Shown here in pieces: positions 1 through 64,000 of a stretch of DNA of 64,000 bases. The position numbers and the translations under genes are program-made. Position 1 is the first letter of the stretch. The number at the start of each line of letters is the position of its first letter. Source of the DNA: Gordonibacter sp. An230 (GTDB taxonomy: Bacteria; Actinomycetota; Coriobacteriia; Coriobacteriales; Eggerthellaceae); contig NZ_NFJP01000003.1 of assembly GCF_002159915.1 (NCBI RefSeq), positions 62,001 to 126,000 of the forward strand, written 5' to 3'. The notes under the pieces are model-generated. The model saw only the letters and a program-made list of their open reading frames with translations. It did not search any database and was not told the DNA's origin.

Positions 1-1539
1 CATCCACAACATTTTGATGTCGGCTTTTTGACCCGCGAACTGGCCTGTCTCCACCACGTTCTTCAAATCGACGCTGGGAATGGAAAATCCCTTGCTCGGT
101 CCGTTGGGCGCAGTGTATACCGAATTGACCCCCATGTGGACGCCCCAGAACGCTCCGTACGAAGCACCCGGCTTGCCCAGGTTCCCAAGCAGTGCGCAAA
201 GCGTCAACCCGGCCATGGTGGCATGCGCCCCATTGTTGTACGCCTGCGGGCCATAGCCTTCGTAATGGTACACCGGAGTATCCATGCACATATCCGCCAA
301 CTCGTAGATGTCCTCGACCGAGACCTCGGTGATCTTCGACACTTCCTCGGGCGTATGCTTGAGGATCTCCTCTTTCAAAAGCTCGTAGGCCGTACGACAC
401 GGAACGCCCCCGAGATCGTACGAACCCTCGATCTCAGGCTCGGAGGCCTCTGAGACCGGAACGAGCGCACCGCCCGAAAGCACCATGTACGGGTCGTCTA
501 CGATCTCCCTGCCCGTCGCAGCGTCGACGTCCCCAGTCGGCACCGGCTCGATCCCCATGTCGCTGCGGCGGACGAACATGCCTGTGTCTTCGCGAACGAG
601 AAAGGGCGCCACGGTATGCTGCCGCAGATAGTCGACATCTTGAGCGCCTTTCTCCAAGACGACGTTCATGATCGCGTACTTCAATAGAGTGTCGCTGCCA
701 GGGCGAATCGACACCCATTTATCAGCCTTGGAAGCAACCTGCGTGAATACAGGATCGACGACGACAAGCTTTGTCCCGCCCTGCATCGCCTCCTTGATGA
801 GATGCCAGTTCTGCACCTGGGCATCGGTGATGTTCGCTCCCCACACCACGATGCTTTTCGCGTTCTTCGCGTCCGTTGGCTCGTTGCCCTCCCACATCTG
901 CAAGCCCATGAGAGGGCTGATGTAAAGACCTGCAACCGCCTGCATGCCGTAATAGCTGCCCATATCGAGGCAAGCGCTGACGCTGCTGGCGTTCAGCAAT
1001 GCGATGAGCCGACTGTACGCGCTCGTGATCCCCGCAGACTGGTTGCCCGATGCGGTGAGAAACGCCACAGCGCCCTCGCCATAGTGCGCCTGAATCGACT
1101 GTATCTTCTCGGCGATTTCCGAGAGCGCCTCATCCCAGCTTACACGCTCCCACTCTCCCGCCCCCCGTTCGGTCCCCTCCGCGCGGCGCAAGGGATGCTG
1201 CAACCGTTCGGGATCGTAGATGCGGTAAACATGAGAAAGCCCTCGTTGGCAAATGCGGGTGTAGCAGTCCTCGTTGTACGGAGCACGCGAGGTCTTCACT
1301 ACTTTGCCATCACGCACATGAACGTTCAGATGGCAAAAACCGAAGCAGTTGGGACGGCACACGCCCCTGAATACCTGCTCACCGTCGCCTTCTTTCTGAC
1401 CCGGCTCGTATGCGGCTGCGAGAGCTTGCAGTGCAGGGCCGCCGGCCCCCGCCACTGCACCGACCCCCGCCACGGCGCCGGTGGTTTTCAGAAAGCCCCT
1501 ACGCGTCAACCCAACGCATGAGCCCTTGGTTTCCGACAT
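1..1539 (-). CDS. Molybdopterin oxidoreductase A, catalytic subunit (partial, C-terminus off window)
   Basis: Catalytic subunit of the DMSO-reductase superfamily, expected to carry bis-MGD and one 4Fe-4S cluster and to act outside the membrane after Tat export. The 513 visible codons run open to base 1. Residues 12-20 hold a Tat motif (TRRGFLKTT). The cluster cysteines are C61, C65, C69 and C97 (Cx3Cx3Cx27C). A CLDMG segment (C190) aligns with CLDYG of oxidoreductase B and may hold the metal ligand (inference). The ATG at 1539 follows a strong GGAGGAGGAG site. Eggerthellaceae carry many such enzymes, some of them catechol dehydroxylases or reductases; the substrate cannot be read here. Operators lie upstream at 1728-1769. 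It is the enzyme of module A. Confidence 0.9.
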   Translation of the reverse strand, partial: MSETKGSCVGLTRRGFLKTTGAVAGVGAVAGAGGPALQALAAAYEPGQKEGDGEQVFRGVCRPNCFGFCHLNVHVRDGKVVKTSRAPYNEDCYTRICQRGLSHVYRIYDPERLQHPLRRAEGTERGAGEWERVSWDEALSEIAEKIQSIQAHYGEGAVAFLTASGNQSAGITSAYSRLIALLNASSVSACLDMGSYYGMQAVAGLYISPLMGLQMWEGNEPTDAKNAKSIVVWGANITDAQVQNWHLIKEAMQGGTKLVVVDPVFTQVASKADKWVSIRPGSDTLLKYAIMNVVLEKGAQDVDYLRQHTVAPFLVREDTGMFVRRSDMGIEPVPTGDVDAATGREIVDDPYMVLSGGALVPVSEASEPEIEGSYDLGGVPCRTAYELLKEEILKHTPEEVSKITEVSVEDIYELADMCMDTPVYHYEGYGPQAYNNGAHATMAGLTLCALLGNLGKPGASYGAFWGVHMGVNSVYTAPNGPSKGFSIPSVDLKNVVETGQFAGQKADIKMLWM

Positions 1540-1727
1540 GTCTCCTCCTCCATTCTTGAGCCAAGAATGCCTTGGGGCTTTCCGGACGAAGGTGAACGTT
1601 TCACGAGCGACGTTCCCCTTCTTGCGCAGCGCATGGCGCACAGCTCCGTCTGTCCCCCTGTCAGAAATCGGCCGATTCCCTCTGCCTTGCAGTCTGCCAT
1701 ACGTCACTATGATTATCAAGATTAATG

Positions 1728-1769
1728 TATGACAGAATATGACAAGATATTATGCTATTTTAAGAATAA
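1728..1769 (-). promoter_or_regulatory. Operator and conserved box upstream of oxidoreductase A
   Basis: Two direct copies of TATGACA (1728-1734 and 1738-1744) start 10 bp apart. The same heptamer forms the dyad in front of cassette A (6400-6416). At 1749-1769 lies a diverged copy (16 of 21 positions) of the box found upstream of oxidoreductases B and C. A possible promoter downstream is TTGATA, 17 bp, CAGACT on the minus strand; it is weak. The rest of the gap 1540-2108 shows only this region and the toxin-antitoxin promoter. Confidence 0.55.
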
Positions 1770-2054
1770 TGCTTTTGAACTGGTCTTTTACAAGATGACC
1801 GCGCGAGTGATGGAATGCTGCACCATTCCGGACAGCATCACTGAAACCGAGATGCCAACCTCGCACTCGCGCCCGCACCCGGCGCACTGCATCCTTGCCG
1901 CTTTCATCCGCGCGAAACCCGCCGACATCGCTTCGCCCGGCGACGCCCGGCGTCTCGCACGCATCGCGCCCAGCGTCGAACGAGAGCGCTTTCGGGCCGA
2001 AGATGCCCTCGCTCAAAGGCGATGATCGAGAACTCGCCAACCACTCGACTCTTG

Positions 2055-2083
2055 TTGTATTTTCATTGTTGTACAATTATACT
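2055..2083 (+). promoter_or_regulatory. Promoter of the toxin-antitoxin operon
   Basis: TTGTAT (2055-2060), 17 bp spacer, TATACT (2078-2083). An 8-bp palindrome TTGTACAA (2070-2077) sits in the spacer against the -10 and could be an autoregulatory operator, as antitoxins usually bind their own promoter. The antitoxin start follows 26 bp after the -10. Confidence 0.5.
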
Positions 2084-2108
2084 AGAGGAAAGAACGGAGG
2101 TGCTTGCC

Positions 2109-2405
2109 ATGAGCGAAGCGATGGTCACCGGACGCATGACAGCAGAAAAAAAGTCGCAGGGAGGGCGCATCCTGCAGAAAGATGGGCTGAACGCTTCGCA
2201 GGCCATCAATTTGCTGTACGACCGCGTCATTTCAGACGGGAGCGCAGAGTTCCTCACAGGGAAATCGGTTTCCCCCCTCGCGACCGCCTGGCATAATGCG
2301 GCCCAGTTTGTCGATTCCCTTTCGGAAAAGCGCACATCGCGCTTCGATGCCATGAGCGATCAGGAGATTCGCGTCGAGCGACTGCGGAAACGAGGATTGA
2401 TGTAG
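2109..2405 (+). CDS. Putative antitoxin of a PIN-toxin pair
   Basis: A 98-residue protein directly upstream of a PIN-domain toxin, stop codon and toxin ATG being 2 bases apart. The N-terminal part (residues 20-40, GLNASQAINLLYDRVISDG) resembles the ribbon-helix-helix region of RelB/DinJ antitoxins. The C-terminal half, with SEKRTSRFDAMSDQEIRVERL, would be the toxin-binding tail. The ATG at 2109 has an ACGGAGG ribosome site; an upstream in-frame start at 2022 would read through the promoter and is rejected. Assignment rests on position plus the RelB-like N-terminus. The pair lies between cassette A and oxidoreductase A on the opposite strand, so it looks like an insertion into module A. Confidence 0.7.
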   Translation: MSEAMVTGRMTAEKKSQGGRILQKDGLNASQAINLLYDRVISDGSAEFLTGKSVSPLATAWHNAAQFVDSLSEKRTSRFDAMSDQEIRVERLRKRGLM

Positions 2406-2407
2406 CC

Positions 2408-2872
2408 ATGGCCCAAGCGAAGCTGCTCCTCGATACGAACATCGTCATCGACTACCTCAACGAGCGCGAGCCTTACTACGAAAGGGCACGGCTCCTCATG
2501 ATCGCGGGTCGCGTAGGGGAATTCGATCTCTGGATATCATCTTCGCAGTTCACTGACTTGATTTACATACTATCCGATGGAGGCTCGCGCTCCCTCGTCC
2601 CTCTCGTTTTGGAGCGCTTGCGCGGCCTGAGGACGTTCATCAACGTCCACCCCGTAAGCGGAAGCGAAATAGACCGGATGCTGGCGTCGTCGTGGAAAGA
2701 CCCCGAAGACGCCTTACTGTTCGAAGCGGCGCTGAGCATAAAGGCAGATGCGCTTATCTCGCGCAACAAATCGGATTTCGAAAGCGCGCTCGTTAGGACG
2801 ATGGACTGCGAAGAATTCTTCGATTGGATGCTTCGCGAGCGCGGCCTCTGCTACGACGAAGTCGCGCTCTAA
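2408..2872 (+). CDS. PIN-domain toxin (VapC-like RNase)
   Basis: A 154-residue PIN-domain protein, the normal size for a VapC-type endoribonuclease. Acidic metal-binding residues are visible: D9 in LLLDTNIVID at the N-terminus, D97 and D100 in KDPEDALLFEAAL, and a late D in SRNKSDF. VapC-type toxins cleave tRNA or rRNA and are blocked by the cognate antitoxin; the target here is unknown. It is co-transcribed with the antitoxin. No terminator is obvious after the TAA, and the 450-bp gap to 3326 shows no convincing gene. Confidence 0.8.
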   Translation: MAQAKLLLDTNIVIDYLNEREPYYERARLLMIAGRVGEFDLWISSSQFTDLIYILSDGGSRSLVPLVLERLRGLRTFINVHPVSGSEIDRMLASSWKDPEDALLFEAALSIKADALISRNKSDFESALVRTMDCEEFFDWMLRERGLCYDEVAL

Positions 2873-3326
2873 GGCCGCGCGCCCTTCTCGCACGTCTGCT
2901 CCATGGAACCCTGAAGGGATTTCGCACGCAACGCGCGTGGTCAGCGCAGCCTGCAGCGCGCATCGGCAGATCTTTCGAAATCCACAGGAGCGCAACCCGC
3001 GCCCCCACCAATCTCGAAGCAAACGGAGGCCCTCAATACCGACCGTCCGGCATTTTCGAGGATGTGGCCCGAACAGCCCCCTCCCTGCAAACCGATCGAA
3101 AACCAAAGCGGGCGAGCGAGATCCTACCGGAAGCCCCCAGATAGCGAGAGCGTCATGACCGTGCTTTTGCCCATGCGCGAAAGCACCCCGTCCCGCACTC
3201 AACCCCGCTCGCAGGACAAGAAGACGCACCGTAGGAAGAAGGGCGCCAGCGCGCACGACCTGGAACAAGACCGCCTCTCGCGATCAGAACGGCACGAAGT
3301 CTACAGCGGAGCGCCGCAGCCCTTCG
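2873..3326. other. Non-coding gap after the toxin gene
   Basis: About 450 bp without a convincing gene. Open frames exist on both strands but have the low-complexity Arg/Ala/Ser composition of antisense GC-rich DNA, and none has a ribosome site or recognisable domain. It may be remnant DNA from the insertion of the toxin-antitoxin pair. Confidence 0.4.
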
Positions 3327-3656
3327 CTAGAGTTTCGGAGTGACAAGGGTTCGCACGACGCCGTCCACATGCATCGCATCCCTGTCGTTTCCGCTCGCGT
3401 AAAGGTGGATAATGTTGCCCCGTTCCACGATGCCCGCCGACTCGTAGGCGTCGCGCTTGCACTTGCGATCCTCGATATAGGCGGGATCGTCCATCGTGCT
3501 GCAGAATTCCAAGCAGAGCTCCTTGCCTCCCGCGCCTTCGAACGTGAAGTCCGGATGGAGGGTCGCACCGTCCACCTCAAGTTCCTGCTCGCAGCGAAAA
3601 GGGATCCCGTAGACGTAGGGCGTCTCGGCAATAAGAACCTCGGCCCTCAAGCGCAT
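3327..3656 (-). pseudogene. PDDEXK-nuclease-like C-terminal fragment
   Basis: A 109-residue frame whose central part (LHPDFTFEGAGGKELCLEF, then MDDPAY and KRDAYESAGI) resembles the C-terminal restriction-endonuclease-like domain of hypothetical proteins common in gut Firmicutes and Coriobacteria (HPDF...EHxGMMDxPxY pattern). In those proteins it follows a longer N-terminal part. Here the frame is open upstream only to a TGA near 3714, just past the stop of the SPFH gene at 3785, and no ribosome site is seen, so I read it as a truncated remnant. The family's Glu-His is replaced by Glu-Phe. A small functional protein is possible but less likely. Confidence 0.45.
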
Positions 3657-3784
3657 GCGCTCGCCCCGCGACGTGCGCAGGGCGCGGCCCTCCGGCTGGC
3701 ACTCACTCGGCTCCGGAGCCTCGGCGCCTCATTTCGCATGGAAGGCGATGCGCCGCTCGTCGGTCGCGTCGAGGGAGAGGGCGG

Positions 3785-4810
3785 CTAGCCCTCCCCCTCC
3801 GTCGAAACGCCCGCCTTCGAGCCGCCCTTCTCTTGGCGCGCAGAGGATTGCTCCACGAAGCCTTCGGAAAACGCGCTGGGAACGACAAGCGTTCCGCCCG
3901 ACTGCTCCACGCTTTCGTAGGCCAGATGCATCGTGCGAAGCCGCATGGCGTCGTTTTCGCCACCGTAGACCCTGGCGGCATCGGAAAGCATCTCTGAGAT
4001 ATCTCTCTCGGCTTCGGCCAGCACCATACGGGCGCTCTTCTTGCGCTCGGCAACGGCTTCCTGCGCCATGGCGCACTGCAACTCCTTCGGAATGACGATG
4101 TCGCGAACCTCAACGTCGATGATGCTGATGCCCCAGGGATTGAGCTTCTCTTCGATGACCCCCTTCAACTCCTCGTCCAACTGGTCACGACGCGTTGCCA
4201 GCTCGGCCACGGTCGCTCGCCCAATGGCCTTGCGCATGGCGGTCTGCGCGATCCACGACACGGCCGACGCATAGTCCTCCACTTCCACAGCGGCGTTCTT
4301 CGCACTCCACACCATCCAGAAGAGCACCGCGTCCACATTGACGGGCACAAGATCGGAAGTAAGCGTCTCCTCGGCACCGAAGTACGTGGCCGACACGCGC
4401 TGGTCGACGCGCAGCGTGTAGAATTCAACAATAGGCCAGGTGAACACGATGCCAGGCCCTGCAACGCGATTGAACTTGCCGAAGCGCAGCACAACCGCCT
4501 TCTCCCACTCAAGCACGATGTGCACAGACGAAGAGGCAAGCCACCCCGCTAAAGCCGCGAAGACAAGAGCTGCCAGGCCGACGCCTCCCGTCGCCAACTG
4601 AGCCACGACCAGCACGGCGACGAACGCCGCCGCGAACACCACCACAGCAAACGCGACGGCTCCGTTACGCGACGTTCTCGGACGCCCCGTATCGAGACGG
4701 GTCTCGCCATCCGACCAAAACGCCCCTGCGCCCGCACGCGGCGGTGCGGACATATCGACCCCTCCCACGTTCGTCGGAGCGGATGCTCTTTCATGCCTGG
4801 TGCGCTTCAT
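3785..4810 (-). CDS. SPFH/band-7 (slipin-like) membrane protein, cassette A
   Basis: A 341-residue stomatin/slipin-type protein. Two hydrophobic stretches (about residues 50-105) precede the band-7 domain, which starts at HIVLEWEKAVVLRFGKFNRV and contains the slipin hallmark WGISIIDVEVRDIVIPKELQ and a following AxAERKKSARMVLAEAE helix. Such proteins oligomerise on the inner membrane and often scaffold or control proteases or transport complexes. It is the third gene of the cassette, 28 bp after the GntR stop. The ATG at 4810 has a GGGAGCAGG site; the frame is open further upstream but overlaps the regulator. Paralogues are at 15053 and 29586. A role in organising the module A enzyme is inference. 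Confidence 0.88.
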   Translation of the reverse strand: MKRTRHERASAPTNVGGVDMSAPPRAGAGAFWSDGETRLDTGRPRTSRNGAVAFAVVVFAAAFVAVLVVAQLATGGVGLAALVFAALAGWLASSSVHIVLEWEKAVVLRFGKFNRVAGPGIVFTWPIVEFYTLRVDQRVSATYFGAEETLTSDLVPVNVDAVLFWMVWSAKNAAVEVEDYASAVSWIAQTAMRKAIGRATVAELATRRDQLDEELKGVIEEKLNPWGISIIDVEVRDIVIPKELQCAMAQEAVAERKKSARMVLAEAERDISEMLSDAARVYGGENDAMRLRTMHLAYESVEQSGGTLVVPSAFSEGFVEQSSARQEKGGSKAGVSTEGEG

Positions 4811-4838
4811 GCCCTGCTCCCTTCCCCTGGTGCGCCAA

Positions 4839-5237
4839 TCAACCGTCGACGCGCCGCCTCTCCTTCGCCTCGCAGACGCTGCGCGAGAACTGCTCCTCGA
4901 TGTCCTCAAGCGACATACCCAGCTCAAAACAACGTTTCAGATACTCTTGCGTCACGATCTCCGCCGTAGACGAAATGTTCACGCCGGGCTTGTCGCTCAC
5001 GTCCAAAACGAACGCCCCCTGCCGACGTTTGGACTGGATATAGCCGTCCTGCTCGAGGCTCATGTACACCTTGCTCACAGTGTTGTAGTTCACCTCGACA
5101 TCAGCGGCCAGGCCGCGAACCGTAGGCAGCTGGTCCCCGGGCTTGTAGTACCCCGACGTGATAAGGTAGATGAACCGGTTTTTCAGCTGCAACCAGATGG
5201 GGATGCTGCTTTTCTCGTCTATCTCAAAAAGAGCCAC
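4839..5237 (-). CDS. GntR-family (YtrA-type) regulator, cassette A
   Basis: A 132-residue winged-helix repressor with a GntR N-terminal domain (IPIWLQLKNRFIYLITSGYY, then LPTVRGLAADVEVNYNTVSK as the recognition region) and only a short helical C-terminus, as in the YtrA subfamily that usually controls membrane transport genes. No effector domain of the FadR or HutC type is present. The GTG at 5237 is chosen because it lies 10 bp after the preceding gene and opens with the VALFEID that matches the starts of its paralogues; longer forms overlap that gene. It probably controls its own operon through the dyad at 6400-6416 and oxidoreductase A through the repeats at 1728-1744 (inference from shared sequence). 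Confidence 0.88.
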   Translation of the reverse strand: MALFEIDEKSSIPIWLQLKNRFIYLITSGYYKPGDQLPTVRGLAADVEVNYNTVSKVYMSLEQDGYIQSKRRQGAFVLDVSDKPGVNISSTAEIVTQEYLKRCFELGMSLEDIEEQFSRSVCEAKERRRVDG

Positions 5238-5247
5238 GGATCGCTTC

Positions 5248-6201
5248 CTATTCCAGCCGAAGCGCGAAAGCGCCCGACATCTCCTCCAGTTCCAAAGTGC
5301 GATGCCCTCCAGCGCCCACGATGGACGCGCGCAAGCAGAAGCCGCCAACCAGCACGAACACCACGGCGATCGAAAGCGCCGCGCGTGCGAGGTCGGCCCT
5401 CATCCGAACGGACGCCGCCTCGAGCATGAAAGGTGCGACGAGGCCACATCCGGCGAAACCGACCCACCACAACGCCGCATGCGCGCCCACCATGAGGCTT
5501 TCGGCGGAAGCGGCACGAGCAGGGTGACCGCTCGCAAGCGCACATCCCACGAACAGCGCAGCGCACATCGCCTCGAGCGCAACAACCACGAGATCGACCC
5601 GCACGAAACGACGCGCAAGACCCGAAGAGCCCGCATCGAGGGGTCCCGCGAAACGAACGCATGCAAGCAGGACGGCGAACCCGCACGACACCGATGACAG
5701 CGTGAACAGCATAGGCACGAGCGGCGAGCGCCACAAAGCGACTCCGACGGCACTTTGCAGTAGCAGACCCGTGTACAGCATGACGACAACCCCTAGCACC
5801 ACAGCCGTCGCCTCGACAGCGACAACCGCCGCACGCGGAACAGCCGGCAGATACGAGAAACGCGCGATTACCAGAAACATCGCGCACGCAACGAGCAGCG
5901 CTACCGCATAGGCGCCTACCGCAATGAGCGAGGGAGAAGCGTCCGTCAGCAGCGTGTCGAGTCGATCAGGACGGCCGAGGTCGAACACAAGGCACAGCGC
6001 GCCGAACGCGACCGCCGCGAAACCGGCGAGCAGCCCGAACGCCACGACGCGCTCGGACGAACGCGCCTCATCAAGCGTTGCGTGCGCACGCACGCCGAAC
6101 GGCTCGCGCACCCATACGAGATCGACGAAGGAAGCTATCGCGACCGATCCGGCTCCCGTGCCCCCGAGGAACAAGTAGGCCACAACCAGAATGCCGAACA
6201 C
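5248..6201 (-). CDS. Orphan NrfD/PsrC-like integral membrane protein, cassette A
   Basis: A 317-residue protein of about eight to nine transmembrane helices in the NrfD (polysulfide reductase membrane subunit) superfamily. Family features are LFLGGTGAGS in helix 1, VFDLGRPDR near residue 85 and YTGLLLQ...ALWRSPLVPMLF in the middle. NrfD proteins normally exchange electrons between quinol and an FeS partner. Here no FeS subunit adjoins it; its neighbours are a regulator and an SPFH protein. The GTG at 6201 follows GAGGAGGGG and matches the start of the paralogue at 16950. The leader from the probable promoter is about 200 nt. It could be an electron-transfer subunit or a redox sensor. Confidence 0.85.
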   Translation of the reverse strand: MFGILVVAYLFLGGTGAGSVAIASFVDLVWVREPFGVRAHATLDEARSSERVVAFGLLAGFAAVAFGALCLVFDLGRPDRLDTLLTDASPSLIAVGAYAVALLVACAMFLVIARFSYLPAVPRAAVVAVEATAVVLGVVVMLYTGLLLQSAVGVALWRSPLVPMLFTLSSVSCGFAVLLACVRFAGPLDAGSSGLARRFVRVDLVVVALEAMCAALFVGCALASGHPARAASAESLMVGAHAALWWVGFAGCGLVAPFMLEAASVRMRADLARAALSIAVVFVLVGGFCLRASIVGAGGHRTLELEEMSGAFALRLE

Positions 6202-6399
6202 CGCCCCTCCTCGCTCCCGCCGCCCTCGCTTCCCAATGCACGCCCTGCGCTCGCCATCGCCCACGGAGCATCTCGCAGCAGACGACACGAGGCTCGCGCC
6301 GAAACGCCTTCGCGAAGCACGTCCGCACCCGAACCGCACGCAACGCACCGCACGGAAAACGGCTTTCCAACCAGTATGGCACAAAACCGCCTCGATGCA

Positions 6400-6416
6400 T
6401 ATGACACCGTGTCATA
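6400..6416 (-). promoter_or_regulatory. Dyad operator of cassette A
   Basis: TATGACA-CCG-TGTCATA, a perfect inverted repeat with 7-bp arms, about 200 bp upstream of the NrfD-like gene. The arm equals the heptamer repeated before oxidoreductase A. It probably overlaps the start region of the cassette promoter, though no clean -10/-35 pair is seen. Confidence 0.55.
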
Positions 6417-6487
6417 TATCTGAAGAAAAGGGACGAACGCCCTGCGCAGAGTCGAGCCCGAAGGAACCGTGCATGAAAAAGCACGGG

Positions 6488-6645
6488 GAATGGCCACGGA
6501 TTCCCGTTCTGGCATGATCGGAAAGCATATGCGAGCATTGGAAGGCGCGACACTTCTCACGACCAGGCATAATGCCCTTTCGTCGATACCCGCGCGTACC
6601 GCTTGCCCCCTTGGATCGTGCCAAAACGGGATTCTGTGGCCATTT
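6488..6645. repeat. Imperfect palindromic intergenic element
   Basis: Arms 6488-6519 and 6614-6645 are inverted copies matching at 27 of 32 positions, with a 94-bp centre. The element lies wholly between genes and resembles a MITE or REP-type element. No second copy was noticed in the window. Confidence 0.6.
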
Positions 6646-6663
6646 TTCGACCAGAAGCACGCA

Positions 6664-6693
6664 TGAGAGAGAGAAAAAAAAAGGGGGGGGGGG
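6664..6693. repeat. Polypurine tract, copy 1
   Basis: TGAGAGAGAG followed by nine A and eleven G. An almost identical tract (nine A, ten G) is at 44676-44704. It is intergenic, 50 bp downstream of the b-type membrane protein gene. Confidence 0.8.
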
Positions 6694-6742
6694 CGAGCGG
6701 CAGGCGCGCGAGCGAGCCTCGCCGTCACCCCAACGCGCGGGC

Positions 6743-7189
6743 CTAAGGGAGGTTGCCACGACGACGAACTCGAAGCCCGCGCGCAGCCGTCATAACGACG
6801 CGGGCATTGAGCGCCAGATGCATGAGGATCAGCGCCATCAGGATTTTTGCAGACGCAGCGTGCACGGGATCCCAAAGGAAGTAGCCCTGTGCGTACAATC
6901 CGAGCGAGGGCAGCACCGCACCCGACACCATGACCCCCGACACCGCGCACACAGCGAGCGCGAGCACGATGAGTCCGTTGAGGACAGCTCGGCCCGCAGC
7001 GGCACGAGGGAAAGCCGAGGCGTAGTCCTGTCCGCGGGACGGCGGCGTGCCCCGTCGTCCGCAGTGGACCAGCAACGTCGCGACCACGACGAGGCCCAAC
7101 CACTCGTGGGCTCCTGCGCCGGTGAGCGCCGGAACGGCCGCCAGCGCGTAGGCCGCAAGCAGCGCGACATCGAAAGCGATCCTGACCAT
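6743..7189 (-). CDS. b-type haem membrane protein (DUF4405-like), module B
   Basis: A 148-residue protein with four predicted transmembrane helices. Histidines in AHEWLGLVVVATLLVH and LMALILMHLALNARVV could ligate haem b, as in cytochrome b561-like DUF4405 proteins. It is the last gene of the module B enzyme operon and would pass electrons between the membrane and the adjacent c-type protein (inference). The ATG at 7189 is preferred because GAGGTGA lies 5 bases before it; a GTG at 7198 overlapping the upstream stop codon is the alternative. The preceding gene's stop codon (7195-7197) lies 5 bases before the ATG. Confidence 0.7.
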   Translation of the reverse strand: MVRIAFDVALLAAYALAAVPALTGAGAHEWLGLVVVATLLVHCGRRGTPPSRGQDYASAFPRAAAGRAVLNGLIVLALAVCAVSGVMVSGAVLPSLGLYAQGYFLWDPVHAASAKILMALILMHLALNARVVMTAARGLRVRRRGNLP

Positions 7190-7194
7190 CCTCT

Positions 7195-7551
7195 TCACCT
7201 CGCCTTCCGAACGAGCGCGACGAGCCCCACGACCAGGGCGACCGGCGCAAGGATCCACACGTTCAAACTCGCATCGGACGCCTGATGATAGCGGCCCGAA
7301 AGCGCATCCCACGCATGGCACTCGGTCGAAGAGCACGACGCCTCCGGGCACGCCATCTCATGCACGCCGTCTGGTACGGGAACGTCGTCGAAGCCATGGC
7401 ACTCGCCCGAAGCGCATCCCGCGACCGGACACGGGGAGTCGGCCTCGATGCGCGAGACGCCCGACGACGGCTCGACGAGCGAGCCCGCCGCGAACACAAC
7501 CGCACACGCCAAGGCGAACGCAGCCAACGTCATGAGGACCTTGCGAACCAT
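7195..7551 (-). CDS. Membrane-anchored protein with two CX4CH motifs (putative dihaem cytochrome c)
   Basis: A 118-residue protein with an N-terminal signal or anchor helix (VLMTLAAFALACAVVFAAG) and a C-terminal transmembrane helix (WILAPVALVVGLVALV) ending in RKAR. The exported middle contains CASGECH and CSSTECH, each preceded by further Cys-Pro contexts. CX4CH is a rare but known variant of the haem c motif; if both bind haem this is a dihaem protein. The position after oxidoreductase, FeS and NrfD genes fits electron transfer. If the motifs do not bind haem, they could bind another metal. Confidence 0.65.
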   Translation of the reverse strand: MVRKVLMTLAAFALACAVVFAAGSLVEPSSGVSRIEADSPCPVAGCASGECHGFDDVPVPDGVHEMACPEASCSSTECHAWDALSGRYHQASDASLNVWILAPVALVVGLVALVRKAR

Positions 7552-7602
7552 GAAGCCTCCTCGGACGGGCCGGGCGACGAGCCCGGCCCGCTATCGCCCA
7601 AC

Positions 7603-8835
7603 TTAGCGCGGACGCCCCGCAGAACCGAGCGGCAAAAACCTCAACCCGAGGCACAACATGAGCGCCCCGAGGCCGAGCACCCCCAGCGCAACGCCGAACT
7701 CAAGCGGCGTCGGCCAATACACCATGCCCTGGTAAGCCGCCGCGAAGCCAGACTGCCAATCGGTCACGGTCATCGCATTGGCCTGGAATGCGTAGTCGAG
7801 ATTCGGAATCTGAAAGCCTCCCACCAGAAGCTGCACGCGCTTGCAGAAGATGCCCGCGATGGCCAGAAGCGACGCCACCACGATGAGCGGATTCGTGCGC
7901 AGTCGGGGCACGAAGCACACGACGGCCGCCAACGCGCAACCGACGATCTCCGTCCAGAAGAACGGCGCGAGGGGGCCGACGGCAAGCATCTCAACCACCT
8001 CCACGCCTTCCCCACCCGGAAACGCCTCGGTGAGCAGATCGCAACCGAAGAAGTATAGATCGACGCACACGAACGCGCCCAGCATCTTCACAAGGCGCGT
8101 CAGATGACGCTGTTCGAGATCCAGATAGCCGACGCGGCGCAACGCGACCACGACCACCAGCACGAGCGCAGTGCCGCACACGAGCGCCGACGAGACGAAC
8201 CACGGAGCCAAAAGCGCCGTGTGCCACAGATCGTGCGCCTGCTGCAAGCTGAATATCCACGCCGTCACCGAGTGCACGAGCACGGCGCATACGAGCGCGA
8301 CCACGCTCACCGCCCGCAGGGCAACCGGTGAAACCTTGCCCGCCTCGGCGCGCAAGGTGGCCCACAGGTAGACGACGGACAGGATGAGGTACGTTCCCAG
8401 CACGAGGATGTCCCACATGAGCGGACTCCCCAGATTGGAGTAGGCGAACAGCTCCCACACCCGGAAGGGCTGGCCCAGATCGACCACCACAAACCCGATG
8501 GCCAGAACCGTGCAGCAGATGCTTGTCCACACAGCCACTTTCGAGATGCCCCCGAAGCCTTCCATCCCGAAGGCCTTGGGCACACTCGAGATGATGAGGC
8601 CCCCTGCGGAAAGCCCTACGAAGAACATGAACATGGTGATGTAGAGCCCCCAGGAGTCGAGGTTGCGCATGCCGGTCTGCGCCATGCCACCGGAAAGCTG
8701 CACGCCCCACAGCGCCAACCCCGCGATGGTCACGACGGCCGCCACCACAATAGCGACGCTGAGGCCCCGGCCCCCGAAGCGCGTGCGCACGGCGGGAGCG
8801 GTCGCGGTCGAAGCCGCGGCTACGTTCTCAGTCAT
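7603..8835 (-). CDS. NrfD-like quinol-oxidising membrane subunit, oxidoreductase B operon
   Basis: A 410-residue integral membrane protein of the NrfD/PsrC family with about ten helices. Hallmarks are WGLYITMFMFFVGLSAGGLI and VVDLGQPFRVWELF. In complexes of this kind it anchors the catalytic and FeS subunits outside the membrane and supplies electrons from menaquinol. It starts 9 bp after the FeS gene, with AAGGGGGC before the ATG. It is close in sequence style to the NrfD of module C (24459) and quite different from the shorter orphan NrfD proteins of the cassettes. Confidence 0.92.
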   Translation of the reverse strand: MTENVAAASTATAPAVRTRFGGRGLSVAIVVAAVVTIAGLALWGVQLSGGMAQTGMRNLDSWGLYITMFMFFVGLSAGGLIISSVPKAFGMEGFGGISKVAVWTSICCTVLAIGFVVVDLGQPFRVWELFAYSNLGSPLMWDILVLGTYLILSVVYLWATLRAEAGKVSPVALRAVSVVALVCAVLVHSVTAWIFSLQQAHDLWHTALLAPWFVSSALVCGTALVLVVVVALRRVGYLDLEQRHLTRLVKMLGAFVCVDLYFFGCDLLTEAFPGGEGVEVVEMLAVGPLAPFFWTEIVGCALAAVVCFVPRLRTNPLIVVASLLAIAGIFCKRVQLLVGGFQIPNLDYAFQANAMTVTDWQSGFAAAYQGMVYWPTPLEFGVALGVLGLGALMLCLGLRFLPLGSAGRPR

Positions 8836-8844
8836 GATGCCCCC

Positions 8845-9477
8845 TTACACGAGGTAGTAGACGGACGGATTGGTGTCGCGCTCGGGCAAAAGCTGCTTGT
8901 GCTCGCGATCCCGGATGAGCTGCGACACTTCGGAGTTCGGATCGTCGAGATCGCCCCAGTGGCGGGCGCGACCGACGCAGAGGTGCATGCACGCCGGCTC
9001 CTCCCCCCTTGAGATGCGGTGGTAGCAGAATGTGCACTTCTCCACCACATGCTTCTGGTGCACGGGGACATCCTTGCCACCCACGGCGTAATCCATATGG
9101 TACTGGGGCTCCTCCCAGTTGAAGCTGCGCACGCCCGTGTAAGGGCACGCCGACATGCACATGCGGCAGCCGATGCACTTGTCGTAGTCCTGGCGCACGA
9201 CCCCCGTCTCCGAGTCCTTGTAGGTCGCCCCCACCGGGCACACCTTCACGCAGGCGGGGTTCTCGCAATGCTGGCAACCCATGGCGATGAATCCGAGTTT
9301 GAGGTTGTCGGGATAGCTCCCGCCCACCATATCGAAGCCCACGTCACCTCCGTTGTCGGTGAGAATACGGTTCCACCACACGTCATTGGGCAGATTGTTC
9401 TCCAGCTTGCACGCCATGGCGCACACATGGCAGCCGATGCATTTCTTAGTGTCGATCACCATTCCATAGCGAGTCAT
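8845..9477 (-). CDS. DmsB-like four-cluster ferredoxin subunit, module B
   Basis: A 210-residue electron-transfer subunit with four ferredoxin-type cysteine groups: CIGCHVCAMAC, CQHCENPACVKVC, CIGCRMCMSAC and CTFC...ACMHLC, so four 4Fe-4S clusters are expected. No signal peptide; it would be co-exported with the Tat-bearing catalytic subunit. The ATG overlaps the catalytic gene's TGA by one base (TGATG), implying translational coupling. The frame is open upstream but only as an alternative reading of the catalytic gene. Confidence 0.95.
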   Translation of the reverse strand: MTRYGMVIDTKKCIGCHVCAMACKLENNLPNDVWWNRILTDNGGDVGFDMVGGSYPDNLKLGFIAMGCQHCENPACVKVCPVGATYKDSETGVVRQDYDKCIGCRMCMSACPYTGVRSFNWEEPQYHMDYAVGGKDVPVHQKHVVEKCTFCYHRISRGEEPACMHLCVGRARHWGDLDDPNSEVSQLIRDREHKQLLPERDTNPSVYYLV

Positions 9478-12026
9478 CACTTCACCTCTCCCTCGTACTT
9501 GCGCACCTCGACAAGCGTGTCGTCGAACGAGGTGTTCTGGTGCATGGTGTTCAGATGGTCGTTCGTCAGCTCTTGGTAGCTGCCGGCGACGTAGAGGTCG
9601 CGCGGCCACCCCTTCGGCGAAGACACCATGCCAGGTCGCACACCCATGTCGAACTTCGCCTTGCACACGCAATGCCCGCGATCGTTGTACGCTTCAACGT
9701 AATCGCCGTCCGCGATGCCGCGGCTCTCGGCATCGACAGGGTTCATGCGCAAAAACGGCTCGGGGTCGAGTTCGCGCAGAATGGGCGCGTAGTTGAACTG
9801 CGTGTGCATGTGCCATCGCGTGCGCTCGCAGTAATGGTACAAGGGGTACTTCGCATGCTGCTCGCTGCCGTCGTAGGCCTCGTTCGGCTCATGGTACGTA
9901 GGCAGATGGTAGAACTCCTTGTCGATGGGCTTGCCGATGTTGATGCGGGCGCCGGGATTCTCGACGTAGAACTCCAAGCGGCCGGAAAGCGTGGGGAACC
10001 GCTGGTCCTCCCAGTGAACCCAATTCTCTTCGCGATCAGCGATGACGCCCTCTTTGCGCAGGTTATCCAGGCTGATGCCCAGCTTCGCACCGGCTTCCGT
10101 GTCGACGATGACGCGCATCATCTCCTCGTTCGTCTTGGAATAGAATTTCGTGCATGCGTCGTTGCCAAGATGCTTCGATATCTCGCGGAAGATGTCGACG
10201 TCCTCTTTGGCCTCGCCGATTGGCTCCACCACCTTGTTCGCGTGGTTGATGAAGGGAACGTGGGACGCGCCCTGTATCCATTCGTATTCGAAATAGTGGG
10301 TGCATGGCAGCACGATGTCGCTGTAATGCACGGTGTCGGAGAACTCCAGATCGTTCGTCACGATGCAGTTGATCTTCGGAAGCATCTCGTCGATGATGCG
10401 CTTTTGGGCGGCATAGCTGCCCACCGGGTTCGCCCCCACGTTGTACAGCAGACGAACGGGGAACTCCTTGCCCAGGTACTGCCCCGTCTCCAAAATCTCG
10501 CTCAGGGCAAGCCACGGGATGTCGTTCGCAAGCCCCGTCAGGCCGTTCGGGAACAGGTCGGGCGTGCGGTTCAGGTAGGGCTTGTCTTTGCCAAGGTGCC
10601 CGATGGAGGCGCCCTTCTTTCCGATGTTCCCCGTAATCGCCGCCATGGTGGCCCATGTCATGCCCATGACCTCGCAGTTGTCGTACAAGTGGTAGCCGGC
10701 GTAGATGGTCGAAGGCGCATCTTGGGCGTACATGCGCGCGAGTTCCACAATGGTGTCGGCGGGAACCTCGGTGATCTTCTCCGCCCACTCGGGCGTGCAT
10801 TCCGCCATGTGCTCTTTGAGGAGCGTCCAAGCGGTGGTCACTTTCACGCCGTCCACTTCGTAGCGCCCTTCGAGCGCAGGGTTCGCCGTCTCGTTGATGG
10901 CACCACGAGCGTCCGTATCGGCATCCCATACCACGTAGTGAGCGGTCTGCTCGAGGGTGGGAACCTTGTTCGCTTTAGAAGCCTGGAGAAGCAGCATGCC
11001 GTAGAACGGGTACTCGGGCAACTGCGCAGGGCCATCCTCGCCGAAGTCGGTGGAGCGAAGAAAATGTCCGTTGTCCTCTCTCACCAACAGAGGGGCACAT
11101 GTCTTGTCGCGCAGAAAATCCGTGTCGTACCATTCGTTTTCGATGATGACGTTCAAGATGGCCATGCCGAGCGCAGGATCCGTCCCCGGCTTGATAGGCA
11201 CCCACTTCGTCGCTTGAGAGGCGGCGACGGTGTACGTGGGGTCGATGACCACCAGGTTCGCTCCAGCCTCTTTGGCTTCGATGCAGAAATGCCAGTTGTG
11301 AGGCTGGGAGTTCGGCGGGTTGGTGTCCCAGATGAAGAGCGTTTTCGCAAATCGATAGTCACCGGACATGTTGCGCTGGTTGAAGTCCCACCCGCCTCCT
11401 GTGACCTGGCCAATGCCGTGGAGGTCGCCGTAGTCAAGGCACACGTCGAGCGTCGTGTAGCCGTTCACGTTGGCGAAGCTGTTTCCTGTGAACGATCCTC
11501 CGTACACGCCGAAGGAGTTTCCCGCCGAACATAAGAACAGGTTGGATCGCGCTCCGTAGTGCTCGGTGTTGTACCTCAACGTATCGGCGACAAGCTTGGC
11601 AGCCTCGTCCCATGACAGACGCTCCCATTCGTCATTGCCACGGTTTTCCACGTGAGGTTCTTCGATGCTCCACGTCGCACGCTTCAACGGATACTTCACA
11701 CGATTAAAGTCGTACAGACGGTTCGCATGGCTGAAACCTCGGTTGCAGATTCGCTCGTACGCCGGATACGGGATGTTCTCGTTCGAGCGTATGTTGACCA
11801 TCCTGCCCTCTCGAACGGTTGCGACAAGCGAGCACGTTCCCTGGCAGTTGCAGCCGCACACGCACACCACGTCGCGCTCCTCAGGCGCATCCCCGCCGGA
11901 TCCGTCTGCCGCGAGCGCGGTCATCGTCGTCGTGCCGCCCACCGCGGCGACGCCCGCAGCAGCCGCCGAGGTTTTGAGAAAGCTTCTGCGAGAGATCCCC
12001 TTTCGAGGAACTTGAAACTCCGCCAT
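9477..12026 (-). CDS. Molybdopterin oxidoreductase B, catalytic subunit
   Basis: An 849-residue DMSO-reductase superfamily enzyme with Tat signal (residues 12-20, SRRSFLKTS), cluster cysteines C57, C61, C65 and C94, and a LDVCLDYG segment (C196) near the expected metal-ligand position. The C-terminal molydopterin-binding domain is present (LRMNPVDAESRGIADGDYV). Length and FeS plus NrfD partners match acetylene-hydratase-like and catechol dehydroxylase-type enzymes of Eggerthellaceae, but the substrate is unknown. AGGAGGAGG precedes the ATG at 12026. Expression is probably controlled through the dyad at 12170-12191. Dedicated accessory genes (TorD and radical SAM) lie just upstream. Confidence 0.95.
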   Translation of the reverse strand: MAEFQVPRKGISRRSFLKTSAAAAGVAAVGGTTTMTALAADGSGGDAPEERDVVCVCGCNCQGTCSLVATVREGRMVNIRSNENIPYPAYERICNRGFSHANRLYDFNRVKYPLKRATWSIEEPHVENRGNDEWERLSWDEAAKLVADTLRYNTEHYGARSNLFLCSAGNSFGVYGGSFTGNSFANVNGYTTLDVCLDYGDLHGIGQVTGGGWDFNQRNMSGDYRFAKTLFIWDTNPPNSQPHNWHFCIEAKEAGANLVVIDPTYTVAASQATKWVPIKPGTDPALGMAILNVIIENEWYDTDFLRDKTCAPLLVREDNGHFLRSTDFGEDGPAQLPEYPFYGMLLLQASKANKVPTLEQTAHYVVWDADTDARGAINETANPALEGRYEVDGVKVTTAWTLLKEHMAECTPEWAEKITEVPADTIVELARMYAQDAPSTIYAGYHLYDNCEVMGMTWATMAAITGNIGKKGASIGHLGKDKPYLNRTPDLFPNGLTGLANDIPWLALSEILETGQYLGKEFPVRLLYNVGANPVGSYAAQKRIIDEMLPKINCIVTNDLEFSDTVHYSDIVLPCTHYFEYEWIQGASHVPFINHANKVVEPIGEAKEDVDIFREISKHLGNDACTKFYSKTNEEMMRVIVDTEAGAKLGISLDNLRKEGVIADREENWVHWEDQRFPTLSGRLEFYVENPGARINIGKPIDKEFYHLPTYHEPNEAYDGSEQHAKYPLYHYCERTRWHMHTQFNYAPILRELDPEPFLRMNPVDAESRGIADGDYVEAYNDRGHCVCKAKFDMGVRPGMVSSPKGWPRDLYVAGSYQELTNDHLNTMHQNTSFDDTLVEVRKYEGEVK

Positions 12027-12149
12027 TCCTCCTCCTAAGAACCGATGCAACACGAAGAACGCCTTGGGCGTTCTCCCTCTTCAAGACGCAGACGCCATGC
12101 ATGAACGCCCGTGTCCGCACGCGAGGTCGGCCACCTCCCCGCAGTCCCC

Positions 12150-12191
12150 AGTGTACGCTCATTATCGCTTTGTCGCAAGTTATTGCGACAA
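12150..12191 (-). promoter_or_regulatory. Promoter and dyad operator of oxidoreductase B
   Basis: On the minus strand: TTGCGA (-35, 12173-12178), 17 bp, TACACT (-10, 12150-12155). A perfect inverted repeat TTGTCGCAA-GTTA-TTGCGACAA (12170-12191) covers the -35. Copies of its half site occur at the torD promoter (14461-14480) and the cassette B promoter (17008-17016). Confidence 0.75.
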
Positions 12192-12196
12192 TTATT

Positions 12197-12217
12197 ACTA
12201 TTCTATTTTGAGGATAT
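12197..12217 (-). promoter_or_regulatory. Conserved upstream box, module B
   Basis: A 21-bp sequence identical to 28974-28994 and similar to 1749-1769. The core on the plus strand is CTATTCTATTTTGAGGATAT. It lies 5 bp upstream of the dyad and overlaps the last codons and TAG of the radical SAM gene. It may be an activator site common to all three enzyme promoters, or a duplicated relic of a radical SAM gene end. Confidence 0.55.
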
Positions 12218-13576
12218 TATCGTATCGCCCGCGGCCTCGTCGAACGCGCGAGTGACGTCCTCAAGCTGAACAGGGGCGGCGTCCTCCGCCAATTCGACCT
12301 TGAGCTCGCGAAGCGCATAACCTTCTTCCACCTCGACGACGACGTTCGTGGACACGCATGTCCGGACCGGCCGCCCGTCCCGCACGCGCACGCGCGATGC
12401 GGCGGACAGCCATCTCGGATGAAACGACGTCGCATCCGCCTCGTCGTCCTCTATGAAGTCTGCGCACCCCAACGCGCCCAAAGCCTCGCGCACCGGCGCG
12501 CGATCGGCGCCGAACACCACCCCAGCCTTCAAAAAGAAGTCGCCGTAATCGAAGGCGTGGCACGCGCTGATGCCCGCATGCGGCTCGTTGATAGTGCGGA
12601 TCTGCGCCCGGTGCTTGTTTTCAAGGGAGCAGTAATGCATGCTCAACCCCAGCCCTTGCTCGCGCGCCCACAGCATGAGCCCAAGGCACAGCTCCTCGCT
12701 GCCGTCCACGGCAAGCGAGCCGGCGTACTCGTAATCGTAGGCCACACGGTAAGGAGGGTTGCGCAGAACGAGGCCCAGCGCCTCGAACACCTCCCAGTTC
12801 CACATGGGGTAGGCGAACTCCAGCAGATTGATCCCCTGGGCGCCTGCGGCGTCGATGCGCCGCAGCACCTCACGCATCTGCTCCTCGGTTCCCGGGATGG
12901 GAGGCATCTCCACCATCACCGCAAGCCCTGCCCGTTTCGCCGAGCCCATATTGGCCAGAACGGTGTCGAGCATGTGCGGGGGATCGTCCTGCTTGACAGA
13001 GAAACGGACCTCGTCCAATCCGCACGAGCGCAGCCGTGCGGCCAAATCAGCATCGAGCAGATCGCCCGACGTGTACATGCGCAGGTGGGTGGCCGGGAAA
13101 AGCGCTCGGGCACGGGAGAAGAACGCGCAAGCTTCGTCCGGGTAGAGCAGAGGCTCGCCGCCGGACAAGGCGAGGCACGCTGGGCTCTCGCCGCCAGCCG
13201 CCAGATCGTCAAGCTGATCGCGCCATGGAAACGGATGCTCGCAGTAGTACGCGAACCCCTCTTGGTTGGGGTTGAAGCAGAAGAAGCAGTCGCGATGGCA
13301 GTTGTTCGACAGGGCGAACGTGCGGCTTGCGCAGGAGCCCGTACATGCAAGGCATCCGGGGCTCAGACGGCCGATCGCCACGCTCGCTCCCCCGTTGCGA
13401 ACGCGCGCCCCCATCGCCCGCAACCGCTCCACCAAGACGCGCGCGCCCTCGCGAACGTCGTCGCGTGCAGCGAACGTCACGCCCGTGCCCTCGAGGGCGC
13501 GCAGATGGTCGGCTTCGATCCCCTCGTACAGCTCGAGCGCGGAGCGCGCAGCAGGATTGTCATCGAACGATGCCAT
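12203..13576 (-). CDS. Radical SAM protein of the oxidoreductase B locus
   Basis: A 457-residue radical SAM enzyme with the cluster motif CHRDCFFC (Cx3Cx2C) near residue 115 and, just before it, an extra cysteine group CLACTGSC that may bind a second cluster. LALSGGEPLLYP is the SAM-binding GGE motif. A C-terminal region with more cysteines follows. It lies downstream of torD and directly upstream of the catalytic gene, so a role in maturing oxidoreductase B or modifying it is likely (inference). AGAGGGG precedes the ATG. Modules A and C show no counterpart in view. The exact reaction cannot be named. Confidence 0.85.
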   Translation of the reverse strand: MASFDDNPAARSALELYEGIEADHLRALEGTGVTFAARDDVREGARVLVERLRAMGARVRNGGASVAIGRLSPGCLACTGSCASRTFALSNNCHRDCFFCFNPNQEGFAYYCEHPFPWRDQLDDLAAGGESPACLALSGGEPLLYPDEACAFFSRARALFPATHLRMYTSGDLLDADLAARLRSCGLDEVRFSVKQDDPPHMLDTVLANMGSAKRAGLAVMVEMPPIPGTEEQMREVLRRIDAAGAQGINLLEFAYPMWNWEVFEALGLVLRNPPYRVAYDYEYAGSLAVDGSEELCLGLMLWAREQGLGLSMHYCSLENKHRAQIRTINEPHAGISACHAFDYGDFFLKAGVVFGADRAPVREALGALGCADFIEDDEADATSFHPRWLSAASRVRVRDGRPVRTCVSTNVVVEVEEGYALRELKVELAEDAAPVQLEDVTRAFDEAAGDTIISSK

Positions 13577-13713
13577 GGACCCCTCTTTTCACAAACCGTC
13601 GGCACGGCCAAGCCGTCTATCGCAGGAAAACCTCGTCCGTTTCCCACCGCGGCGTCCTTACCGCATCGCCCCCATTCTCGCGCGAGCGCGAAACGTCAGG
13701 GCGCGGCGGGAGC

Positions 13714-14376
13714 TCACTGCAGGTACGCCGACAGAAGCTGTGCGACGGCCCGATAGTACGGCACGCGGGCCTCCGCCTCCAAGCGGTCCGCGAAACGCGG
13801 AGCGAACGTACGCAGATGATCGGCCTCGAACCGCCCGTAGGCCGCACCGGCGCCGCCTCCGGGAAAATCGCTTGCGGAAGGCCCGCCAGGACGGAGCTCG
13901 ACGATGCCCGCTTCGACCGACGCCAAATATTGAAGGAGCTCGAACTCGGTCGCAATATGGTCGAGCGGTTCGTTTGGAGATCCTTTCGCCTGGCCGAGAC
14001 CGCATTCCTTGCAAAAACGCTCCACGGCCATGCTGTGCGGGTTCACGAACATCAGGGGCTGCACGCCATCGTCGTTCGCCCGCCAAAAGCCCTCGTAGGG
14101 GCTGCACACCGCCTGAGGAGCGCCCACGAAGAGCCGGGTGGCTTCGGCGCGAAGCGCATGCAGCTCCGCCTCTTCCGCGCCAACCGCCCAATCGGCGGGC
14201 AGAGCGATGCCCAACGCGCCCCATATCTCGCGCGCCGCATCGGCCCATTCCCCCGAAACCACGATTCGAACCAGCGCGTCGTCGGGATAGCGCAGGCTCA
14301 AAGAAAGCAGCTCGCACGCCGATGCCCGCACCTGCCACGTCGCAGCGCCCATCGTCTCCCCCTCGATCACGGCCAT
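13714..14376 (-). CDS. TorD/DmsD-family chaperone, module B
   Basis: A 220-residue redox enzyme maturation chaperone. The family signature PNEPLDHIATEFELLQYL is at about residue 135. These helical cytoplasmic proteins bind the Tat signal of a molybdoenzyme and promote cofactor insertion. A ribosome site GAGGAGG lies 4 bases before the ATG at 14376; an internal ATG at 14352 is possible. It has its own promoter (14457-14485) with an imperfect copy of the module B operator, so it is probably co-regulated with oxidoreductase B. Confidence 0.9.
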   Translation of the reverse strand: MAVIEGETMGAATWQVRASACELLSLSLRYPDDALVRIVVSGEWADAAREIWGALGIALPADWAVGAEEAELHALRAEATRLFVGAPQAVCSPYEGFWRANDDGVQPLMFVNPHSMAVERFCKECGLGQAKGSPNEPLDHIATEFELLQYLASVEAGIVELRPGGPSASDFPGGGAGAAYGRFEADHLRTFAPRFADRLEAEARVPYYRAVAQLLSAYLQ

Positions 14377-14456
14377 CCCGCCTCCTCACCGCGCCCCATG
14401 TCGCGCGCCCCGTCCGGAAGCGTCCCGACGCGGGATCCTTCCATCTCTCGTCGTTC

Positions 14457-14485
14457 AGATTATCACAATGTTTTGCGACATTCAA
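14457..14485 (-). promoter_or_regulatory. Promoter and operator of the torD-radical SAM operon
   Basis: Minus strand TTGAAT (14480-14485), 17 bp, TAATCT (14457-14462). TATCACAA-TGTT-TTGCGACA (14461-14480) has the same 8-4-8 layout as the dyad at 12171-12190, one arm identical and the other matching at six of eight. Confidence 0.65.
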
Positions 14486-14660
14486 CCTATCGAGCGCGAG
14501 AGCCGACAGGACAAGCGCGAGGCCGATCCGGGAAAAGCGGCAGCGAGGCCCCCGCCGAAGAAAGCCCGGAGCGCGTCCACCTCGGAAAGGGCCACCCGAT
14601 CTCGACGCAGCAAGCGGACCCGCGCACGACAGGCAGCAGAGCGCAGCGGGCCAGCGGGGC

Positions 14661-15056
14661 CTACCCCAGCGCGCGATGGGCGAGACGGGCCTCCACGAGC
14701 GCGACGATGTCGTCGTCCGCCATTCCGGCATGCGCGCAGGTGCGGATGAGGTCGTCGGCCAAAAGCTCGATGGCGTTGTCGGTGGCGCGCGCGGCGCCAA
14801 CCTCCCGTCGTTCGGTCACAAACGTGCCGCGGCCCTTACGCGTGACGATGTAGCCTTCGCGTTCGAGATCCATGTAAGCGCGGTTCACCGTGTTGTAGCT
14901 GATGTCCAGCTTCACGGCCAACGCGCGCACAGTGGGCAGCTGGTCGCCCGGCGCGTACTCGCCCGCTCCGATGAGGTAAGCGATGCGGTTCTTCACCTGT
15001 ATCCAGACGGGCAGACCGCTGGCGTAGTCTATTTCGAAGGAGGCAAGCTGGTTCAT
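14661..15056 (-). CDS. GntR-family (YtrA-type) regulator, cassette B
   Basis: A 131-residue winged-helix protein: GLPVWIQVKNRIAYLIGAGE, then LPTVRALAVKLDISYNTVNR as the recognition segment, then a short C-terminal helical tail. The ATG overlaps the TGA of the SPFH gene by ATGA, so translation is coupled; gene order (NrfD, SPFH, GntR) differs from cassettes A and C. The recognition helix differs from the paralogues (KLDISYN against DVEVNYN and EISINYN), which fits its different candidate operator TTGTCGCAA. Confidence 0.9.
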   Translation of the reverse strand: MNQLASFEIDYASGLPVWIQVKNRIAYLIGAGEYAPGDQLPTVRALAVKLDISYNTVNRAYMDLEREGYIVTRKGRGTFVTERREVGAARATDNAIELLADDLIRTCAHAGMADDDIVALVEARLAHRALG

Positions 15057-16030
15057 GGCGTCTTTCTCTCAGCAATGCGGTTTTCGCTCATCATACCACT
15101 ATCCGTGAAGCCATCGGACAGCGCGCTGGGAACGGTGACAACAGCGCCCCTCGATTCCTTCACCGTGTCGTACTGCATGAGCATCGTGCGCAGCTTGAGC
15201 GCCGCGTCGGGGTCGCCATAGACGCGAGCGGCCTCAGCCAGCATCTCGGCCAGATCCGCCTCCACCCCCGCCACGGTCATGCGGGCGTTCTTCTCGCGGT
15301 CCGCCTGGGCTTCGAGCGACATCGCCTCCTGCAGCTCGTCGGGGATGCGTATGTCGCGAACCTTCACGGATATGACGTCGACGCCCCAACCGGCGGCTTC
15401 CTTCTCTATATCCTCTTTGATCTCGGCATCCAGCTGATCGCGTCGCAAGGCGACCTCGGCCACGGTCGAACGGCCCACGGCCTCGCGCAAGGCGGTCTGG
15501 GCGAGGAACGACACGGCCGCGTAGTAGTCCTCCACCTCGGTGCACGCCTTCTCGGCGTCCCACACCACCCAGAACAGCACTGCGTCCACCATCACGGGCA
15601 CGAGGTCTGCCGTGAGGGTCTTCTCCGCGTAGAAGGGCGTGGCAATGGTGCGCTGGTCCACGCGGATGGTGCCATGCTCGACGACGGGAATGGTGAGGTA
15701 CAGCCCCGGCCCCACAACGCGGTTCAGGTTGCCGAAGCGCAGCACCACCACCTTTTCCCACGACAGCGCGATGTGCACCGACGACACCGAGAGCAACGCG
15801 ACGAGCAGCATGAGCGCCACTGTCTCCACGCCGATGCGGCCGGTGAGCGCCACCCCCGCCGCCAGCACGACGGCGCACGACAGCGCGAACACGGCCAAGT
15901 TGAAGATGAGCGCCCCGTTGCGAGACGACTTGCGCGGCACGTAGGAAGTGGCGGCGAGGATCTCAGCGTCCTTGTCGCGCATATCGTACGGCGCGTCCCT
16001 CATGATGCGGTCTTTCGGTCGTCGTGCCAT
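15053..16030 (-). CDS. SPFH/band-7 (slipin-like) membrane protein, cassette B
   Basis: A 325-residue paralogue of the proteins at 3785 and 29586. Two hydrophobic segments (about residues 40-85) are followed by the band-7 domain (VHIALSWEKVVVLRFGNLNRVVGPG), the slipin segment WGVDVISVKVRDIRIPDELQ and an AQADREKNARMTVAGVE helix. The C-terminus (VVTVPSALSDGF) is conserved in all three paralogues and may be a partner-binding tail. It starts 17 bp after the NrfD-like gene with GGAAGGACGGGG upstream of the ATG at 16030. Function in the respiratory module is unknown. Confidence 0.9.
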   Translation of the reverse strand: MARRPKDRIMRDAPYDMRDKDAEILAATSYVPRKSSRNGALIFNLAVFALSCAVVLAAGVALTGRIGVETVALMLLVALLSVSSVHIALSWEKVVVLRFGNLNRVVGPGLYLTIPVVEHGTIRVDQRTIATPFYAEKTLTADLVPVMVDAVLFWVVWDAEKACTEVEDYYAAVSFLAQTALREAVGRSTVAEVALRRDQLDAEIKEDIEKEAAGWGVDVISVKVRDIRIPDELQEAMSLEAQADREKNARMTVAGVEADLAEMLAEAARVYGDPDAALKLRTMLMQYDTVKESRGAVVTVPSALSDGFTDSGMMSENRIAERKTP

Positions 16031-16047
16031 GCGTCCCCGTCCTTCCC

Positions 16048-16950
16048 CTATCCTGCCGAGAACCCGAACAGGGCGCTCGGAACCTGAGTCACGTCGTACA
16101 GCCCGGCTTGCACAAAGCAGAACCGCAGCGCACAGCCGCCCGCCAGCACGAACCCGGCGATCCAAAGCAGCTGCGAATGGTGGTTGTTATGCGTGAGCAA
16201 GCGCTCCATGACGAAGGGGACCGCCTGCCCCGCCGCCACGACGCCGCCCCAGAAGGCGGGCGCGAGACCACCCGAGACGAGAGCCGCGGCCGCAGGACGC
16301 GTCCCCTCCCCCGCCAGACCCCACGCCACGTAGGCCGCCAGGCACGCGGCCTCGAGCACGATGAGCGCCCCGTCGACCCGTGCGAGCAACGCGAGGGTCC
16401 GTCCGTTCGGTCGGCGTGTCTCGACGAACGCCGCCGACATGAGAACGAGCGCCACTCCGCACGACAAAGACGAGAGCGCGAACGTCGCAGGCAGAAGCGG
16501 CGTGCGCCAGAAGAGCACAGACGCGAGCCCTTGGAGGAGCACGCCGGTGTAGGTGATGGCGACAAGGCCGGCCGCAAGCGTCACGACCGAGAGGGCGAAG
16601 CGGACCGCGCGAGACGCCCGCACGGTATCGACCAAGGCGAACACGGAAAACGCCGCCGCGCATCCAACCGCCACGGCAAGCGCGTACGCCCCGGCCGCAA
16701 GCGGCGTGGGGCGCGGCGAGGAGAGCAGCATGAGCAGCCGATCGGGCCGACCGAGGTCGGCCACGATGCACACGATGCCCGTGACCAGCGTCACCGCGCA
16801 GACGGGCCACGCACGGGCGAGCAGATCGTCAGGAAGCCCCATACGCCCGGGCGCGATCACGCGCACAGCCTCGAGCACGGAGAGGACCACGCATGCGCCA
16901 CCCCCCGCGCCGCCCAGAAACAGATACCCTATGACGAGCAGATCGAACAT
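16048..16950 (-). CDS. Orphan NrfD-like integral membrane protein, cassette B
   Basis: A 300-residue NrfD superfamily protein of eight or nine helices starting MFDLLVIGYLFLGGAGGGA. VADLGRPDRLLMLL and YTGVLLQGLASVLFWRTPLL match the family core and the paralogues at 5248 and 31040. It is first in the cassette, with a promoter at 17035-17043 and an operator half site downstream of the -10. No FeS gene adjoins it. The ATG at 16950 aligns with the other two starts; the longer frame to 17016 has no ribosome site. Confidence 0.87.
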   Translation of the reverse strand: MFDLLVIGYLFLGGAGGGACVVLSVLEAVRVIAPGRMGLPDDLLARAWPVCAVTLVTGIVCIVADLGRPDRLLMLLSSPRPTPLAAGAYALAVAVGCAAAFSVFALVDTVRASRAVRFALSVVTLAAGLVAITYTGVLLQGLASVLFWRTPLLPATFALSSLSCGVALVLMSAAFVETRRPNGRTLALLARVDGALIVLEAACLAAYVAWGLAGEGTRPAAAALVSGGLAPAFWGGVVAAGQAVPFVMERLLTHNNHHSQLLWIAGFVLAGGCALRFCFVQAGLYDVTQVPSALFGFSAG

Positions 16951-17007
16951 GCGCCCCCGCTTCGCCAACGCCCCGCGCGCGGACGCGCGGACGCGATGCC
17001 GTCCCCA

Positions 17008-17043
17008 TTGTCGCAATGTAGCAAATCAATGGTCATTATAGCA
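17008..17043 (-). promoter_or_regulatory. Extended -10 promoter and operator half site of cassette B
   Basis: Minus strand TGCTATAAT (17035-17043) is an extended -10. TTGTCGCAA on the plus strand (17008-17016) is an exact nine-base half site of the oxidoreductase B dyad and lies just downstream of the -10, a position that suits autorepression. Confidence 0.6.
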
Positions 17044-17117
17044 CCGCACGCGCATTCGCATGGCGACGTTTCGCGAACCGCGCACCGGCCCGGTCCGCTC
17101 CCCTCGCCGACGCGCTC

Positions 17118-17654
17118 TTAGAGACCGTCGCGCAGCGCCTTGAGCTTCGCGAGCGTATCGGGATCGATGCGGCTGGCCACGGTGCGCTTCTCGGAAACCT
17201 TCGGCGCCTCGTCGAGGCGCGCCTCCTCCTCGTAGCTGGCCATCTCGCGGCTGAACCCGTCTGCGCTCATGCGGTCCACCCCGCCGCCGAACACCGTATC
17301 CTGTATGGTGGCGTCGCTCGTGACCACGAGCGTTTCCACCTGGCGCTCGCGCGCGTCATGGGCGAGCTTCTCGATCACCTTGTCGGCCGACTGCCCCGCC
17401 GGGGAGAACACGATGCGCACGCCGCCCACGCACGTGGCCTCTCCGGTGGAAAACTCGTTCCGCGCGCCGTCGAACACGATGACGGCGCGCCAATCGCGGC
17501 CCGCGTAGCTCGCCACGTCGTTCACGAGCATCTCGCGCGCGGCGTTGAAGGTGTCATCGGTGCAGTCCTCACCGGGCGCAACGCGGTAGCGGCTGCCCGA
17601 GCGCAGCACGTTGTAGCCGTCGACAAGGAGGAGCTTTTTGCGTTGCCTTGCCAT
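17118..17654 (-). CDS. NYN-domain RNase, YacP/Rae1-like
   Basis: A 178-residue NYN (PIN-like) domain protein. LLLVDGYNVLRSG gives the first catalytic Asp (D12); VIVFDGARNEF and VVTSDATIQDTVFGGG supply others. B. subtilis Rae1 of this family cleaves mRNA on the ribosome. It has a short C-terminal helical tail. The ATG lies at 17654. The next gene in the same direction, rlmB, ends 236 bp upstream, a pairing seen in many Gram-positive genomes, although here a gap separates them. Confidence 0.85.
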   Translation of the reverse strand: MARQRKKLLLVDGYNVLRSGSRYRVAPGEDCTDDTFNAAREMLVNDVASYAGRDWRAVIVFDGARNEFSTGEATCVGGVRIVFSPAGQSADKVIEKLAHDARERQVETLVVTSDATIQDTVFGGGVDRMSADGFSREMASYEEEARLDEAPKVSEKRTVASRIDPDTLAKLKALRDGL

Positions 17655-17890
17655 CCTCGCGCCTCACCGGGCCCTCTCGGCGAGGGAGGATGGCCGAAAG
17701 GCCCCGAGCCATCTGGGCGGATTCGTCGCGGATCGCTCGGCCTCCCACCTCGCGCCCGACCGGACGCGGCTCGCCAGCCTCCCGAGAAGAACGCAGCCTG
17801 CATCGGCGCGCAGCGAGAGGCCGGAACGGATGCGCGCGCGCCGGCAACGCGCGCATCCGGAGCACGCCCCAATCCGGCCGGACGGTCCGG

Positions 17891-18637
17891 CTACCTGTTC
17901 TGGCGCAGCCATTCGTACATGCAGGCGGTGGCAGCCTGGGCGACGTTGAGCGAGGCGACCTCGCCCTCGACGGGCAGCTTCGCAAGCAGATCGCAGTGTT
18001 CCATTACCAGGCGCGACAGCCCCTCTTGCTCGTTGCCCATGACGAGCGCGATCTTGCCCTTGAGGTTCACATCCCAGATGACGTCGCTCGCATGCTCGGT
18101 GGCCCCGGCGATCCAGAAGCCCTCTTCTTTGAGGCGCATCATCGCCTGCACGAGGTTCGACACCTGCGCCACGGGAAGATGGGCGATGGCGCCCGCCGAG
18201 CTCTTGTACGTGGACGCCTCCACGCGGGCGCTGCGCTTGTTGGGGATGACGAGGCCGCATGCGCCCACCGTCTCGGCGCTGCGGGCGATGGCCCCGAAGT
18301 TGCCGGCATCGGTGATGTGGTCGAGGAGGATGACGAGCGCACGCCCGTCCCGCTCGGCGGTACGGCGCGCGGCGGCGTCCGCGATCTCGCCGATGCCCAC
18401 GTAGCCAAACGGCTTGGCCTGAGCGAGCACGCCCTGATGGCTTCCCCGCTCGGACCGCTCGTCAAGCGTGCGGCGCGGCACCAGCTTCACGGGCACGTCG
18501 GCCCGCTTCGCCTTGCGCAGGATGTCCTCCACAAGGCCGTCCTTCCTCACATAGTCGCCCAGAAGCACGCACTTCATAGGCACGCCGGTGCGCAGCGCCT
18601 CGACGACGGGGCGCTTGCCCTCGATGAAATCAGCCAT
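17891..18637 (-). CDS. rlmB: 23S rRNA (guanosine-2'-O-)-methyltransferase RlmB (SpoU/TrmH family)
   Basis: A 248-residue SPOUT methyltransferase. An N-terminal substrate-binding region (EGKRPVVEALRTG) precedes the catalytic domain with LDHITDAGNFGAIARSAE (motif 1), LVMGNEQEGLS (motif 2) and LNVAQAATACMYEW (motif 3), the knotted SAM site. It methylates a ribose in 23S rRNA helix or, in related subfamilies, tRNA. The ATG at 18637 has AAAAGGACC upstream; the longer frame to 18802 adds residues without homology. Confidence 0.92.
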   Translation of the reverse strand: MADFIEGKRPVVEALRTGVPMKCVLLGDYVRKDGLVEDILRKAKRADVPVKLVPRRTLDERSERGSHQGVLAQAKPFGYVGIGEIADAAARRTAERDGRALVILLDHITDAGNFGAIARSAETVGACGLVIPNKRSARVEASTYKSSAGAIAHLPVAQVSNLVQAMMRLKEEGFWIAGATEHASDVIWDVNLKGKIALVMGNEQEGLSRLVMEHCDLLAKLPVEGEVASLNVAQAATACMYEWLRQNR

Positions 18638-18810
18638 ATCCGGTCCTTTTTCCCTCGCCTGCGTGAACCCAGGCGGGGCATCGCACGGCAAAATCGTTAC
18701 CGCAGCCATTATGGCAGACACCGTGACAGGATGTGCGCGCCGCAGCGAGTTTTCCAACGTTTCGCCACGCCCCAGAAAAGGGCGCCGAACGCCTTCCGAC
18801 ATGATCGTCG

Positions 18811-19788
18811 TCAGTCGCAGGAACGATCCTCGCGGGAGGAGGCGCCCTCGTCCGCGCCAACGCCGTCGCCGACGACCCTCTCGCGAGCGCGCAGGGCGTC
18901 GGAGGAGACGGCGACGTCAGAGCGCAAAGGCTCATCGAAGCCCTTGCGGCCGACGCGCCCTTCGTCGCCCCCTCCGCGCCGACGACCCCCTTCCCGCGCT
19001 CGGCCGCCCGCCGCATGCCGCCTGAGCAGCCGCGGCAAGCGCCTCTGGCGGGCCGTCGCATCGCCGCCGTGCAGGAACACCCCCGCCGCAACGCGGCGAA
19101 CCTTGCCCACGCCGCGCGCCACATGCGGGGTGAGGTCGGCCTCGCTCGCCGTCCTCCAATCGAAATACACGCTCCAATAGCGCAGGAACGTGACCGCGAA
19201 CACGCACGCCACGCCAGCGATGGGCAGCGGGCAGCCCGCGTAAGCGAGCGTCACGAACACGAACGAGCCGCCAAGGCCCGCCACCGCGTAGAAGTTCGAC
19301 TGCTGGAAGATTCCGGGCGTCTCGCCCACGCAGATGTCGCGCATCGCGCCGCCGCCCACCGCCGTGATTCCGCCGAGAATCACCGACAGCACGAAGCCTT
19401 CGCCGTTCGCGAACGCCTTGCTGGCGCCCGCGAGCGCGAACAAGCCCACCGACAGCGCGTCGGCGAAGAACACCGTGGCGTCCAAATGACGGAACAGCCC
19501 ACGGAAGTAGAAGACGAACACGCAGATGACGATGCAGATGACGATGAGGTCGGGGTGCGAGGTGAAGTACACGCCGCGATCCTGCATCAGCATGTCGCGC
19601 ATGATGCCACCGCCATAGCCTGTGAGCAGGCCGAGCACCACCGTGCCGATGATGTCGAGCTTGCGGTCGCACGCGAACAACGCGCCGGTGAGCGCGCCCA
19701 CGACCACCGAGAAGTAATCGATGCTCCACGGCACGGAGAGCGCCTGGCCCTGCACGTCATGCGCGAACAGCGCGTCGAAGAGCTCCAT
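18811..19788 (-). CDS. TRIC-family cation channel (UPF0126, YicG-like) with long polar tail
   Basis: A 325-residue membrane protein with the two repeated UPF0126 domains of prokaryotic trimeric cation channels: GLLTGYGGGIMRDML and GGITAVGGGAMRDIC are the glycine-rich repeats. About seven helices end near residue 220. The last 100 residues are Arg/Gly/Glu-rich and unusual for the family (normally about 205-230 residues), so the native stop may have been lost or the tail may be cytoplasmic and disordered. Permeating ion is probably potassium or sodium by family. Confidence 0.85.
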   Translation of the reverse strand: MELFDALFAHDVQGQALSVPWSIDYFSVVVGALTGALFACDRKLDIIGTVVLGLLTGYGGGIMRDMLMQDRGVYFTSHPDLIVICIVICVFVFYFRGLFRHLDATVFFADALSVGLFALAGASKAFANGEGFVLSVILGGITAVGGGAMRDICVGETPGIFQQSNFYAVAGLGGSFVFVTLAYAGCPLPIAGVACVFAVTFLRYWSVYFDWRTASEADLTPHVARGVGKVRRVAAGVFLHGGDATARQRRLPRLLRRHAAGGRAREGGRRRGGGDEGRVGRKGFDEPLRSDVAVSSDALRARERVVGDGVGADEGASSREDRSCD

Positions 19789-20166
19789 AACGCCCGTGCG
19801 CCCCTTTCAGCCTCTCTGTTCGACCTTCCCACACGCCCGCCGTCCGGCCGAAATGCCAACCGGGCGCTAGGCGACCCCGATGTCCGGCCGTTCCGACGCC
19901 CGACCACGTCGCCGTCTCGCCCGACGCCCGCACGTCGCCAACTTGTCGCACGGCCATCGCCCCGACCGCTTGGCCGGCACGATGCTCCAATGCCGGACGG
20001 TTTGACCGCCGCGAAACTCCGCCGCTCGACCGCGGCTCGGCCTTGCCGCACCGCGCGAGACGACACGCGATGCGCGAACGACACGCAGATTATAGCAGGA
20101 GCGAAACCTTCCCGACCTGATATGATACGAAGCGTCGAGAACACCTCCCCATCGAAAGGGACTCCC
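19789..20166. promoter_or_regulatory. Divergent intergenic region with alcohol dehydrogenase promoter
   Basis: A 378-bp region between two divergent genes. TGATATGAT at 20118-20126 is a good extended -10 for the plus-strand dehydrogenase, about 40 bp before its GTG start. No convincing -35. The rest is GC-rich with many CCGnCCG stretches and no gene. Confidence 0.45.
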
Positions 20167-21231
20167 GTGAAAGCACTCGTCCACAATGGCAGCGGCGCCA
20201 TCGCGCTCACCGAGCGGCCGCGCCCGCGCATCGTCGAGCCCACGGACGCCATCGTGCGCGTGACGCTGTCGTCCATCTGCACGAGCGACCTGCACATCAT
20301 CCACGGGACCGTGCCGCGCGCGCTGCCCGACACGGTGCTGGGCCACGAGTTCGTGGGCGTGGTGGAGGAGGTGGGCGGCGCCGTACGCGGATTCGCCCCG
20401 GGGATGCGCGTGGCCGTGAACGTGGAGACGTTTTGCGGGGAGTGCTTCTTCTGCAAACGCGGCTACGTGAACAACTGCGAACGGGGCGGCTGGGAGCTGG
20501 GCTGCCGCATCGACGGCTGCCAAGCGGAATACGCGCGCGTGCCGTTGGCCGAACAGGGCCTCACGCGCATCCCCGACCACGTGACCGACGAGCAGGCGCT
20601 GCTTCTGGGCGACATCTTGGCGACGGGCTACTTCGGCGCGGAGATCGCCGAGATCAAACCGGGAGACGCGGTGGCCGTCATCGGCGCGGGGCCGGTGGGG
20701 CTGTGCGCGATGGCGTGCGCGCGGCTCTACGGCGCGGCGCAGGTGATCGCGCTCGACATCGATGCCGAGCGGCTTGCCGTGGCGAAGCGCGAGGGGCTGG
20801 CCGACGTCACCATCAACCCCGCAGGCCAAAGCCCGAAGGCGGCGGCCCAGGGCGCCGAGCTGGCCGTGCGCGACCTCACGGAGGGCCGCGGCGCGGACGC
20901 GGTGATCGAGTGCGCGGGCGGCGCGGGCACGTTCGAGATGGCATGGCGCGTGGCGCGCCCGAACGCCGTCGTGTCGGTGATGGCGCTCTACGAGGAGAGC
21001 CAGATGCTGCCGCTGCCGCTCATGTACGGCAAGAACCTCGTGTTCAAGACCGGCGGCGTGGACGCGCACTGCCTCGACCGCGTGATGAACCTCATCGCGG
21101 CGGGCCGGCTGGACACGAGCTTCCTCATCACCCACCGCTTCCCCTTGAACCGCATCGAGGAAGCCTACCGCCTCTTCGCCGCCCACGAGGACGGCTGCCT
21201 GAAAGTGGCCGTCACCCCCTGGGAGGATTAG
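20167..21231 (+). CDS. Zinc-dependent alcohol dehydrogenase (MDR family)
   Basis: A 354-residue medium-chain dehydrogenase. Catalytic zinc ligands are the Cys of SSICTSDLH and the His-Glu of LGHEF; the structural zinc lobe is CGECFFCKRGYVNNC. The nucleotide-binding fold shows VAVIGAGPVGLCAM followed by ALDIDAERL, whose Asp favours NAD over NADP. It would oxidise a secondary or sugar alcohol; the substrate is not evident. The GTG at 20167 is preferred (AAAGGG upstream, family start VKALVHNG). The frame is open far upstream only because of GC bias. Confidence 0.9.
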   Translation: MKALVHNGSGAIALTERPRPRIVEPTDAIVRVTLSSICTSDLHIIHGTVPRALPDTVLGHEFVGVVEEVGGAVRGFAPGMRVAVNVETFCGECFFCKRGYVNNCERGGWELGCRIDGCQAEYARVPLAEQGLTRIPDHVTDEQALLLGDILATGYFGAEIAEIKPGDAVAVIGAGPVGLCAMACARLYGAAQVIALDIDAERLAVAKREGLADVTINPAGQSPKAAAQGAELAVRDLTEGRGADAVIECAGGAGTFEMAWRVARPNAVVSVMALYEESQMLPLPLMYGKNLVFKTGGVDAHCLDRVMNLIAAGRLDTSFLITHRFPLNRIEEAYRLFAAHEDGCLKVAVTPWED

Positions 21232-21356
21232 GGCGCGCCACAACTCCGCGCCGAGGCGCTCCGTCGCGCACCGCCGAGGCGCCCGCCCCCTGCCACGATG
21301 GCGCTGCGGGGATCGTCAGGGCCATGCGCCCCGCTCCCCGCAAGTCCGCCTCCCGT

Positions 21357-22922
21357 CTACCGGCGGCGCTGCGTAAGCTGGTAGGCCACCAGCAAAACGG
21401 CCAGCCAGACAGGCCCCACGACCACGGCCACGCGGTAACTGGGCGAGAAGCACATCGCCACCACCACGCACGCCAGAAACGCCAGCACGAGGTAGGGCAT
21501 CACGCGCGCGAAGGGCAGCTTGAACTGGATGCGGTCCACGGCCTTCTTGCCCGTAAGCCCCGCCAGATCGCCCGGGCCGCGCCCAGCGGCCACCGCACGG
21601 CGGAAGCGCAACTGGGTCACCATGATGATGGTCCAGTTGATGATGGCCGAGATGGTGGCGATGCTCATCAGGTAGTTGAACGCGAATTCCGGCCACAAAA
21701 ACACCACCACGACGGCCACCACGGTGACCCCGGCCGAGGTGAGCACGCCCGCCGCCGGCACGCCCCGGCGGCTCAACCGCCCCAGATACGCCGGCGCGTT
21801 GCCCTGATGCGCCAGCGAGTACAACATGCGCGAGTTCGCGTACAAACCCGAGTTGTACACGCTCATCACCGCCGTCAGGCACACGAAGTTCAAAATGCCC
21901 GCGGCAGCATGCACGCCCACCGAGTCGAAGATGCGCACGAACGGGCTCACCTGCCCGTCGAGGGTGTCCCACGGCACCACGGCCATGATGACGCCCAGCG
22001 CGCAGAGGTAGAACACGAGGATGCGCCAGACAACGCCGTTGGTGGCCTTCGGAATGGTGCGGCGAGGGTTTTCCGTCTCGCCGGCCGTGACACCGATGAG
22101 CTCGGTGCCGCCGAAGCTGAACATCACCACGGTAAGCGCCATCAGAAGGCCGGTCCACTGCCCGTCGGGCCGCTGCTCCATGAGCCCGTTCGGCAGAAAG
22201 CCGCCGTCCAAGGCGAACAGGTTCGCGAACGACGCGGGAATGCCCGAGTCGGTGGGCAGCGCAAGCGCGACCACCGCCAAACCGCCCACGATCATCGCGA
22301 CCACCGCCGTGATCTTGATGATGGCGAACCAGAACTCGAATTCGCCGAACTTCTTCACGCCCAGAAGGTTCGCCGACGTGATGACCACGAGGAAAAACGC
22401 CGCCGACACCCATTCGGGGATGCCGGGGAACCAATAGTTCACGAACGACCCCACCACCGACAGCTCCACCATCGACACGAGGATGTAGTTGAACCAGTAG
22501 TTCCACCCCGAGACGAAGCCCGCTCGCTTCGACCAATAGCGCGTGGCGTAGTAGCTGAACGCTCCGGCACGCGGATCCTCCACCGACATCTCGGACAAGG
22601 CGCGCACGATCATGAACGTCACGAGGCCGCCGACGAGGTAGGCCAAGAGGATGGAGGGGCCCGCCAGCGAAATGGAGTCGCTCGAACCGTAGAACAGCCC
22701 CGTGCCGATGGCGCCGCCGAGCGCGATCAGCTGGATATGGCGGTTTTTGAGCGAGCGGCGCAGCGCGCCCTCGCCTTCGGGCGCGGCGGCTGCGGCGCGC
22801 GCGTCCTCGGACACACCGACGTCCGCGGCCCCGTCCGCGCATTCGCCCGCACTCCGACCGCCACCCGGATCGCCGCCGCGCAGCACCCGGCTGCACACCG
22901 CTTTCGGATCGTTCTCCTCCAC
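21357..22922 (-). CDS. APC-family amino acid permease
   Basis: A 521-residue amino acid transporter of the AAT branch (AroP/LysP/ProY type). After a polar N-terminus of about 50 residues, LKNRHIQLIALGGAIGTGLFYGS opens helix 1 with the substrate-binding GAIGTG; EMSVEDPRAGAFSYYATRYW and VMFSFGGTELIGVTAGETENP are further signatures. About twelve helices. The GTG at 22922 is chosen over the open upstream frame because a GAGGCGAGG site precedes it. Convergent with the dehydrogenase gene; the amino acid cannot be told. Confidence 0.9.
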   Translation of the reverse strand: MEENDPKAVCSRVLRGGDPGGGRSAGECADGAADVGVSEDARAAAAAPEGEGALRRSLKNRHIQLIALGGAIGTGLFYGSSDSISLAGPSILLAYLVGGLVTFMIVRALSEMSVEDPRAGAFSYYATRYWSKRAGFVSGWNYWFNYILVSMVELSVVGSFVNYWFPGIPEWVSAAFFLVVITSANLLGVKKFGEFEFWFAIIKITAVVAMIVGGLAVVALALPTDSGIPASFANLFALDGGFLPNGLMEQRPDGQWTGLLMALTVVMFSFGGTELIGVTAGETENPRRTIPKATNGVVWRILVFYLCALGVIMAVVPWDTLDGQVSPFVRIFDSVGVHAAAGILNFVCLTAVMSVYNSGLYANSRMLYSLAHQGNAPAYLGRLSRRGVPAAGVLTSAGVTVVAVVVVFLWPEFAFNYLMSIATISAIINWTIIMVTQLRFRRAVAAGRGPGDLAGLTGKKAVDRIQFKLPFARVMPYLVLAFLACVVVAMCFSPSYRVAVVVGPVWLAVLLVAYQLTQRRR

Positions 22923-23567
22923 GCCCCTCGCCTCTCGTCCTTGCCCGCATCGCGCGGGCGGCCTGTGCTTAAAGCGCTCATTATACGGCAAACCCAATCC
23001 GCAGAATGCGAGAGACGACGAGCGATTCTACGGAAGCTCGAAGAATCGAAAAAGGGGCATCCGCGACATCTGCCCGCAGCAGCACTGAAAACGAGGGTCC
23101 CTCTCCAGAAAGCGCGTCGAGAGGCGGTCCCAGCTCGACGCAGTCGAAGCGCGGTCGCCCTCGGGAAGCTTTAACGGCCGTGCGCGCTTTAGGCCATTTT
23201 CATATCTCGCCGAAAAACGCGAGGACGCCGCCCGACCTGAACGAGACGCCGCCGAGCACGGAGAGGCCCATGATCGACGCTTCAGCATCGAAACCTCCTT
23301 CGAAGATGGCATTTGCGCCGGACGTCTCGACGAGGCCAAACTCGAGAAGCGTTCCGCAGCCCTCCCGCGCGAACCAACGAACAAGGAGTGCCTTGCCCAC
23401 TTGACACGCGCCGACAACCAGCAAAGCGCCGTTGCGAAGGAGCCCCTTTCAAGCACCAAGCTGCAGGGGCGCTTCGCGCAAACGTCGCACCCCCCCGCTT
23501 TTTTTGCGATGCGTCTCACCAAAAGGCAACCGGCGAATGCGATGCGCTTTGGCAGAGCAGCCTCTAC
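22923..23567. other. 645-bp gap upstream of the permease
   Basis: No gene is firmly supported. A very good ribosome site (AAGGAGGT, about 23294-23301 on the minus strand) stands before an ATG at 23288, but the 87-residue frame that follows lacks recognisable features. A frame at 23200-23424 encodes a hydrophobic Gly-rich peptide ending GGVLAFFGEI. One of these may be a real small gene. Confidence 0.3.
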
Positions 23568-24281
23568 CTACTTGCCGCTCTCGGCGTCTTCGGCAAACAG
23601 CTTGCGACGCGCTTGGCCTTCTTTCAACGGAACGTGCAGAAGGGCGTCGGCGAGGGCCAGCAAACGGGAGAAGTAGCCGGACGGGGCAGCATCCTCCACG
23701 GCAATGCACAAGGAGGAGAGCCAGGCGAGGAGATGGGTCTCGATAAAGGAGACGACCTCGTCCGACGCAGAGGATCCGCCTTTCGCAGCGAGCGCGCCCC
23801 TCTCCTCTGCGGCACGAGCGCAGAGCACGGAGAGATAGAGGAGCTCGATTCCCATATGGTCCTCGTACTGGTTGTTCTCGTTCCTCACCTCAAGGCCCGC
23901 CTCGCGCAGACGGCGGCGCATGTCGAACGTCGCCTCGCCGAACCCGACAGCCGCGCCCCCTGCCGCAGCGCCGCCTCGATGCATGGTCTCCCAAGGCGGC
24001 GCGGCGGGAGACGGCGGACCAACGAACAGACGCGTGTACTCCACCGCGCAGCGCTCCACCGGATCGCAGCCGTCGGAGGCGGCGGCTTCGCGGGCAGCGT
24101 GGGCGTAAGCGGCCAGATCAGTGCAAGCCCCCGCGACATCCGGGCTGCCAAACGTCGGGAACGCCTTCCAAAACGCCGGGTCGAGGCCGACGTCCGAGGT
24201 CTGCGTCATGGGTTTGAGCAGCGAGTTCCCCACAAAGGCGTAGGCTTCGGAGAGCTCTTTCCAAGAAACATGGGCGGACAT
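23568..24281 (-). CDS. TorD-family chaperone, module C
   Basis: A 237-residue all-helical protein of the TorD/DmsD type, more divergent than the one in module B. ERCAVEYTRLFVGP is the N-terminal family segment, and NNQYEDHMGIELLYLSVL corresponds to the signature PxDHIxxEL. It should bind the Tat signal of oxidoreductase C during maturation. It is the last gene of the operon, 177 bp after the NrfD gene, with AAAGGAGGAC before the ATG at 24281. It ends in a charged tail. Confidence 0.85.
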   Translation of the reverse strand: MSAHVSWKELSEAYAFVGNSLLKPMTQTSDVGLDPAFWKAFPTFGSPDVAGACTDLAAYAHAAREAAASDGCDPVERCAVEYTRLFVGPPSPAAPPWETMHRGGAAAGGAAVGFGEATFDMRRRLREAGLEVRNENNQYEDHMGIELLYLSVLCARAAEERGALAAKGGSSASDEVVSFIETHLLAWLSSLCIAVEDAAPSGYFSRLLALADALLHVPLKEGQARRKLFAEDAESGK

Positions 24282-24458
24282 GAGCGTCCTCCTTTCTCGA
24301 GAGCGCTCTGCCGGACTCCCCGTCCGGCAGAGCGAAATAAGGGGTGGCGAAACTTCAACTGAGCCCGCCGCCCGCAGAAGGCGAGGCCAAGCGCCTTCGA
24401 AAGCAACCGCGAACCTGCGCGCCGCCAGGAGCACGAAGCCGAGCCTCGCGCAGTCCGA

Positions 24459-25712
24459 CTACGCAGCGTCGGCAGCCTTGCCGGAAGCCGCGACGTCAGC
24501 CCCGTTGGGAGCCACCACGGCCTCAAGCTCGGGAGCCTCTGCGACCGCCCCCTTCCCCAAAAGCTTTCGGCACAGCACCATGAACGCGAGCGCACCCAGC
24601 GACACCACGCCGATGACCACCACGAACTCGACCCACGTGGGCACATACGAGCTTGCCACGGCCCACACGTCGGCCCCCGAGGCGGACCGCGCCGCCGTGG
24701 AACCCGCCATCACGCCCGGAGCGCCGACCACGTTGAACTCCGAAAACGACGTGAGCAGGAGCCACACGCGCTTGCACAGCACTCCGGCCACCACGAGCGC
24801 GCTCGCCAGCGCCACCAGCCCCATGCGCGCGCGGTTGCGCGCGAACACGAGGATGCAGAACGGCACCAGAACGCCCGCGACGATCTCGAACCAGAAGAAC
24901 GGAGCTGTCGCGCCCGTCGCCATGATCGACAGCGTCTCGGCGCCCGCCGCGCCGGGATACGCCATCGTCAGCACCTCGCAGCCCACCATGAAGCCGTCGA
25001 TGGCCACGCAGGTGGCCAGTAGCCCGGCCAGGTTCGACAGCAGCCTCTTCTCCACCTTGAACGCGTTCGCCTTATCCAACCCCAAAAGCGACAGGATGAG
25101 CAGCGCAAGGCCCGAATCCATGGCGCTCACCACGAACAGCGGCGCCATGATGGCCGAGTACCAACCCTCTTTCGCCATCTCCAGGCCGAATATCCATGCG
25201 GTCACGCTATGCACGAGGATCGCCACCGGCAGCGCGAAGCGGCTCACGATGGACACCTTGCCCGCCGCGCCCGGCTTCTTCGAGGTCATGAATCGCAAAT
25301 AGACGAGGTTGATGACCAGATACAGCGTGATGACGCAGATATCCCAGAACAGGGGGGACGTTGGGTTCGGGCCCGTGACAATACGCCACACTCGCTGGAT
25401 GCCGCCGAGGTCGATGAGCACGAACATGCCCGCGCAGCAGATGCACACCGTGGACAGGATGACGGCGGGCAGCGCCACCTTCTTGTACTGCGCCACGTGG
25501 AACACGCTCGCCGACGAGGCCACGATAAGCCCGCCCGCGGAAAGCCCCACGAAGAACATGAACATCGTGATGTAGAGGCCCCACGAGGTGCCGTTGCTCA
25601 TGCCGGTCACGCCGAGGCCGCTTGCCAGCTGGTAGATCCACGCCGCCACGCCGGCCGCCGTCAGCGCGCCCAGCACGCCGGCGGCCGCTTTGAATTTCAT
25701 TGAAGCTCCCAT
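24459..25712 (-). CDS. NrfD-like quinol-oxidising membrane subunit, oxidoreductase C operon
   Basis: A 417-residue membrane subunit with about ten helices, sharing WGLYITMFMFFVGLSAGGLI and LIDLGGIQRVWRI with the module B subunit. It should anchor the enzyme and oxidise menaquinol. An Ala-rich C-terminal tail (about 40 residues) is probably cytoplasmic. AGGAGG lies 8 bases before the ATG at 25712; an in-frame GTG at 25721 overlaps that site and is rejected. It starts 15 bp after the FeS gene. Confidence 0.92.
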   Translation of the reverse strand: MGASMKFKAAAGVLGALTAAGVAAWIYQLASGLGVTGMSNGTSWGLYITMFMFFVGLSAGGLIVASSASVFHVAQYKKVALPAVILSTVCICCAGMFVLIDLGGIQRVWRIVTGPNPTSPLFWDICVITLYLVINLVYLRFMTSKKPGAAGKVSIVSRFALPVAILVHSVTAWIFGLEMAKEGWYSAIMAPLFVVSAMDSGLALLILSLLGLDKANAFKVEKRLLSNLAGLLATCVAIDGFMVGCEVLTMAYPGAAGAETLSIMATGATAPFFWFEIVAGVLVPFCILVFARNRARMGLVALASALVVAGVLCKRVWLLLTSFSEFNVVGAPGVMAGSTAARSASGADVWAVASSYVPTWVEFVVVIGVVSLGALAFMVLCRKLLGKGAVAEAPELEAVVAPNGADVAASGKAADAA

Positions 25713-25727
25713 AGCTCGCACCTCCTC

Positions 25728-26345
25728 CTAGTTGAAGTAATGAACCTGCGGACGCGTGCCCTGCTCCTCCAGCAGCACGTAAGCGTTGCGCTCGCGAATG
25801 GCGCGCGACACCTCGCTGTCCGGATCGTCAAGGTCGCCGAAGATTCGAGCGCGCGTGGGACAGCAGGCAACACACTGCGGATCCTCGCCGCGGTCGGTGC
25901 GCTCCTTGCACAGCGTGCATTTCTCAACCACGCCCTTCGAACGCACGGGCACGTCTTTGTCACCATAGTTGAAATCCGGTTCGCGCACCGAATCATCCCA
26001 GTTGAACACACGTGCGTTGTAAGGGCACGCCGCCATGCACATACGGCATCCGATGCATTTGTCGTAGTCCACTTGCACGCGCCCTTTATCGTCTTTGTAC
26101 GTTGCACCCGTAGGGCATACTCGCTGGCACGCCGCGTTCTCGCAATGTTGACAGGCGATGGGAAGGTACGTACGCGAAAGGTTGGGGAATTCGCCTAAAG
26201 CACCGTCCTCGACGTCGCAACCTTCGGTCAAAACTCGGTTCCAACGCATGCCCTGCGGCACGTTGTTCTGCATCTTGCATGCGAAGGCGCATGTCTGACA
26301 ACCGATGCAGCGCGTTTTGTTAATCGCCATTCCAAGTTTCGTCAT
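25728..26345 (-). CDS. DmsB-like four-cluster ferredoxin subunit, module C
   Basis: A 205-residue subunit with cysteine groups CIGCQTCAFAC, CQHCENAACQRVC, CIGCRMCMAAC and CTLC...CVACC, predicting four 4Fe-4S clusters. The fourth group has an extra adjacent cysteine (VACCP). It lies 10 bp after the catalytic gene and before the membrane subunit, the standard order for this type of enzyme, and would carry electrons from the NrfD subunit to the molybdenum site. Confidence 0.95.
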   Translation of the reverse strand: MTKLGMAINKTRCIGCQTCAFACKMQNNVPQGMRWNRVLTEGCDVEDGALGEFPNLSRTYLPIACQHCENAACQRVCPTGATYKDDKGRVQVDYDKCIGCRMCMAACPYNARVFNWDDSVREPDFNYGDKDVPVRSKGVVEKCTLCKERTDRGEDPQCVACCPTRARIFGDLDDPDSEVSRAIRERNAYVLLEEQGTRPQVHYFN

Positions 26346-26355
26346 GGCGCATCAC

Positions 26356-28782
26356 CTACGCTTTCTCGATCTGGACGAGGGTATCGTTGTAAGGAATTTG
26401 CGGCCCGAAGTACAGCGAGTACGCTCGCTCGATGCGCGCCGAATTCGTCACGTTCTGAAGAAAGCCCTCATCGTAGTAGCGGGTATAGGTCGTCTCGGCC
26501 ATGAACAGCACGCCCGGCTGCAAGCTGGGGTTCACATGTACACCGCATTTGAACTCACCCCGGCCGTTGAACACACGCACCTTGTCTCCCGTCGAAATGC
26601 CGCGGGCCTCGGCGTCTTCGGGACTGATGTTCACATACGGCCCGAAATTCTCTTGGAACCACTGATTCGACGTGTAATACGCGTGGATGCGGTAGCGAGT
26701 TTTGCCCTGCATGAAGTACAGCGGATACTGCTCTTTCAGGGGGTTGGCCTCGAATGCTTCATTGGCATCCTCGTACACGGGGAACTGATGCCCGAAATCG
26801 CTCAAATACTCGAAATAGCATTCTATTTTGCCGGACGGCGTTGGGATCTCGTCGACTCCCCCATCGGGGCGATAATCCGGACCCGCGCCCGCCACCGGCA
26901 GGCATCCACCGCTTTCGAGCAGCTTCTCGTAGGTAATGCCCTTCATGTTCGGATCGAGCTTCTCCACCCCGTCCAACATGAAGCGCGCCAATTCCTCATA
27001 GGTTTCCGGCAGCAGATGCTCAAGACCCCATTCGGCGGCCAGCAGGCGCTCGATTTGCAAGTCGGACTTCGACTCGAACAGGGGCTTGACCATGCCGTTC
27101 GCCAGCATCACGTGGCCGTAGCTGGCGCGGAGAGCCTTCACATCCTCCTCGCATTCGAACTTCGAGCAAGCCGGCAAGACGATGTCGGCGTAGTCCACCG
27201 CAGACGAATGGTAGATGTCAACGATGGCGAAAAAGTCCAGGCTCTTGACCCAGGCCAAGGTGTCGTTGGCCGCAGCCGCCTGCAACGTGAACGCGTCGCC
27301 AAACGTGAGCGCCACGCGAATGGGATTCTCCTTGTATGGCATATCGTACATGGAGATGCCGCACGTGGTGTACGCGTATTCTTCGGGAAGCGACCAGGCG
27401 TTCAACGTGGCGGCAGGATCGTCGGCGCCCAAGCCACCGTGGTAGAACCCGAAGCCAGCACCGGGCTTGCCGTAGTTGCCCGTGATGGCGACCAAGATGG
27501 AGGTCGAATGTCCCAACACATCGGCATTGGTGTACTTGTCGGGACCACCCAACCCGAAGTCGATGATGGCGGGACCATTGTTGGCGTAGCGGTCGGCCAG
27601 CGCGGCTATCCCCTCCTGAGAAATGCCGCATGTCTCGGCCGCCCACTCCAGGGAATAGTCGGCCAGCCATTCCTTCATCAGGGTGAACTCGGTTGAATAC
27701 TCCTTACCGTCAATCATCCATGTGCCTTCGAGCGCCGGCTGCACGTCAGACTCATTGTACAGGCGCGGCCCACCGGAGACTTCGTCCCATACGTACGGCG
27801 CACCCACTTCCTCCAAAGAGACAACGGCGGGGTTGGGGCACATCGATTCGGCGCTGCGATACGTCTTGCCCGCCGCACGATCAACCAGATGCACCAGCGA
27901 GGTGTTCGCCTTTACGAACTCTTCGTCGTACCATCCCTCATCAAGAATGACGCGTATCATACCCTGAATGAGCGCCGCATCCGTTCCAGGCCGCACAGGA
28001 AGCCACTCATCGGACTTCGACGCCGTGCCAGTGAAACGCGGGTCGACAGTGACGATATGCACGCCTGCTTCTTTGGCGTCCATCAAAGCACGGGACCACA
28101 CGATGCCGCTTTCAAGCGGATTGTGCCCCAACTCGATAATGGTGGAAGCATCTGAGAATTCCCAGATAGAGCGGTTCGGACAATAACTGAAGGGGCCGAA
28201 AGCGCAGGCGGTCCCGTTGGGTTGGCCACGATCAAGCCCCCAGTTGCCGCCCGAGTCCGCTTTGATAAGCGCCCCAAAGAAGTCGAAATCGATACCGGCC
28301 TCAGTTGACTTGCGGACGAACACCGATTCCTCGCCGTACTTCTCTTGAGCCGCTTTGATAGCTTCAGCGATGGTTTTTATGGCCTCCTCCCAGCTTATCT
28401 GCTCGAACTTGCCCTCACCGCGCTCGCCCACACGCCTGAGTGGCGTTTGGATGCGGTCCTGTGCGTAAATGTGCTGAACTTCGGATATGCCACGCAGGCA
28501 GACAGTACGATGATGCTCGTCCACCAAATCGCTTGGCTCCACCATGACCACGCGGTCATCACGGATGGTGCATTTTAGATTGCAGCCGGTCAGACAATGG
28601 AACTGATGACACAAATGTGCCGTCCGCTCCTCCGTCTCAGCGTGGGCCTCGGCGGGTGCGAGCCAACCATCGGACGTCGTCATGCCCGCAGCCGCCGCAA
28701 GGCCAAGAGCGCCAGCGGCGCCCGAGGCTTTGAGAAAGCTCCTGCGCGAAAGCCCGCCATGCGGGCCGCTCGTTCCTGACAT
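26356..28782 (-). CDS. Molybdopterin oxidoreductase C, catalytic subunit
   Basis: An 808-residue DMSO-reductase superfamily enzyme. Tat motif LSRRSFLKAS (residues 11-20); cluster cysteines C63, C67, C71 and C95, with an extra C58. Where enzymes A and B have CLDxG it has GNWGLDRGQ, so the metal ligand and substrate class probably differ. The C-terminal pterin domain includes VNISPEDAEARGISTGDKV. GAGGAGAC precedes the ATG at 28782. It heads an operon with FeS, NrfD and TorD genes. Its promoter carries a 17-bp-arm dyad and the common box. Substrate unknown. Confidence 0.95.
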   Translation of the reverse strand: MSGTSGPHGGLSRRSFLKASGAAGALGLAAAAGMTTSDGWLAPAEAHAETEERTAHLCHQFHCLTGCNLKCTIRDDRVVMVEPSDLVDEHHRTVCLRGISEVQHIYAQDRIQTPLRRVGERGEGKFEQISWEEAIKTIAEAIKAAQEKYGEESVFVRKSTEAGIDFDFFGALIKADSGGNWGLDRGQPNGTACAFGPFSYCPNRSIWEFSDASTIIELGHNPLESGIVWSRALMDAKEAGVHIVTVDPRFTGTASKSDEWLPVRPGTDAALIQGMIRVILDEGWYDEEFVKANTSLVHLVDRAAGKTYRSAESMCPNPAVVSLEEVGAPYVWDEVSGGPRLYNESDVQPALEGTWMIDGKEYSTEFTLMKEWLADYSLEWAAETCGISQEGIAALADRYANNGPAIIDFGLGGPDKYTNADVLGHSTSILVAITGNYGKPGAGFGFYHGGLGADDPAATLNAWSLPEEYAYTTCGISMYDMPYKENPIRVALTFGDAFTLQAAAANDTLAWVKSLDFFAIVDIYHSSAVDYADIVLPACSKFECEEDVKALRASYGHVMLANGMVKPLFESKSDLQIERLLAAEWGLEHLLPETYEELARFMLDGVEKLDPNMKGITYEKLLESGGCLPVAGAGPDYRPDGGVDEIPTPSGKIECYFEYLSDFGHQFPVYEDANEAFEANPLKEQYPLYFMQGKTRYRIHAYYTSNQWFQENFGPYVNISPEDAEARGISTGDKVRVFNGRGEFKCGVHVNPSLQPGVLFMAETTYTRYYDEGFLQNVTNSARIERAYSLYFGPQIPYNDTLVQIEKA

Positions 28783-28916
28783 GTCTCCTCCTCAAAGATG
28801 TCGTCAGGATATCCCCGGTGTGCTGGATGCGTGGCCTTTGCCGGTCCGGCCAGCAAGCCCCATGCGAGGACACCCCCGTTTCTCCTCGTGAGAATTGGCC
28901 AAATTCCACTGTGCCC

Positions 28917-28964
28917 AGTGTACAAAATAATCATATGACAATCAAGAATTGTCCTATGATTATT
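28917..28964 (-). promoter_or_regulatory. Promoter and long dyad operator of oxidoreductase C
   Basis: Minus strand TTGATT (28940-28945), 17 bp, TACACT (28917-28922). An inverted repeat with 17-bp arms (28926-28942 and 28948-28964, 16 of 17 paired, 5-bp centre) covers the -35. The right arm extended to 22 nt matches the cassette C promoter site at 32177-32198 in 19 positions. The -10 context TACACTGGG is shared with the oxidoreductase B promoter. Confidence 0.75.
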
Positions 28965-28973
28965 TGTCAGCAG

Positions 28974-28994
28974 ACTATTCTATTTTGAGGATAT
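28974..28994 (-). promoter_or_regulatory. Conserved upstream box, module C
   Basis: Identical over 21 bp to 12197-12217, 9 bp upstream of the dyad. Here it is intergenic. Confidence 0.55.
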
Positions 28995-29275
28995 ATTTCT
29001 ATAATCCCGCAGGTCATGCTGCGAATATCCTTTCGATTGGAACACCTGCGCGCAGAGTACCACAATCGAGAGCGCGCGACCGGAGAAGTTTTCGGAAGTC
29101 AACCGCCGCCCCCCTACCTCATCCGAAGCGAAACGTCTTCCCACGCCGTTCCCATCGCTCACCCACGTCTCAATCCGCGAGAGGCCATATCGCAGCAGCA
29201 ACTCTCCAAACGACGCACAACCATTGCTTTCGAAAATCGACATGTCCGGCGACTTGTCGCGAAAACCAATCCAAA

Positions 29276-29441
29276 GTGGCGCTGATCGCGTCTTGTGCAT
29301 AGGTTTTGCTTAGGCACCCGACCCCATCGGCAGCACAATTCGTCGACCCATGCGCATTTCCCCAGTTCGCACCTGCCGATCCGTCGAAAGGCAAGCCGAA
29401 ACCCCTTTCAGATCTATGCACAAGATGAGATTTGCGCCACT
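29276..29441. repeat. Inverted-repeat element, copy 1
   Basis: Arms 29276-29303 and 29414-29441 share AGTGGCGC at the outer ends and TCTTGTGCATAG at the inner ends. The 166-bp unit is the first of three in the window (others 49219-49363 and 61978-62130). Non-coding; MITE-like. Confidence 0.7.
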
Positions 29442-29585
29442 TCGAGCGAGCTTGTTCGTCGAAACGCCTCAAACGAACCAGCGCCCCATCGATCGCCAGC
29501 TTGCAACGAAGCCCATCGGGCCGTTTCCACCGACCACCGATTCCCGCCGTCGCCAGCGCGCAACAAACGCGCATGCCAACCGAAG

Positions 29586-30554
29586 CTACAGCTTCCCGCC
29601 TTTGATCGCTTCCTTCGCAGCATCGCCCAGAACGTCGCCGAAACCCTCGCTGAAGCTGCTCGGCACCACCACGGTGCCGCCCGTCTCGCGCACGCTCTCG
29701 TACAAAAGGTGCATCGCGCGCAGACGCAGCGCGGCATCGTTTTCGGCGTAGGCGTCGCCCATCTCCCCCATCATCTCGCAGATGTCCTGCTCGGCCTCCA
29801 TGAGGATGATGCGCGCCTTCTTGCGCTGTTCGGCCTGGGCCTCCAGCGACATAACGTCCTGCAGCTCCCGTGGCAGCAGAATGTCGCGCACCTCCACCGA
29901 CAGCACGGCGATGCCCCAGGGGGCCACCTTCTCCTCGAGCACGCGCTTGAGCTCGCGATCAAGCTGCTCGCGGCGAATCGCCACCTCGGCCACGCCCGCA
30001 CGCCCGATGGCGTCGCGCAGCGCGGTTTGGGCGGCCAGCTCCACAGCGCGCGTGAAGTCGCCCACTTCGGTGCAGGCGGCCTTCGCATCCCATACATGCC
30101 AGAACAGCACGGCGTTCACGTCGAGCGGCACGAGATCGGCGGTGAGCGTCTCCTCGGCGCCGAACGTCGTCGCGCGCACACGGGTGTCCACCCGCATGGT
30201 GTTCTGCTCCACGATGGGGAACGTCCAGAACAGCCCCGGCCCGCTCACGCGGTTGAACCGGCCGAACCTCAGCACCACCACCTTCTCCCACTGCTGCGCG
30301 ATATGGACGGCCATCGCGGCGAACCCCGCTGCGGCAAGCGCGGACGCCACCGCCACAGCACCCACCGGACCCGCGAGCGCCGCCCATACGCCGAGCACCG
30401 CGCAGAACGCGACGAAGAACACCGCCAACGAGAACAGCACCACGCCGGCACTCGACGCGCGCTCGCCCACCACCTCGGTGCTCGCTTCGGGCGCAATGGA
30501 GAACCGCCTCCCTTTCTTGGCGGGCTCGACCGCATCCGCTCGAGATTCCTTCAT
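29586..30554 (-). CDS. SPFH/band-7 (slipin-like) membrane protein, cassette C
   Basis: A 322-residue paralogue of the proteins at 3785 and 15053. Two hydrophobic helices (about residues 35-80) precede VHIAQQWEKVVVLRFGRFNRVSGPG; WGIAVLSVEVRDILLPRELQ and AQAEQRKKARIILMEAE are the slipin core, and VVVPSSFSEGF is the conserved tail. It starts 4 bp after the regulator's stop. The ATG at 30554 is chosen as the first one not inside the regulator; 30578 would overlap. Function as scaffold for the NrfD-like protein or the enzyme complex is inference. Confidence 0.88.
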   Translation of the reverse strand: MKESRADAVEPAKKGRRFSIAPEASTEVVGERASSAGVVLFSLAVFFVAFCAVLGVWAALAGPVGAVAVASALAAAGFAAMAVHIAQQWEKVVVLRFGRFNRVSGPGLFWTFPIVEQNTMRVDTRVRATTFGAEETLTADLVPLDVNAVLFWHVWDAKAACTEVGDFTRAVELAAQTALRDAIGRAGVAEVAIRREQLDRELKRVLEEKVAPWGIAVLSVEVRDILLPRELQDVMSLEAQAEQRKKARIILMEAEQDICEMMGEMGDAYAENDAALRLRAMHLLYESVRETGGTVVVPSSFSEGFGDVLGDAAKEAIKGGKL

Positions 30555-30558
30555 CCGA

Positions 30559-31038
30559 TCACGCTCCCGTCCGCGCATCGCGCGCCTCGCGCCCCATGTC
30601 CACTCGCACGATCCGACCCCGCCCATCATCGGGCGCCTTGTCGGAGGAGAGGCCTTCGTCCTTTTTGATGCGCTTGATCTTGCGCGCCATGCACCGCTCG
30701 ATGTCATCGAGCGAAAGCCCCAGATCGCGGCAGGCCGACACGCAGTCAGACAGCACGCCGTCCACTTCGCTTGTGTACTCCTCGTCCATCTCGGCCTCCA
30801 AGTCGCGCACGAACACGCCGCGCCCGCGCGTCGATTCGAGGTAGCCGTCGGACACGAGACTGAGGTACGCCTTGTTCACCGTGTTGTAGTTGATGGATAT
30901 CTCGGAAGCCAGACCGCGCACCGTGGGCAGCTGGTCCCCCGGTTTGAAATAGCCCGAATTGATGAGGTAGACGAGCCGCTGGCGCAGCTGCACCCACAAA
31001 GGCACGTCGGTGGTGGCGTCAACTTCGAACGGAAACAT
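30559..31038 (-). CDS. GntR-family (YtrA-type) regulator, cassette C
   Basis: A 159-residue winged-helix protein: DVPLWVQLRQRLVYLINSGYF, LPTVRGLASEISINYNTVNK, then a longer and charged C-terminal tail than its paralogues. The ATG lies one base after the TGA of the NrfD-like gene. Likely binding sites are the dyad at oxidoreductase C (28926-28964) and the matching site at 32177-32198 in front of its own operon; this pairing is inferred from sequence identity, not shown. Confidence 0.9.
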   Translation of the reverse strand: MFPFEVDATTDVPLWVQLRQRLVYLINSGYFKPGDQLPTVRGLASEISINYNTVNKAYLSLVSDGYLESTRGRGVFVRDLEAEMDEEYTSEVDGVLSDCVSACRDLGLSLDDIERCMARKIKRIKKDEGLSSDKAPDDGRGRIVRVDMGREARDARTGA

Positions 31039-31039
31039 C

Positions 31040-31975
31040 TCACATCACTCCCATCGTCTGAAGCGCAGGGTGCGCCCCTGCTACCACAACGCACCACCTC
31101 ATAACGAAGCCGCCCACCAGCACGCTCGCAGCAGCGGCGAGCGCCGCATAAGGCCGCGGACGGTGGGCCCTCGCGAGGACGAGGTCGAGCGCGAACGGCA
31201 CAACGAGCCCCGCCAGCGCGAAGCCGCCCCAGAAAAGCCACGCGTTCGGCCCGGCCACGAGCATCTCGGCCGACGCGACGGCCGCCTCCCGCGAGGCACC
31301 GCCCATCGAGCCCCCCGCCAGCGCGAACGTCACAAGCCCCGTGGCCGCAACGACTTCCGCGACCACCGCGACCGCATCGACGGCGGCAAGCCGGCGAAGC
31401 ACGCCGGGGAACAGCCGCGCCGCACCAGCAAGGTGCGCGGCGCCGATGACGCATGCAGCACCGCACGACAACGCCGAGATTGCGAACAGCGCCGGAAGCC
31501 ACGGCGAGGCCCACAACGGCACCGCGCCCACGCCCCCGAGCAGAAGCCCCGTGTACGCCATCGTCGCGAGGGCGTCGACGGCGCCGAGCACGCAGAGTGC
31601 CCGCACGACGGAAAGCCGCCAACCACGCGCAGACGACCACGCCGCGCACGACAGCGCCGAAAGAAGCAGGCCCGCGGCGAGCGCCCACGCCCCCACCGTC
31701 AGATGCGTCACGCGTGGCCGCACGAACAGCAGAAGCGCGCCGTCGAAGCTGCCCAAGTCGACCGCAAGGCAAACAGCCCCTAACGCGAGCAGAGCGAACG
31801 CGGATGCGAAACCCGGAACGAGCAGCCGTCGGTACAAGATCGACGCTCGCAGCCGCGCTCCGTCCGTCGGCGCAATCGCGCGCATCGAGAGCAGCGCGAG
31901 AGCGCAGAGCACCAGAAGGGTCCCTGCGCCCGCGCCGCCGAGGAACAGGTAGCACACCACGAGATCGCTCAGCAA
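31040..31975 (-). CDS. Orphan NrfD-like integral membrane protein, cassette C
   Basis: A 311-residue NrfD superfamily protein: SDLVVCYLFLGGAGAGTLLV in helix 1, AVDLGSFDGALLLF (family DLG motif, with FD for the usual RPD) and YTGLLLGGVGAVPLWASPWL. The start is a TTG at 31975: GGGAGG lies 4 bases upstream and the residues then align with the paralogue starts. An ATG at 32002 has no ribosome site. First gene of cassette C. Confidence 0.83.
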   Translation of the reverse strand: MLSDLVVCYLFLGGAGAGTLLVLCALALLSMRAIAPTDGARLRASILYRRLLVPGFASAFALLALGAVCLAVDLGSFDGALLLFVRPRVTHLTVGAWALAAGLLLSALSCAAWSSARGWRLSVVRALCVLGAVDALATMAYTGLLLGGVGAVPLWASPWLPALFAISALSCGAACVIGAAHLAGAARLFPGVLRRLAAVDAVAVVAEVVAATGLVTFALAGGSMGGASREAAVASAEMLVAGPNAWLFWGGFALAGLVVPFALDLVLARAHRPRPYAALAAAASVLVGGFVMRWCVVVAGAHPALQTMGVM

Positions 31976-32650
31976 CGCTCCTCCCTTCGCCTGCCTCTTC
32001 ATCCGGCGCGTCGCGCGCCGTCGCCATCGTTCAGGGCGCGCTGAGCCCCGATGCGCCGCAAGGGCAGCGGCACCGACTGCGCAACCGAGCCCTCGCCCAG
32101 CACCGTCTCCGCGAACGAGACGGCCCGATCCGTTTCCAACATGGCCGCGGGTATCAGCCGCATCGAAGCCTCTGGAAAAATCATAGGATAATTCTAGCAC
32201 GGCCCGCCTCGAACGAACTTGACGAAAAGAGGGCGAAACGTCGGAGGAGGCCCTCGACCCCGCACGCCCCCTGATCCTCGCCCGCTCCGACACCCCTCAG
32301 GTTCCGGCCTTCAGATGCGCAGCGGGCGCACGCGCAACGCCTTCGCCCCGGCTCCTCCGGCTTCGGCTCCGAGCACCCGACGCCCTCCGCCCGTCCGTGC
32401 TCCGTCCGTCACCCCAAACGCCCCCCTTTCGTGGAAATTCGCACATATCTCCCAGGTTTTCCCGATTCCCGATTCCAGAGCGCCCAGAAGACCCCATAAT
32501 AGAAGGTCGCTTCACACGAAATTCTTTCTCGTCTCTTCTCGCGCATTCGCAGGACTGCAGAAAGCGGCTCGCGTCAAGCGCAAGGCACGCCGCAGGAGCG
32601 GGTGCGAACGGAAGCGCGCAACACGCGCACGAAGAGAACGGAACACCATC
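31976..32650. other. Divergent 675-bp region between cassette C and the helicase
   Basis: Apart from the cassette C promoter (32177-32199) it is non-coding. The half nearer the helicase probably holds a long 5' leader: a CATAAT near 32495 is a weak candidate -10, and no ORF with a ribosome site lies in it. DEAD-box helicase genes often have long structured leaders, so a regulatory leader is possible. Confidence 0.4.
32177..32199 (-). promoter_or_regulatory. Promoter and operator of cassette C
   Basis: Minus strand TGCTAGAAT (32191-32199) is an extended -10 nearly identical in context to that of cassette B. AATCATAGGATAATTC (32179-32194) overlaps it and matches one arm of the oxidoreductase C dyad. 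This position suits autorepression. Confidence 0.65.
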
Positions 32651-34087
32651 ATGTCGAACTTCGCCGACCTCGGCCTGTCCCCGGCCGCCCTTGCGGCCGT
32701 CGAGCGTTTGGGCTACGAGCAGCCCACGCCCGTGCAGGAGCAGGCCATCCCGCTTGTCCTCGAGGGTCGCGACCTCATCGCCGCCGCCTCCACGGGCACC
32801 GGCAAGACCGCCGCGTTCCTGCTGCCCACGCTGTCCACCCTGCCCCGCGGCACGCGCGGCAAACGCGCGCCGCGCGTGCTCGTGGTCAGCCCAACGCGCG
32901 AGCTCGCCCAGCAGATCGCGCGCACCTGCATGCAGATCGCACGCAAGACCGGGCATTTCGTCACCACCGTGTTCGGCGGCACTCCCTATGGCCCCCAGAT
33001 CAAAGAGATCCGTCGCGGAACCGACGTGCTCATCGCCACGCCCGGCCGTCTGAACGATCTCATGCAACGCGACGTGGTCGACCTCGGCAGCATCGAGGTG
33101 CTCGTGCTCGATGAAGCCGACCGCATGCTCGACATGGGCTTCCTGCCAGCGGTCACCACCATCGTGAACGCCACCCCCGCCGAACGCCAGACGCTTCTCT
33201 TCTCGGCCACCATCGACCGGTCCATCGAGAAGAACCTCGGCTCGCTCCTGAACGATCCGGCCGTCGTGGAAATCGCCCGCAACGGCGAGACGGCCAAAAC
33301 CGTCGAGCAGTTCATGATGCCCATCAAGAACCTCGACAAGCCGAAGCTTCTGCACGCGGTGCTCGACGAAAAGGGGTCGGAGCGCGTCATCGTGTTCGCG
33401 CGCACGAAGTTCCGCACCGAGGAATGCGCCGAAGAGCTGAGGCGCGCGGGGTACAGTGCCGAATCCATCCACTCCGACAAGTCGCAGGGTCAGCGCCGGC
33501 GTGCGCTCGAGAACTTCCGTCGCGGAAAAACGTCCATCCTCGTGGCGACCGACGTGCTCGCACGCGGCATCGACGTGCCCGACGTCGACCACGTCATCAA
33601 CTTCGACTTGCCCGACATGCCCGAAGACTACGTGCACCGCATCGGCCGCACGGGACGCGCGGGAGAGCAGGGCTACGCCATCTCGTTCGTCACCCGCGAA
33701 TCCCGCCGAACCCTTGCCGACATCGAGAAGCTCATCGGCAAGGAGATCCCGCTCATGGAGCTTGAGACCTACGAACTCGACCTTTCGCTCTTGAAGAAGC
33801 CCGCGAAAGGAAAAGGAACGCGCGGGGGCGGCAGGAGCGCGAGGCCAAAGGACGCCCGCAGAGGGCGTCCTGCGTCAAAGGACGCCCGTTCCACACGCGA
33901 CAGCCGGTCGGGACGGACATCGCGCACGGGCAACCGCAACGCCGAACATGCGAGGAAGCGCCTCGAGCTCAAGGAGAAGCGGGCGCAGGCGGCTGCGAAG
34001 AAGCCTGCGGCCGGCCCTGCGAAGAAGCGCGCAGCCGGCGGTTACGACTACAGCAAGTTCGTGTCCGCGGATCACTGGACCGACTGA
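32651..34087 (+). CDS. DEAD-box RNA helicase (RhlE-like)
   Basis: A 478-residue ATP-dependent RNA helicase. The Q motif (GYEQPTPVQEQAIP), Walker A (ASTGTGKT), PTREL, DEAD, SAT, ARGID and HRIGRTGR are all in place. The last 100 residues form a basic Arg/Lys/Ala-rich tail typical of RhlE-type helicases acting on ribosome assembly or cold-stressed RNA. The ATG at 32651 has GGAACACC upstream and matches the family start SNFADLGLSPA. Inside the tail a stretch encoding KDARRGRPASKDAR forms a DNA hairpin, probably without role. Confidence 0.95.
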   Translation: MSNFADLGLSPAALAAVERLGYEQPTPVQEQAIPLVLEGRDLIAAASTGTGKTAAFLLPTLSTLPRGTRGKRAPRVLVVSPTRELAQQIARTCMQIARKTGHFVTTVFGGTPYGPQIKEIRRGTDVLIATPGRLNDLMQRDVVDLGSIEVLVLDEADRMLDMGFLPAVTTIVNATPAERQTLLFSATIDRSIEKNLGSLLNDPAVVEIARNGETAKTVEQFMMPIKNLDKPKLLHAVLDEKGSERVIVFARTKFRTEECAEELRRAGYSAESIHSDKSQGQRRRALENFRRGKTSILVATDVLARGIDVPDVDHVINFDLPDMPEDYVHRIGRTGRAGEQGYAISFVTRESRRTLADIEKLIGKEIPLMELETYELDLSLLKKPAKGKGTRGGGRSARPKDARRGRPASKDARSTRDSRSGRTSRTGNRNAEHARKRLELKEKRAQAAAKKPAAGPAKKRAAGGYDYSKFVSADHWTD

Positions 34088-34269
34088 GCACCGCCGAGCC
34101 CTTCGGGTCGGGGGGGGGCGAACCGCCCCAAGCCCCTCGCTCCTCGACCCGAAGCTCCGAATCCGGACCCCCTCCTCTCCGCGCATCACGCACACCTCTT
34201 CATACTGCGCGCCTCTCCGCGCCCTTTGCGACGAACGCGGAGAGGCGCGCCCATCTTGACGATCAGCCC

Positions 34270-35412
34270 TCAGCCCGCATCCACGTCGATCGGCTCGCGC
34301 TTCCCAGCTGAGCGCTTGCGGCCACGCCACCAGCGGGAAAGGCTGCGCACGAGCCACTCGACGAGCGGGATGGTTAGAAACGCCACCCACGCCGGATGCG
34401 GCGCGTTGTTCACGAAGGCCATCCAGCAGAACCAGCCCACCACGAGGACAGGGTACGCTCCCGACACGAGCGGCGCGGCGCGCCGTCGACTAATAGCGCG
34501 ACCGACCAGATAGTACAGCGGAACGGAGAAGAACAGGAAGAGCCCGACGCCCCACGCCCCTTGGAAGACGCCGAGCAGCAGATACGCGAGGATCACGACG
34601 AGCGGATAGGGAAACCGCGCCCATGCGCTCTCGAACTCGCTCAGATAGTGCTTGCGCACGGGGATGGACTTCCCCACCTCGTCGCCGTACTTCGCGCGGG
34701 CATCGTCAAGCGTGTCGAAGCGCTCGCCGCACACGGTGTAGGCGCACGGCTCGCCCCAGCAGCCATCGGACTCCCAGCCGCGGCGGTACTTCGCATGCGC
34801 GTCCTGCCAGCTGCCGAAACGCTCGCCGTTGATGACGACGTTGTCGCCATCGATAAGCACCTCGTCGTCGCCAAGACCGCTCGACGGACTCTTCACATGA
34901 ATGCCGTTCCACCCCACATGCACCTCGTCGCCCATCTTAGCGTCTTTCACATGCACGCCTTCACGCCACGACACGTGCACGTAGTCGTCGCCATCGAGCA
35001 CGTGGATGCCCCCTAGCCCGACGCTGACCTTGCCTTTCTCGCCAGCATCCTCTTCGCGCGCTTCGGGGCGGGACGAGCGGGCGTCTCCCGCAACCGCGGC
35101 CCCGGCTTCGACGGCAGAGGCGGATGCATGCGGCGGCGCGGCCGAGTCGACCTGCGCGCGATCGGCAGCGCGATCGGCGGCCTCGAAGGCGACGTCGTCC
35201 TTCATCCCGTCGTCGACGTAAAGCAGATCGTCGAGCGACACGCCGTAGAGCTGGGCGAGCGCGATGAGGTTGTCGGTGTCGGGAGACGATTCGGACCGCT
35301 CCCATTTCGAAACGGCCTGCCGCGACACGCCCAGTCGCGCTGCCAGCGCTTCCTGCGAAAGCCCTGCCTGCTTGCGGCGGCTGACCAATCGCTGCGCGAT
35401 CTCCACGTTCAT
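34270..35412 (-). CDS. Membrane-anchored XRE-family regulator with beta-repeat linker
   Basis: A 380-residue protein with an XRE helix-turn-helix at residues 1-60 (AGLSQEALAARLGVSRQAVSKWE), an Ala-rich linker, a middle part with repeated G-IHV/VHV-W units (HVLDGDDYVHVSW, VHVKDAKMGDEVHVGWNG, IHVK) suggesting beta solenoid or DUF4097-like folding, a Trp/Cys region (YRRGWESDGCWGEPCAY) and three C-terminal transmembrane helices. It would bind DNA from the membrane; no target gene is evident. AGGGAAGC precedes the ATG at 35412. Confidence 0.8.
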   Translation of the reverse strand: MNVEIAQRLVSRRKQAGLSQEALAARLGVSRQAVSKWERSESSPDTDNLIALAQLYGVSLDDLLYVDDGMKDDVAFEAADRAADRAQVDSAAPPHASASAVEAGAAVAGDARSSRPEAREEDAGEKGKVSVGLGGIHVLDGDDYVHVSWREGVHVKDAKMGDEVHVGWNGIHVKSPSSGLGDDEVLIDGDNVVINGERFGSWQDAHAKYRRGWESDGCWGEPCAYTVCGERFDTLDDARAKYGDEVGKSIPVRKHYLSEFESAWARFPYPLVVILAYLLLGVFQGAWGVGLFLFFSVPLYYLVGRAISRRRAAPLVSGAYPVLVVGWFCWMAFVNNAPHPAWVAFLTIPLVEWLVRSLSRWWRGRKRSAGKREPIDVDAG

Positions 35413-35493
35413 GACGCTTCCCTTTCTCGTCACGTCCATCACAACTCGTCCTCAAAGGCTACAGTTGCGGAGGGGCACGCACAACCGCTTCTC

Positions 35494-35534
35494 GTTGGAA
35501 TTCCCCGCAAATATTGGTTGCGGGGAATTCCAAC
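35494..35534 (-). terminator. Perfect 17-bp hairpin after the UbiB-like gene
   Basis: GTTGGAATTCCCCGCAA and its exact complement are separated by 7 bases. It lies 17 bp beyond the stop of the UbiB-like gene. No T tract follows on either strand, so it is either a factor-assisted terminator or an mRNA-stabilising 3' hairpin. Confidence 0.6.
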
Positions 35535-35551
35535 TGGGAAAACAGGGAGGT

Positions 35552-37207
35552 TTACAACTTGCGGCGATTGATGTCGACTATCACCCATATGCTGAGGATG
35601 GCAGCGCCCAGATAACCGAAGAACGCGAGCACGGGCACGCCGAGCAGCCGCGGCTCCATAGACGACAGCGACAACATGCTCGAGCCGATGAACAACCCGG
35701 CGATGACGATGCCTATGGTCAACCGGTTGATGATCTTCGCCAGCTTTGAGAGCGGCGCTTCAGATCCCAGCACCTCCATGTTCATCTTCAGCTGCCCGCG
35801 CGTGAGCATCTTGAGCGCCTCGCCCGAGAACCGCGCTGCGTCGAGAGCGCCTTTCGACGACGAGCGCAGCGAGAGGGCCAGATCCTCCATCGCCTGCGCC
35901 AACTCGTCACGCGCGCTCTTCGAGCGCTGGATGTGCGCGTTGATGATGGACACCACGTTGTCGTTGGGAATGAACGGCGCGATGGTGCCCTCAAGCGTCA
36001 CGATGCCGCGCGAGACGCTTGTGATGGATGCGGGCAACGTCACTTTGCATGAACGCGTGAGCAACAAGATGTCGTTGAGGAACATGCCGATGTCAATGTC
36101 GGCCACATCGCAGGAGCCGTAGTCGGTAAGCAGCAGATCGAGGTCGGCCAGAAACCGCGTGTGGTCGATGGCGGCGTTGTCCTTTGCAATGGCGAAGGAC
36201 AGCAGCGCGTCTTTCAGCTCGGTCGCGCTCTCCATGCCCACGGCCTGGATGATGCTGCCGAATCCGGCGCGATCGCGCGGCGAGAGGCGGCCCATGATGC
36301 CGAGGTCGATGTAGACGATCTTGCCGTTGCGGATGAGCAGGTTGCCCGGATGCGGGTCGGCGTGGAAGAACCCGTGGTCGAGGATCTGCGTGGCATAGTT
36401 GTCCAGTATCTTCTCGCCGATCTCCGACAGGTCGTAGCCGGCCGCGCGCAACCGGTCGAGAGCCATGATGGGGATGCCGTCTATATACTCCATCACCAGC
36501 ACGTACTCGCCGCACAGCTCCGGGTACACCTTCGGACAGTCGATGAACGCCACGTCCTTGTTCAGTCGCGCGAACTCCTCGAGGTTGGCGGCCTCGCGCG
36601 CGAAGTCCGTCTCCTCCAAAAACGTGGCCCACAGCTCCTCCACCACGTCGCGCAAGTCGAGCATCTGCTCGTCCTTCATGAAGCGCGACGCACGGCGCGC
36701 GACCATACGCATAATGTCGATATCCTGCGCCATCGTGGCCTTCACGCCGGGACGCTGGATCTTCACGGCCACCGTCTCGCCTGTGGCCAGGCGCGCCTTG
36801 TGCACTTGCGCCAACGACGCACTGCCGAGCGGCGTGGGATCGATGGCGTCGAACACCTCGTCTCTCGCGGCTCCGTATATTTCATCGAGCGCGGCCAATA
36901 TCCGCTCGAACGGCAGCGGATCGCACTCTGTCTGCAGCTTCGCCAACTCGTCGCAGTACGCTTTCGGCAATATCTCCGAGCGCGTGGAAAGCGTCTGGCC
37001 GATCTTCACGAAGCTCGGTCCCAGATCCTCCAGCATGGCGCGGAACTCCTCGGGCGAGAAGCCCCTGAGGAAATGATGCTTCTGCAAGATGGCGTAGATC
37101 TCCCGCAGACGGCGCATGCGCGTCTTGCGGCTCAGGTTGAACCGACCTTCGGGATCCACTTCGGCGTCCGAATTGAAAAAGTATTTGAGCAGGGTGTTCT
37201 CCGCCAT
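35552..37207 (-). CDS. ABC1/UbiB-family atypical kinase
   Basis: A 551-residue UbiB/Coq8-like protein. The KxGQ motif (SFVKIGQTLSTR), the Ala/Ser-rich loop (TPLGSASLAQVHKA), the catalytic Lys in TVAVKIQRPG, the HADPHPGNLLI loop and IDLG metal site are present, and two transmembrane helices close the C-terminus (residues 495-545). The family supports quinone biosynthesis or lipid trafficking at the membrane, with ATPase rather than classical kinase activity; here menaquinone metabolism is the likely context. No strong ribosome site is seen before the ATG at 37207. Confidence 0.93.
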   Translation of the reverse strand: MAENTLLKYFFNSDAEVDPEGRFNLSRKTRMRRLREIYAILQKHHFLRGFSPEEFRAMLEDLGPSFVKIGQTLSTRSEILPKAYCDELAKLQTECDPLPFERILAALDEIYGAARDEVFDAIDPTPLGSASLAQVHKARLATGETVAVKIQRPGVKATMAQDIDIMRMVARRASRFMKDEQMLDLRDVVEELWATFLEETDFAREAANLEEFARLNKDVAFIDCPKVYPELCGEYVLVMEYIDGIPIMALDRLRAAGYDLSEIGEKILDNYATQILDHGFFHADPHPGNLLIRNGKIVYIDLGIMGRLSPRDRAGFGSIIQAVGMESATELKDALLSFAIAKDNAAIDHTRFLADLDLLLTDYGSCDVADIDIGMFLNDILLLTRSCKVTLPASITSVSRGIVTLEGTIAPFIPNDNVVSIINAHIQRSKSARDELAQAMEDLALSLRSSSKGALDAARFSGEALKMLTRGQLKMNMEVLGSEAPLSKLAKIINRLTIGIVIAGLFIGSSMLSLSSMEPRLLGVPVLAFFGYLGAAILSIWVIVDINRRKL

Positions 37208-37254
37208 CGACTACCGCACGGCCCCTTTCGCGGCCCAAAGGCGCGGCGCCCTTC

Positions 37255-37641
37255 CTAAGCGCACGGCTTGGTCGAATCGGCCTGAGCGTCTTCGACGGAG
37301 GCGTCGGAAGCCTCGACAGCGGATGCGTCGCCCACCTCGGCCCCCGTTTGCGCGCGGGCGTCAGCGCGCGCGGCGATCTCGGCGGCCTTCGCGACGAACT
37401 CCGCGCGCTCCTCGGGCGTCATGGCCGCCATGCGCGTCTCGAGCGCATCGTAGCGCACCGCGGCAACCGCCTCTTCGGCCTTGTGCTTGAGCTCGACGTT
37501 GATCTGCCTGCCCTGATCGACCGTGATCTCGCCTTTGGCGATGAGCTGGTCGACCAGCTCCTTGGTCTTCTCGCCCGTTATGGCCATCGCGCCGATACCG
37601 GCCAGAAAGATGTCCTTGAATCCGTCGCTGAGGTGAGCCAT
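37255..37641 (-). CDS. Phasin-like (PhaF/poly-granule-type) small protein
   Basis: A 128-residue protein beginning MAHLSDGFKDIFLAGIGAMA, followed by EKTKELVDQLIAKGEITVDQG, a heptad-rich helical segment and an acidic Ala-rich tail. This matches the phasin-superfamily proteins often found next to UbiB-like kinases in Gram-positive bacteria, and the two genes are 47 bp apart on one strand. AAAGGAGGC precedes the ATG at 37641. It probably helps UbiB activity or membrane association (inference from pairing). Confidence 0.75.
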   Translation of the reverse strand: MAHLSDGFKDIFLAGIGAMAITGEKTKELVDQLIAKGEITVDQGRQINVELKHKAEEAVAAVRYDALETRMAAMTPEERAEFVAKAAEIAARADARAQTGAEVGDASAVEASDASVEDAQADSTKPCA

Positions 37642-37801
37642 GAGAGCCTCCTTTGCCCGCAGTCGTCCGCCGGATGCAGACGACTTCCACACCATGATGC
37701 AACAAATCGAGAAAAAGGGCAATGCGCGCAAACCCTTCGGCGAAGAAGAACGCTGAAACGAAAGAGGCTCACGAGCCGGCAAGACCGCCTGGCGAAGACC
37801 G

Positions 37802-38821
37802 CTACACAGCCCGGTCCGAAGCGAGCGGGCAACGCTCGGACAGAGGCAGCGCCACCTGCGACATCTCGACTGCTTTCGAGGCAGCCGCCTTATGCGCGTC
37901 GGGAGAGGGCCCATCCGCAAAGCCGTCGTCGGCGTCGGAGGCCCGTCGACCCTCCATCCACGTGGCGGCGGCGACGCCGGCCACGATGACGGCGGCACCG
38001 ACAAGCCCCGTCGCCGAAAGCGTCTCCCCCAGGATGACGAAGGAGAACAACGCCGTGAACACCGGCTCGCCCGTCAGGAGCAATGAAACGGTGGAGGACG
38101 GAAGCGAGGTTAGTGCAAGGTTTTGCAGGAAAAACGTGAGACAGGTGCTCAGAAGCGCGAGGAACACGACGACGCCCCACGCCATGGGCTGCACGGACGC
38201 GACGTCCATCGGCTGCTCAAAGGCCAATGCGCACAAAAGAGAGATGGCGAACGAGGCTCCAACCTGGGTGCCGGCGATCGTCGCAGCGTCGAGCTTCTCA
38301 AGGCCGTGCTCCCCGAACACGAGCGCGCCCGCCATGGTCATCGACGACAACAGCGCGAACACCTCGCCCCAGCCGAACGACGGCGCGCCTCCGTTTGCGC
38401 ACAGCAGGTACAACCCTGCCACGACCGCCCCTTGGAACGGGAGAAACGAAAACGGATAACGGCGGCGGTTCACGATCGACGACAGCAGCGGCGCGAACAC
38501 CACAGGCAGCGCCACGAGGAAGCCGACGTTCGTTGCAGTGGTCAGATCGAGCGCCACGTTGCAAGCGATGAACGACAGCGCCATGCACACTGCGGCCGGC
38601 AGCCAATCGCGCACGCGCACCAAGCGCAGCTGGCGCACGATGCGAGGGCCGAGGAAGATGGCGAACACGAGCGCCGCAAGCCCGAAACGGACGACGAGGC
38701 ACCACAGCGGTGTGATGCTCTCATAGGCGATTTTCGTGATGGCGCTTCCCGAGCCGAAAATGACGGTTTGCAGCACCACGCAGGCCACGAACGGCCAACG
38801 GGCGGACGAGCGGCGAGCCAT
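37802..38821 (-). CDS. EamA/DMT-family exporter
   Basis: A 339-residue transporter of ten transmembrane helices in two EamA repeats; the second ends VSLLLTGEPVFTALFSFVILGETLS, a family hallmark. A soluble C-terminal tail of about 45 residues follows. Members export amino acids or other metabolites. The gene is divergent from a LysR regulator at 39154, a classical arrangement in which the regulator controls the exporter. AAGGAGGCC precedes the ATG at 38821. Confidence 0.88.
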   Translation of the reverse strand: MARRSSARWPFVACVVLQTVIFGSGSAITKIAYESITPLWCLVVRFGLAALVFAIFLGPRIVRQLRLVRVRDWLPAAVCMALSFIACNVALDLTTATNVGFLVALPVVFAPLLSSIVNRRRYPFSFLPFQGAVVAGLYLLCANGGAPSFGWGEVFALLSSMTMAGALVFGEHGLEKLDAATIAGTQVGASFAISLLCALAFEQPMDVASVQPMAWGVVVFLALLSTCLTFFLQNLALTSLPSSTVSLLLTGEPVFTALFSFVILGETLSATGLVGAAVIVAGVAAATWMEGRRASDADDGFADGPSPDAHKAAASKAVEMSQVALPLSERCPLASDRAV

Positions 38822-39153
38822 GCGGGCCTCCTTCCGTGCAGGTAGCGCAAGGCATCCGCACCCTGCGCGGAATCGCATTCACGTTGAAGATCGGATTCGT
38901 CTGACATGGTATGGCTTCTTTGTATTAAAGTAAAACGAGAATATCTTTATAAAAATTAAAAATATACTTGTTATTCCTGTTCACAAGCATTACAAAACAG
39001 ACACCCCTCAGCCATTATGCGCAAAAGCGCAGAAAAGCGAGACGGGGGAGGGCGGCGAACAAGAACGCCCGATGGCGCCTCGCTCCCTCCGGGCAGCTTG
39101 AGGACGAAGCCGACCCAGCCGCGAAGACCCGTCCGAAACGAAAGGAGCCGACC
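38822..39153. promoter_or_regulatory. Divergent promoter region of exporter and LysR regulator
   Basis: A 332-bp region whose middle (38910-38985) is strongly AT-rich in an otherwise GC-rich window, with several candidate -10 sequences on both strands. LysR binding here is expected from the arrangement; a clear T-N11-A dyad was not fixed. Confidence 0.45.
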
Positions 39154-40038
39154 ATGGCCAATCAGAAGTACGAGGCGTTTCTCAAAGTGGCCGAGACGGG
39201 AAGCTTCAAACAGGCGGCACTCGAACTGGGCTACACGCAAGCCGGCGTCAGCTACCTCGTGAGCGCTCTCGAGCGCGAATTCGACCTGCCGTTGTTCGTG
39301 AGGGACTACGGAGGCGCGCGCTTGACTGCCGACGGCGCCGAGCTCCTTCCCTGGGTGCGAAGCGTGCGCGCCGACGAGCGTCGGCTCGAGACGCGCGTGG
39401 CCGAGCTCAAGCACCTCGTAAGCGGCGTCGTGCGCGTGGGAGCGTTCACCAGCACGGCCATCCAATGGTTTCCGGGCATGGCGAAATCGTTTCTGGCGCA
39501 GCATCCCGGCATCGACTTGCAGCTCCTCTGCTGCGACGACCAAGACGAGCTCGAAGGGGCCGTATGGCGCGGCGATGCCGATTGCGGCTTTTTCGTCTTC
39601 CCCATCAAGCGCGACCTGCACGCCGTGCCCCTGCGCCACGATCCGCTGCTCGTGGTGCTGCCGCCCGACCACCCGCTGGCCGACGCGCCGTTCGTACCAC
39701 GCGAAACGCTGGCCGACGAGCCCTACATCCGCCTGAAAAGCGGCACGTCGTCGGAGATGGAGTCGCTATTTCGCAACAACGGTGTCGAGCCTTGCGTGCG
39801 CTTCACCATCGACAGCGACTACGCCGTGATGAGCATGGTGAGCGCCGGACTCGGATTCAGCGTGCTCTCGGGCCTCATCTTGCGCGACACGCCGTTTCCG
39901 CTAGCCATCGTTCCGCCCGAAGTGGAGACAAGCCGCGAGATAGCCCTCGCGCTCCGTTCGTTGGACACGGCCTCCACTGCGACGCGCGCCTTCGCCGAGC
40001 ATGCCGAGCGCTGGATATCGGCCACATATGGAGCGTGA
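39154..40038 (+). CDS. LysR-family transcriptional regulator
   Basis: A 294-residue LysR-type regulator. The helix-turn-helix is at residues 1-60 (FLKVAETGSFKQAALELGYTQAGVSYLVSALE); the periplasmic-binding-like effector domain follows (SGVVRVGAFTSTAIQWFPGM, ending at SGLGFSVLSGLIL). AAAGGAGCCG lies before the ATG at 39154. It probably senses a metabolite and activates the divergent EamA exporter. The frame is open upstream to 38968 across AT-rich DNA, which is rejected as promoter. Confidence 0.92.
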   Translation: MANQKYEAFLKVAETGSFKQAALELGYTQAGVSYLVSALEREFDLPLFVRDYGGARLTADGAELLPWVRSVRADERRLETRVAELKHLVSGVVRVGAFTSTAIQWFPGMAKSFLAQHPGIDLQLLCCDDQDELEGAVWRGDADCGFFVFPIKRDLHAVPLRHDPLLVVLPPDHPLADAPFVPRETLADEPYIRLKSGTSSEMESLFRNNGVEPCVRFTIDSDYAVMSMVSAGLGFSVLSGLILRDTPFPLAIVPPEVETSREIALALRSLDTASTATRAFAEHAERWISATYGA

Positions 40039-40645
40039 GCCACGGCATCGAGTCGGGGAGGGGCGCATGAAGACGCCGCGGATATGCCGAGAAACGGAGC
40101 GCGGGAGAACCCGACAGGACAGCGATGAGCAAGGGTGCGGAATCGCTTGGCGAGAACGCTCGAAAGCCGACAGGGGCGGATACCGCGGAAAACCGCCGAC
40201 CGGTTCGCCACAGCAGCGTACCGCCAATCTCCTGTAACGGCAGAGGCCGCAGGAGGCTCCGAGACCGCAGGACGAAAACCTCGGCCCGCACGGCATCCGG
40301 GCTCCCGCTCAGCAGGATTCGACGAAGCCCTTCAGGAATGGGAAGAAGGCTTCCCCTCGCCACCGAACCGCGCTTTGCTCGGTGAGAAGCCGTCCGAACA
40401 GCGCACGATGCGACCCGAGGTTCCGAGCGGCAAACCAAAACCGCAACTCGGTAGCTCACGGTAAAGGATTCTCCGCTTTTTTTCGTTGAGGTCGGCACTT
40501 CGACACGCCCGAGCCAGCCCATCGAAGACGGGGCAGTCGACATCCGAGAGGGCTCGACGAAAGGAGGCTGGAGCCGAGGGGACGGAGCGATCTTCCAACT
40601 CCGGCTCAGAACCCGCTCTTTCGACGCCCATGCGAAAGCGCGACG
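40039..40645. other. 607-bp convergent gap without a gene
   Basis: Lies between the converging LysR and phosphatase genes. Frames on both strands have no domain or ribosome site. No hairpin stands out as a terminator. Confidence 0.4.
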
Positions 40646-41299
40646 TCAGAGCCCGAGCAGGGCGGGCACCTCGGTTCCGTCGGCGCACAGGAAGCTCGGA
40701 TCCTCGGCCGCGAGCACCTCGCGCGGGAACATACCCCACAAAGCCGCCGCCGTGGGGCACCCGGCCGCGTTTCCGGCTTGGATGTCGAAAGGACTGTCGC
40801 CCACATAGAGGCACGCGGCGTTGTCGAGGCCCATGAGATCGCACCCGTGCGCGACAGGACCGGGCGCGGGCTTGTGCTCGGGCCAATCGTCCGATCCCAC
40901 GACGAAATCGAAGCAGTTCTCCAAGCCGAACGTCGCCAGCCCCCGCACGGCGGGCTCATGGCGCTTCGATGTGACCACGCCGAGCGGCACGCCCGCCTCC
41001 CCGAGCCGCTCGAGCATGGGCTTCGTGCCGGGAAATATCCCGATCAGGTCGTCGTGCACTTCGGAATTGCGTTCGCGATACACGCGGCAGAGCTCCCCGT
41101 GAACGGCCTCGCTGTCCGCAAAGTCCCACATCTGGACGGCGAGCGGCTGCCCCACCTTCGCCATGAGCAGTTCGTCGGGCACGGTGCGCCCCAGCACGGC
41201 GCGCACCGTAAAGCGAAACGTCTCCAAGATAAGGTCGTGCGTGTCGAGCAGCGTCCCATCCAAATCGAACAGGACGGCTTGTATCGTGCGAGCAGTCAT
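40646..41299 (-). CDS. HAD-superfamily phosphatase (phosphoglycolate/pyrophosphatase-like)
   Basis: A 217-residue haloacid dehalogenase hydrolase of the Gph/PpaX type. Motif I is VLFDLDGTLLDT (nucleophile D and acid/base D), motif II is VVTSKRH (a Ser where many have Thr precedes K), and motif IV is VGDSPFDIQAG. A helical cap domain separates motifs I and II. It would hydrolyse a small phosphate ester or pyrophosphate; substrate undetermined. TGGAGGAAC precedes the ATG at 41299. Confidence 0.9.
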   Translation of the reverse strand: MTARTIQAVLFDLDGTLLDTHDLILETFRFTVRAVLGRTVPDELLMAKVGQPLAVQMWDFADSEAVHGELCRVYRERNSEVHDDLIGIFPGTKPMLERLGEAGVPLGVVTSKRHEPAVRGLATFGLENCFDFVVGSDDWPEHKPAPGPVAHGCDLMGLDNAACLYVGDSPFDIQAGNAAGCPTAAALWGMFPREVLAAEDPSFLCADGTEVPALLGL

Positions 41300-41516
41300 A
41301 GGTTCCTCCATCGGCGATCGATTCGCGCACGGCTCGAAGAACGACCTCGGCGGCCGGCACGATAAGCCGCAAGGGACGATCCGCCGACCGAGATCGCGAA
41401 GACGGCGAAGGCGCCGCGCGCTTCGCGTGCGCAAGCCATCGGCGTCTTCGCAAGATCGGGCACGGGATCATCCCGCAGCATCGGCTCGCTCCGCATGCGG
41501 CCGTGCATGCGTAACG

Positions 41517-43274
41517 CTATTCAAACAACGCCCCGAATAGGCTCACCTCCGAGCCCCACACTTTCGCATTGCGCTGCGAGAACGCAAGCGCGTCGGTGAG
41601 CGAGTCGAGCGGGATGTCGCGACGGGCGCCCGTGCTGCGACGCTTGATCTCCACCTTCTGCTCGGCCAAGCCGCGCTTGCCCACAACGACCTGCAAAGGC
41701 CAACCGATAAGGTCGGCATCGGCGAACTTCACACCCGCGCGCTCCTTGCGATCGTCGATAGCCACCTCGAAACCGAGCCGCGCCAGATCAGAGGCCAGCT
41801 TTTCGGCAGCGGGCTGCACCTCGTCGTCGCCCACCGCGAGCGGGATCACGCATACGTGAGCCGGGGCGACAGACGGCGGCCAGGCGATGCCCAGCTCATC
41901 GTTGTGCTGCTCGACGATGGCGGCCATGGTGCGCGAGATGCCCACGCCATAGCAGCCCATGAGGAACGGCCGCTCGGAGCCATCCTCGGCCATGAACGTG
42001 GCGCCCATTGCCTTCGAGTACTTGTCGCCAAGCTGGAACACCTGCGACACCTCGATGCCGCGAGCGCCCGCAAGGGGAAGCCCGCACGCGGGACAGCTGT
42101 CGCCGGGCTGCACCACGCACAGGTCGGCCCACTCGTCCACCTCGAAGTCCTCTCCGAGGCGCGCGCCAACGTAGTGGTAGCCGTCGACGTTCGCGCCCAC
42201 GACCCACTTCGGTACCGCTTGCAGGCTGCGCGCCGCGATGACGTGCGCCTCCTCGGGCAAGCCCACCGGGCCCATAGAGCCCTTGTGCAGCCCGAAGCCC
42301 TCCATCTCCTCATCGGAGAGCAGCGTGAAGCCGCCCGCCGCGCGCGCGGCCTTGAGCTCGTTGAGCTCGTGATCGCCGGGGATGAGCAGCACGACCAAAC
42401 GGCCCTCATCGTTTTTGCCGGACAGCGCCTTCACCGTAGAAGACTCGGGGATGTCCAAGAACTCCGCGAGCTCGGCGATGGTGTGCACACCCGGCGTGGC
42501 CACCTTCTCCATAGCCGGCACGTCGTAGACGGTCGGGCGCGCCAGGCAGTCGCCCGCCTCGGCATTGGCCGCCCAGCCGCACGCGCAGTGCACGAGCTCG
42601 GCCTCGCCCGCCTCGGCGAGCGCCATGAACTCGCAGGTCACGTTACCGCCGATCTGGCCAGGGTCGGCCTCGACGGGACGATAGTCCATGTCCATGCGCT
42701 CGCAGATGCGCCCGTAAGCAGCGCTCATCTCGTCGTAGGTCTCCTGCAGGGACTCCTGATCGGCATGGAAGCTGTAGGCGTCCTTCATGATGAACTCGCG
42801 GCTGCGCAGAAGACCGAAGCGCGGACGAATCTCATCGCGGAATTTCACCTGGATCTGATAGAGCGATAGCGGCAGCTCCTTGTATGAGCGCAGCTCGTTG
42901 CGAACAAGCGCAGTGATGAGCTCTTCGTGGGTGGGCCCGAGGCAGAACTCGTGGTCGTGACGATCAATGAGGCGCATGAGCTCGGGGCCGTAGTCGTTCC
43001 AGCGACCGGATTCGTGCCACAATTCCCCGGGCTGCAACGCAGGCATCATGATCTCTTGAGCGCCGATGCCGTCCATCTCCTCACGCACGATGCTCTCCAC
43101 TTTCGCAAGCACTTTCTTGCCAAGCGGCAGGAAGGTGTACACGCCCGAAGCGGTCTTGCGGATGAAGCCCGCGCGCAAGAGCAGCCGGTGGCTCGCGATC
43201 TCCGCGTCGGCAGGATCCTCCTTGAGCGTGGGCGCGTACAGCTCGCTCATGCGCATGATGTTCACGTTCGTCAT
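41517..43274 (-). CDS. proS: Prolyl-tRNA synthetase
   Basis: A 585-residue class II aminoacyl-tRNA synthetase of the bacterial type with the editing (INS) domain. Motif 2 is KFRDEIRPRFGLLRSREF; motif 3 is CYGVGISRTMAAI; the C-terminal anticodon-binding domain ends the protein. The editing domain carries SSTVKALSGK. The ATG at 43274 overlaps the ispG stop as ATGA. The frame is open far upstream only as antisense-like reading of ispG. Last gene of the conserved cluster. Confidence 0.97.
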   Translation of the reverse strand: MTNVNIMRMSELYAPTLKEDPADAEIASHRLLLRAGFIRKTASGVYTFLPLGKKVLAKVESIVREEMDGIGAQEIMMPALQPGELWHESGRWNDYGPELMRLIDRHDHEFCLGPTHEELITALVRNELRSYKELPLSLYQIQVKFRDEIRPRFGLLRSREFIMKDAYSFHADQESLQETYDEMSAAYGRICERMDMDYRPVEADPGQIGGNVTCEFMALAEAGEAELVHCACGWAANAEAGDCLARPTVYDVPAMEKVATPGVHTIAELAEFLDIPESSTVKALSGKNDEGRLVVLLIPGDHELNELKAARAAGGFTLLSDEEMEGFGLHKGSMGPVGLPEEAHVIAARSLQAVPKWVVGANVDGYHYVGARLGEDFEVDEWADLCVVQPGDSCPACGLPLAGARGIEVSQVFQLGDKYSKAMGATFMAEDGSERPFLMGCYGVGISRTMAAIVEQHNDELGIAWPPSVAPAHVCVIPLAVGDDEVQPAAEKLASDLARLGFEVAIDDRKERAGVKFADADLIGWPLQVVVGKRGLAEQKVEIKRRSTGARRDIPLDSLTDALAFSQRNAKVWGSEVSLFGALFE

Positions 43275-44338
43275 AACCTTCCTATCTCCTCCATCAAAGC
43301 GTCCACGATGGCGCTCTCCTCCACCTTGCGGACGACGGCTCCCTTGGAAAACACCGCGCCGGATCCTTTGCCGCACGCCACGCCGATGTCGGCGTCGGCA
43401 GCCTCGCCCGGCCCGTTCACCACGCAGCCCATCACCGCCACCTTGAGCGGTTTGCCCAAGCCCGCGATGCGTTCCTCCACCTCGCGCGCGAGCGCGATGA
43501 GATCCACCTGGCAGCGCCCGCACGTGGGGCAGCTGACGAGCTCGGGTCCGCGGCGGCGCAGATCGAGCGCCGCGAGCAGCGTCCAGCACGCGCGAACCTC
43601 GGTCACGGGATCGTCGGTGAGCGAGATGCGCAGCGTGTCGCCGATACCCTCTTCCAGCAAGATCCCCAACCCGCTCGCGCTCTTGATGACGCCTTGGAAG
43701 GTCGTGCCGGCCTCCGTGACGCCGATGTGCAGGGGCACGTGCGGCAGCTCCTCGCTGAGCAGGCGGTACGTGCGCACCGTCGTCATGACGTCGTGGGCTT
43801 TCGCGCTGACCACAAGGTCGTGGAAGCCGCGGCCCTCGCAGTGACGCACATAGTCGGCGGCCGAGCGCGCCAGCTTCTCGGGCAACGTGAGGTCGTCGCG
43901 CGCCGCCAGATCGTTGTCGAGCGAGCCCGCGTTCACCCCGATGCGGATGGGGATGCCTGCCTCCCCCGCCGCATCGAGCACGGCGTCGGTTTTGGCGAGC
44001 CCCCCGATGTTGCCGGGATTGATGCGCAGCTTGGCCGCGCCGCGACGGGCGGCCTCGATGGCGATGTCCGCCGAGAAGTGGATGTCGGCCACCACGGGCA
44101 GGGGCGACCGCTCGCACACGGCTGCGAACGTATCGAGGCAGTCTTTGCGTGGAATGGCCATGCGAACGATCTCGCAACCTGCCTGGGCCAGCGCGTCGAT
44201 CTGCGCGAGATTGGCCGCCGCGTCGTCAGCCGGCGCGTTGAGCATCGACTGCACTGCGACGGGCGCGCCGCCACCGAGCGGCACGCCGCCCACCATGACC
44301 CGTCGGGTCAGCTCGTTCGGTTTGGCTGCGCCGGGCAT
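43271..44338 (-). CDS. ispG: 4-hydroxy-3-methylbut-2-enyl diphosphate synthase
   Basis: A 355-residue IspG (GcpE), converting methylerythritol cyclodiphosphate to HMBPP in the MEP pathway with a 4Fe-4S cluster. The N-terminal TIM barrel shows VQSMLNAP and ADIHFSADIA; the cluster ligands are in SCPTCGRCQVDL and the later GCVVNGPGEA. It is coupled to proS. 1.36 kb of non-coding DNA separates it from rseP, where related genomes normally have a short gap. Confidence 0.97.
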   Translation of the reverse strand: MPGAAKPNELTRRVMVGGVPLGGGAPVAVQSMLNAPADDAAANLAQIDALAQAGCEIVRMAIPRKDCLDTFAAVCERSPLPVVADIHFSADIAIEAARRGAAKLRINPGNIGGLAKTDAVLDAAGEAGIPIRIGVNAGSLDNDLAARDDLTLPEKLARSAADYVRHCEGRGFHDLVVSAKAHDVMTTVRTYRLLSEELPHVPLHIGVTEAGTTFQGVIKSASGLGILLEEGIGDTLRISLTDDPVTEVRACWTLLAALDLRRRGPELVSCPTCGRCQVDLIALAREVEERIAGLGKPLKVAVMGCVVNGPGEAADADIGVACGKGSGAVFSKGAVVRKVEESAIVDALMEEIGRL

Positions 44339-45693
44339 CCACCCCTCCGTTCCTCACGTTCGCATCCGTCTCCGTCGTCGGACTCGCCCTGGCAAAGCAA
44401 CCGCTCGCACGGCCTTCGACGACGGCCTTCTTTCGCGCTTCGCCCATGCGTTCAAGCGCTTCAGGCCATTCTACCCTTCCTTGGCCCGCACGTGCCCAAT
44501 TGCACAGGGATTTCGCGAGCACGCGACGATAGGCGCAGACAGCTGCGCAGCAGCGAAAGCCGAAGCGCATGCAGACGACTGCACTGGGTTGCGGCAAGAA
44601 GAGGGCTTGCGACAAGGCGGCGGACTACGGAAGGCTGGACGAAAAGAGGGTGCGGTCCGGCAGAGCGGAGGTCCGTGAGAGAGAGAAAAAAAAAGGGGGG
44701 GGGGCAGAGCGACTGCAGAAGGCGAATCGCAGCGGGAGGATGAGCGCGACAGGATGACGGGCCAAGAGAGGCACGACAGAACGGCAAGAAAGCGAGCGGC
44801 GGAGACGAGCCAGAAGCCGGCAGACCGAATGCGAGACGGACGGCAAAGCGGGCGGTGATGAAACGCGCGGCAAGACGATCCCGCCGACAGGGCTTCATGG
44901 GCCGTGGCGACAGATCGAAAAGCCGGCAGCAGATCGCAAGTGGCGGCAAGTCGGCGAAACGACAGCAGCACCAGGGAATTCGCCGCCATCAGGATCCGAA
45001 CCCTCGCCGCCCCTGCGGATCGGGCTTTAGTCGAGGGCCCTGATCGATCCGTCGGCGACCCGCACCGCTACGGACCGGATCCCATCAGCAAGCCGAGCCA
45101 AATCCGCCGGTCCCGACTCGGCAAAAAGAGCCCTTTCTTTTGGCGGCCTTTTCGGAAATCCGCCATCCGCCCCGAAGGATTTTGAAACCGCCCCCAGCCG
45201 ACCGGAGGATATCTCGACGATGCGGCGCGGTTGGCGGATCGTCGGGCCATCCGGAGACGGATTCCCGTCATTTTCCGCCGCAAACGGGAAGAAAACGGGC
45301 GCGGAAATGCGAGGAGAGGATGCAGGGGAATGGAGGGAGCGAGCGCAGAACCGCAAAGCGGAAAGAGGGCAAGGGGCGAAGACGCAAAGCGGAAAGCGCG
45401 AGACGCAGGGAGCGCGACGAAGCGAGAGGGCGGAAAGCGCAGGCCGGAGAGAGGCGTGCGATATGGGATGACGGGACGCACGGTAATGCGAGATGAGACG
45501 CAAATCGCGGAGGCGAACGCGAGGATCAACCTTCGAAAAAGGCGGCGATCCCCCGCGCACCCGGACGAAGCCCCGTCGAACGACGACCGCGCAACGAGCG
45601 CGGTCATCGCCGATCGCATCCGTCAACCATCGCGAGCCCGAATGCGGAGAACGGCTCCGAAACCTACCGGCTCGCGCCAACCGACGGGCGCCC
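44339..45693. other. 1.36-kb non-coding gap inside the MEP/lipid cluster
   Basis: No gene is supported on either strand; frames are short or of shadow composition. It contains polypurine tract copy 2 (44676-44704) and purine-rich runs between 45290 and 45450. Three copies of AAATCCGCC occur at 45102-45170. The plus strand from 44500 to 45500 is markedly purine-skewed. Confidence 0.6.
44676..44704. repeat. Polypurine tract, copy 2
   Basis: TGAGAGAGAG plus nine A and ten G, matching 6664-6693. It lies 338 bp upstream of ispG. Confidence 0.8.
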
Positions 45694-46782
45694 CTAGCCC
45701 CAATTGCCGAACACGAAGCGTTGGATATCTTGGTTCGCCATGACCAAGAAGAAGCACACGAACAGCGCCATGCCCGCAAGCGACAGGTAGTTGAGCGCGC
45801 GCATGGACACCACACGCCGCGACACCTTCTGGAACACCTCGATCACGAAACGGCCTCCGTCGAGGGGCGGTATCGGCAGAAGGTTCATAACGCCGAGCGA
45901 CACCGAGATCGAGGCCACGAACGAGATGATGCTCACCAAGCCCATGTCAACCGCCTGCTTCGACATGGCGGCGATGCCGATGATGGATGAGGAGTTCTGC
46001 ACAACCTCTCCTGCGGTGGCGGGGTTGAACAGTCCGGCGACAAGCTGCACCACCATGCCGATGTACATGAAGCCCAGCTGCACGGCCCGCACGGGATCCG
46101 TGGTGACATGGCGGATCTCGCCGGAGGGAAAGAGCACGTCCACGCCGATGACGGAGTACAGCACGACGAACAGAGCCATGGCGAACAGCAGATTCACCGC
46201 CACGCCCGCCACGAGGATGACCGAGCGCTTCCAAAACGGGAGGCTGCGGTACTGCTGGCGATACTCGCTCTCGAACAGGGCGTGCGCATCGTCAACCGGA
46301 CGCGCCTCGCCCAAACCGTAGGCGACGACCCCGGCGGCAAGCTCCTTCTTCGACGGCTTGACTTCGGGAGCCCGGTACGTGTTGAAGCGATCCTTTTTAG
46401 TGGGGCCTTTGGCGCTGCCCCACTCGACGAGCTCCTCGAGAGCCTCGTACGCCTCATCGTCGGTGATGCCGCAATCGCGCGCAACGTCCTCCATGTTCGC
46501 AGTGCCGCGACGATGAAGCGACGCGAGCGCAGCCTCGAGATGAGGGCTCATCTCCCCTGGCTCCATGCCGCACACCTTGGCGTAGCCTCCCAAGAGAATG
46601 GGCGTCACACCGAACTTCGTCCCCCATTTTGTGAAACCGATGCTCGGTCCCGGTAGCCCCAGCATGAACTCGGTCACCCGCACACCGAACGCGCGCGCGG
46701 CCAGATAGTGCCCCCCCTCGTGGATGAAAACGAGGAATCCCAAGATGAGGACGGCGTAGACGATCGTCAGAACAATATCCAT
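45694..46782 (-). CDS. rseP: RseP-like site-2 metalloprotease without PDZ domain
   Basis: A 362-residue intramembrane zinc protease. The zinc motif HEGGH is residues 21-25, and N300-LLPIPPLDGG the third ligand region. Two things are odd: the loop between the second and third membrane segments has only about 15 residues (218-232), leaving no room for the PDZ domain, and residues 78-185 form a cytoplasmic insert containing a possible winged-helix (LEAALASLHRRGTANMEDVA, GITDDEAYEALEELVEWG). RseP cleaves anti-sigma factors or signal peptide remnants. It sits in the usual place between dxr and ispG. Confidence 0.9.
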   Translation of the reverse strand: MDIVLTIVYAVLILGFLVFIHEGGHYLAARAFGVRVTEFMLGLPGPSIGFTKWGTKFGVTPILLGGYAKVCGMEPGEMSPHLEAALASLHRRGTANMEDVARDCGITDDEAYEALEELVEWGSAKGPTKKDRFNTYRAPEVKPSKKELAAGVVAYGLGEARPVDDAHALFESEYRQQYRSLPFWKRSVILVAGVAVNLLFAMALFVVLYSVIGVDVLFPSGEIRHVTTDPVRAVQLGFMYIGMVVQLVAGLFNPATAGEVVQNSSSIIGIAAMSKQAVDMGLVSIISFVASISVSLGVMNLLPIPPLDGGRFVIEVFQKVSRRVVSMRALNYLSLAGMALFVCFFLVMANQDIQRFVFGNWG

Positions 46783-47734
46783 GAACTCGAATCCTTCCGA
46801 ATGCGAGAGCGCGTGTTTCGAGCAACATTATAAAGATGCCGGGCTTCGCGCGATGATCCCGAGCCGACGTGCGAAAAAAACCTACAAGCGCTACGCGATT
46901 CCGCCACGGGTCCATCGTTCGCCCCCTCCGCCGCCCTGTTTGCCAGAAAATGCCCCGCCGCTTGATCGAGTCCCCTCCGAGCACGAGCCGCCTTCCCTAA
47001 CGGTCCGCGCTCCGAAGGCAGCTGCAGCCGCTTGCCTCCCATCCGAGCGCAAAACGGCGAAACGGGATGCGCCTTCGCGTCCGACCCGAAGCCTCCGAGA
47101 TGCACCTGGCATCCCCGACGACACGTTCCGCTCTTGCCGAAAGCCGCTCCAAACCGCAGTCGCCCGCAGCGGCAAGGGAAAAGTCCGAAACCGTTCGCTC
47201 CCGCTCGGACGCCCCGCTGAGAAGAAGGTCGAAACCCAGATGCCGGGCCCCTGCCCACCGCCACGCCGCGAACCCGAATCGGCACCCAACGCACAGGGGG
47301 AAGCGCGTCGAAGGCGCGAAAGACTCATGTCGGAGGCACGTTAGGAGCGCGGGAGAACGGACGGCCTCTCCGCTGGAAGCCCGCCATATCCGCGCAAACT
47401 CCCCTTGCTATCATGGGTGCAGCGGGCCCGCGCAACGCAGACATCTGAAAACCGCATAGCCGCGCCGGCAGAGGCGTGCGTTACGATGCCGGCAACCAGA
47501 CCGCAGCGCCTCCGACGAAAGGCGGCGACAACGATTGCCGCCGGGCAGGGAGCCTTCCGACGTGGACGGCGCCCGTGCCCGCTTCGTCAACCCAACAAAG
47601 CGCCCTGGGCGCCGATGCGTCAGACCCTGAGCGCAGGGGCTCGACCCGTCGGATGCGAGAAGACGGCACGTTCGCGCTCATGCCGACAGCTCGACCTTGA
47701 GCCGAACGGATGCGAACCGCCAAACGCCGAGAGG
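46783..47734. other. 950-bp non-coding gap between dxr and rseP
   Basis: No gene supported. Frames are of shadow composition and lack ribosome sites. No element matching the listed repeat families was seen. Confidence 0.5.
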
Positions 47735-49063
47735 TCAGCGCACGTTGCGGCGTGCTTCGCAGCGGGCCCAGGCGTCCAGCTCCTCCAGCTGCTCAAGGCT
47801 CTCCACCCGCTGGACGCCCGAAGCCTCGTGCGCCTCCATGACAGCCTCCACGCACTCGGCGATGCCGAGGTAAGTGCCCTCCCCCGCCAAAAACGCGGCT
47901 ACGGCCACCTCGTTGGCGGCGTTCATCGCACACGGCAGCGTGCCGCCGACCTCGCCAGCGCGGCGAGCGAGCGCAAGGCAACGGAACGCATCCTCGTCGG
48001 GAGCCGCGAACTCGAGGCTGCCCAGCTGCGTGAAATCGAGCGGCGCGACAGGGGCGTCCCAACGCTCGGGGTAGCTGAGCGCATACTGGATGGGGATGCG
48101 CATGTCGGTTGTGCCGAGATGCGCCTTCACGCTGCCGTCGGCGAACTCCACCATCGAATGAATAGCGCTCTGCGGCTGCACAACCACGCTGATGCGGTCG
48201 TAGGGCATGGCGAACAGGTGATGCGCCTCGATGACCTCCAAACCCTTGTTCATGAGGGTGGATGAATCGATGGTGATCTTCGCGCCCATGTTCCACGTAG
48301 GATGCGCAAGCGCCTCGGACGCCGCAACGTCCGCCAGCTGCGCGCGCGTGCGACCGCGGAACGGACCGCCCGACGCGGTGACCCAGAGACGTGACACCTC
48401 GCGCGCATCTTCGCCGATAAGGCATTGGTAGATGGCGCCGTGCTCCGAATCGATGGGCATGAGCGCGCCAGCAGGGCCGTGTGCGGGCGCCCCGCCCTCC
48501 GTGCGACGCCGAGCATCCGCCTGCGCAGCCAACGGCATGATGAGATCGCCGCCCACCACGAGCGACTCCTTGTTCGCGAGCGCCAGCACCTTGCCCGCAG
48601 CGAGCGCGTCATAGCTGGCGCGCAAGCCCGCCGCACCCACGAGCGCGTTCACCACCACATCGGCCTCTGGCAGCTGCGCAAGCGCGGCCACGGCGTCCGC
48701 GCCGAAGCCGAGGGAGCCTTCTTCGTCTGCCGCGACGGCCGCACGCGCATCCGTACCCGACCCGCCACCCGCCAACGATGCGCCCGCAGCCCCCCGCGCG
48801 CCGCCTGCCGCAGCAGCCGCGACGCATCGCCCGGCTTGCATCGCCTGGGCGCGCAGATCGTCCGCAACGACTTCGGCCGCCAGCCGCTCATCGCCTACCG
48901 CCAGGTGCCGCACGCCGAACTCGCGCGCCTGGGCCAACAGCTCTTCGCCGCGCGTGCCCGCAGCCAACGCCACAACCTGCAGCTTGTCAGGATGCCGCCG
49001 CACGACATCGAGCGTCTGCGTGCCGATAGAACCCGTGGATCCGAGAACAACGATCCTCTTCAT
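47735..49063 (-). CDS. dxr: 1-deoxy-D-xylulose 5-phosphate reductoisomerase
   Basis: A 442-residue Dxr (IspC), the NADPH-dependent second step of the MEP pathway. VLGSTGSIGTQTLDV is the NADPH loop; LANKESLVVGGDLIMPLA, PIDSEHGAIYQCL and the metal/substrate region IDSSTLMNKGLEVIEAHHLF are in place. It is about 40-60 residues longer than usual because of an Ala/Gly-rich insert at residues 76-118 and a second short insert after the NKES region. GGGGTGAGG precedes the ATG at 49063. Confidence 0.95.
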   Translation of the reverse strand: MKRIVVLGSTGSIGTQTLDVVRRHPDKLQVVALAAGTRGEELLAQAREFGVRHLAVGDERLAAEVVADDLRAQAMQAGRCVAAAAAGGARGAAGASLAGGGSGTDARAAVAADEEGSLGFGADAVAALAQLPEADVVVNALVGAAGLRASYDALAAGKVLALANKESLVVGGDLIMPLAAQADARRRTEGGAPAHGPAGALMPIDSEHGAIYQCLIGEDAREVSRLWVTASGGPFRGRTRAQLADVAASEALAHPTWNMGAKITIDSSTLMNKGLEVIEAHHLFAMPYDRISVVVQPQSAIHSMVEFADGSVKAHLGTTDMRIPIQYALSYPERWDAPVAPLDFTQLGSLEFAAPDEDAFRCLALARRAGEVGGTLPCAMNAANEVAVAAFLAGEGTYLGIAECVEAVMEAHEASGVQRVESLEQLEELDAWARCEARRNVR

Positions 49064-49668
49064 GCCCTCACCCCGTCGCTTTCTCTCGCCTTCGCCATGC
49101 GTCCGCCAGCCCACCGCCGAACGGAGCGGCGATCCGCTCGCCCACCCGTACCGGCTCCGCTGTCGGCGCCTGTTCGGCTTTCGATAAAACAGCGCCCCTT
49201 GCACACAGAAGAGTCCAAAATGGCGCAAAATGCATCTTGTGCATAGGTTTCTCATCCGTCAGCGGGCGAAAGCTATCTGCGAACTGGTCAAACTCCGTCA
49301 AAATAGCCATCTTTCCATCTCCTCGCACAAAGATCCCATGCACAAAGCGCGTTTTGCGACATTTCAAACCGAATCGCATGCCGTCGAGCCTCCAACCCCT
49401 CCAACCGCGAAGCCTATCAAAAACGCGACGGAGGCCCGAACGCTGCCGCCTCGGCCAGCCCCGATGCCTACCAGCCGATGCAGACCGGCACGGCCGCACG
49501 TCGCCATGCGGGCACCTTCCACCAGCCGCCCGCGCCGACCGAAGCAACCCGCAGCCGAAAAAGCCGACACGCCCGGCCATCCGCAAGCCACCGTCTCCCG
49601 CCCTGGCAACCCAAAGCCGCCCTCCGATGCCCCGCCGCCCATCCGCTTTCCGCGCGCCGCGCGCTGCG
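49064..49668. other. 605-bp gap between cdsA and dxr with repeat copy 2
   Basis: No gene supported; contains the inverted-repeat element at 49219-49363. Confidence 0.6.
49219..49363. repeat. Inverted-repeat element, copy 2
   Basis: Arms 49219-49246 and 49336-49363. Outer AATGGCGCAAAA pairs imperfectly with TTTTGCGACATT and inner TTGTGCATAG with CCATGCACAA. Same family as 29276-29441 and 61978-62130. Confidence 0.6.
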
Positions 49669-50601
49669 TCAGACCAAAGGAGCGGGATATGGAATGCAGT
49701 CGAACCCGACCAGCAAGATAGCCGACGTCACAGCCACGAGGAACAGCGAGTCGCACCGATCGAGCAGCCCTCCGTGTCCCGGCATGATGCTGCCGGAATC
49801 CTTGAAACCGCTGTTGCGCTTGATGCGGCTCTCCGCCAAGTCGCCCAGCACCCCCATGAGCCCGCTTATCACGCCGAACAAGATCGCTTGGGCAATGCCC
49901 ATCTCGACACCGGGAATGAGCGTCATCAGGCACCAGAAAGCCGCCGAACCCACGAGCCCCGCAAAAAACCCCTCCCAGCTTTTCTTCGGACTCGTGCGCG
50001 GCGCCAGCTTGTGCTTTCCGAACCTGCTGCCCACGAGGTAGGCGAACGAGTCGTTCGCCCATACGCTAAGAAAGATGGCGAGCACGAGCACCCCGCCCCA
50101 AGGCTGGGGGAGAGCGGTGCGCACGACGATGATGCCCGAAAGCAGCATACCGCAGTATGCCGCTCCGAAGAAGCTCACGCCCACATCGGGCACGCGCGCC
50201 CGCATCCAGAACACGTACCACACGATGAGCGCAAGCAAAAGCGCGAGGCTCACGTACAGCGCACCGGTCAGGCCGAGAGCGAACACGCTCGTCGGATAAA
50301 GCATGGCGGCAATGATCCCGAGCATCTCGTTGGGCAGCTTCGCATCTTGACGCAACATGTAGTAGAACTCGCCAGCCGTGATGCCGGCCGTCGCCACGAG
50401 CAACGCGAGCGTCGTCCACTCGCTGACGAGCGCACACAGCACCGACACCGCCACGTACACGAAACCTGTGCGGAACCTCACTTGCAGGTCGGTGGCGTTC
50501 TTCAGCTTCTCAGGCGCCTTCTCGTAGGCGAAATCCTTGAAGCGTCCCGTGCGCGTGCGATCATCGTCCTCCTCGCGCGCGTCGTCGAACCGCGGTGCCA
50601 C
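49669..50601 (-). CDS. cdsA: Phosphatidate cytidylyltransferase
   Basis: A 310-residue CdsA making CDP-diacylglycerol from phosphatidate and CTP at the membrane. About eight helices; the C-terminal signature SRIKRNSGFKDSGSIMPGHGGLLDRCDS is present as SGFKDSGSIMPGHGGLLDR. The first 40 residues are charged and cytoplasmic. Start is a GTG directly after the uppS TAG, so the two are translationally coupled. Confidence 0.95.
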   Translation of the reverse strand: MAPRFDDAREEDDDRTRTGRFKDFAYEKAPEKLKNATDLQVRFRTGFVYVAVSVLCALVSEWTTLALLVATAGITAGEFYYMLRQDAKLPNEMLGIIAAMLYPTSVFALGLTGALYVSLALLLALIVWYVFWMRARVPDVGVSFFGAAYCGMLLSGIIVVRTALPQPWGGVLVLAIFLSVWANDSFAYLVGSRFGKHKLAPRTSPKKSWEGFFAGLVGSAAFWCLMTLIPGVEMGIAQAILFGVISGLMGVLGDLAESRIKRNSGFKDSGSIMPGHGGLLDRCDSLFLVAVTSAILLVGFDCIPYPAPLV

Positions 50602-51426
50602 CTACTTCACCGCCCCGAAGCGGCGGTCGCGCCCTTGGTAGTCCAGAAGCGCCCGCAGAAACTCGTAGCGGTCGAAGTCGGGCCACAGCACGTCGGTGCA
50701 GTAGAACTCCGAGTAGGCGATCTGCCATAGGAGGAAGTTCGACACGCGCATCTCCCCCGACGTGCGGATCACAAGGTCGGGATCGGGCATGCCGAAGGTG
50801 TGCAGCCCGCGTTCGAACGCCTCTTCCGACACGACGGCAAACGGGTCGCGCCCCTCGGCCTCCTCAAGCAGAGCACGGCGCACGCACGTCTCAACCGCAT
50901 GCAGTATCTCCTGGCGGGAGCCGTAATTCACTGCCACGGCAAGCGTCATGCCCGTGTTGTCCCGCGTCTTCTCCCACGCCTCGTCGAACGCGTCTCGCGT
51001 CTCGTCTGGCAAGGCCGACGTGTCGCCGATGGTACGCACGCGCACGTGCTCTTCATGCAGACCGTCCACCTCGGCCAGCATGGTCTTGGCGAACAGGTCC
51101 ATCAGGCCCACCACCTCGTCGGCAGGCCGCTTCCAGTTCTCTGTAGAGAACGAGTAGATGGTGAGGTAGCGCACGCCCACATCTGAGGCGCAGCGGATCG
51201 TCTCGCGCACGGCCTCGATGCCAGCCTTGTGCCCGCGCAGCCGGTTGAGCGCGCGCTTCTTCGCCCAGCGCCCATTGCCGTCCATGATGACGGCGACATG
51301 CTGCGGCACCCGCGCAGGATCGAGCAGCGTCGGGTCGAGGCCCTCCGGAGGATTCGGGAATATGTGGTCGAGCGGCTTGTTCAAAGAGGCACAGCTTTCG
51401 GTCGTACACTTCAGTTCGCACGCCAA
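50602..51426 (-). CDS. uppS: Isoprenyl (undecaprenyl) diphosphate synthase
   Basis: A 274-residue cis-prenyltransferase making the lipid carrier for cell wall synthesis. VAVIMDGNGRWAKKR carries the catalytic Asp; TIYSFSTENWKRP and the C-terminal RTSGEMRVSNFLLWQIAYSEFYCTD are hallmarks. About 40 residues precede the conserved start; the TTG at 51426 is the furthest start without conflict, and an internal TTG at codon 15 is an alternative, so the start is uncertain. Downstream it abuts cdsA. Confidence 0.93.
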   Translation of the reverse strand: MACELKCTTESCASLNKPLDHIFPNPPEGLDPTLLDPARVPQHVAVIMDGNGRWAKKRALNRLRGHKAGIEAVRETIRCASDVGVRYLTIYSFSTENWKRPADEVVGLMDLFAKTMLAEVDGLHEEHVRVRTIGDTSALPDETRDAFDEAWEKTRDNTGMTLAVAVNYGSRQEILHAVETCVRRALLEEAEGRDPFAVVSEEAFERGLHTFGMPDPDLVIRTSGEMRVSNFLLWQIAYSEFYCTDVLWPDFDRYEFLRALLDYQGRDRRFGAVK

Positions 51427-51596
51427 GCACCCAGGCCGATCCCGCAGCAGCAGGTTGGCGCATCGTGGCTCGCAGGTCGACGCAGTAAGTCAGCGAGGGC
51501 GGCTGGGGTGCCCGAGACTCGTGGGATCGCGGAGGCGACGCGTACCTTGGTATGCATCGAGCAGTCCAGCGGGCTGTTCGATCCCACGCTATGCGC

Positions 51597-51620
51597 CCGA
51601 GCAGGGCGCTCCCTGCTCGG
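51597..51620 (-). terminator. Hairpin between frr and uppS
   Basis: CCGAGCAGGG-CGCT-CCCTGCTCGG, a perfect 10-bp stem with a four-base loop, about 100 bp after frr. There is no T tract. It may be an attenuator or a processing site in the long frr-uppS spacer (292 bp, no gene). Confidence 0.45.
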
Positions 51621-51718
51621 CAGAGCCGAGGCAGGGCATTCCGGGATCGCACGAAGATCGGACGCTCCAGCCAACCGCAGCGTCGAGCAGCTCCGCGGGC
51701 CGTAGGCGCGCGGAACCC

Positions 51719-52276
51719 CTAAATCTCCATCACCTCGGCCTCCTTCTTCTTGAAGACGGCGTCCACCTCTGCGATGTACTTGTCGGTAAGCTTCTGCACT
51801 TCAGCCTGGCCACGACGCTCATCGTCCTCGGGAAGGCTCTCCTCCTTGACGGTGCGCTCGATGGCGGAGTTGGCCTCCTGGCGGGCCTTGCGCACGGCCA
51901 CGCGCGCCTCTTCCGCATAAGTCTTGCACTGCTTCACCAGCTCGCGGCGGCGCTCCTCGGTGAGGGCGGGAAACGGCAGGCGGATAACCGAGCCGTCGTT
52001 CGACGGCGTCACGCCCAGATCGCTCTCCAAGATGGCATGCTCGATGGCACCGAGCACTCCTTTGTCCCACGGCTCGACGACGAGCATGTGCGCGTCGGGC
52101 GATTTGATGCCGGCCATCTGGTTCACCGGCGTGGGCACGCCGTAGTAGTCAACTTTGATGCGATCAAGCAGCATGGCGTTCGCACGGCCCGTTCGAACCG
52201 AGCCGAAGTTGTCGTGCAGCGAGGAGACAGCCTTCTTCATGCGCTCTTCGGCCTGCGTAAGAATGTCGTTGACCAT
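51719..52276 (-). CDS. frr: Ribosome recycling factor
   Basis: A 185-residue RRF, which releases the ribosome after termination together with EF-G. VRTGRANAMLLDRIKVDYYGVPTPVNQMA and the C-terminal helix with RKDANKEIKKL-type counterpart (VRKARQEANSAIERTVKEE) are typical; length is normal. AAAGGAACCGC precedes the ATG at 52276; an in-frame ATG at 52294 lacks a site. It follows pyrH by 68 bp. Confidence 0.97.
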   Translation of the reverse strand: MVNDILTQAEERMKKAVSSLHDNFGSVRTGRANAMLLDRIKVDYYGVPTPVNQMAGIKSPDAHMLVVEPWDKGVLGAIEHAILESDLGVTPSNDGSVIRLPFPALTEERRRELVKQCKTYAEEARVAVRKARQEANSAIERTVKEESLPEDDERRGQAEVQKLTDKYIAEVDAVFKKKEAEVMEI

Positions 52277-52344
52277 TGTTGCGGTTCCTTTCACCCGACT
52301 TCGGACGCGCGCCCGAAGGCATCGACACGCGCGCTCGCCTCTGC

Positions 52345-53061
52345 CTATTCTACCGTGGTTCCAACGTTTTCGCCCTTCAAAGCGCGCGAAATGTTACCCT
52401 TCTCGGTCAGGTCGAACACGATCATGGGAACGTGGTTGTCCATGCACAGGGACGTGGCGGTGGAGTCCATGACGTTGAGGCCCCTCGACAGCACGTCCAT
52501 ATAGCTGAGACGGTCGAAGCGCTTCGCGTCCGGGTTCTCCTTCGGATCGCTATCGTAGACGCCGTCCACCTTCGTGGCCTTCATGAGCACATCCACATCC
52601 AGCTCGCATGCGCGCAATGCCGCAGTGGTGTCGGTGGTGAAGTAGGGATTGCCCGTGCCCGCCGCCAAAATGACCACGCGCCCCTTTTCCATATGGCGGA
52701 TGGCGCGGCGACGAATGTAAGGCTCGGACACCTCCTGCATGGTGATGGCGCTCTGCACGCGCGAGAAAATGCCGTGGCGCTCGAAGGCGTCCTGCAGGGC
52801 GAGCGCGTTCATCACCGTGGCGAGCATGCCGATGTAGTCGGCCTGCGCGCGGTCCATGCCCTCGGCCGAGCCCGCCAGACCGCGGAAGATGTTTCCACCG
52901 CCCACGACGACGGCCAGCTGCACACCATCGTGCACGACTTCGGCGATCTGGTCAGCCAGGTCGTCGACCACCTTCGGATCGATGCCGTATCCGACGTCCC
53001 CCGCCAGCGCCTCGCCTGACAACTTGAGCAGCACGCGGTCGTATCGGTATCCTCCAGACAT
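52345..53061 (-). CDS. pyrH: UMP kinase
   Basis: A 238-residue hexameric UMP kinase of the amino acid kinase fold: [13 protein letters not shown] (phosphate loop Lys), [11 protein letters not shown], and [19 protein letters not shown] for UMP binding. It forms UDP for pyrimidine synthesis. GAGAGGACAGGG lies before the ATG at 53061. First gene of the frr-uppS-cdsA-dxr-rseP-ispG-proS series. Confidence 0.97.
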
Positions 53062-53240
53062 AGGCCCTGTCCTCTCGATGGTCGGTCGTTCATCCTGAGC
53101 GTCACCATCTTACCCGAAAACGGAAACGCCCGCGACAAAGCGCGACCGTTTCCCTCCCCTCCACGCAAAGGACAGACGGAAACGCGCTGGAAAGAGGACT
53201 CGTTCGCATTCGAGGCATGGCGCGCTCCCCCGCGAAGCGC

Positions 53241-53272
53241 AGCGAGCCCCCGCACGCGTGCGGGGGCTCGCT
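53241..53272 (-). terminator. GC-rich terminator hairpin after htrA
   Basis: AGCGAGCCCCCGCA-CGCG-TGCGGGGGCTCGCT, a perfect 14-bp stem, 19 bp after the htrA stop. No U run follows; GC-rich stems of this kind are common 3' ends in high-GC actinobacteria. Confidence 0.7.
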
Positions 53273-53290
53273 GAAGCGATAGCGTGCACT

Positions 53291-54787
53291 TTACGCGGCG
53301 TCCTGCTGAGAGCTTCCGCCGCCAAAGAGACGGTCGAGCAAGGACTCCTGCGAGGTTCCGCTCTGCTGCTGCGTCGATGCGTTCTGCGACTGCTCGTCGG
53401 AGCCGAGCGTGACCTCGACCTCCTTCGTCTCGCCGTTGCGGTTCACCTCGAGCGTCACCTTGTCGCCGGGGTTCTTCGAACGCACGTCCAGCATGAGGTC
53501 ACTCGCGGATTCCACAGCGTTGCCATCGAATTTCGTGATGATGTCGCCAGCTTCGATGCCCGCCTCGGCCGCGCCGGAACCGGGAGTCACATGGGCCACG
53601 TAGGCGCCGCTGTCAGTGGGAAGCCCGTAACGCTGCGCGTTCTGCGCGCTCACGGTGGACAGGGACACACCGAGCTGCGCATGGGTGGGCGTCTTGCCGT
53701 CGATGATCTGCTGGGCGATGTTCACCGCATAGTTCACCGGGATGGCGAAGCCCACGCCCGAGTAGTTGCCCGAGTAGGACGTGATGAGAGTGTTGATCCC
53801 GATGAGCTTTCCGTCGGCGTCCACGAGCGCGCCGCCGGAGTTTCCGGGGTTGATGGCCGCGTCGGTTTGGATGAGGTTCGCATAGATGGTGGTCTCGCCC
53901 GAACTTTGCCCGCTGAAGGGATCGGCGCCGCTGTCCATGATCTGCGAGCGGCTCGTAGCCGAGACGATGCCCGTGGCCACGGACTGCTCAAGCCCGAAGG
54001 GACTGCCGATGGTCATGACCCATTCGCCGATGATGAGCTCGTCGGAGTCGCCCACCTCGATGGGCGTGAGGCCGCTCGCATCCTTAGCCTTGATGACGGC
54101 CAGGTCGGAACTGGGATCGGTGCCAACCACCTCCGCGTCGTACTGCTCGCCTTCGACGGTCACCTTGAACGCGTCGCCGCCTTCGACCACGTGGTTGTTC
54201 GTGATGATGTAGCCGTCTTGGGTGAGCACGACGCCACTGCCGAGCGAGGACTGCGTGAGCGTGCCGGAGTCGGCGGCGCCGTTCGCGCCGGATCCATAGC
54301 CGTACAGCCCGCCCATAGACGACTGGTTCGTGTACACGTCGATGGCCACGACCGAAGGCAGAGCCTTTTTGGCAACGGCCTCGGCGAGCGTGGGATCCTC
54401 GTCGCCAACGTCGATCGGGTTCGAGCTTTGCGCGCCGAGTTGGGTTTGCTGGCCGCTGTCGGACGAGCTGCCGGAACCCGAGCCGCCAGTCGCGGCCTGC
54501 CAGATGGCGAACCCGCCCAAGCCGACAACACAAGCGAGGGCCGCACCGCAGAACGCGAGCAGAAACGTGCGCAGGCCATGGGACTTCCGCTCGACCGAGA
54601 CGGAGGCTGGCGCGCGGTAACCCTGAGGCTGCGCGGGCTCTTGGTACGGTGACTGTTGGTACGGTTGCTGGTACGGCTGTTGGTATGGGGGCTGCTGACC
54701 CATGGGGGCCGTGTGCTGGGCATGCTCCTCGCCCGACTGAGGCGGCTGCGCGCCGCCTTCGGGGGTGACGCCGTGCGTATCGGTCAT
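53291..54787 (-). CDS. HtrA/DegP-type serine protease with PDZ domain
   Basis: A 498-residue membrane-anchored quality-control protease. A cytoplasmic N-terminus with a Gln/Pro/Tyr-rich repeat (QQPYQQPYQQ, residues 36-45) is followed by one transmembrane helix (72-95), the trypsin-like domain with H199 (TNNHVVEG), D228 (SSDLAVIKA) and S317 (NPGNSGGAL), one PDZ domain (about 370-470) and a Gln/Ser-rich tail. AAGGAGCG precedes the ATG at 54787. It degrades or refolds damaged exported proteins; a physical interaction through the QPY tail is possible. Confidence 0.93.
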   Translation of the reverse strand: MTDTHGVTPEGGAQPPQSGEEHAQHTAPMGQQPPYQQPYQQPYQQSPYQEPAQPQGYRAPASVSVERKSHGLRTFLLAFCGAALACVVGLGGFAIWQAATGGSGSGSSSDSGQQTQLGAQSSNPIDVGDEDPTLAEAVAKKALPSVVAIDVYTNQSSMGGLYGYGSGANGAADSGTLTQSSLGSGVVLTQDGYIITNNHVVEGGDAFKVTVEGEQYDAEVVGTDPSSDLAVIKAKDASGLTPIEVGDSDELIIGEWVMTIGSPFGLEQSVATGIVSATSRSQIMDSGADPFSGQSSGETTIYANLIQTDAAINPGNSGGALVDADGKLIGINTLITSYSGNYSGVGFAIPVNYAVNIAQQIIDGKTPTHAQLGVSLSTVSAQNAQRYGLPTDSGAYVAHVTPGSGAAEAGIEAGDIITKFDGNAVESASDLMLDVRSKNPGDKVTLEVNRNGETKEVEVTLGSDEQSQNASTQQQSGTSQESLLDRLFGGGSSQQDAA

Positions 54788-55302
54788 GTGATTCACGCTC
54801 CTTGTATTCGCAACGGACATGGTTCGTCGCACATGCTTGCTGTAATGCGGTCACCTTACCACGAAGGCCTTCGGACCGGACATCCTGCGCCCGATTGTCA
54901 TCTTCGCGTCACGGAATTACACCGACCGGTGTACGCGTTGAAAGCCTACGCACACCGCATGGTGCAGGAAGGGAGCGTGCCCCCTCCCAAGCAGTCGGCA
55001 TACACGGGATGGCAGTTTGCCTCGACCCTTCCCCGGAGAGGCGGATCCCGAGCGCGCCGAAAGGCAGCTCCTTGGCCCTGGCCTTTGCCTCGTTCGCACA
55101 TCGGGAATGACGACTTCTTGCTCACACGCGGCGCTCATGTCGCCCAACGCTTCCCGCCGCAAAGCCGCGCCCATCCCAACCGTGCGGCTTTTCCGCAGAG
55201 CGCTCGCGCGGTTCTCGTGCCGTTCGCTTCACGAGCATCGCCTTGGCGGACCTCGCGGGAGTATCATACGGTCGTTATCAAGAAGATGCGCAAGGAGGGC
55301 AT
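54788..55302. promoter_or_regulatory. Divergent 515-bp region between htrA and the SCP2-like gene
   Basis: No gene supported. Must contain promoters of both flanking genes; TATCATACG near 55263 may be a -10 element for the plus-strand gene. Nothing else stands out. Confidence 0.35.
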
Positions 55303-55821
55303 ATGACCAGCCAAACGCCTCCCCGTCGCACGCTGGACAAGCGCGCCCAGGCGCTGTACGTGCGCGTGCTGCTGGGCCTGCTGCCGACGTTGCTGAGCGT
55401 GCTCCGACATCTGTCGCCGAAAATCCGCACGGAGATCGATTACCTCGCGCCCGGCTACACGTTCATGCTGTCCGTAGGCGGCACCGACCTCGCAGGAACG
55501 TGCACTCGCACCGATGGAGGCGCGTTCAAGCGCGTGCCGCCCGACCGCGTCGCCCGCGACGTTGAGCCGGGAAGCGGGCTGGCCAGCGCCGACGCGGACG
55601 CGGTGACCGTGGACTACGTCATCGACTTCCGCTCGCTGGCCTACGCGTTCGGCTGCTTTTCGGGCGGCCTGACGCTCAAGGACGCCCTCGCGCAGCGCGC
55701 GTTCTCCACACGCGGCCCCAACGATACGGGCGTGGCCCTCACCTATCTGTTCACGGCGCTGCTGAAGATGTTCTTCGGCTGGCGGCGCGCATATCGCAGG
55801 CCGGCGGCGGCGATGCCGTAG
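55303..55821 (+). CDS. Hypothetical protein, possibly SCP2-like lipid-binding
   Basis: A 172-residue soluble or peripheral protein with a strong AAGGAGGGC site before the ATG. The segment VTVDYVIDFRSLAYAFGCFSGGLTLKDALAQ resembles the core of SCP2 sterol/lipid-carrier domains (DyvIrfrd...aFxxFsGxmtlqqAla), followed by STRGPNDTGVALTYLFTALLKMFFGWRRAYRR, a C-terminal amphipathic helix. I do not recognise the family with certainty. It lies 160 bp upstream of an iron alcohol dehydrogenase on the same strand and may be co-transcribed. Confidence 0.65.
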   Translation: MTSQTPPRRTLDKRAQALYVRVLLGLLPTLLSVLRHLSPKIRTEIDYLAPGYTFMLSVGGTDLAGTCTRTDGGAFKRVPPDRVARDVEPGSGLASADADAVTVDYVIDFRSLAYAFGCFSGGLTLKDALAQRAFSTRGPNDTGVALTYLFTALLKMFFGWRRAYRRPAAAMP

Positions 55822-55981
55822 GAGATAGGGAAACGGTGCCCGGAACGTGCCACAGCCTCCGATTTCGGCCGCACCGTCGCAAGCGTTCGACCTGCACCTA
55901 TGCAGCATATCACCTGATCATGGCGCTGGACGAAAACAGAGGCTGTGGCAGAGTTTTCCCCGAGAAGGCGAAGGAGAAGCC

Positions 55982-57169
55982 GTGAAAGCATTCGAATTCT
56001 GCTGCCCCACCAAGATCATCGCGGGGACGCACGCGCTGGACAAGCTGCCCGGCGAGCTGGCCGACCGCGGCGTGGCGCACCCGCTGGTCATGACGGACGC
56101 GGGCCTGGTGAAGCTGGGCGTGGCCGCCAAGCTCACGGACGTGCTGGACGCGGCCGGCGTCGCTTACGACGTGTTCGACCAGGTGCCGCCCGACTCGTCG
56201 ATGGACGTGGTGAACGAGGTGGCGCGCCTCTACGCCGCACGCGGCTGCGACGGGTTCGTGGCCATCGGCGGCGGCTCGGTCATCGACACCACGAAGGGTG
56301 CGGCCGCCTCGCTCGCCTGCGAGGGGGTGGACTTCGCCACGCTGCAGGGCTCGGAGATCCTCCATGCCGACCTGCCGCCGTTCATCGCCGTGCCCACCAC
56401 GGCCGGCACCGGCAGCGAGGTGACGCTCGTGGCCGTGGTGGCCGACACGAAGAAGCACGCGAAGCTGTCGTTCACCTCCTACAAGCTGGTGCCGCACGCG
56501 GCCATCCTCGACCCGGCGCTCACCGCGTCGCTGCCGCCGAAGCTCACGGCCACCACCGGCATGGACGCGCTCACGCATGCGGTGGAGGCGTACACGTCCA
56601 TCCAGAAGAACCCCGTGTCCGACGCGTTCGCGGTTAAGGCCATCGAGCTCATCGCGGCCAACCTACCGGTGGCCTGCCGCGACGGCGCGAACGTCGACGC
56701 GAGAGCGAGCCTGGCGTTGGGGTCGCTCATGGCGGGGGCGGCGTTCAGCAACGCCATGGTGGGCATCGTGCATGCGCTCGGCCACTCGCTCGGCGGGCTC
56801 TGCCACATCCCGCACGGCCAGGCCATGATGATGCTGCTCCCCCACTGCGTGCGCTTCAACCTCTACCATGGCGTGCACGCCGGGCTTTACGGCGAGCTGC
56901 TGGGCCACCTGGCACCCGCGCGTGCAGCCGAGCTGGGACCGGGCGCGATGCCCGCCGAACGCGACCTGGCCTTCTGCGATGAGCTGTTCGCCATGAACGA
57001 GCACTGCCACGAGCAGTACGGCGTGCCGCTCAAGCTGTCGGAGCTGGGCGTGGCGCACGACCAGCTCCCCGCCGTGGCGAAGCAGGCCCGCTACGACGGC
57101 GCCGCCCTGTACAACGAGGCGGAGGTCACGCTGGACGACGCTTTGGAGATTTTGGAAGCAACGTTTTAA
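55982..57169 (+). CDS. Iron-containing alcohol dehydrogenase (group III)
   Basis: A 395-residue Fe-ADH. The dinucleotide region is AIGGGSVIDTTKG; PTTAGTGSEVT and the metal histidines in VGIVHALGHSLGGLCHIPHGQAMM are the family signatures. It reduces an aldehyde or oxidises an alcohol with NAD(P)H. The start is a GTG at 55982 with AAGGAG 5 bases upstream. An aldehyde dehydrogenase follows in the same direction, suggesting a two-step alcohol-to-acid conversion. Confidence 0.93.
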   Translation: MKAFEFCCPTKIIAGTHALDKLPGELADRGVAHPLVMTDAGLVKLGVAAKLTDVLDAAGVAYDVFDQVPPDSSMDVVNEVARLYAARGCDGFVAIGGGSVIDTTKGAAASLACEGVDFATLQGSEILHADLPPFIAVPTTAGTGSEVTLVAVVADTKKHAKLSFTSYKLVPHAAILDPALTASLPPKLTATTGMDALTHAVEAYTSIQKNPVSDAFAVKAIELIAANLPVACRDGANVDARASLALGSLMAGAAFSNAMVGIVHALGHSLGGLCHIPHGQAMMMLLPHCVRFNLYHGVHAGLYGELLGHLAPARAAELGPGAMPAERDLAFCDELFAMNEHCHEQYGVPLKLSELGVAHDQLPAVAKQARYDGAALYNEAEVTLDDALEILEATF

Positions 57170-57235
57170 CGGCTTGCACCCGCCGTAGGAGCCGTATCAA
57201 GAGCTTTTGCCCCGCCTTCTCTGGCAGGTTGAGCT

Positions 57236-57310
57236 CAGGGCAAGGACCCTGTCCTTGTCGGCAAGCGGGACCGCCCCGCATGCTGCGGCAAGGACAAGGT
57301 CCTTGCCCTG
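57236..57310. repeat. Long hairpin between alcohol and aldehyde dehydrogenase genes
   Basis: Arms 57236-57257 and 57289-57310 pair at 21 of 22 positions, and each arm is itself a partial palindrome (CAAGGAC/GTCCTTG). It probably ends or attenuates the upstream transcript, or is a REP-type element. Confidence 0.6.
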
Positions 57311-57383
57311 CGGACGGTCCCGTGACGAGTTCGCATTCGGGGCTTTCGATGAGGCCCCGTCCAACAGGTAAGGAGGCTTTTGC

Positions 57384-58796
57384 ATGACCACCGCACCCAC
57401 GTTCGAGAGCGTCGCCGACGTCGAGGCGCAGGCGCAACGGATGCGCGCCTTCTTCCAGGCGGGCGCCACGCTGCAGGTGGACTACCGCCGCGAGGCGCTC
57501 GTGAAGCTGAAGGCCTACCTCAAGGCCAACGAGGCGCGCATCCTGGAAGCGCTGCGCGCCGACCTGGGGAAATCCGAGTTCGAAGGCTACGCCACCGAGC
57601 TCGGTCTCGTCTACGACGAGATCAACACGTGCATGAGGCATCTGTCCAAGTGGGCACGCCCGCGCCGGGTGCCCACGCCGCTCGTGCACTTCCGCTCCAC
57701 GTCGAAGGTGTACCCGAGCCCGCTGGGCGTCGTGCTGGTGCTCTCGCCGTGGAACTACCCCGTGCAGCTCGCACTCGTGCCGATGGTGGACGCCATCGCG
57801 GCCGGCAACTGCGTGGCGCTCAAGCCCTCGCGCACGTCGAAGGCCACGAGCGAGCTTCTGATCGACATCTTGGCGAACGTGTTCCCGCCCGAGTTCGTGT
57901 GCGGCTTCCCCGGCTCCGGCGCCATGAACGACTGGCTGCTCGAGGTGCGGTGGGACCAGATCTTCTTCACCGGCAGCCCGAACGTGGGGCACACCATCAT
58001 GGAGGCGGCGGCCAAGCACCTCACGCCCGTGGTGCTGGAGCTGGGCGGCAAGAGCCCCTGCATCGTGGACGAGACCGCCAACGTGAAGCGCGCAGCCCAG
58101 CGTGTGGCCTGGGGAAAGGGCATCAACTCGGGACAGACGTGCGTGGCGCCCGACTACTTCCTCGTGCACGAGAGAGTCGTGGACGACTTCGTGGCGCAGC
58201 TGGACGCGTGCTTCCATCAGTATTACGGCGAGGACATCCTGGCCTGCGAGCAGTGGCCGCACATGATCTCGCAGCGCCACTTCGAGCGCGTGATGGGGCT
58301 CATCGAAAACCGCAACCCAAACGCGACGGTGGCGTTCGGCGGCCACGGCGACCCCGAGACGCTGCGCATCGAGCCCACGTGCCTTCGGGGCGTGACGCTC
58401 GACGACCCCGTCATGGGCGAGGAGATCTTCGGACCGGTGCTGCCCGTGCTCACGTACCGCTCGCTCGACGAGGCCTTCGACATCGTGCGCACGTTCGAGA
58501 AACCGCTCGCCTGCTACATCTTCTCGGATGACAAAGCCGTGCAGCAGCGCGTGATCCGCGAGCTTCCCTTCGGCGGCGCCACGGTGAACGACGTGGTGAT
58601 CCACCTGGCGAACAACCACATGGGCTTCGGCGGCGTGGGCAACTCCGGCATGGGCGCCTACCACGGCAAGGTGGGCTTCGACTGCTTCACCCACTACAAG
58701 TCCACGCTCAAGAAGGGCACCTGGCTGGAGATGCCCATCCGCAACCCACCCTTTGACGATACGAAGATGAAGGTCTTGCGCATGTTGATGCGGTAG
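57384..58796 (+). CDS. Aldehyde dehydrogenase (class 3-like, NAD(P)-dependent)
   Basis: A 470-residue ALDH. VVLVLSPWNYPVQLALVPM is the nucleotide segment, VVLELGGKSPCIV holds the general base Glu, and GINSGQTCVAPDY the catalytic Cys. The C-terminus (LPFGGATVNDVVIHLANNHMGFGGVGNSGMGAYHG) is typical of class 3 enzymes that oxidise medium-chain or aromatic aldehydes. AGGAGGC precedes the ATG. It is downstream of the iron alcohol dehydrogenase, separated by a hairpin. Confidence 0.94.
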   Translation: MTTAPTFESVADVEAQAQRMRAFFQAGATLQVDYRREALVKLKAYLKANEARILEALRADLGKSEFEGYATELGLVYDEINTCMRHLSKWARPRRVPTPLVHFRSTSKVYPSPLGVVLVLSPWNYPVQLALVPMVDAIAAGNCVALKPSRTSKATSELLIDILANVFPPEFVCGFPGSGAMNDWLLEVRWDQIFFTGSPNVGHTIMEAAAKHLTPVVLELGGKSPCIVDETANVKRAAQRVAWGKGINSGQTCVAPDYFLVHERVVDDFVAQLDACFHQYYGEDILACEQWPHMISQRHFERVMGLIENRNPNATVAFGGHGDPETLRIEPTCLRGVTLDDPVMGEEIFGPVLPVLTYRSLDEAFDIVRTFEKPLACYIFSDDKAVQQRVIRELPFGGATVNDVVIHLANNHMGFGGVGNSGMGAYHGKVGFDCFTHYKSTLKKGTWLEMPIRNPPFDDTKMKVLRMLMR

Positions 58797-59140
58797 AAAA
58801 TCGCACACAACGGGCGACAAGCGGCGAACAACGGAACGCGCTTGGGCGAAACCGCCGAATTCCGTCATTATCTAACAGGTTCTTGATCTGCGATAATGCA
58901 TTATCAATGCAGGTCGAACATGGTGTTTTTTCATGGTAGAAAATGACGGAATTCGGCGGTTTTCCTTGTCCTGTGACAAAGCCTCGAAAGGAGGCGTGGC
59001 GTCGCAGCGTGTCCAAATGCCTCGAGATGCGGAGGTTTCGCGACGAGCGTAACGATTCGACGGCGTCGAGCGTCTTATAAGCGACGAGAACGCCGAACGG
59101 CGCCAGCCAACCACGGGCGCCGAATCGAAAGCGAGGCAAC
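58797..59140. other. 344-bp gap with a palindromic element
   Basis: Contains the inverted repeat at 58849-58963. No gene; no clear promoter for the C39 gene. Confidence 0.55.
58849..58963. repeat. 115-bp palindromic element
   Basis: Outer arms 58849-58875 and 58937-58963 (AAACCGCCGAATTCCGTCATT and a few further bases) pair with one mismatch in 26. An inner palindrome CTGC-GATAATGCATTATC-ATGCAG lies between them. AT-rich core, MITE-like, between genes. Confidence 0.75.
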
Positions 59141-60034
59141 ATGCCCACCGAACGCACCCGCCCGCATCCCCGCGTCACGCATGCTCGCCCCTCTTCCGCA
59201 AGCGACGGCCCATCGCCCTTCGACCGTCACCCGTCGCTTGCGCACAGGCCCCATTCGCGCAAGCGGCGCGCCCGCCCCCTCTTCGGACAGCGCAGCCGAT
59301 GGACCGTCGCGCGCCTGTGCTTGCTCGCGGCAGAGGCGCTGGCCGTGGGCGCAGTGTCGCTCTTGCTTTCGCCCTCGCCTTCGATGCTGGTCTCCACCTG
59401 CGCGCAAGCGCAAGCAGCCCAGGACATGTCCGCCTTGCGGACAGCCGTCGCCCAACCATGCCGCTCCATCGTCCTCGACGTTCCCGCTTTGCAGCAAAAC
59501 CCCGAGCTTCCCACCGGATGCGAGTCGGTCGCGCTGACCAACGTGCTGCGCGCGCTTGGATTCAACCTGGAAAAAACCGAGATCGCCGACGATTGGCTGC
59601 CCGTAAGCGATGACGACTTCGTGACGGCGTTCATGGGCGACCCTCGCACGCCCGACGGCCACAGCTGCATGGCCCCGGCCATCGTCCAGACCGCCAACGC
59701 CTACCTCGCGGCCCAAGGCTCCGAGCTCAGGGCCGCAGACCTCACCGGCGCCTCGTTCGAAACGCTCCTCGGCGAGGTGGCGGCCGGTCGCCCCGTCATC
59801 GCCTGGTGCACGATAGATCTCGCGGATCCGGGCGACCCCTATCGGATCGAGCGCGCGAACGGCCGAACGTACCGGTTGCACGCGAACAGCCACTGCGTCG
59901 TGGTGAGCGGATATGACCTGGATGCAGAAACGGTGCTCGTCAGCGATTCGCTCGTCGGCCAGACGAGCTGCAACCTGCAGCTGTTCGCCGAACGCTATTA
60001 CGAATTGGGGGCGCAAGCGGTGATCATCGCGTGA
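59141..60034 (+). CDS. C39-like cysteine peptidase, membrane-anchored
   Basis: A 297-residue protein of the peptidase C39-like (YvpB) family. A basic N-terminus of 55 residues precedes a transmembrane helix (57-77); the peptidase domain begins at LDVPALQQNPELPTGCESVAL with catalytic C127 and Gln/Glu neighbours; the His is in NSHCVVVSGYD and the Asp in VLVSDSLVG. Exposed outside the membrane, it may cleave peptide or isopeptide bonds at the cell surface. The start at 59141 is plausible but a later start is possible. Confidence 0.85.
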   Translation: MPTERTRPHPRVTHARPSSASDGPSPFDRHPSLAHRPHSRKRRARPLFGQRSRWTVARLCLLAAEALAVGAVSLLLSPSPSMLVSTCAQAQAAQDMSALRTAVAQPCRSIVLDVPALQQNPELPTGCESVALTNVLRALGFNLEKTEIADDWLPVSDDDFVTAFMGDPRTPDGHSCMAPAIVQTANAYLAAQGSELRAADLTGASFETLLGEVAAGRPVIAWCTIDLADPGDPYRIERANGRTYRLHANSHCVVVSGYDLDAETVLVSDSLVGQTSCNLQLFAERYYELGAQAVIIA

Positions 60035-60229
60035 CGCGCCGCGCGAAGAGCGCGAGATGCCCCGATCCCGCCGGGAACGTCCGGCACGCGCCGCTTTGGC
60101 GCGCGCGAGACGCCCAGCGCGCTCCGCTCCGAGCGCATCCGACTCCGCATTCCCAACCTGAGAGAGGCATCCAACCCGCGCCCCCGCCTCGCGAGCGCGG
60201 TCCCATCCCACATGCTCCCGCGCGCTTCC

Positions 60230-61069
60230 CTACCCCTCTACGCGCGCCGCGCGCAGACGCGCGATCTCGTCGGCGTAGCCCGAAAGATCGTCCTGCGGCG
60301 TTTCCAGGTAAAACGGCACGTCGCGCAGACGAGGATGGTTCGTCACCGCCGACAGCGCATCGAAACCGATGCAGCCCTCGCCGATGCGCGCATGGCGGTC
60401 CTTGCGCGCGCCGCAGGGGTTCATGCTGTCGTTGAGGTGGATGGCGCGCAGCCGATCGAGCCCGATCACGCGGTCGAGCTCCGCCAGCACGCCGTCGAGG
60501 TCGCCCGCGATGTCGTATCCCGCGTCCCACACGTGGCACGTGTCCAGGCACACGCCCACCCGCCCGTCCGCGTCCAGCCGATCGATGATGGCCGCCAGCT
60601 CCTCGAAGCGCCCGCCGATCTCCGAGCCCTTCCCCGCCATCGTCTCCAAAAGCAGCGTGGTGGTCTGCCCCGGACGCAGCACCTCGTTGAGCGCAGCCGC
60701 GACCTTCTCGACGCCCACCTCCACGCCTTGCCCCACATGCGATCCGGGATGCATGTTGTACAGCTGATGCGGCGTCGCTTCCATACGCTCAAGGTCCTCG
60801 GCCAGCACCTGCAGGGCGAACTCGCAGGTCTGCGGCTTGGCAGAGGCGGGGTTCAGCGTGTAGGGCGCATGCGCGAGGATGCGCGAGATACCGCGCTCGG
60901 CCGCGAACGCGTGAAATGCCGCCACGTCAGCAGGGTCGATGGTTTTCGCACGCCCTCCGCGCGGATTGCGCGTGAAGAACTGGAACGTGTTCGCGTCGAT
61001 GGAGGTGGCGTCTTTCGCCATGCGCAGGTAGCCCTTCGCGCTTGAGAGATGGCATCCTATGGTGAGCAT
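60230..61069 (-). CDS. nfo: Deoxyribonuclease IV (AP endonuclease Nfo)
   Basis: A 279-residue endonuclease IV with a TIM barrel and trinuclear zinc site. Signature parts: GCHLSSAKGYLRMAKDA, FQFFTRNPRG, LLLETMAGKG (zinc Glu), VGVCLDTCHVWDAGYD (zinc Asp and His) and AIHLNDSMNPCGARKDRHARIGEG. It cuts at abasic sites in base-excision repair. AAAGGACGG precedes the ATG at 61069. It converges with the C39 peptidase gene. Confidence 0.96.
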   Translation of the reverse strand: MLTIGCHLSSAKGYLRMAKDATSIDANTFQFFTRNPRGGRAKTIDPADVAAFHAFAAERGISRILAHAPYTLNPASAKPQTCEFALQVLAEDLERMEATPHQLYNMHPGSHVGQGVEVGVEKVAAALNEVLRPGQTTTLLLETMAGKGSEIGGRFEELAAIIDRLDADGRVGVCLDTCHVWDAGYDIAGDLDGVLAELDRVIGLDRLRAIHLNDSMNPCGARKDRHARIGEGCIGFDALSAVTNHPRLRDVPFYLETPQDDLSGYADEIARLRAARVEG

Positions 61070-61413
61070 GGCCGTCCTTTCCGTCGTGCAACGATGACAC
61101 GGCCATGGTAGCAGATACGAGGCGGCCTGCACGGCGGGATGCTCGCAAGCCGCGCCCGCCGACGATGCGGGGCCGAGATAGAAGGCGAAGTAGGCAAGAG
61201 CGACGGGCGAGAGCGACCGCGCAGCCGACAGCGAGCAGAGGAAGGGGCTAGCTTACTGCGAGAGGCAGCGCGAGGCGGCAACGAGGCGAGAGCGTCAACG
61301 GACGGGCGCCCGGCGGGCGAGAGCCGACCGCTATCAACCGGATCGCGACAGCGAACGGAGCGCGCTTCTGCTATCGTGGCTCCATCCCCCGCGCCATCGA
61401 AAGCGAGCCGCCC
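61070..61413. other. 344-bp gap between nfo and the acetyltransferase remnant
   Basis: No gene; purine-rich plus strand between 61170 and 61330. No promoter assigned. Confidence 0.35.
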
Positions 61414-61860
61414 ATGATACGAAAAGCCGAGCCATCCGACCTCGAAGCCGTCGCATCCCTTGCCGCGTGCCTATGGCCTGCGCATTCGCCCGAGGATTTG
61501 AAGCCTGAGTTCGCCGAGTAGATCGCGGACCGCGACGCAGCCGTCTTCTTGTTGTTCGACGATGAAGGCTCGCCTGTCGGATTCGCCCAATGCCAGCTGC
61601 GTCGCGATTGCGTGGAGGGTACGAGCACAAGCCCCCTCGGCTACCTCGAGGGCATCTACATCGACGAAGCGCGTCGTCGACGTAGATGCGGGCGCACGCT
61701 GCTGGCCGCATGCGAGAAGTGGGCAGCAGAATGCGGTTGCACCGAGTTCGCAAGCGATTGCAAACTCGGCAACGACGAAAGCCTGGCCTTCCATCTGAGC
61801 GCCGGCCTCGTCGAGGCGGCCCGCGTCGTCTGCTTCGCCAAGCGGCTCGCGCGCCCCTAG
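61414..61860 (+). pseudogene. GNAT acetyltransferase (AAC(6')-like) interrupted by amber codon
   Basis: One frame runs from ATG 61414 to TAG 61858-61860 with a single in-frame TAG at 61519-61521 (codon 36, in EFAE-stop-IADRDAAVF). The whole 148-residue frame reads as a GNAT enzyme resembling aminoglycoside 6'-N-acetyltransferases: MIRKAEPSDLEAVASL, then VGFAQCQLRRDCVEGTSTSPLGYLEGIYIDEARRRR (acetyl-CoA loop) and CTEFASDCKLGNDESLAFH. All conserved parts after the stop are intact, so the break is recent or the codon is read through. A TTG at 61549 could restart translation, but the N-terminal substrate region would be missing. Natural substrate unknown. Confidence 0.8.
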
Positions 61861-61977
61861 CCGCCGAAAACAGCTCCGAACCCTTCGGCGCGAAAACGTA
61901 GGCGCTGGAAAGACCGAAGGAAAGGACGCGCGCAATCTCTTCCCAGCACCAGCCGCAACCCGGCAGGGAAAGACCGT

Positions 61978-62130
61978 CCGAACCGGCGCGGATCGCGTCT
62001 TGCGCATAGATTTCACCCTGAAAGACGTCCCCACATCGAAACGCGGGCAGCAAAAGCCCAGTTCGCAAAAATCCAAGAAGCGAACGGATCTCGCAAGTCT
62101 ATGCTCAAGACGCGATCCGCGCCGGTTCGG
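61978..62130. repeat. Inverted-repeat element, copy 3
   Basis: Terminal inverted repeats of 33 bp (61978-62010 and 62098-62130) differ at one position: CCGAACCGGCGCGGATCGCG outward and TCTTGCGCATAGA inward. Best-preserved copy of the family also seen at 29276-29441 and 49219-49363. Confidence 0.8.
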
Positions 62131-62144
62131 CTCGATTCCGCCGC

Positions 62145-62284
62145 TAAACCAGGATTGACATAGGCCGGGTCGGCCCGCCAAGCAAGACCCCGCCCGTCGG
62201 GTGGGGAGGACCCTCTGAAGCGTCCGGCCCGAGGAAGGTCGGCTCGGGATCCAGCGCATATAAGTTCGCATCAACCCTGGTTTA
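62145..62284. repeat. Short inverted-repeat element
   Basis: TAAACCAGGATTGA (62145-62158) and TCAACCCTGGTTTA (62271-62284) are inverted copies with one mismatch, 112 bp apart, starting 14 bp after element copy 3. The centre is GC-rich with its own hairpins. Confidence 0.5.
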
Positions 62285-62765
62285 ATGATGGAATGGTCGA
62301 GTTTCGAGCAAAAATTGCCCATGTGTAGGATTTAGGATCGACCAAGGAAAGCCAACCGGGCAATTTCTCGAAAAACAAGCAAGAAAACGCAGGTGGTGAG
62401 CGACTATTCGTCAAAAGCGAATTTCAAGAACCTTCACGTCGATTGTTTTTGCTCGGTGCCAGGTCTTTCCCCTTGCAAGATCTGAGCCGCCCGCGCGCAC
62501 TGGACGGACAAGCGCACGCATGCACGAGGCGTGCGGAACGCCGCTTCGCACAGCGGAAATGCATCCGAGCGGAAAGACCGGGCTTACGCATCCCGCAAAG
62601 ACCGCACCCCTTACCCCAGCACCCCTCCCAGCACCACAAAGGCTACCGCCAATCAGCACACCAATGACATGCGCGCGGATTATGCAATCCGCACCAAAGA
62701 CCCCTCGGGGCTTGGGAGCATCTCTCTACAATGCTTGTTGCAGCAAGCAAAAGTAACTCAATGAT

Positions 62766-62804
62766 CTTTTTCGCCCTCTCGCTCGGAATTCGGGGCTATC
62801 TCCC
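62766..62804 (+). repeat. Degenerate CRISPR repeat outside the array
   Basis: TTTTTCGCCCTCTCGCTCGG followed by AATTCGGGGCTATCTCCCC resembles the array repeat over its whole length but with many changes. It lies about three repeat-spacer periods left of the first intact repeat. Confidence 0.5.
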
Positions 62805-62845
62805 CCGCGGTTGCCATAGAGCACTCGATGCCTTTCATAGCGTCT

Positions 62846-62962
62846 TTAAGAATAGACGGGCGTTATCATCCGGAAAAGCACGGGGCAGCCGAACATGAAG
62901 CACATGGCAACGAATATGAGCACCGTAAGCCCGATCGGAACCACGTACAAGAATCCTTTCAC
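62846..62962 (-). CDS. Possible 38-residue single-span membrane peptide
   Basis: GTG at 62962 preceded by AAAGGGAG encodes a peptide with one hydrophobic span (VVPIGLTVLIFVAMCFMFGC) and a short tail ending MITPVYS. The size and shape recall KdpF or other small membrane proteins, but I do not recognise it. It lies 34 bp from the first CRISPR repeat on the opposite strand. It may be real or a decayed part of the array; it is too short for firm support. Confidence 0.35.
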   Translation of the reverse strand: MKGFLYVVPIGLTVLIFVAMCFMFGCPVLFRMITPVYS

Positions 62963-62996
62963 CTCCGCTCCCTTTCGGTTAATCGCGCACATAGAA

Positions 62997-64000
62997 ATTT
63001 TCGTCCCCTCTCGGGGTTTGGGGTTATCTGCCTGACGTTTCCGACGCGATGGGCGTGACCGTCACGACGTTTTCGTCCCCTCTCGGGGTTTGGGGTTATC
63101 TGCCAGAAGCTACCCTCTACCGCCACGACGACGGCGAGTTAGTTTTCGTCCCCTCTCGGGGTTTGGGGTTATCTGCCGCCCCGGCCTCTGAGAAGGGAGA
63201 TCACATGATAACCAACAGTTTTCGTCCCCTCTCGGGGTTTGGGGTTATCTGCCTTTACGTTGCGTATCCGCAGTACGTGAGCGACGTGATCGTTTTCGTC
63301 CCCTCTCGGGGTTTGGGGTTATCTGCCGCCACAGACGGAGAGCCGCTTTTCACCCATGAGAACGGGTGGTGTTTTCGTCCCCTCTCGGGGTTTGGGGTTA
63401 TCTGCCTGTTATTGGATGTACAGCAAATGCGTTCTCATGTGTTTGTTTTCGTCCCCTCTCGGGGTTTGGGGTTATCTGCCCAGATTAGCAATGTCACTGT
63501 TGAAATCCTTGATAGTGGGTTTTCGTCCCCTCTCGGGGTTTGGGGTTATCTGCCTCCCTCGACCGACACCGAATGGTGGCAGTACCAATACGTTTTCGTC
63601 CCCTCTCGGGGTTTGGGGTTATCTGCCTGTTATATCTAAGAAGACCGCTGAGTTCTCATCTTTTAGTTTTCGTCCCCTCTCGGGGTTTGGGGTTATCTGC
63701 CGAAGCTGAGGAATATATCAACATGATGCATCAGAGTTTTCGTCCCCTCTCGGGGTTTGGGGTTATCTGCCGTGATCAGGCTTGCAATCGTAATAGCGAT
63801 GCCCGTTCGTTTTCGTCCCCTCTCGGGGTTTGGGGTTATCTGCCTTCTTGATAGTGGTATGTTGAGTGTGGAGAGTCTCCAGTTTTCGTCCCCTCTCGGG
63901 GTTTGGGGTTATCTGCCTCTACGGCGAGCGCAACAACGTCGCCGAGTTCGTGATGGTTTTCGTCCCCTCTCGGGGTTTGGGGTTATCTGCCTCGAAGATG
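62997..64000. CRISPR. CRISPR array, 14 repeats visible, continuing off the window
   Basis: Fourteen 36-bp repeats (GTTTTCGTCCCCTCTCGGGG then TTTGGGGTTATCTGCC) with 13 complete spacers of 34-43 bp and a partial fourteenth. Repeats are identical except that the first begins with A. CCCC-TCTC-GGGG gives a short stem. Read on the minus strand, the repeat ends ACGAAAAC, like the 8-nt handle of type I and III crRNAs, so I suspect transcription to the left with the decayed end at 62997. Subtype is not fixed; no cas gene lies in the window. Several spacers read as coding sequence of phage type, others are AT-rich. Confidence 0.95.

Follow-up and report, generated by a model that had tools for sequence, protein, structure and literature searches.

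A shared dyad before molybdoenzyme operons and modA of Gordonibacter sp. An230 as a candidate site for a ModE-type regulator

What does one short box, shared by three molybdoenzyme operons, do upstream of their promoters? The question is raised by a stretch of 64,000 nucleotides from Gordonibacter sp. An230 (NCBI RefSeq assembly GCF_002159915.1, contig NZ_NFJP01000003.1, positions 62,001 to 126,000), hereafter the window, in which three modules, A, B and C, carry the box in the same orientation as their genes, on the minus strand. Comparison within the window bore out the original prediction that 12197-12217 and 28974-28994 are identical over the full 21 bp, and that 1749-1769 matches this 21-mer at 16 of 21 positions. 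No further 21-mer with at least 16 matches was found on either strand of the window, the best other reaching 15 (at 26804), and mononucleotide shuffles of the region upstream of A reached 16 matches in only 1 of 2000 cases. The box is a dyad, TATTCT-N6-AGAATA.

Box A: 1749-1769, minus strand; core 1751-1768, TATTCTTAAAATAGCATA; upstream of molybdoenzyme operon A; matrix score 37.9
Box B: 12197-12217, minus strand; core 12199-12216, TATCCTCAAAATAGAATA; overlaps the final codons of the radical SAM gene; matrix score 38.1
Box C: 28974-28994, minus strand; core 28976-28993, identical to core B; matrix score 38.8

Each box lies upstream of a predicted promoter, with the distance from the end of the core to the predicted -35 element amounting to 31 nt (A), 20 nt (B) and 30 nt (C). 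The genes and elements concerned are as follows.

Molybdoenzyme gene A: 1-1539, minus strand; runs beyond the window (whole ORF L028:1021-3540, PF00384 169 bits)
Predicted promoter A: 1691-1719, minus strand; -35 TTGATA 1714-1719, -10 CAGACT 1691-1696, spacer 17 bp
NrfD subunit, module B: 7603-8835, minus strand; PF03916
Iron-sulfur subunit after gene B: 8845-9477, minus strand; named by eye
Molybdoenzyme gene B: 9477-12053, minus strand; PF00384, PF01568, Tat signal
Predicted promoter B: 12150-12178, minus strand; -35 TTGCGA 12173-12178, -10 TACACT 12150-12155
Module operator B: 12170-12191, no strand assigned; inverted repeat including the -35, distinct from the box
Radical SAM gene: 12203-13576, minus strand; stop codon inside box B
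NrfD subunit, module C: 24459-25712, minus strand; PF03916
Iron-sulfur subunit after gene C: 25728-26345, minus strand; named by eye
Molybdoenzyme gene C: 26356-28782, minus strand; PF00384, PF01568
Predicted promoter C: 28917-28945, minus strand; -35 TTGATT 28940-28945, -10 TACACT 28917-28922
Module operator C: 28925-28965, no strand assigned; long imperfect inverted repeat around the -35, distinct from the box, a minus-strand self-match

The box had been placed 4-9 bp from the module operator, which agrees with the sequence when operator edges are judged by eye, and box B does encode the last codons (ISSK-stop) of the radical SAM gene, as foreseen. Box C, described as intergenic, probably does lie between genes: it carries a stop codon in the frame of a 106-aa ORF (28980-29300), which for that reason also ends in ISSK-stop. 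This ORF has no Pfam or NCBIfam match; a R. badeniensis locus, 85% identical in its DNA over 199 bp, encodes a counterpart with 49% identity over 61 aa, which is what makes the intergenic status only probable.

Across the 3.88 Mb source genome, the 18-bp core with up to two mismatches occurs at five sites, namely boxes A, B and C, a fourth molybdoenzyme operon and the modA promoter, and the full 21-mer with up to three mismatches occurs at three (B, C and one before modA); the reversed control gave none in either search. One of the four boxed molybdoenzyme operons starts with a DmsC-like gene, and the modA gene, which passes the curated cut-off for TIGR01256 (105.2 against 62.5 bits), is followed by permease and ATPase genes. 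The genome holds 36 PF00384 matches, and among 30 of its molybdoenzyme loci that were scanned, four had strong sites and three had weak ones. Nine further sites have three mismatches, and the seven of these that lie away from molybdoenzymes look like chance (the reversed control gave three); for the remaining two, the promoter at L017 has orthologues with clear sites in both G063 and G079, and the site at L020 runs into the 5' end of an ORF called as a molybdoenzyme. Chance or a simple repeat as the origin of the box was rejected on the shuffles, the reversed controls, the dyad and the five-site set.

In 138 Eggerthellaceae genomes, the dyad pattern gave 199 matches and its reverse 20. Among distinct sites fetched from relatives, 62 of 92 (11/30, 38/43 and 13/19 new sites) lie no more than 600 bp from modA or from the opening gene of a molybdoenzyme operon, a biased rate, the loci being partly hand-chosen: 30 were taken automatically, 40 were picked by hand with a leaning to zero or one mismatch and larger genomes, and a later 20 were also picked by hand (L299, the same site as L056, was counted once). 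The relatives' sites away from molybdoenzymes, near solute-binding, FAD-dependent and HipA-like genes, were taken as chance or unexplained. The site proposed as common to molybdoenzyme promoters stands at many of them in the family but not at every one: in six molybdoenzyme B orthologues the usual place has no box.

Of 117 regions upstream of modA, 75 scored above 8 bits with a matrix built from 47 molybdoenzyme sites, modA sites excluded. The test is not entirely independent, since boxes A, B and C and the source genome's own modA site had served to draft the pattern by which the 47 training sites were found. The 8-bit mark was passed by 3 of 117 regions with the reversed matrix, by 7 of 1340 dinucleotide shuffles made from the first 67 modA regions and by 0 of 270 control windows around modE. 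The dyad with at most three mismatches in 14 was present in 84 of the 117 regions and in 17 of 1340 shuffles. This census covers 117 of 121 genomes, with G001 (upstream reads N) and G085, G104 and G125 (fragments) dropped; the second modA copy in each of G038, G048 and G094, which has no site, was left out. Matrix and dyad both failed in 23 of the 117 regions, including the modE-modA pairs of G013 and G101, and G053. In the predicted modA promoters of G000, G020, G023 and G088, TTGAC and TAATAT flank the box with a spacer of 17 bp, and TTGA immediately precedes the dyad in 30 of 67 modA regions. The box at modA often fills the predicted spacer between -35 and -10, a position suited to a repressor.

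At molybdoenzyme promoters the arrangement is another one. The distance from box centre to predicted -10 is mostly 41-43, 52-54, 61-64, 72 or 79-85, and is phased at 10.5 bp (R 0.74, p 8e-5 for 15 sequence classes with a promoter score of at least 10; R 0.49, p 0.007 for all 20 classes), when predicted promoters downstream of the box are considered; an unrestricted search gave 6 of 52 molybdoenzyme sites a better-scoring promoter that overlaps or precedes the box. An upstream position mostly on one helical face is that of an activator, and suggests activation. The original prediction of a common activator of molybdoenzyme genes is thus supported as to the shared site, but the box would not be purely an activator site, because it is also found in the modA promoter in what appears to be a repressor position.

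Starting from what is observed, namely the site, its dyad, two classes of target, their positions relative to predicted promoters, their conservation and the presence of a ModE-type gene, we infer recognition of the box by the ModE-type protein, the sign of regulation and molybdenum as the signal. On this basis we consider it probable (about three in four) that the box is bound by a ModE-type regulator responsive to molybdenum, which represses molybdate import and aids chosen molybdoenzyme operons. A ModE-type dimer would bind TTATTCT-N6-AGAATAA. At modA, the bound protein would cover the promoter spacer and the -10 element, blocking molybdate import, and at the chosen molybdoenzyme operons it would help RNA polymerase from a position between one and several helical turns upstream of the -35, in most cases on the same face. 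Module-specific control would be added by the inverted repeat around the -35, the operator that each operon has for itself.

The candidate regulator is a protein of 114 residues, encoded in the source genome (C12:145572-145913), that consists of a ModE-like DNA-binding domain alone. It matches PF00126 at 46.3 bits; its best NCBIfam match, TIGR00637 (1.7e-10), is at 40.8 bits, below the cut-off of 98.5, its best PDB match is 2ijl, named a molybdenum-binding transcriptional repressor (4e-8), and its match to E. coli ModE extends over 24 residues (2e-4). A fused molybdate-binding TOBE/Mop pair is absent from the protein, which ends at 114 aa; we therefore limit the claim to a single-domain relative that would work like ModE, as in Desulfovibrio. 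Only one protein in the genome, a separate one at C19:2717-3121, has TOBE matches; it has two and would be a candidate partner for molybdenum sensing. It is tempting to speculate, with odds well short of even, that ModE is split here into a DNA-binding protein and this two-TOBE sensor, linking import to family-wide modules and forming an AND gate over GntR- and LuxR-type switches.

The ModE-type protein is present in 129 of the 138 family genomes, a near universality that makes its presence non-discriminating, and its absence from nine of 138 is too weak a test of its link to the box: among these nine, G043 keeps a weak modA dyad (three mismatches, 7.6 bits), G104 has three pattern matches, and the matches of G042 and G043 (L050, L051) lie away from molybdoenzymes. 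Divergence of modE from modA across a gap of less than 450 bp is seen in 13 genomes, which belong to two genera (G098-G103, G105-G108 and G013-G015), and in six of these (G100, G103, G105, G107, G108 and G014) the gap holds a zero-mismatch dyad, which could serve both genes. At 30 modE loci where modE is not paired with modA, no box of at least 13 bits lies within 1.5 kb of modE, and autoregulation of modE was rejected on this ground. In all seven loci with neighbours listed, modE comes after a putative threonine synthase gene, named by eye.

That gene order and the boxless modE loci, together with the missing sensor domain and the family score under the cut-off, are what one would expect if another regulator, perhaps a redox or cofactor sensor, bound the box and controlled both import and molybdoenzymes while the ModE-type protein acted elsewhere. 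We regard this as unlikely, however, since modE and modA diverge in 13 genomes with a perfect dyad between them in six, and both targets and site spacing match those of ModE. An AT-rich promoter (UP) element in need of no dedicated protein would also be found upstream of the -35 and helically phased, but it would hardly be a dyad that conserves a C at position 5 and a G at position 14 (each in 43 of 47 sites), lie inside the spacer at modA or act from several turns upstream, and we consider it very improbable.

The ModE-type protein is also the likely reader of the box rather than a LuxR-type regulator with 10-12 transmembrane segments, for all that such regulators adjoin molybdoenzymes in E. 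lenta DSM 2243 (PMC9734109, in the part available). No LuxR gene was found beside the sites among the module proteins scanned, which cover part of the window's ORFs, and modules A and C were found to have GntR regulators; a single box shared by many different local operators and by modA makes a LuxR operator highly improbable. Least credible of all is the relic of duplicated radical SAM gene ends that had been offered as an alternative. Box B does overlap the radical SAM stop, and the ORF in C ends in ISSK too, yet four orthologous radical SAM loci (L165, L167, L169 and L170; 59-66% identical) have no box of at least 14 bits anywhere, and in L162 and L166 the box precedes a molybdoenzyme with no radical SAM gene upstream, as it does modA and many other molybdoenzymes. 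Orthologues without a box and molybdoenzyme promoters with one are the opposite of what a relic predicts, and this origin was ruled out.

If the ModE-type reading is true, one motif lists the molybdenum-gated operons of many Eggerthellaceae and points to a testable master regulator, and it raises the question of how molybdenum is sensed when ModE has no metal-binding domain. Relatives turn molybdenum enzymes on neurotransmitters and plant compounds, and in E. lenta, a member of the same family, transmembrane LuxR regulators located near molybdenum enzymes control catechol metabolism and are described as responding to particular substrates (PMC9734109); the part of that source available describes no such box and no molybdate control. 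A shared control by metal supply, which would be an added layer above local substrate regulators already known in relatives, was not found for these bacteria in the open-licence literature, where the keyword 'ModE' also matches 'mode'.

The DNA-binding domain of ModE also stands alone in two Desulfovibrio species and D. psychrophila, where control of molybdate transport is predicted and sensing is unexplained (PMC545781, in the part available). The predicted Desulfovibrio box, CGGTCACG-N14-CGTGACCG, differs from ours, and the site table there lists molybdate transport operons only, whereas molybdoenzyme operons are included here (PMC545781, same part).

By its targets and geometry, the box can be read as part of a probable variant of the ModE regulon, with a single-domain candidate regulator and a half-site of its own. 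Sites stand at the transporter promoter (own modA and family modA regions) and at molybdoenzyme operons (four strong ones in the source genome, and others in relatives), the two target classes of the E. coli regulon. In E. coli, ModE is a repressor of modABC and an activator of dmsABC, and its database record as a dual regulator is comparable to the two-way role proposed here. The E. coli modA promoter site, TATATTGTCGCCTACATA, which we take to be a ModE site, has the same TAT-N12-ATA spacing as the box, with only 9 of 14 letters of the box consensus in agreement (by eye), the half-site being TTATTCT here and of the TATATA type in E. coli. The host differs as well, being a member of the Actinomycetota, as does the regulator, whose E. 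coli counterpart has fused molybdate domains. Modules with an NrfD subunit are among the targets, unlike in E. coli, and two relatives add a PF00174 enzyme with a cytochrome-like gene.

The three boxes that precede the molybdoenzyme modules of Gordonibacter sp. An230 lie in the window, which spans C23:62001-126000 of the 3.88-Mb genome G000, as follows:

1749-1769, minus strand, box A, before module A
12197-12217, minus strand, box B, before module B, overlapping the stop of a radical SAM gene
28974-28994, minus strand, box C, before module C

In coding orientation, boxes B and C read ATATCCTCAAAATAGAATAGT and box A reads TTATTCTTAAAATAGCATAAT; aligned with other genomic sites, the three share the dyad TATTCT-N6-AGAATA, mostly flanked by T or A. 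We read this dyad as the site of a ModE-type regulator, and give that reading as a whole a probability of about three in four. That the box is a genuine molybdenum-linked regulatory site, whichever protein reads it, is highly probable.

Allowing up to three mismatches, the genome contains three copies of the 21-mer (control, 0), at B, at C and at contig position C13:45753. This third site lies within the promoter of modA, a gene for a substrate-binding protein above the ModA cut-off (TIGR01256, 105.2 bits); permease and ATPase genes come after modA. Within the 18-bp core the modA site has no mismatch, boxes A, B and C have one each, and a site beyond the window (C23:161561), with a gene judged by eye to be DmsC-like and a molybdoenzyme downstream of it, has two. 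Nine more sites were found at three mismatches, versus three for the reversed pattern, and two of the nine fall at molybdoenzyme ORFs (L017, L020). PF00384 has 36 matches in this genome; a matrix scan of 30 of its molybdoenzyme loci returned four strong sites and three further ones of 24.1, 20.1 and 16.7 bits, while no other scanned locus exceeded 12 bits. Thus, only some molybdoenzymes are marked by the box.

Across 138 Eggerthellaceae genomes, our own included, 199 matches with at most two mismatches were found versus 20 for the reversed pattern, and 91 genomes have at least one. Among 92 distinct sites in relatives whose loci were retrieved, 62 lie no more than 600 bp from modA or from the gene that opens a molybdoenzyme operon (11/30 at loci chosen by the tool; 38/43 and 13/19 at loci we chose). 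Two sites beyond these 62 (L301, L310) precede a gene taken by eye for a cytochrome, followed in L301 by a PF00174 molybdopterin enzyme. One relative, G053, has three molybdoenzyme sites and, by the thresholds of the modA test described below, none at modA. The box is a real feature, looks functional and is widespread across the family. Paired boxes about 107 bp apart, one per direction, were seen between divergent molybdoenzyme genes at L111 (2916, 3023) and L115 (2897, 3005). Box-like sites also occur away from molybdoenzymes, between a gene of the solute-binding type (in L034, SBP_bac_5) and a 2-oxoacid:ferredoxin oxidoreductase subunit gene named by eye (L034 and L036; two genomes, one genus), and before a TTGACT promoter ahead of an unannotated membrane-like protein (L305 and L307; kept in G068 and G069).

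The original prediction had allowed that the box might be a relic of duplicated radical SAM gene ends. At Rubneribacter badeniensis (L161), which with Candidatus R. avistercoris holds the nearest named loci to molybdoenzyme B (97% and 91%; Eggerthellaceae), box and radical SAM gene are indeed both present, as in the window. Radical SAM orthologues at L165, L167, L169 and L170 (59-66% identity) end without a box, and at L162 and L166 the box stands before the molybdoenzyme with no radical SAM gene upstream. This makes the overlap in B a local feature, and the relic explanation fails. The proposal that the box is common to molybdoenzyme promoters is supported, with exceptions: it is present at L161, L162 and L166, weak at L163 (21.2 bits) and L171 (15.3 bits), and missing at its usual place in six molybdoenzyme B orthologues (L164, L165, L167, L168, L169, L170), L164 having a 21.9-bit match further upstream.

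The molybdate importer gene modA also carries the site. Trained on 47 molybdoenzyme sites (four own) and no modA sites, a matrix exceeded 8 bits upstream of modA in 75 of 117 regions (48/67 and 27/50; 121 genomes have modA). This test is not wholly independent, because the pattern behind the training sites had been built using A, B, C and our own modA site and because the regions of G000 (this genome), G020, G023 and G088 were themselves earlier pattern hits. The reversed matrix did so in 0/67 and 3/50 regions; the same score was reached in 7/1340 dinucleotide-shuffled versions of the first 67 regions and in 0/270 windows around modE. The symmetric consensus (at most three mismatches in 14 letters) was found in 84/117 (56/67 and 28/50) and in 17/1340 shuffles; 23/117 regions failed both tests. 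By their coordinates, modE and modA are divergent and less than 450 bp apart in G098-G103 and G105-G108, which form one genus, and in G013-G015 of a second genus. Within this gap, or in the DNA upstream of modA, a dyad free of mismatches is present in G100, G103, G105, G107, G108 and G014; the dyad of G106 has a single mismatch, those of G015, G098, G099 and G102 have two or three, and G013 (four mismatches) and G101 (five) have none that is acceptable. Zero-mismatch dyads also precede modA in G072, G027 and G131, where modE does not adjoin.

A ModE-type protein would be the likely regulator reading the box. Such proteins occur in 129/138 genomes (E up to 1e-8); ours has one clear gene (C12:145572-145913, 114 aa) and three weaker matches, which fall in frames as long as LysR regulators (299-330 aa). 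The 114-aa protein stops after the DNA-binding domain; TOBE, the fold of the absent half, is matched in this genome solely by a separate 164-aa ORF on C19 with two TOBE domains, near which no box was found. The E. coli K-12 modA promoter contains TTATATTGTCGCCTACATAA, which has the TTAT-N12-ATAA frame in common with the box and, compared by eye, agrees with it at 9 of 14 consensus letters. PMC545781 gives the E. coli consensus as ATCGNTATATA-N6-TATATANCGAT and describes single-domain ModE proteins with an altered box in Desulfovibrio; PMC2700814 describes loss of the ModE DNA-binding domain in G. metallireducens, some sites being kept.

In the modA regions of G000, G020, G023 and G088 the dyad sits inside TTGAC(T/G)...TAATAT (17-bp spacer), overlapping the -10, and TTGA immediately precedes it in 30/67 modA regions. 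At predicted molybdoenzyme promoters the -35 lies downstream of the box, whose centre is mostly 41-43, 52-54, 61-64, 72 or 79-85 bp from the -10 (exceptions 47, 67, 71 and 90) in 52 sites grouped by downstream sequence into 20 classes. At a period of 10.5 bp, Rayleigh R was 0.49 for all 20 classes (p 0.007; 0.021 with the period free over 9-12), 0.74 for 15 with promoter scores of at least 10 (p 8e-5) and 0.87 for 12 scoring at least 10.5, where promoters were chosen by consensus score, blind to phase but downstream of the box only, and several classes near 62 bp may have common ancestry. Without the downstream limit, a better-scoring promoter overlaps or precedes the box in 6/52 sites. The box would thus take a repressor position at modA and an activator position at molybdoenzymes.

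The inverted repeats that separate the box from the -10 include the -35 and differ from module to module; those at 12170-12191 and 28925-28965 surround the -35 of the predicted promoter. These operators are probably bound by module-specific regulators, perhaps of the GntR type. GntR-type genes occur in modules A and C and Band_7 genes in B and C:

4839-5237, 15053-16165, 29586-30578 and 30559-31038, GntR-type or Band_7 genes adjoining the modules

One or both types recur at L166, L167, L169 and L170 and, by eye, at L301, L304 and L310. That the box is shared and the operators are not argues for two layers, one common and molybdenum-linked, one local. In the open-licence literature we found neither a ModE box nor a molybdenum regulon described for Eggerthellaceae or Coriobacteriia, which is weak evidence of absence because 'ModE' also matches 'mode'. 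For E. lenta, PMC9734109 describes transmembrane LuxR regulators, of which 19 lie close to molybdenum-dependent enzymes, and PMC11980592 surveys TOBE-domain proteins of gut microbes.

Two other repeats were seen in the window. At 62998-64000 a repeat that includes TTTTCGTCCCCTCTCGGGGTTTGGGG recurs at least 14 times at a spacing of 70-79 bp, very likely as a CRISPR array reaching the window end. A 29-bp tract of GA, A and G runs, possibly slippage-prone, is present at 6664-6692 and again at 44676-44704.
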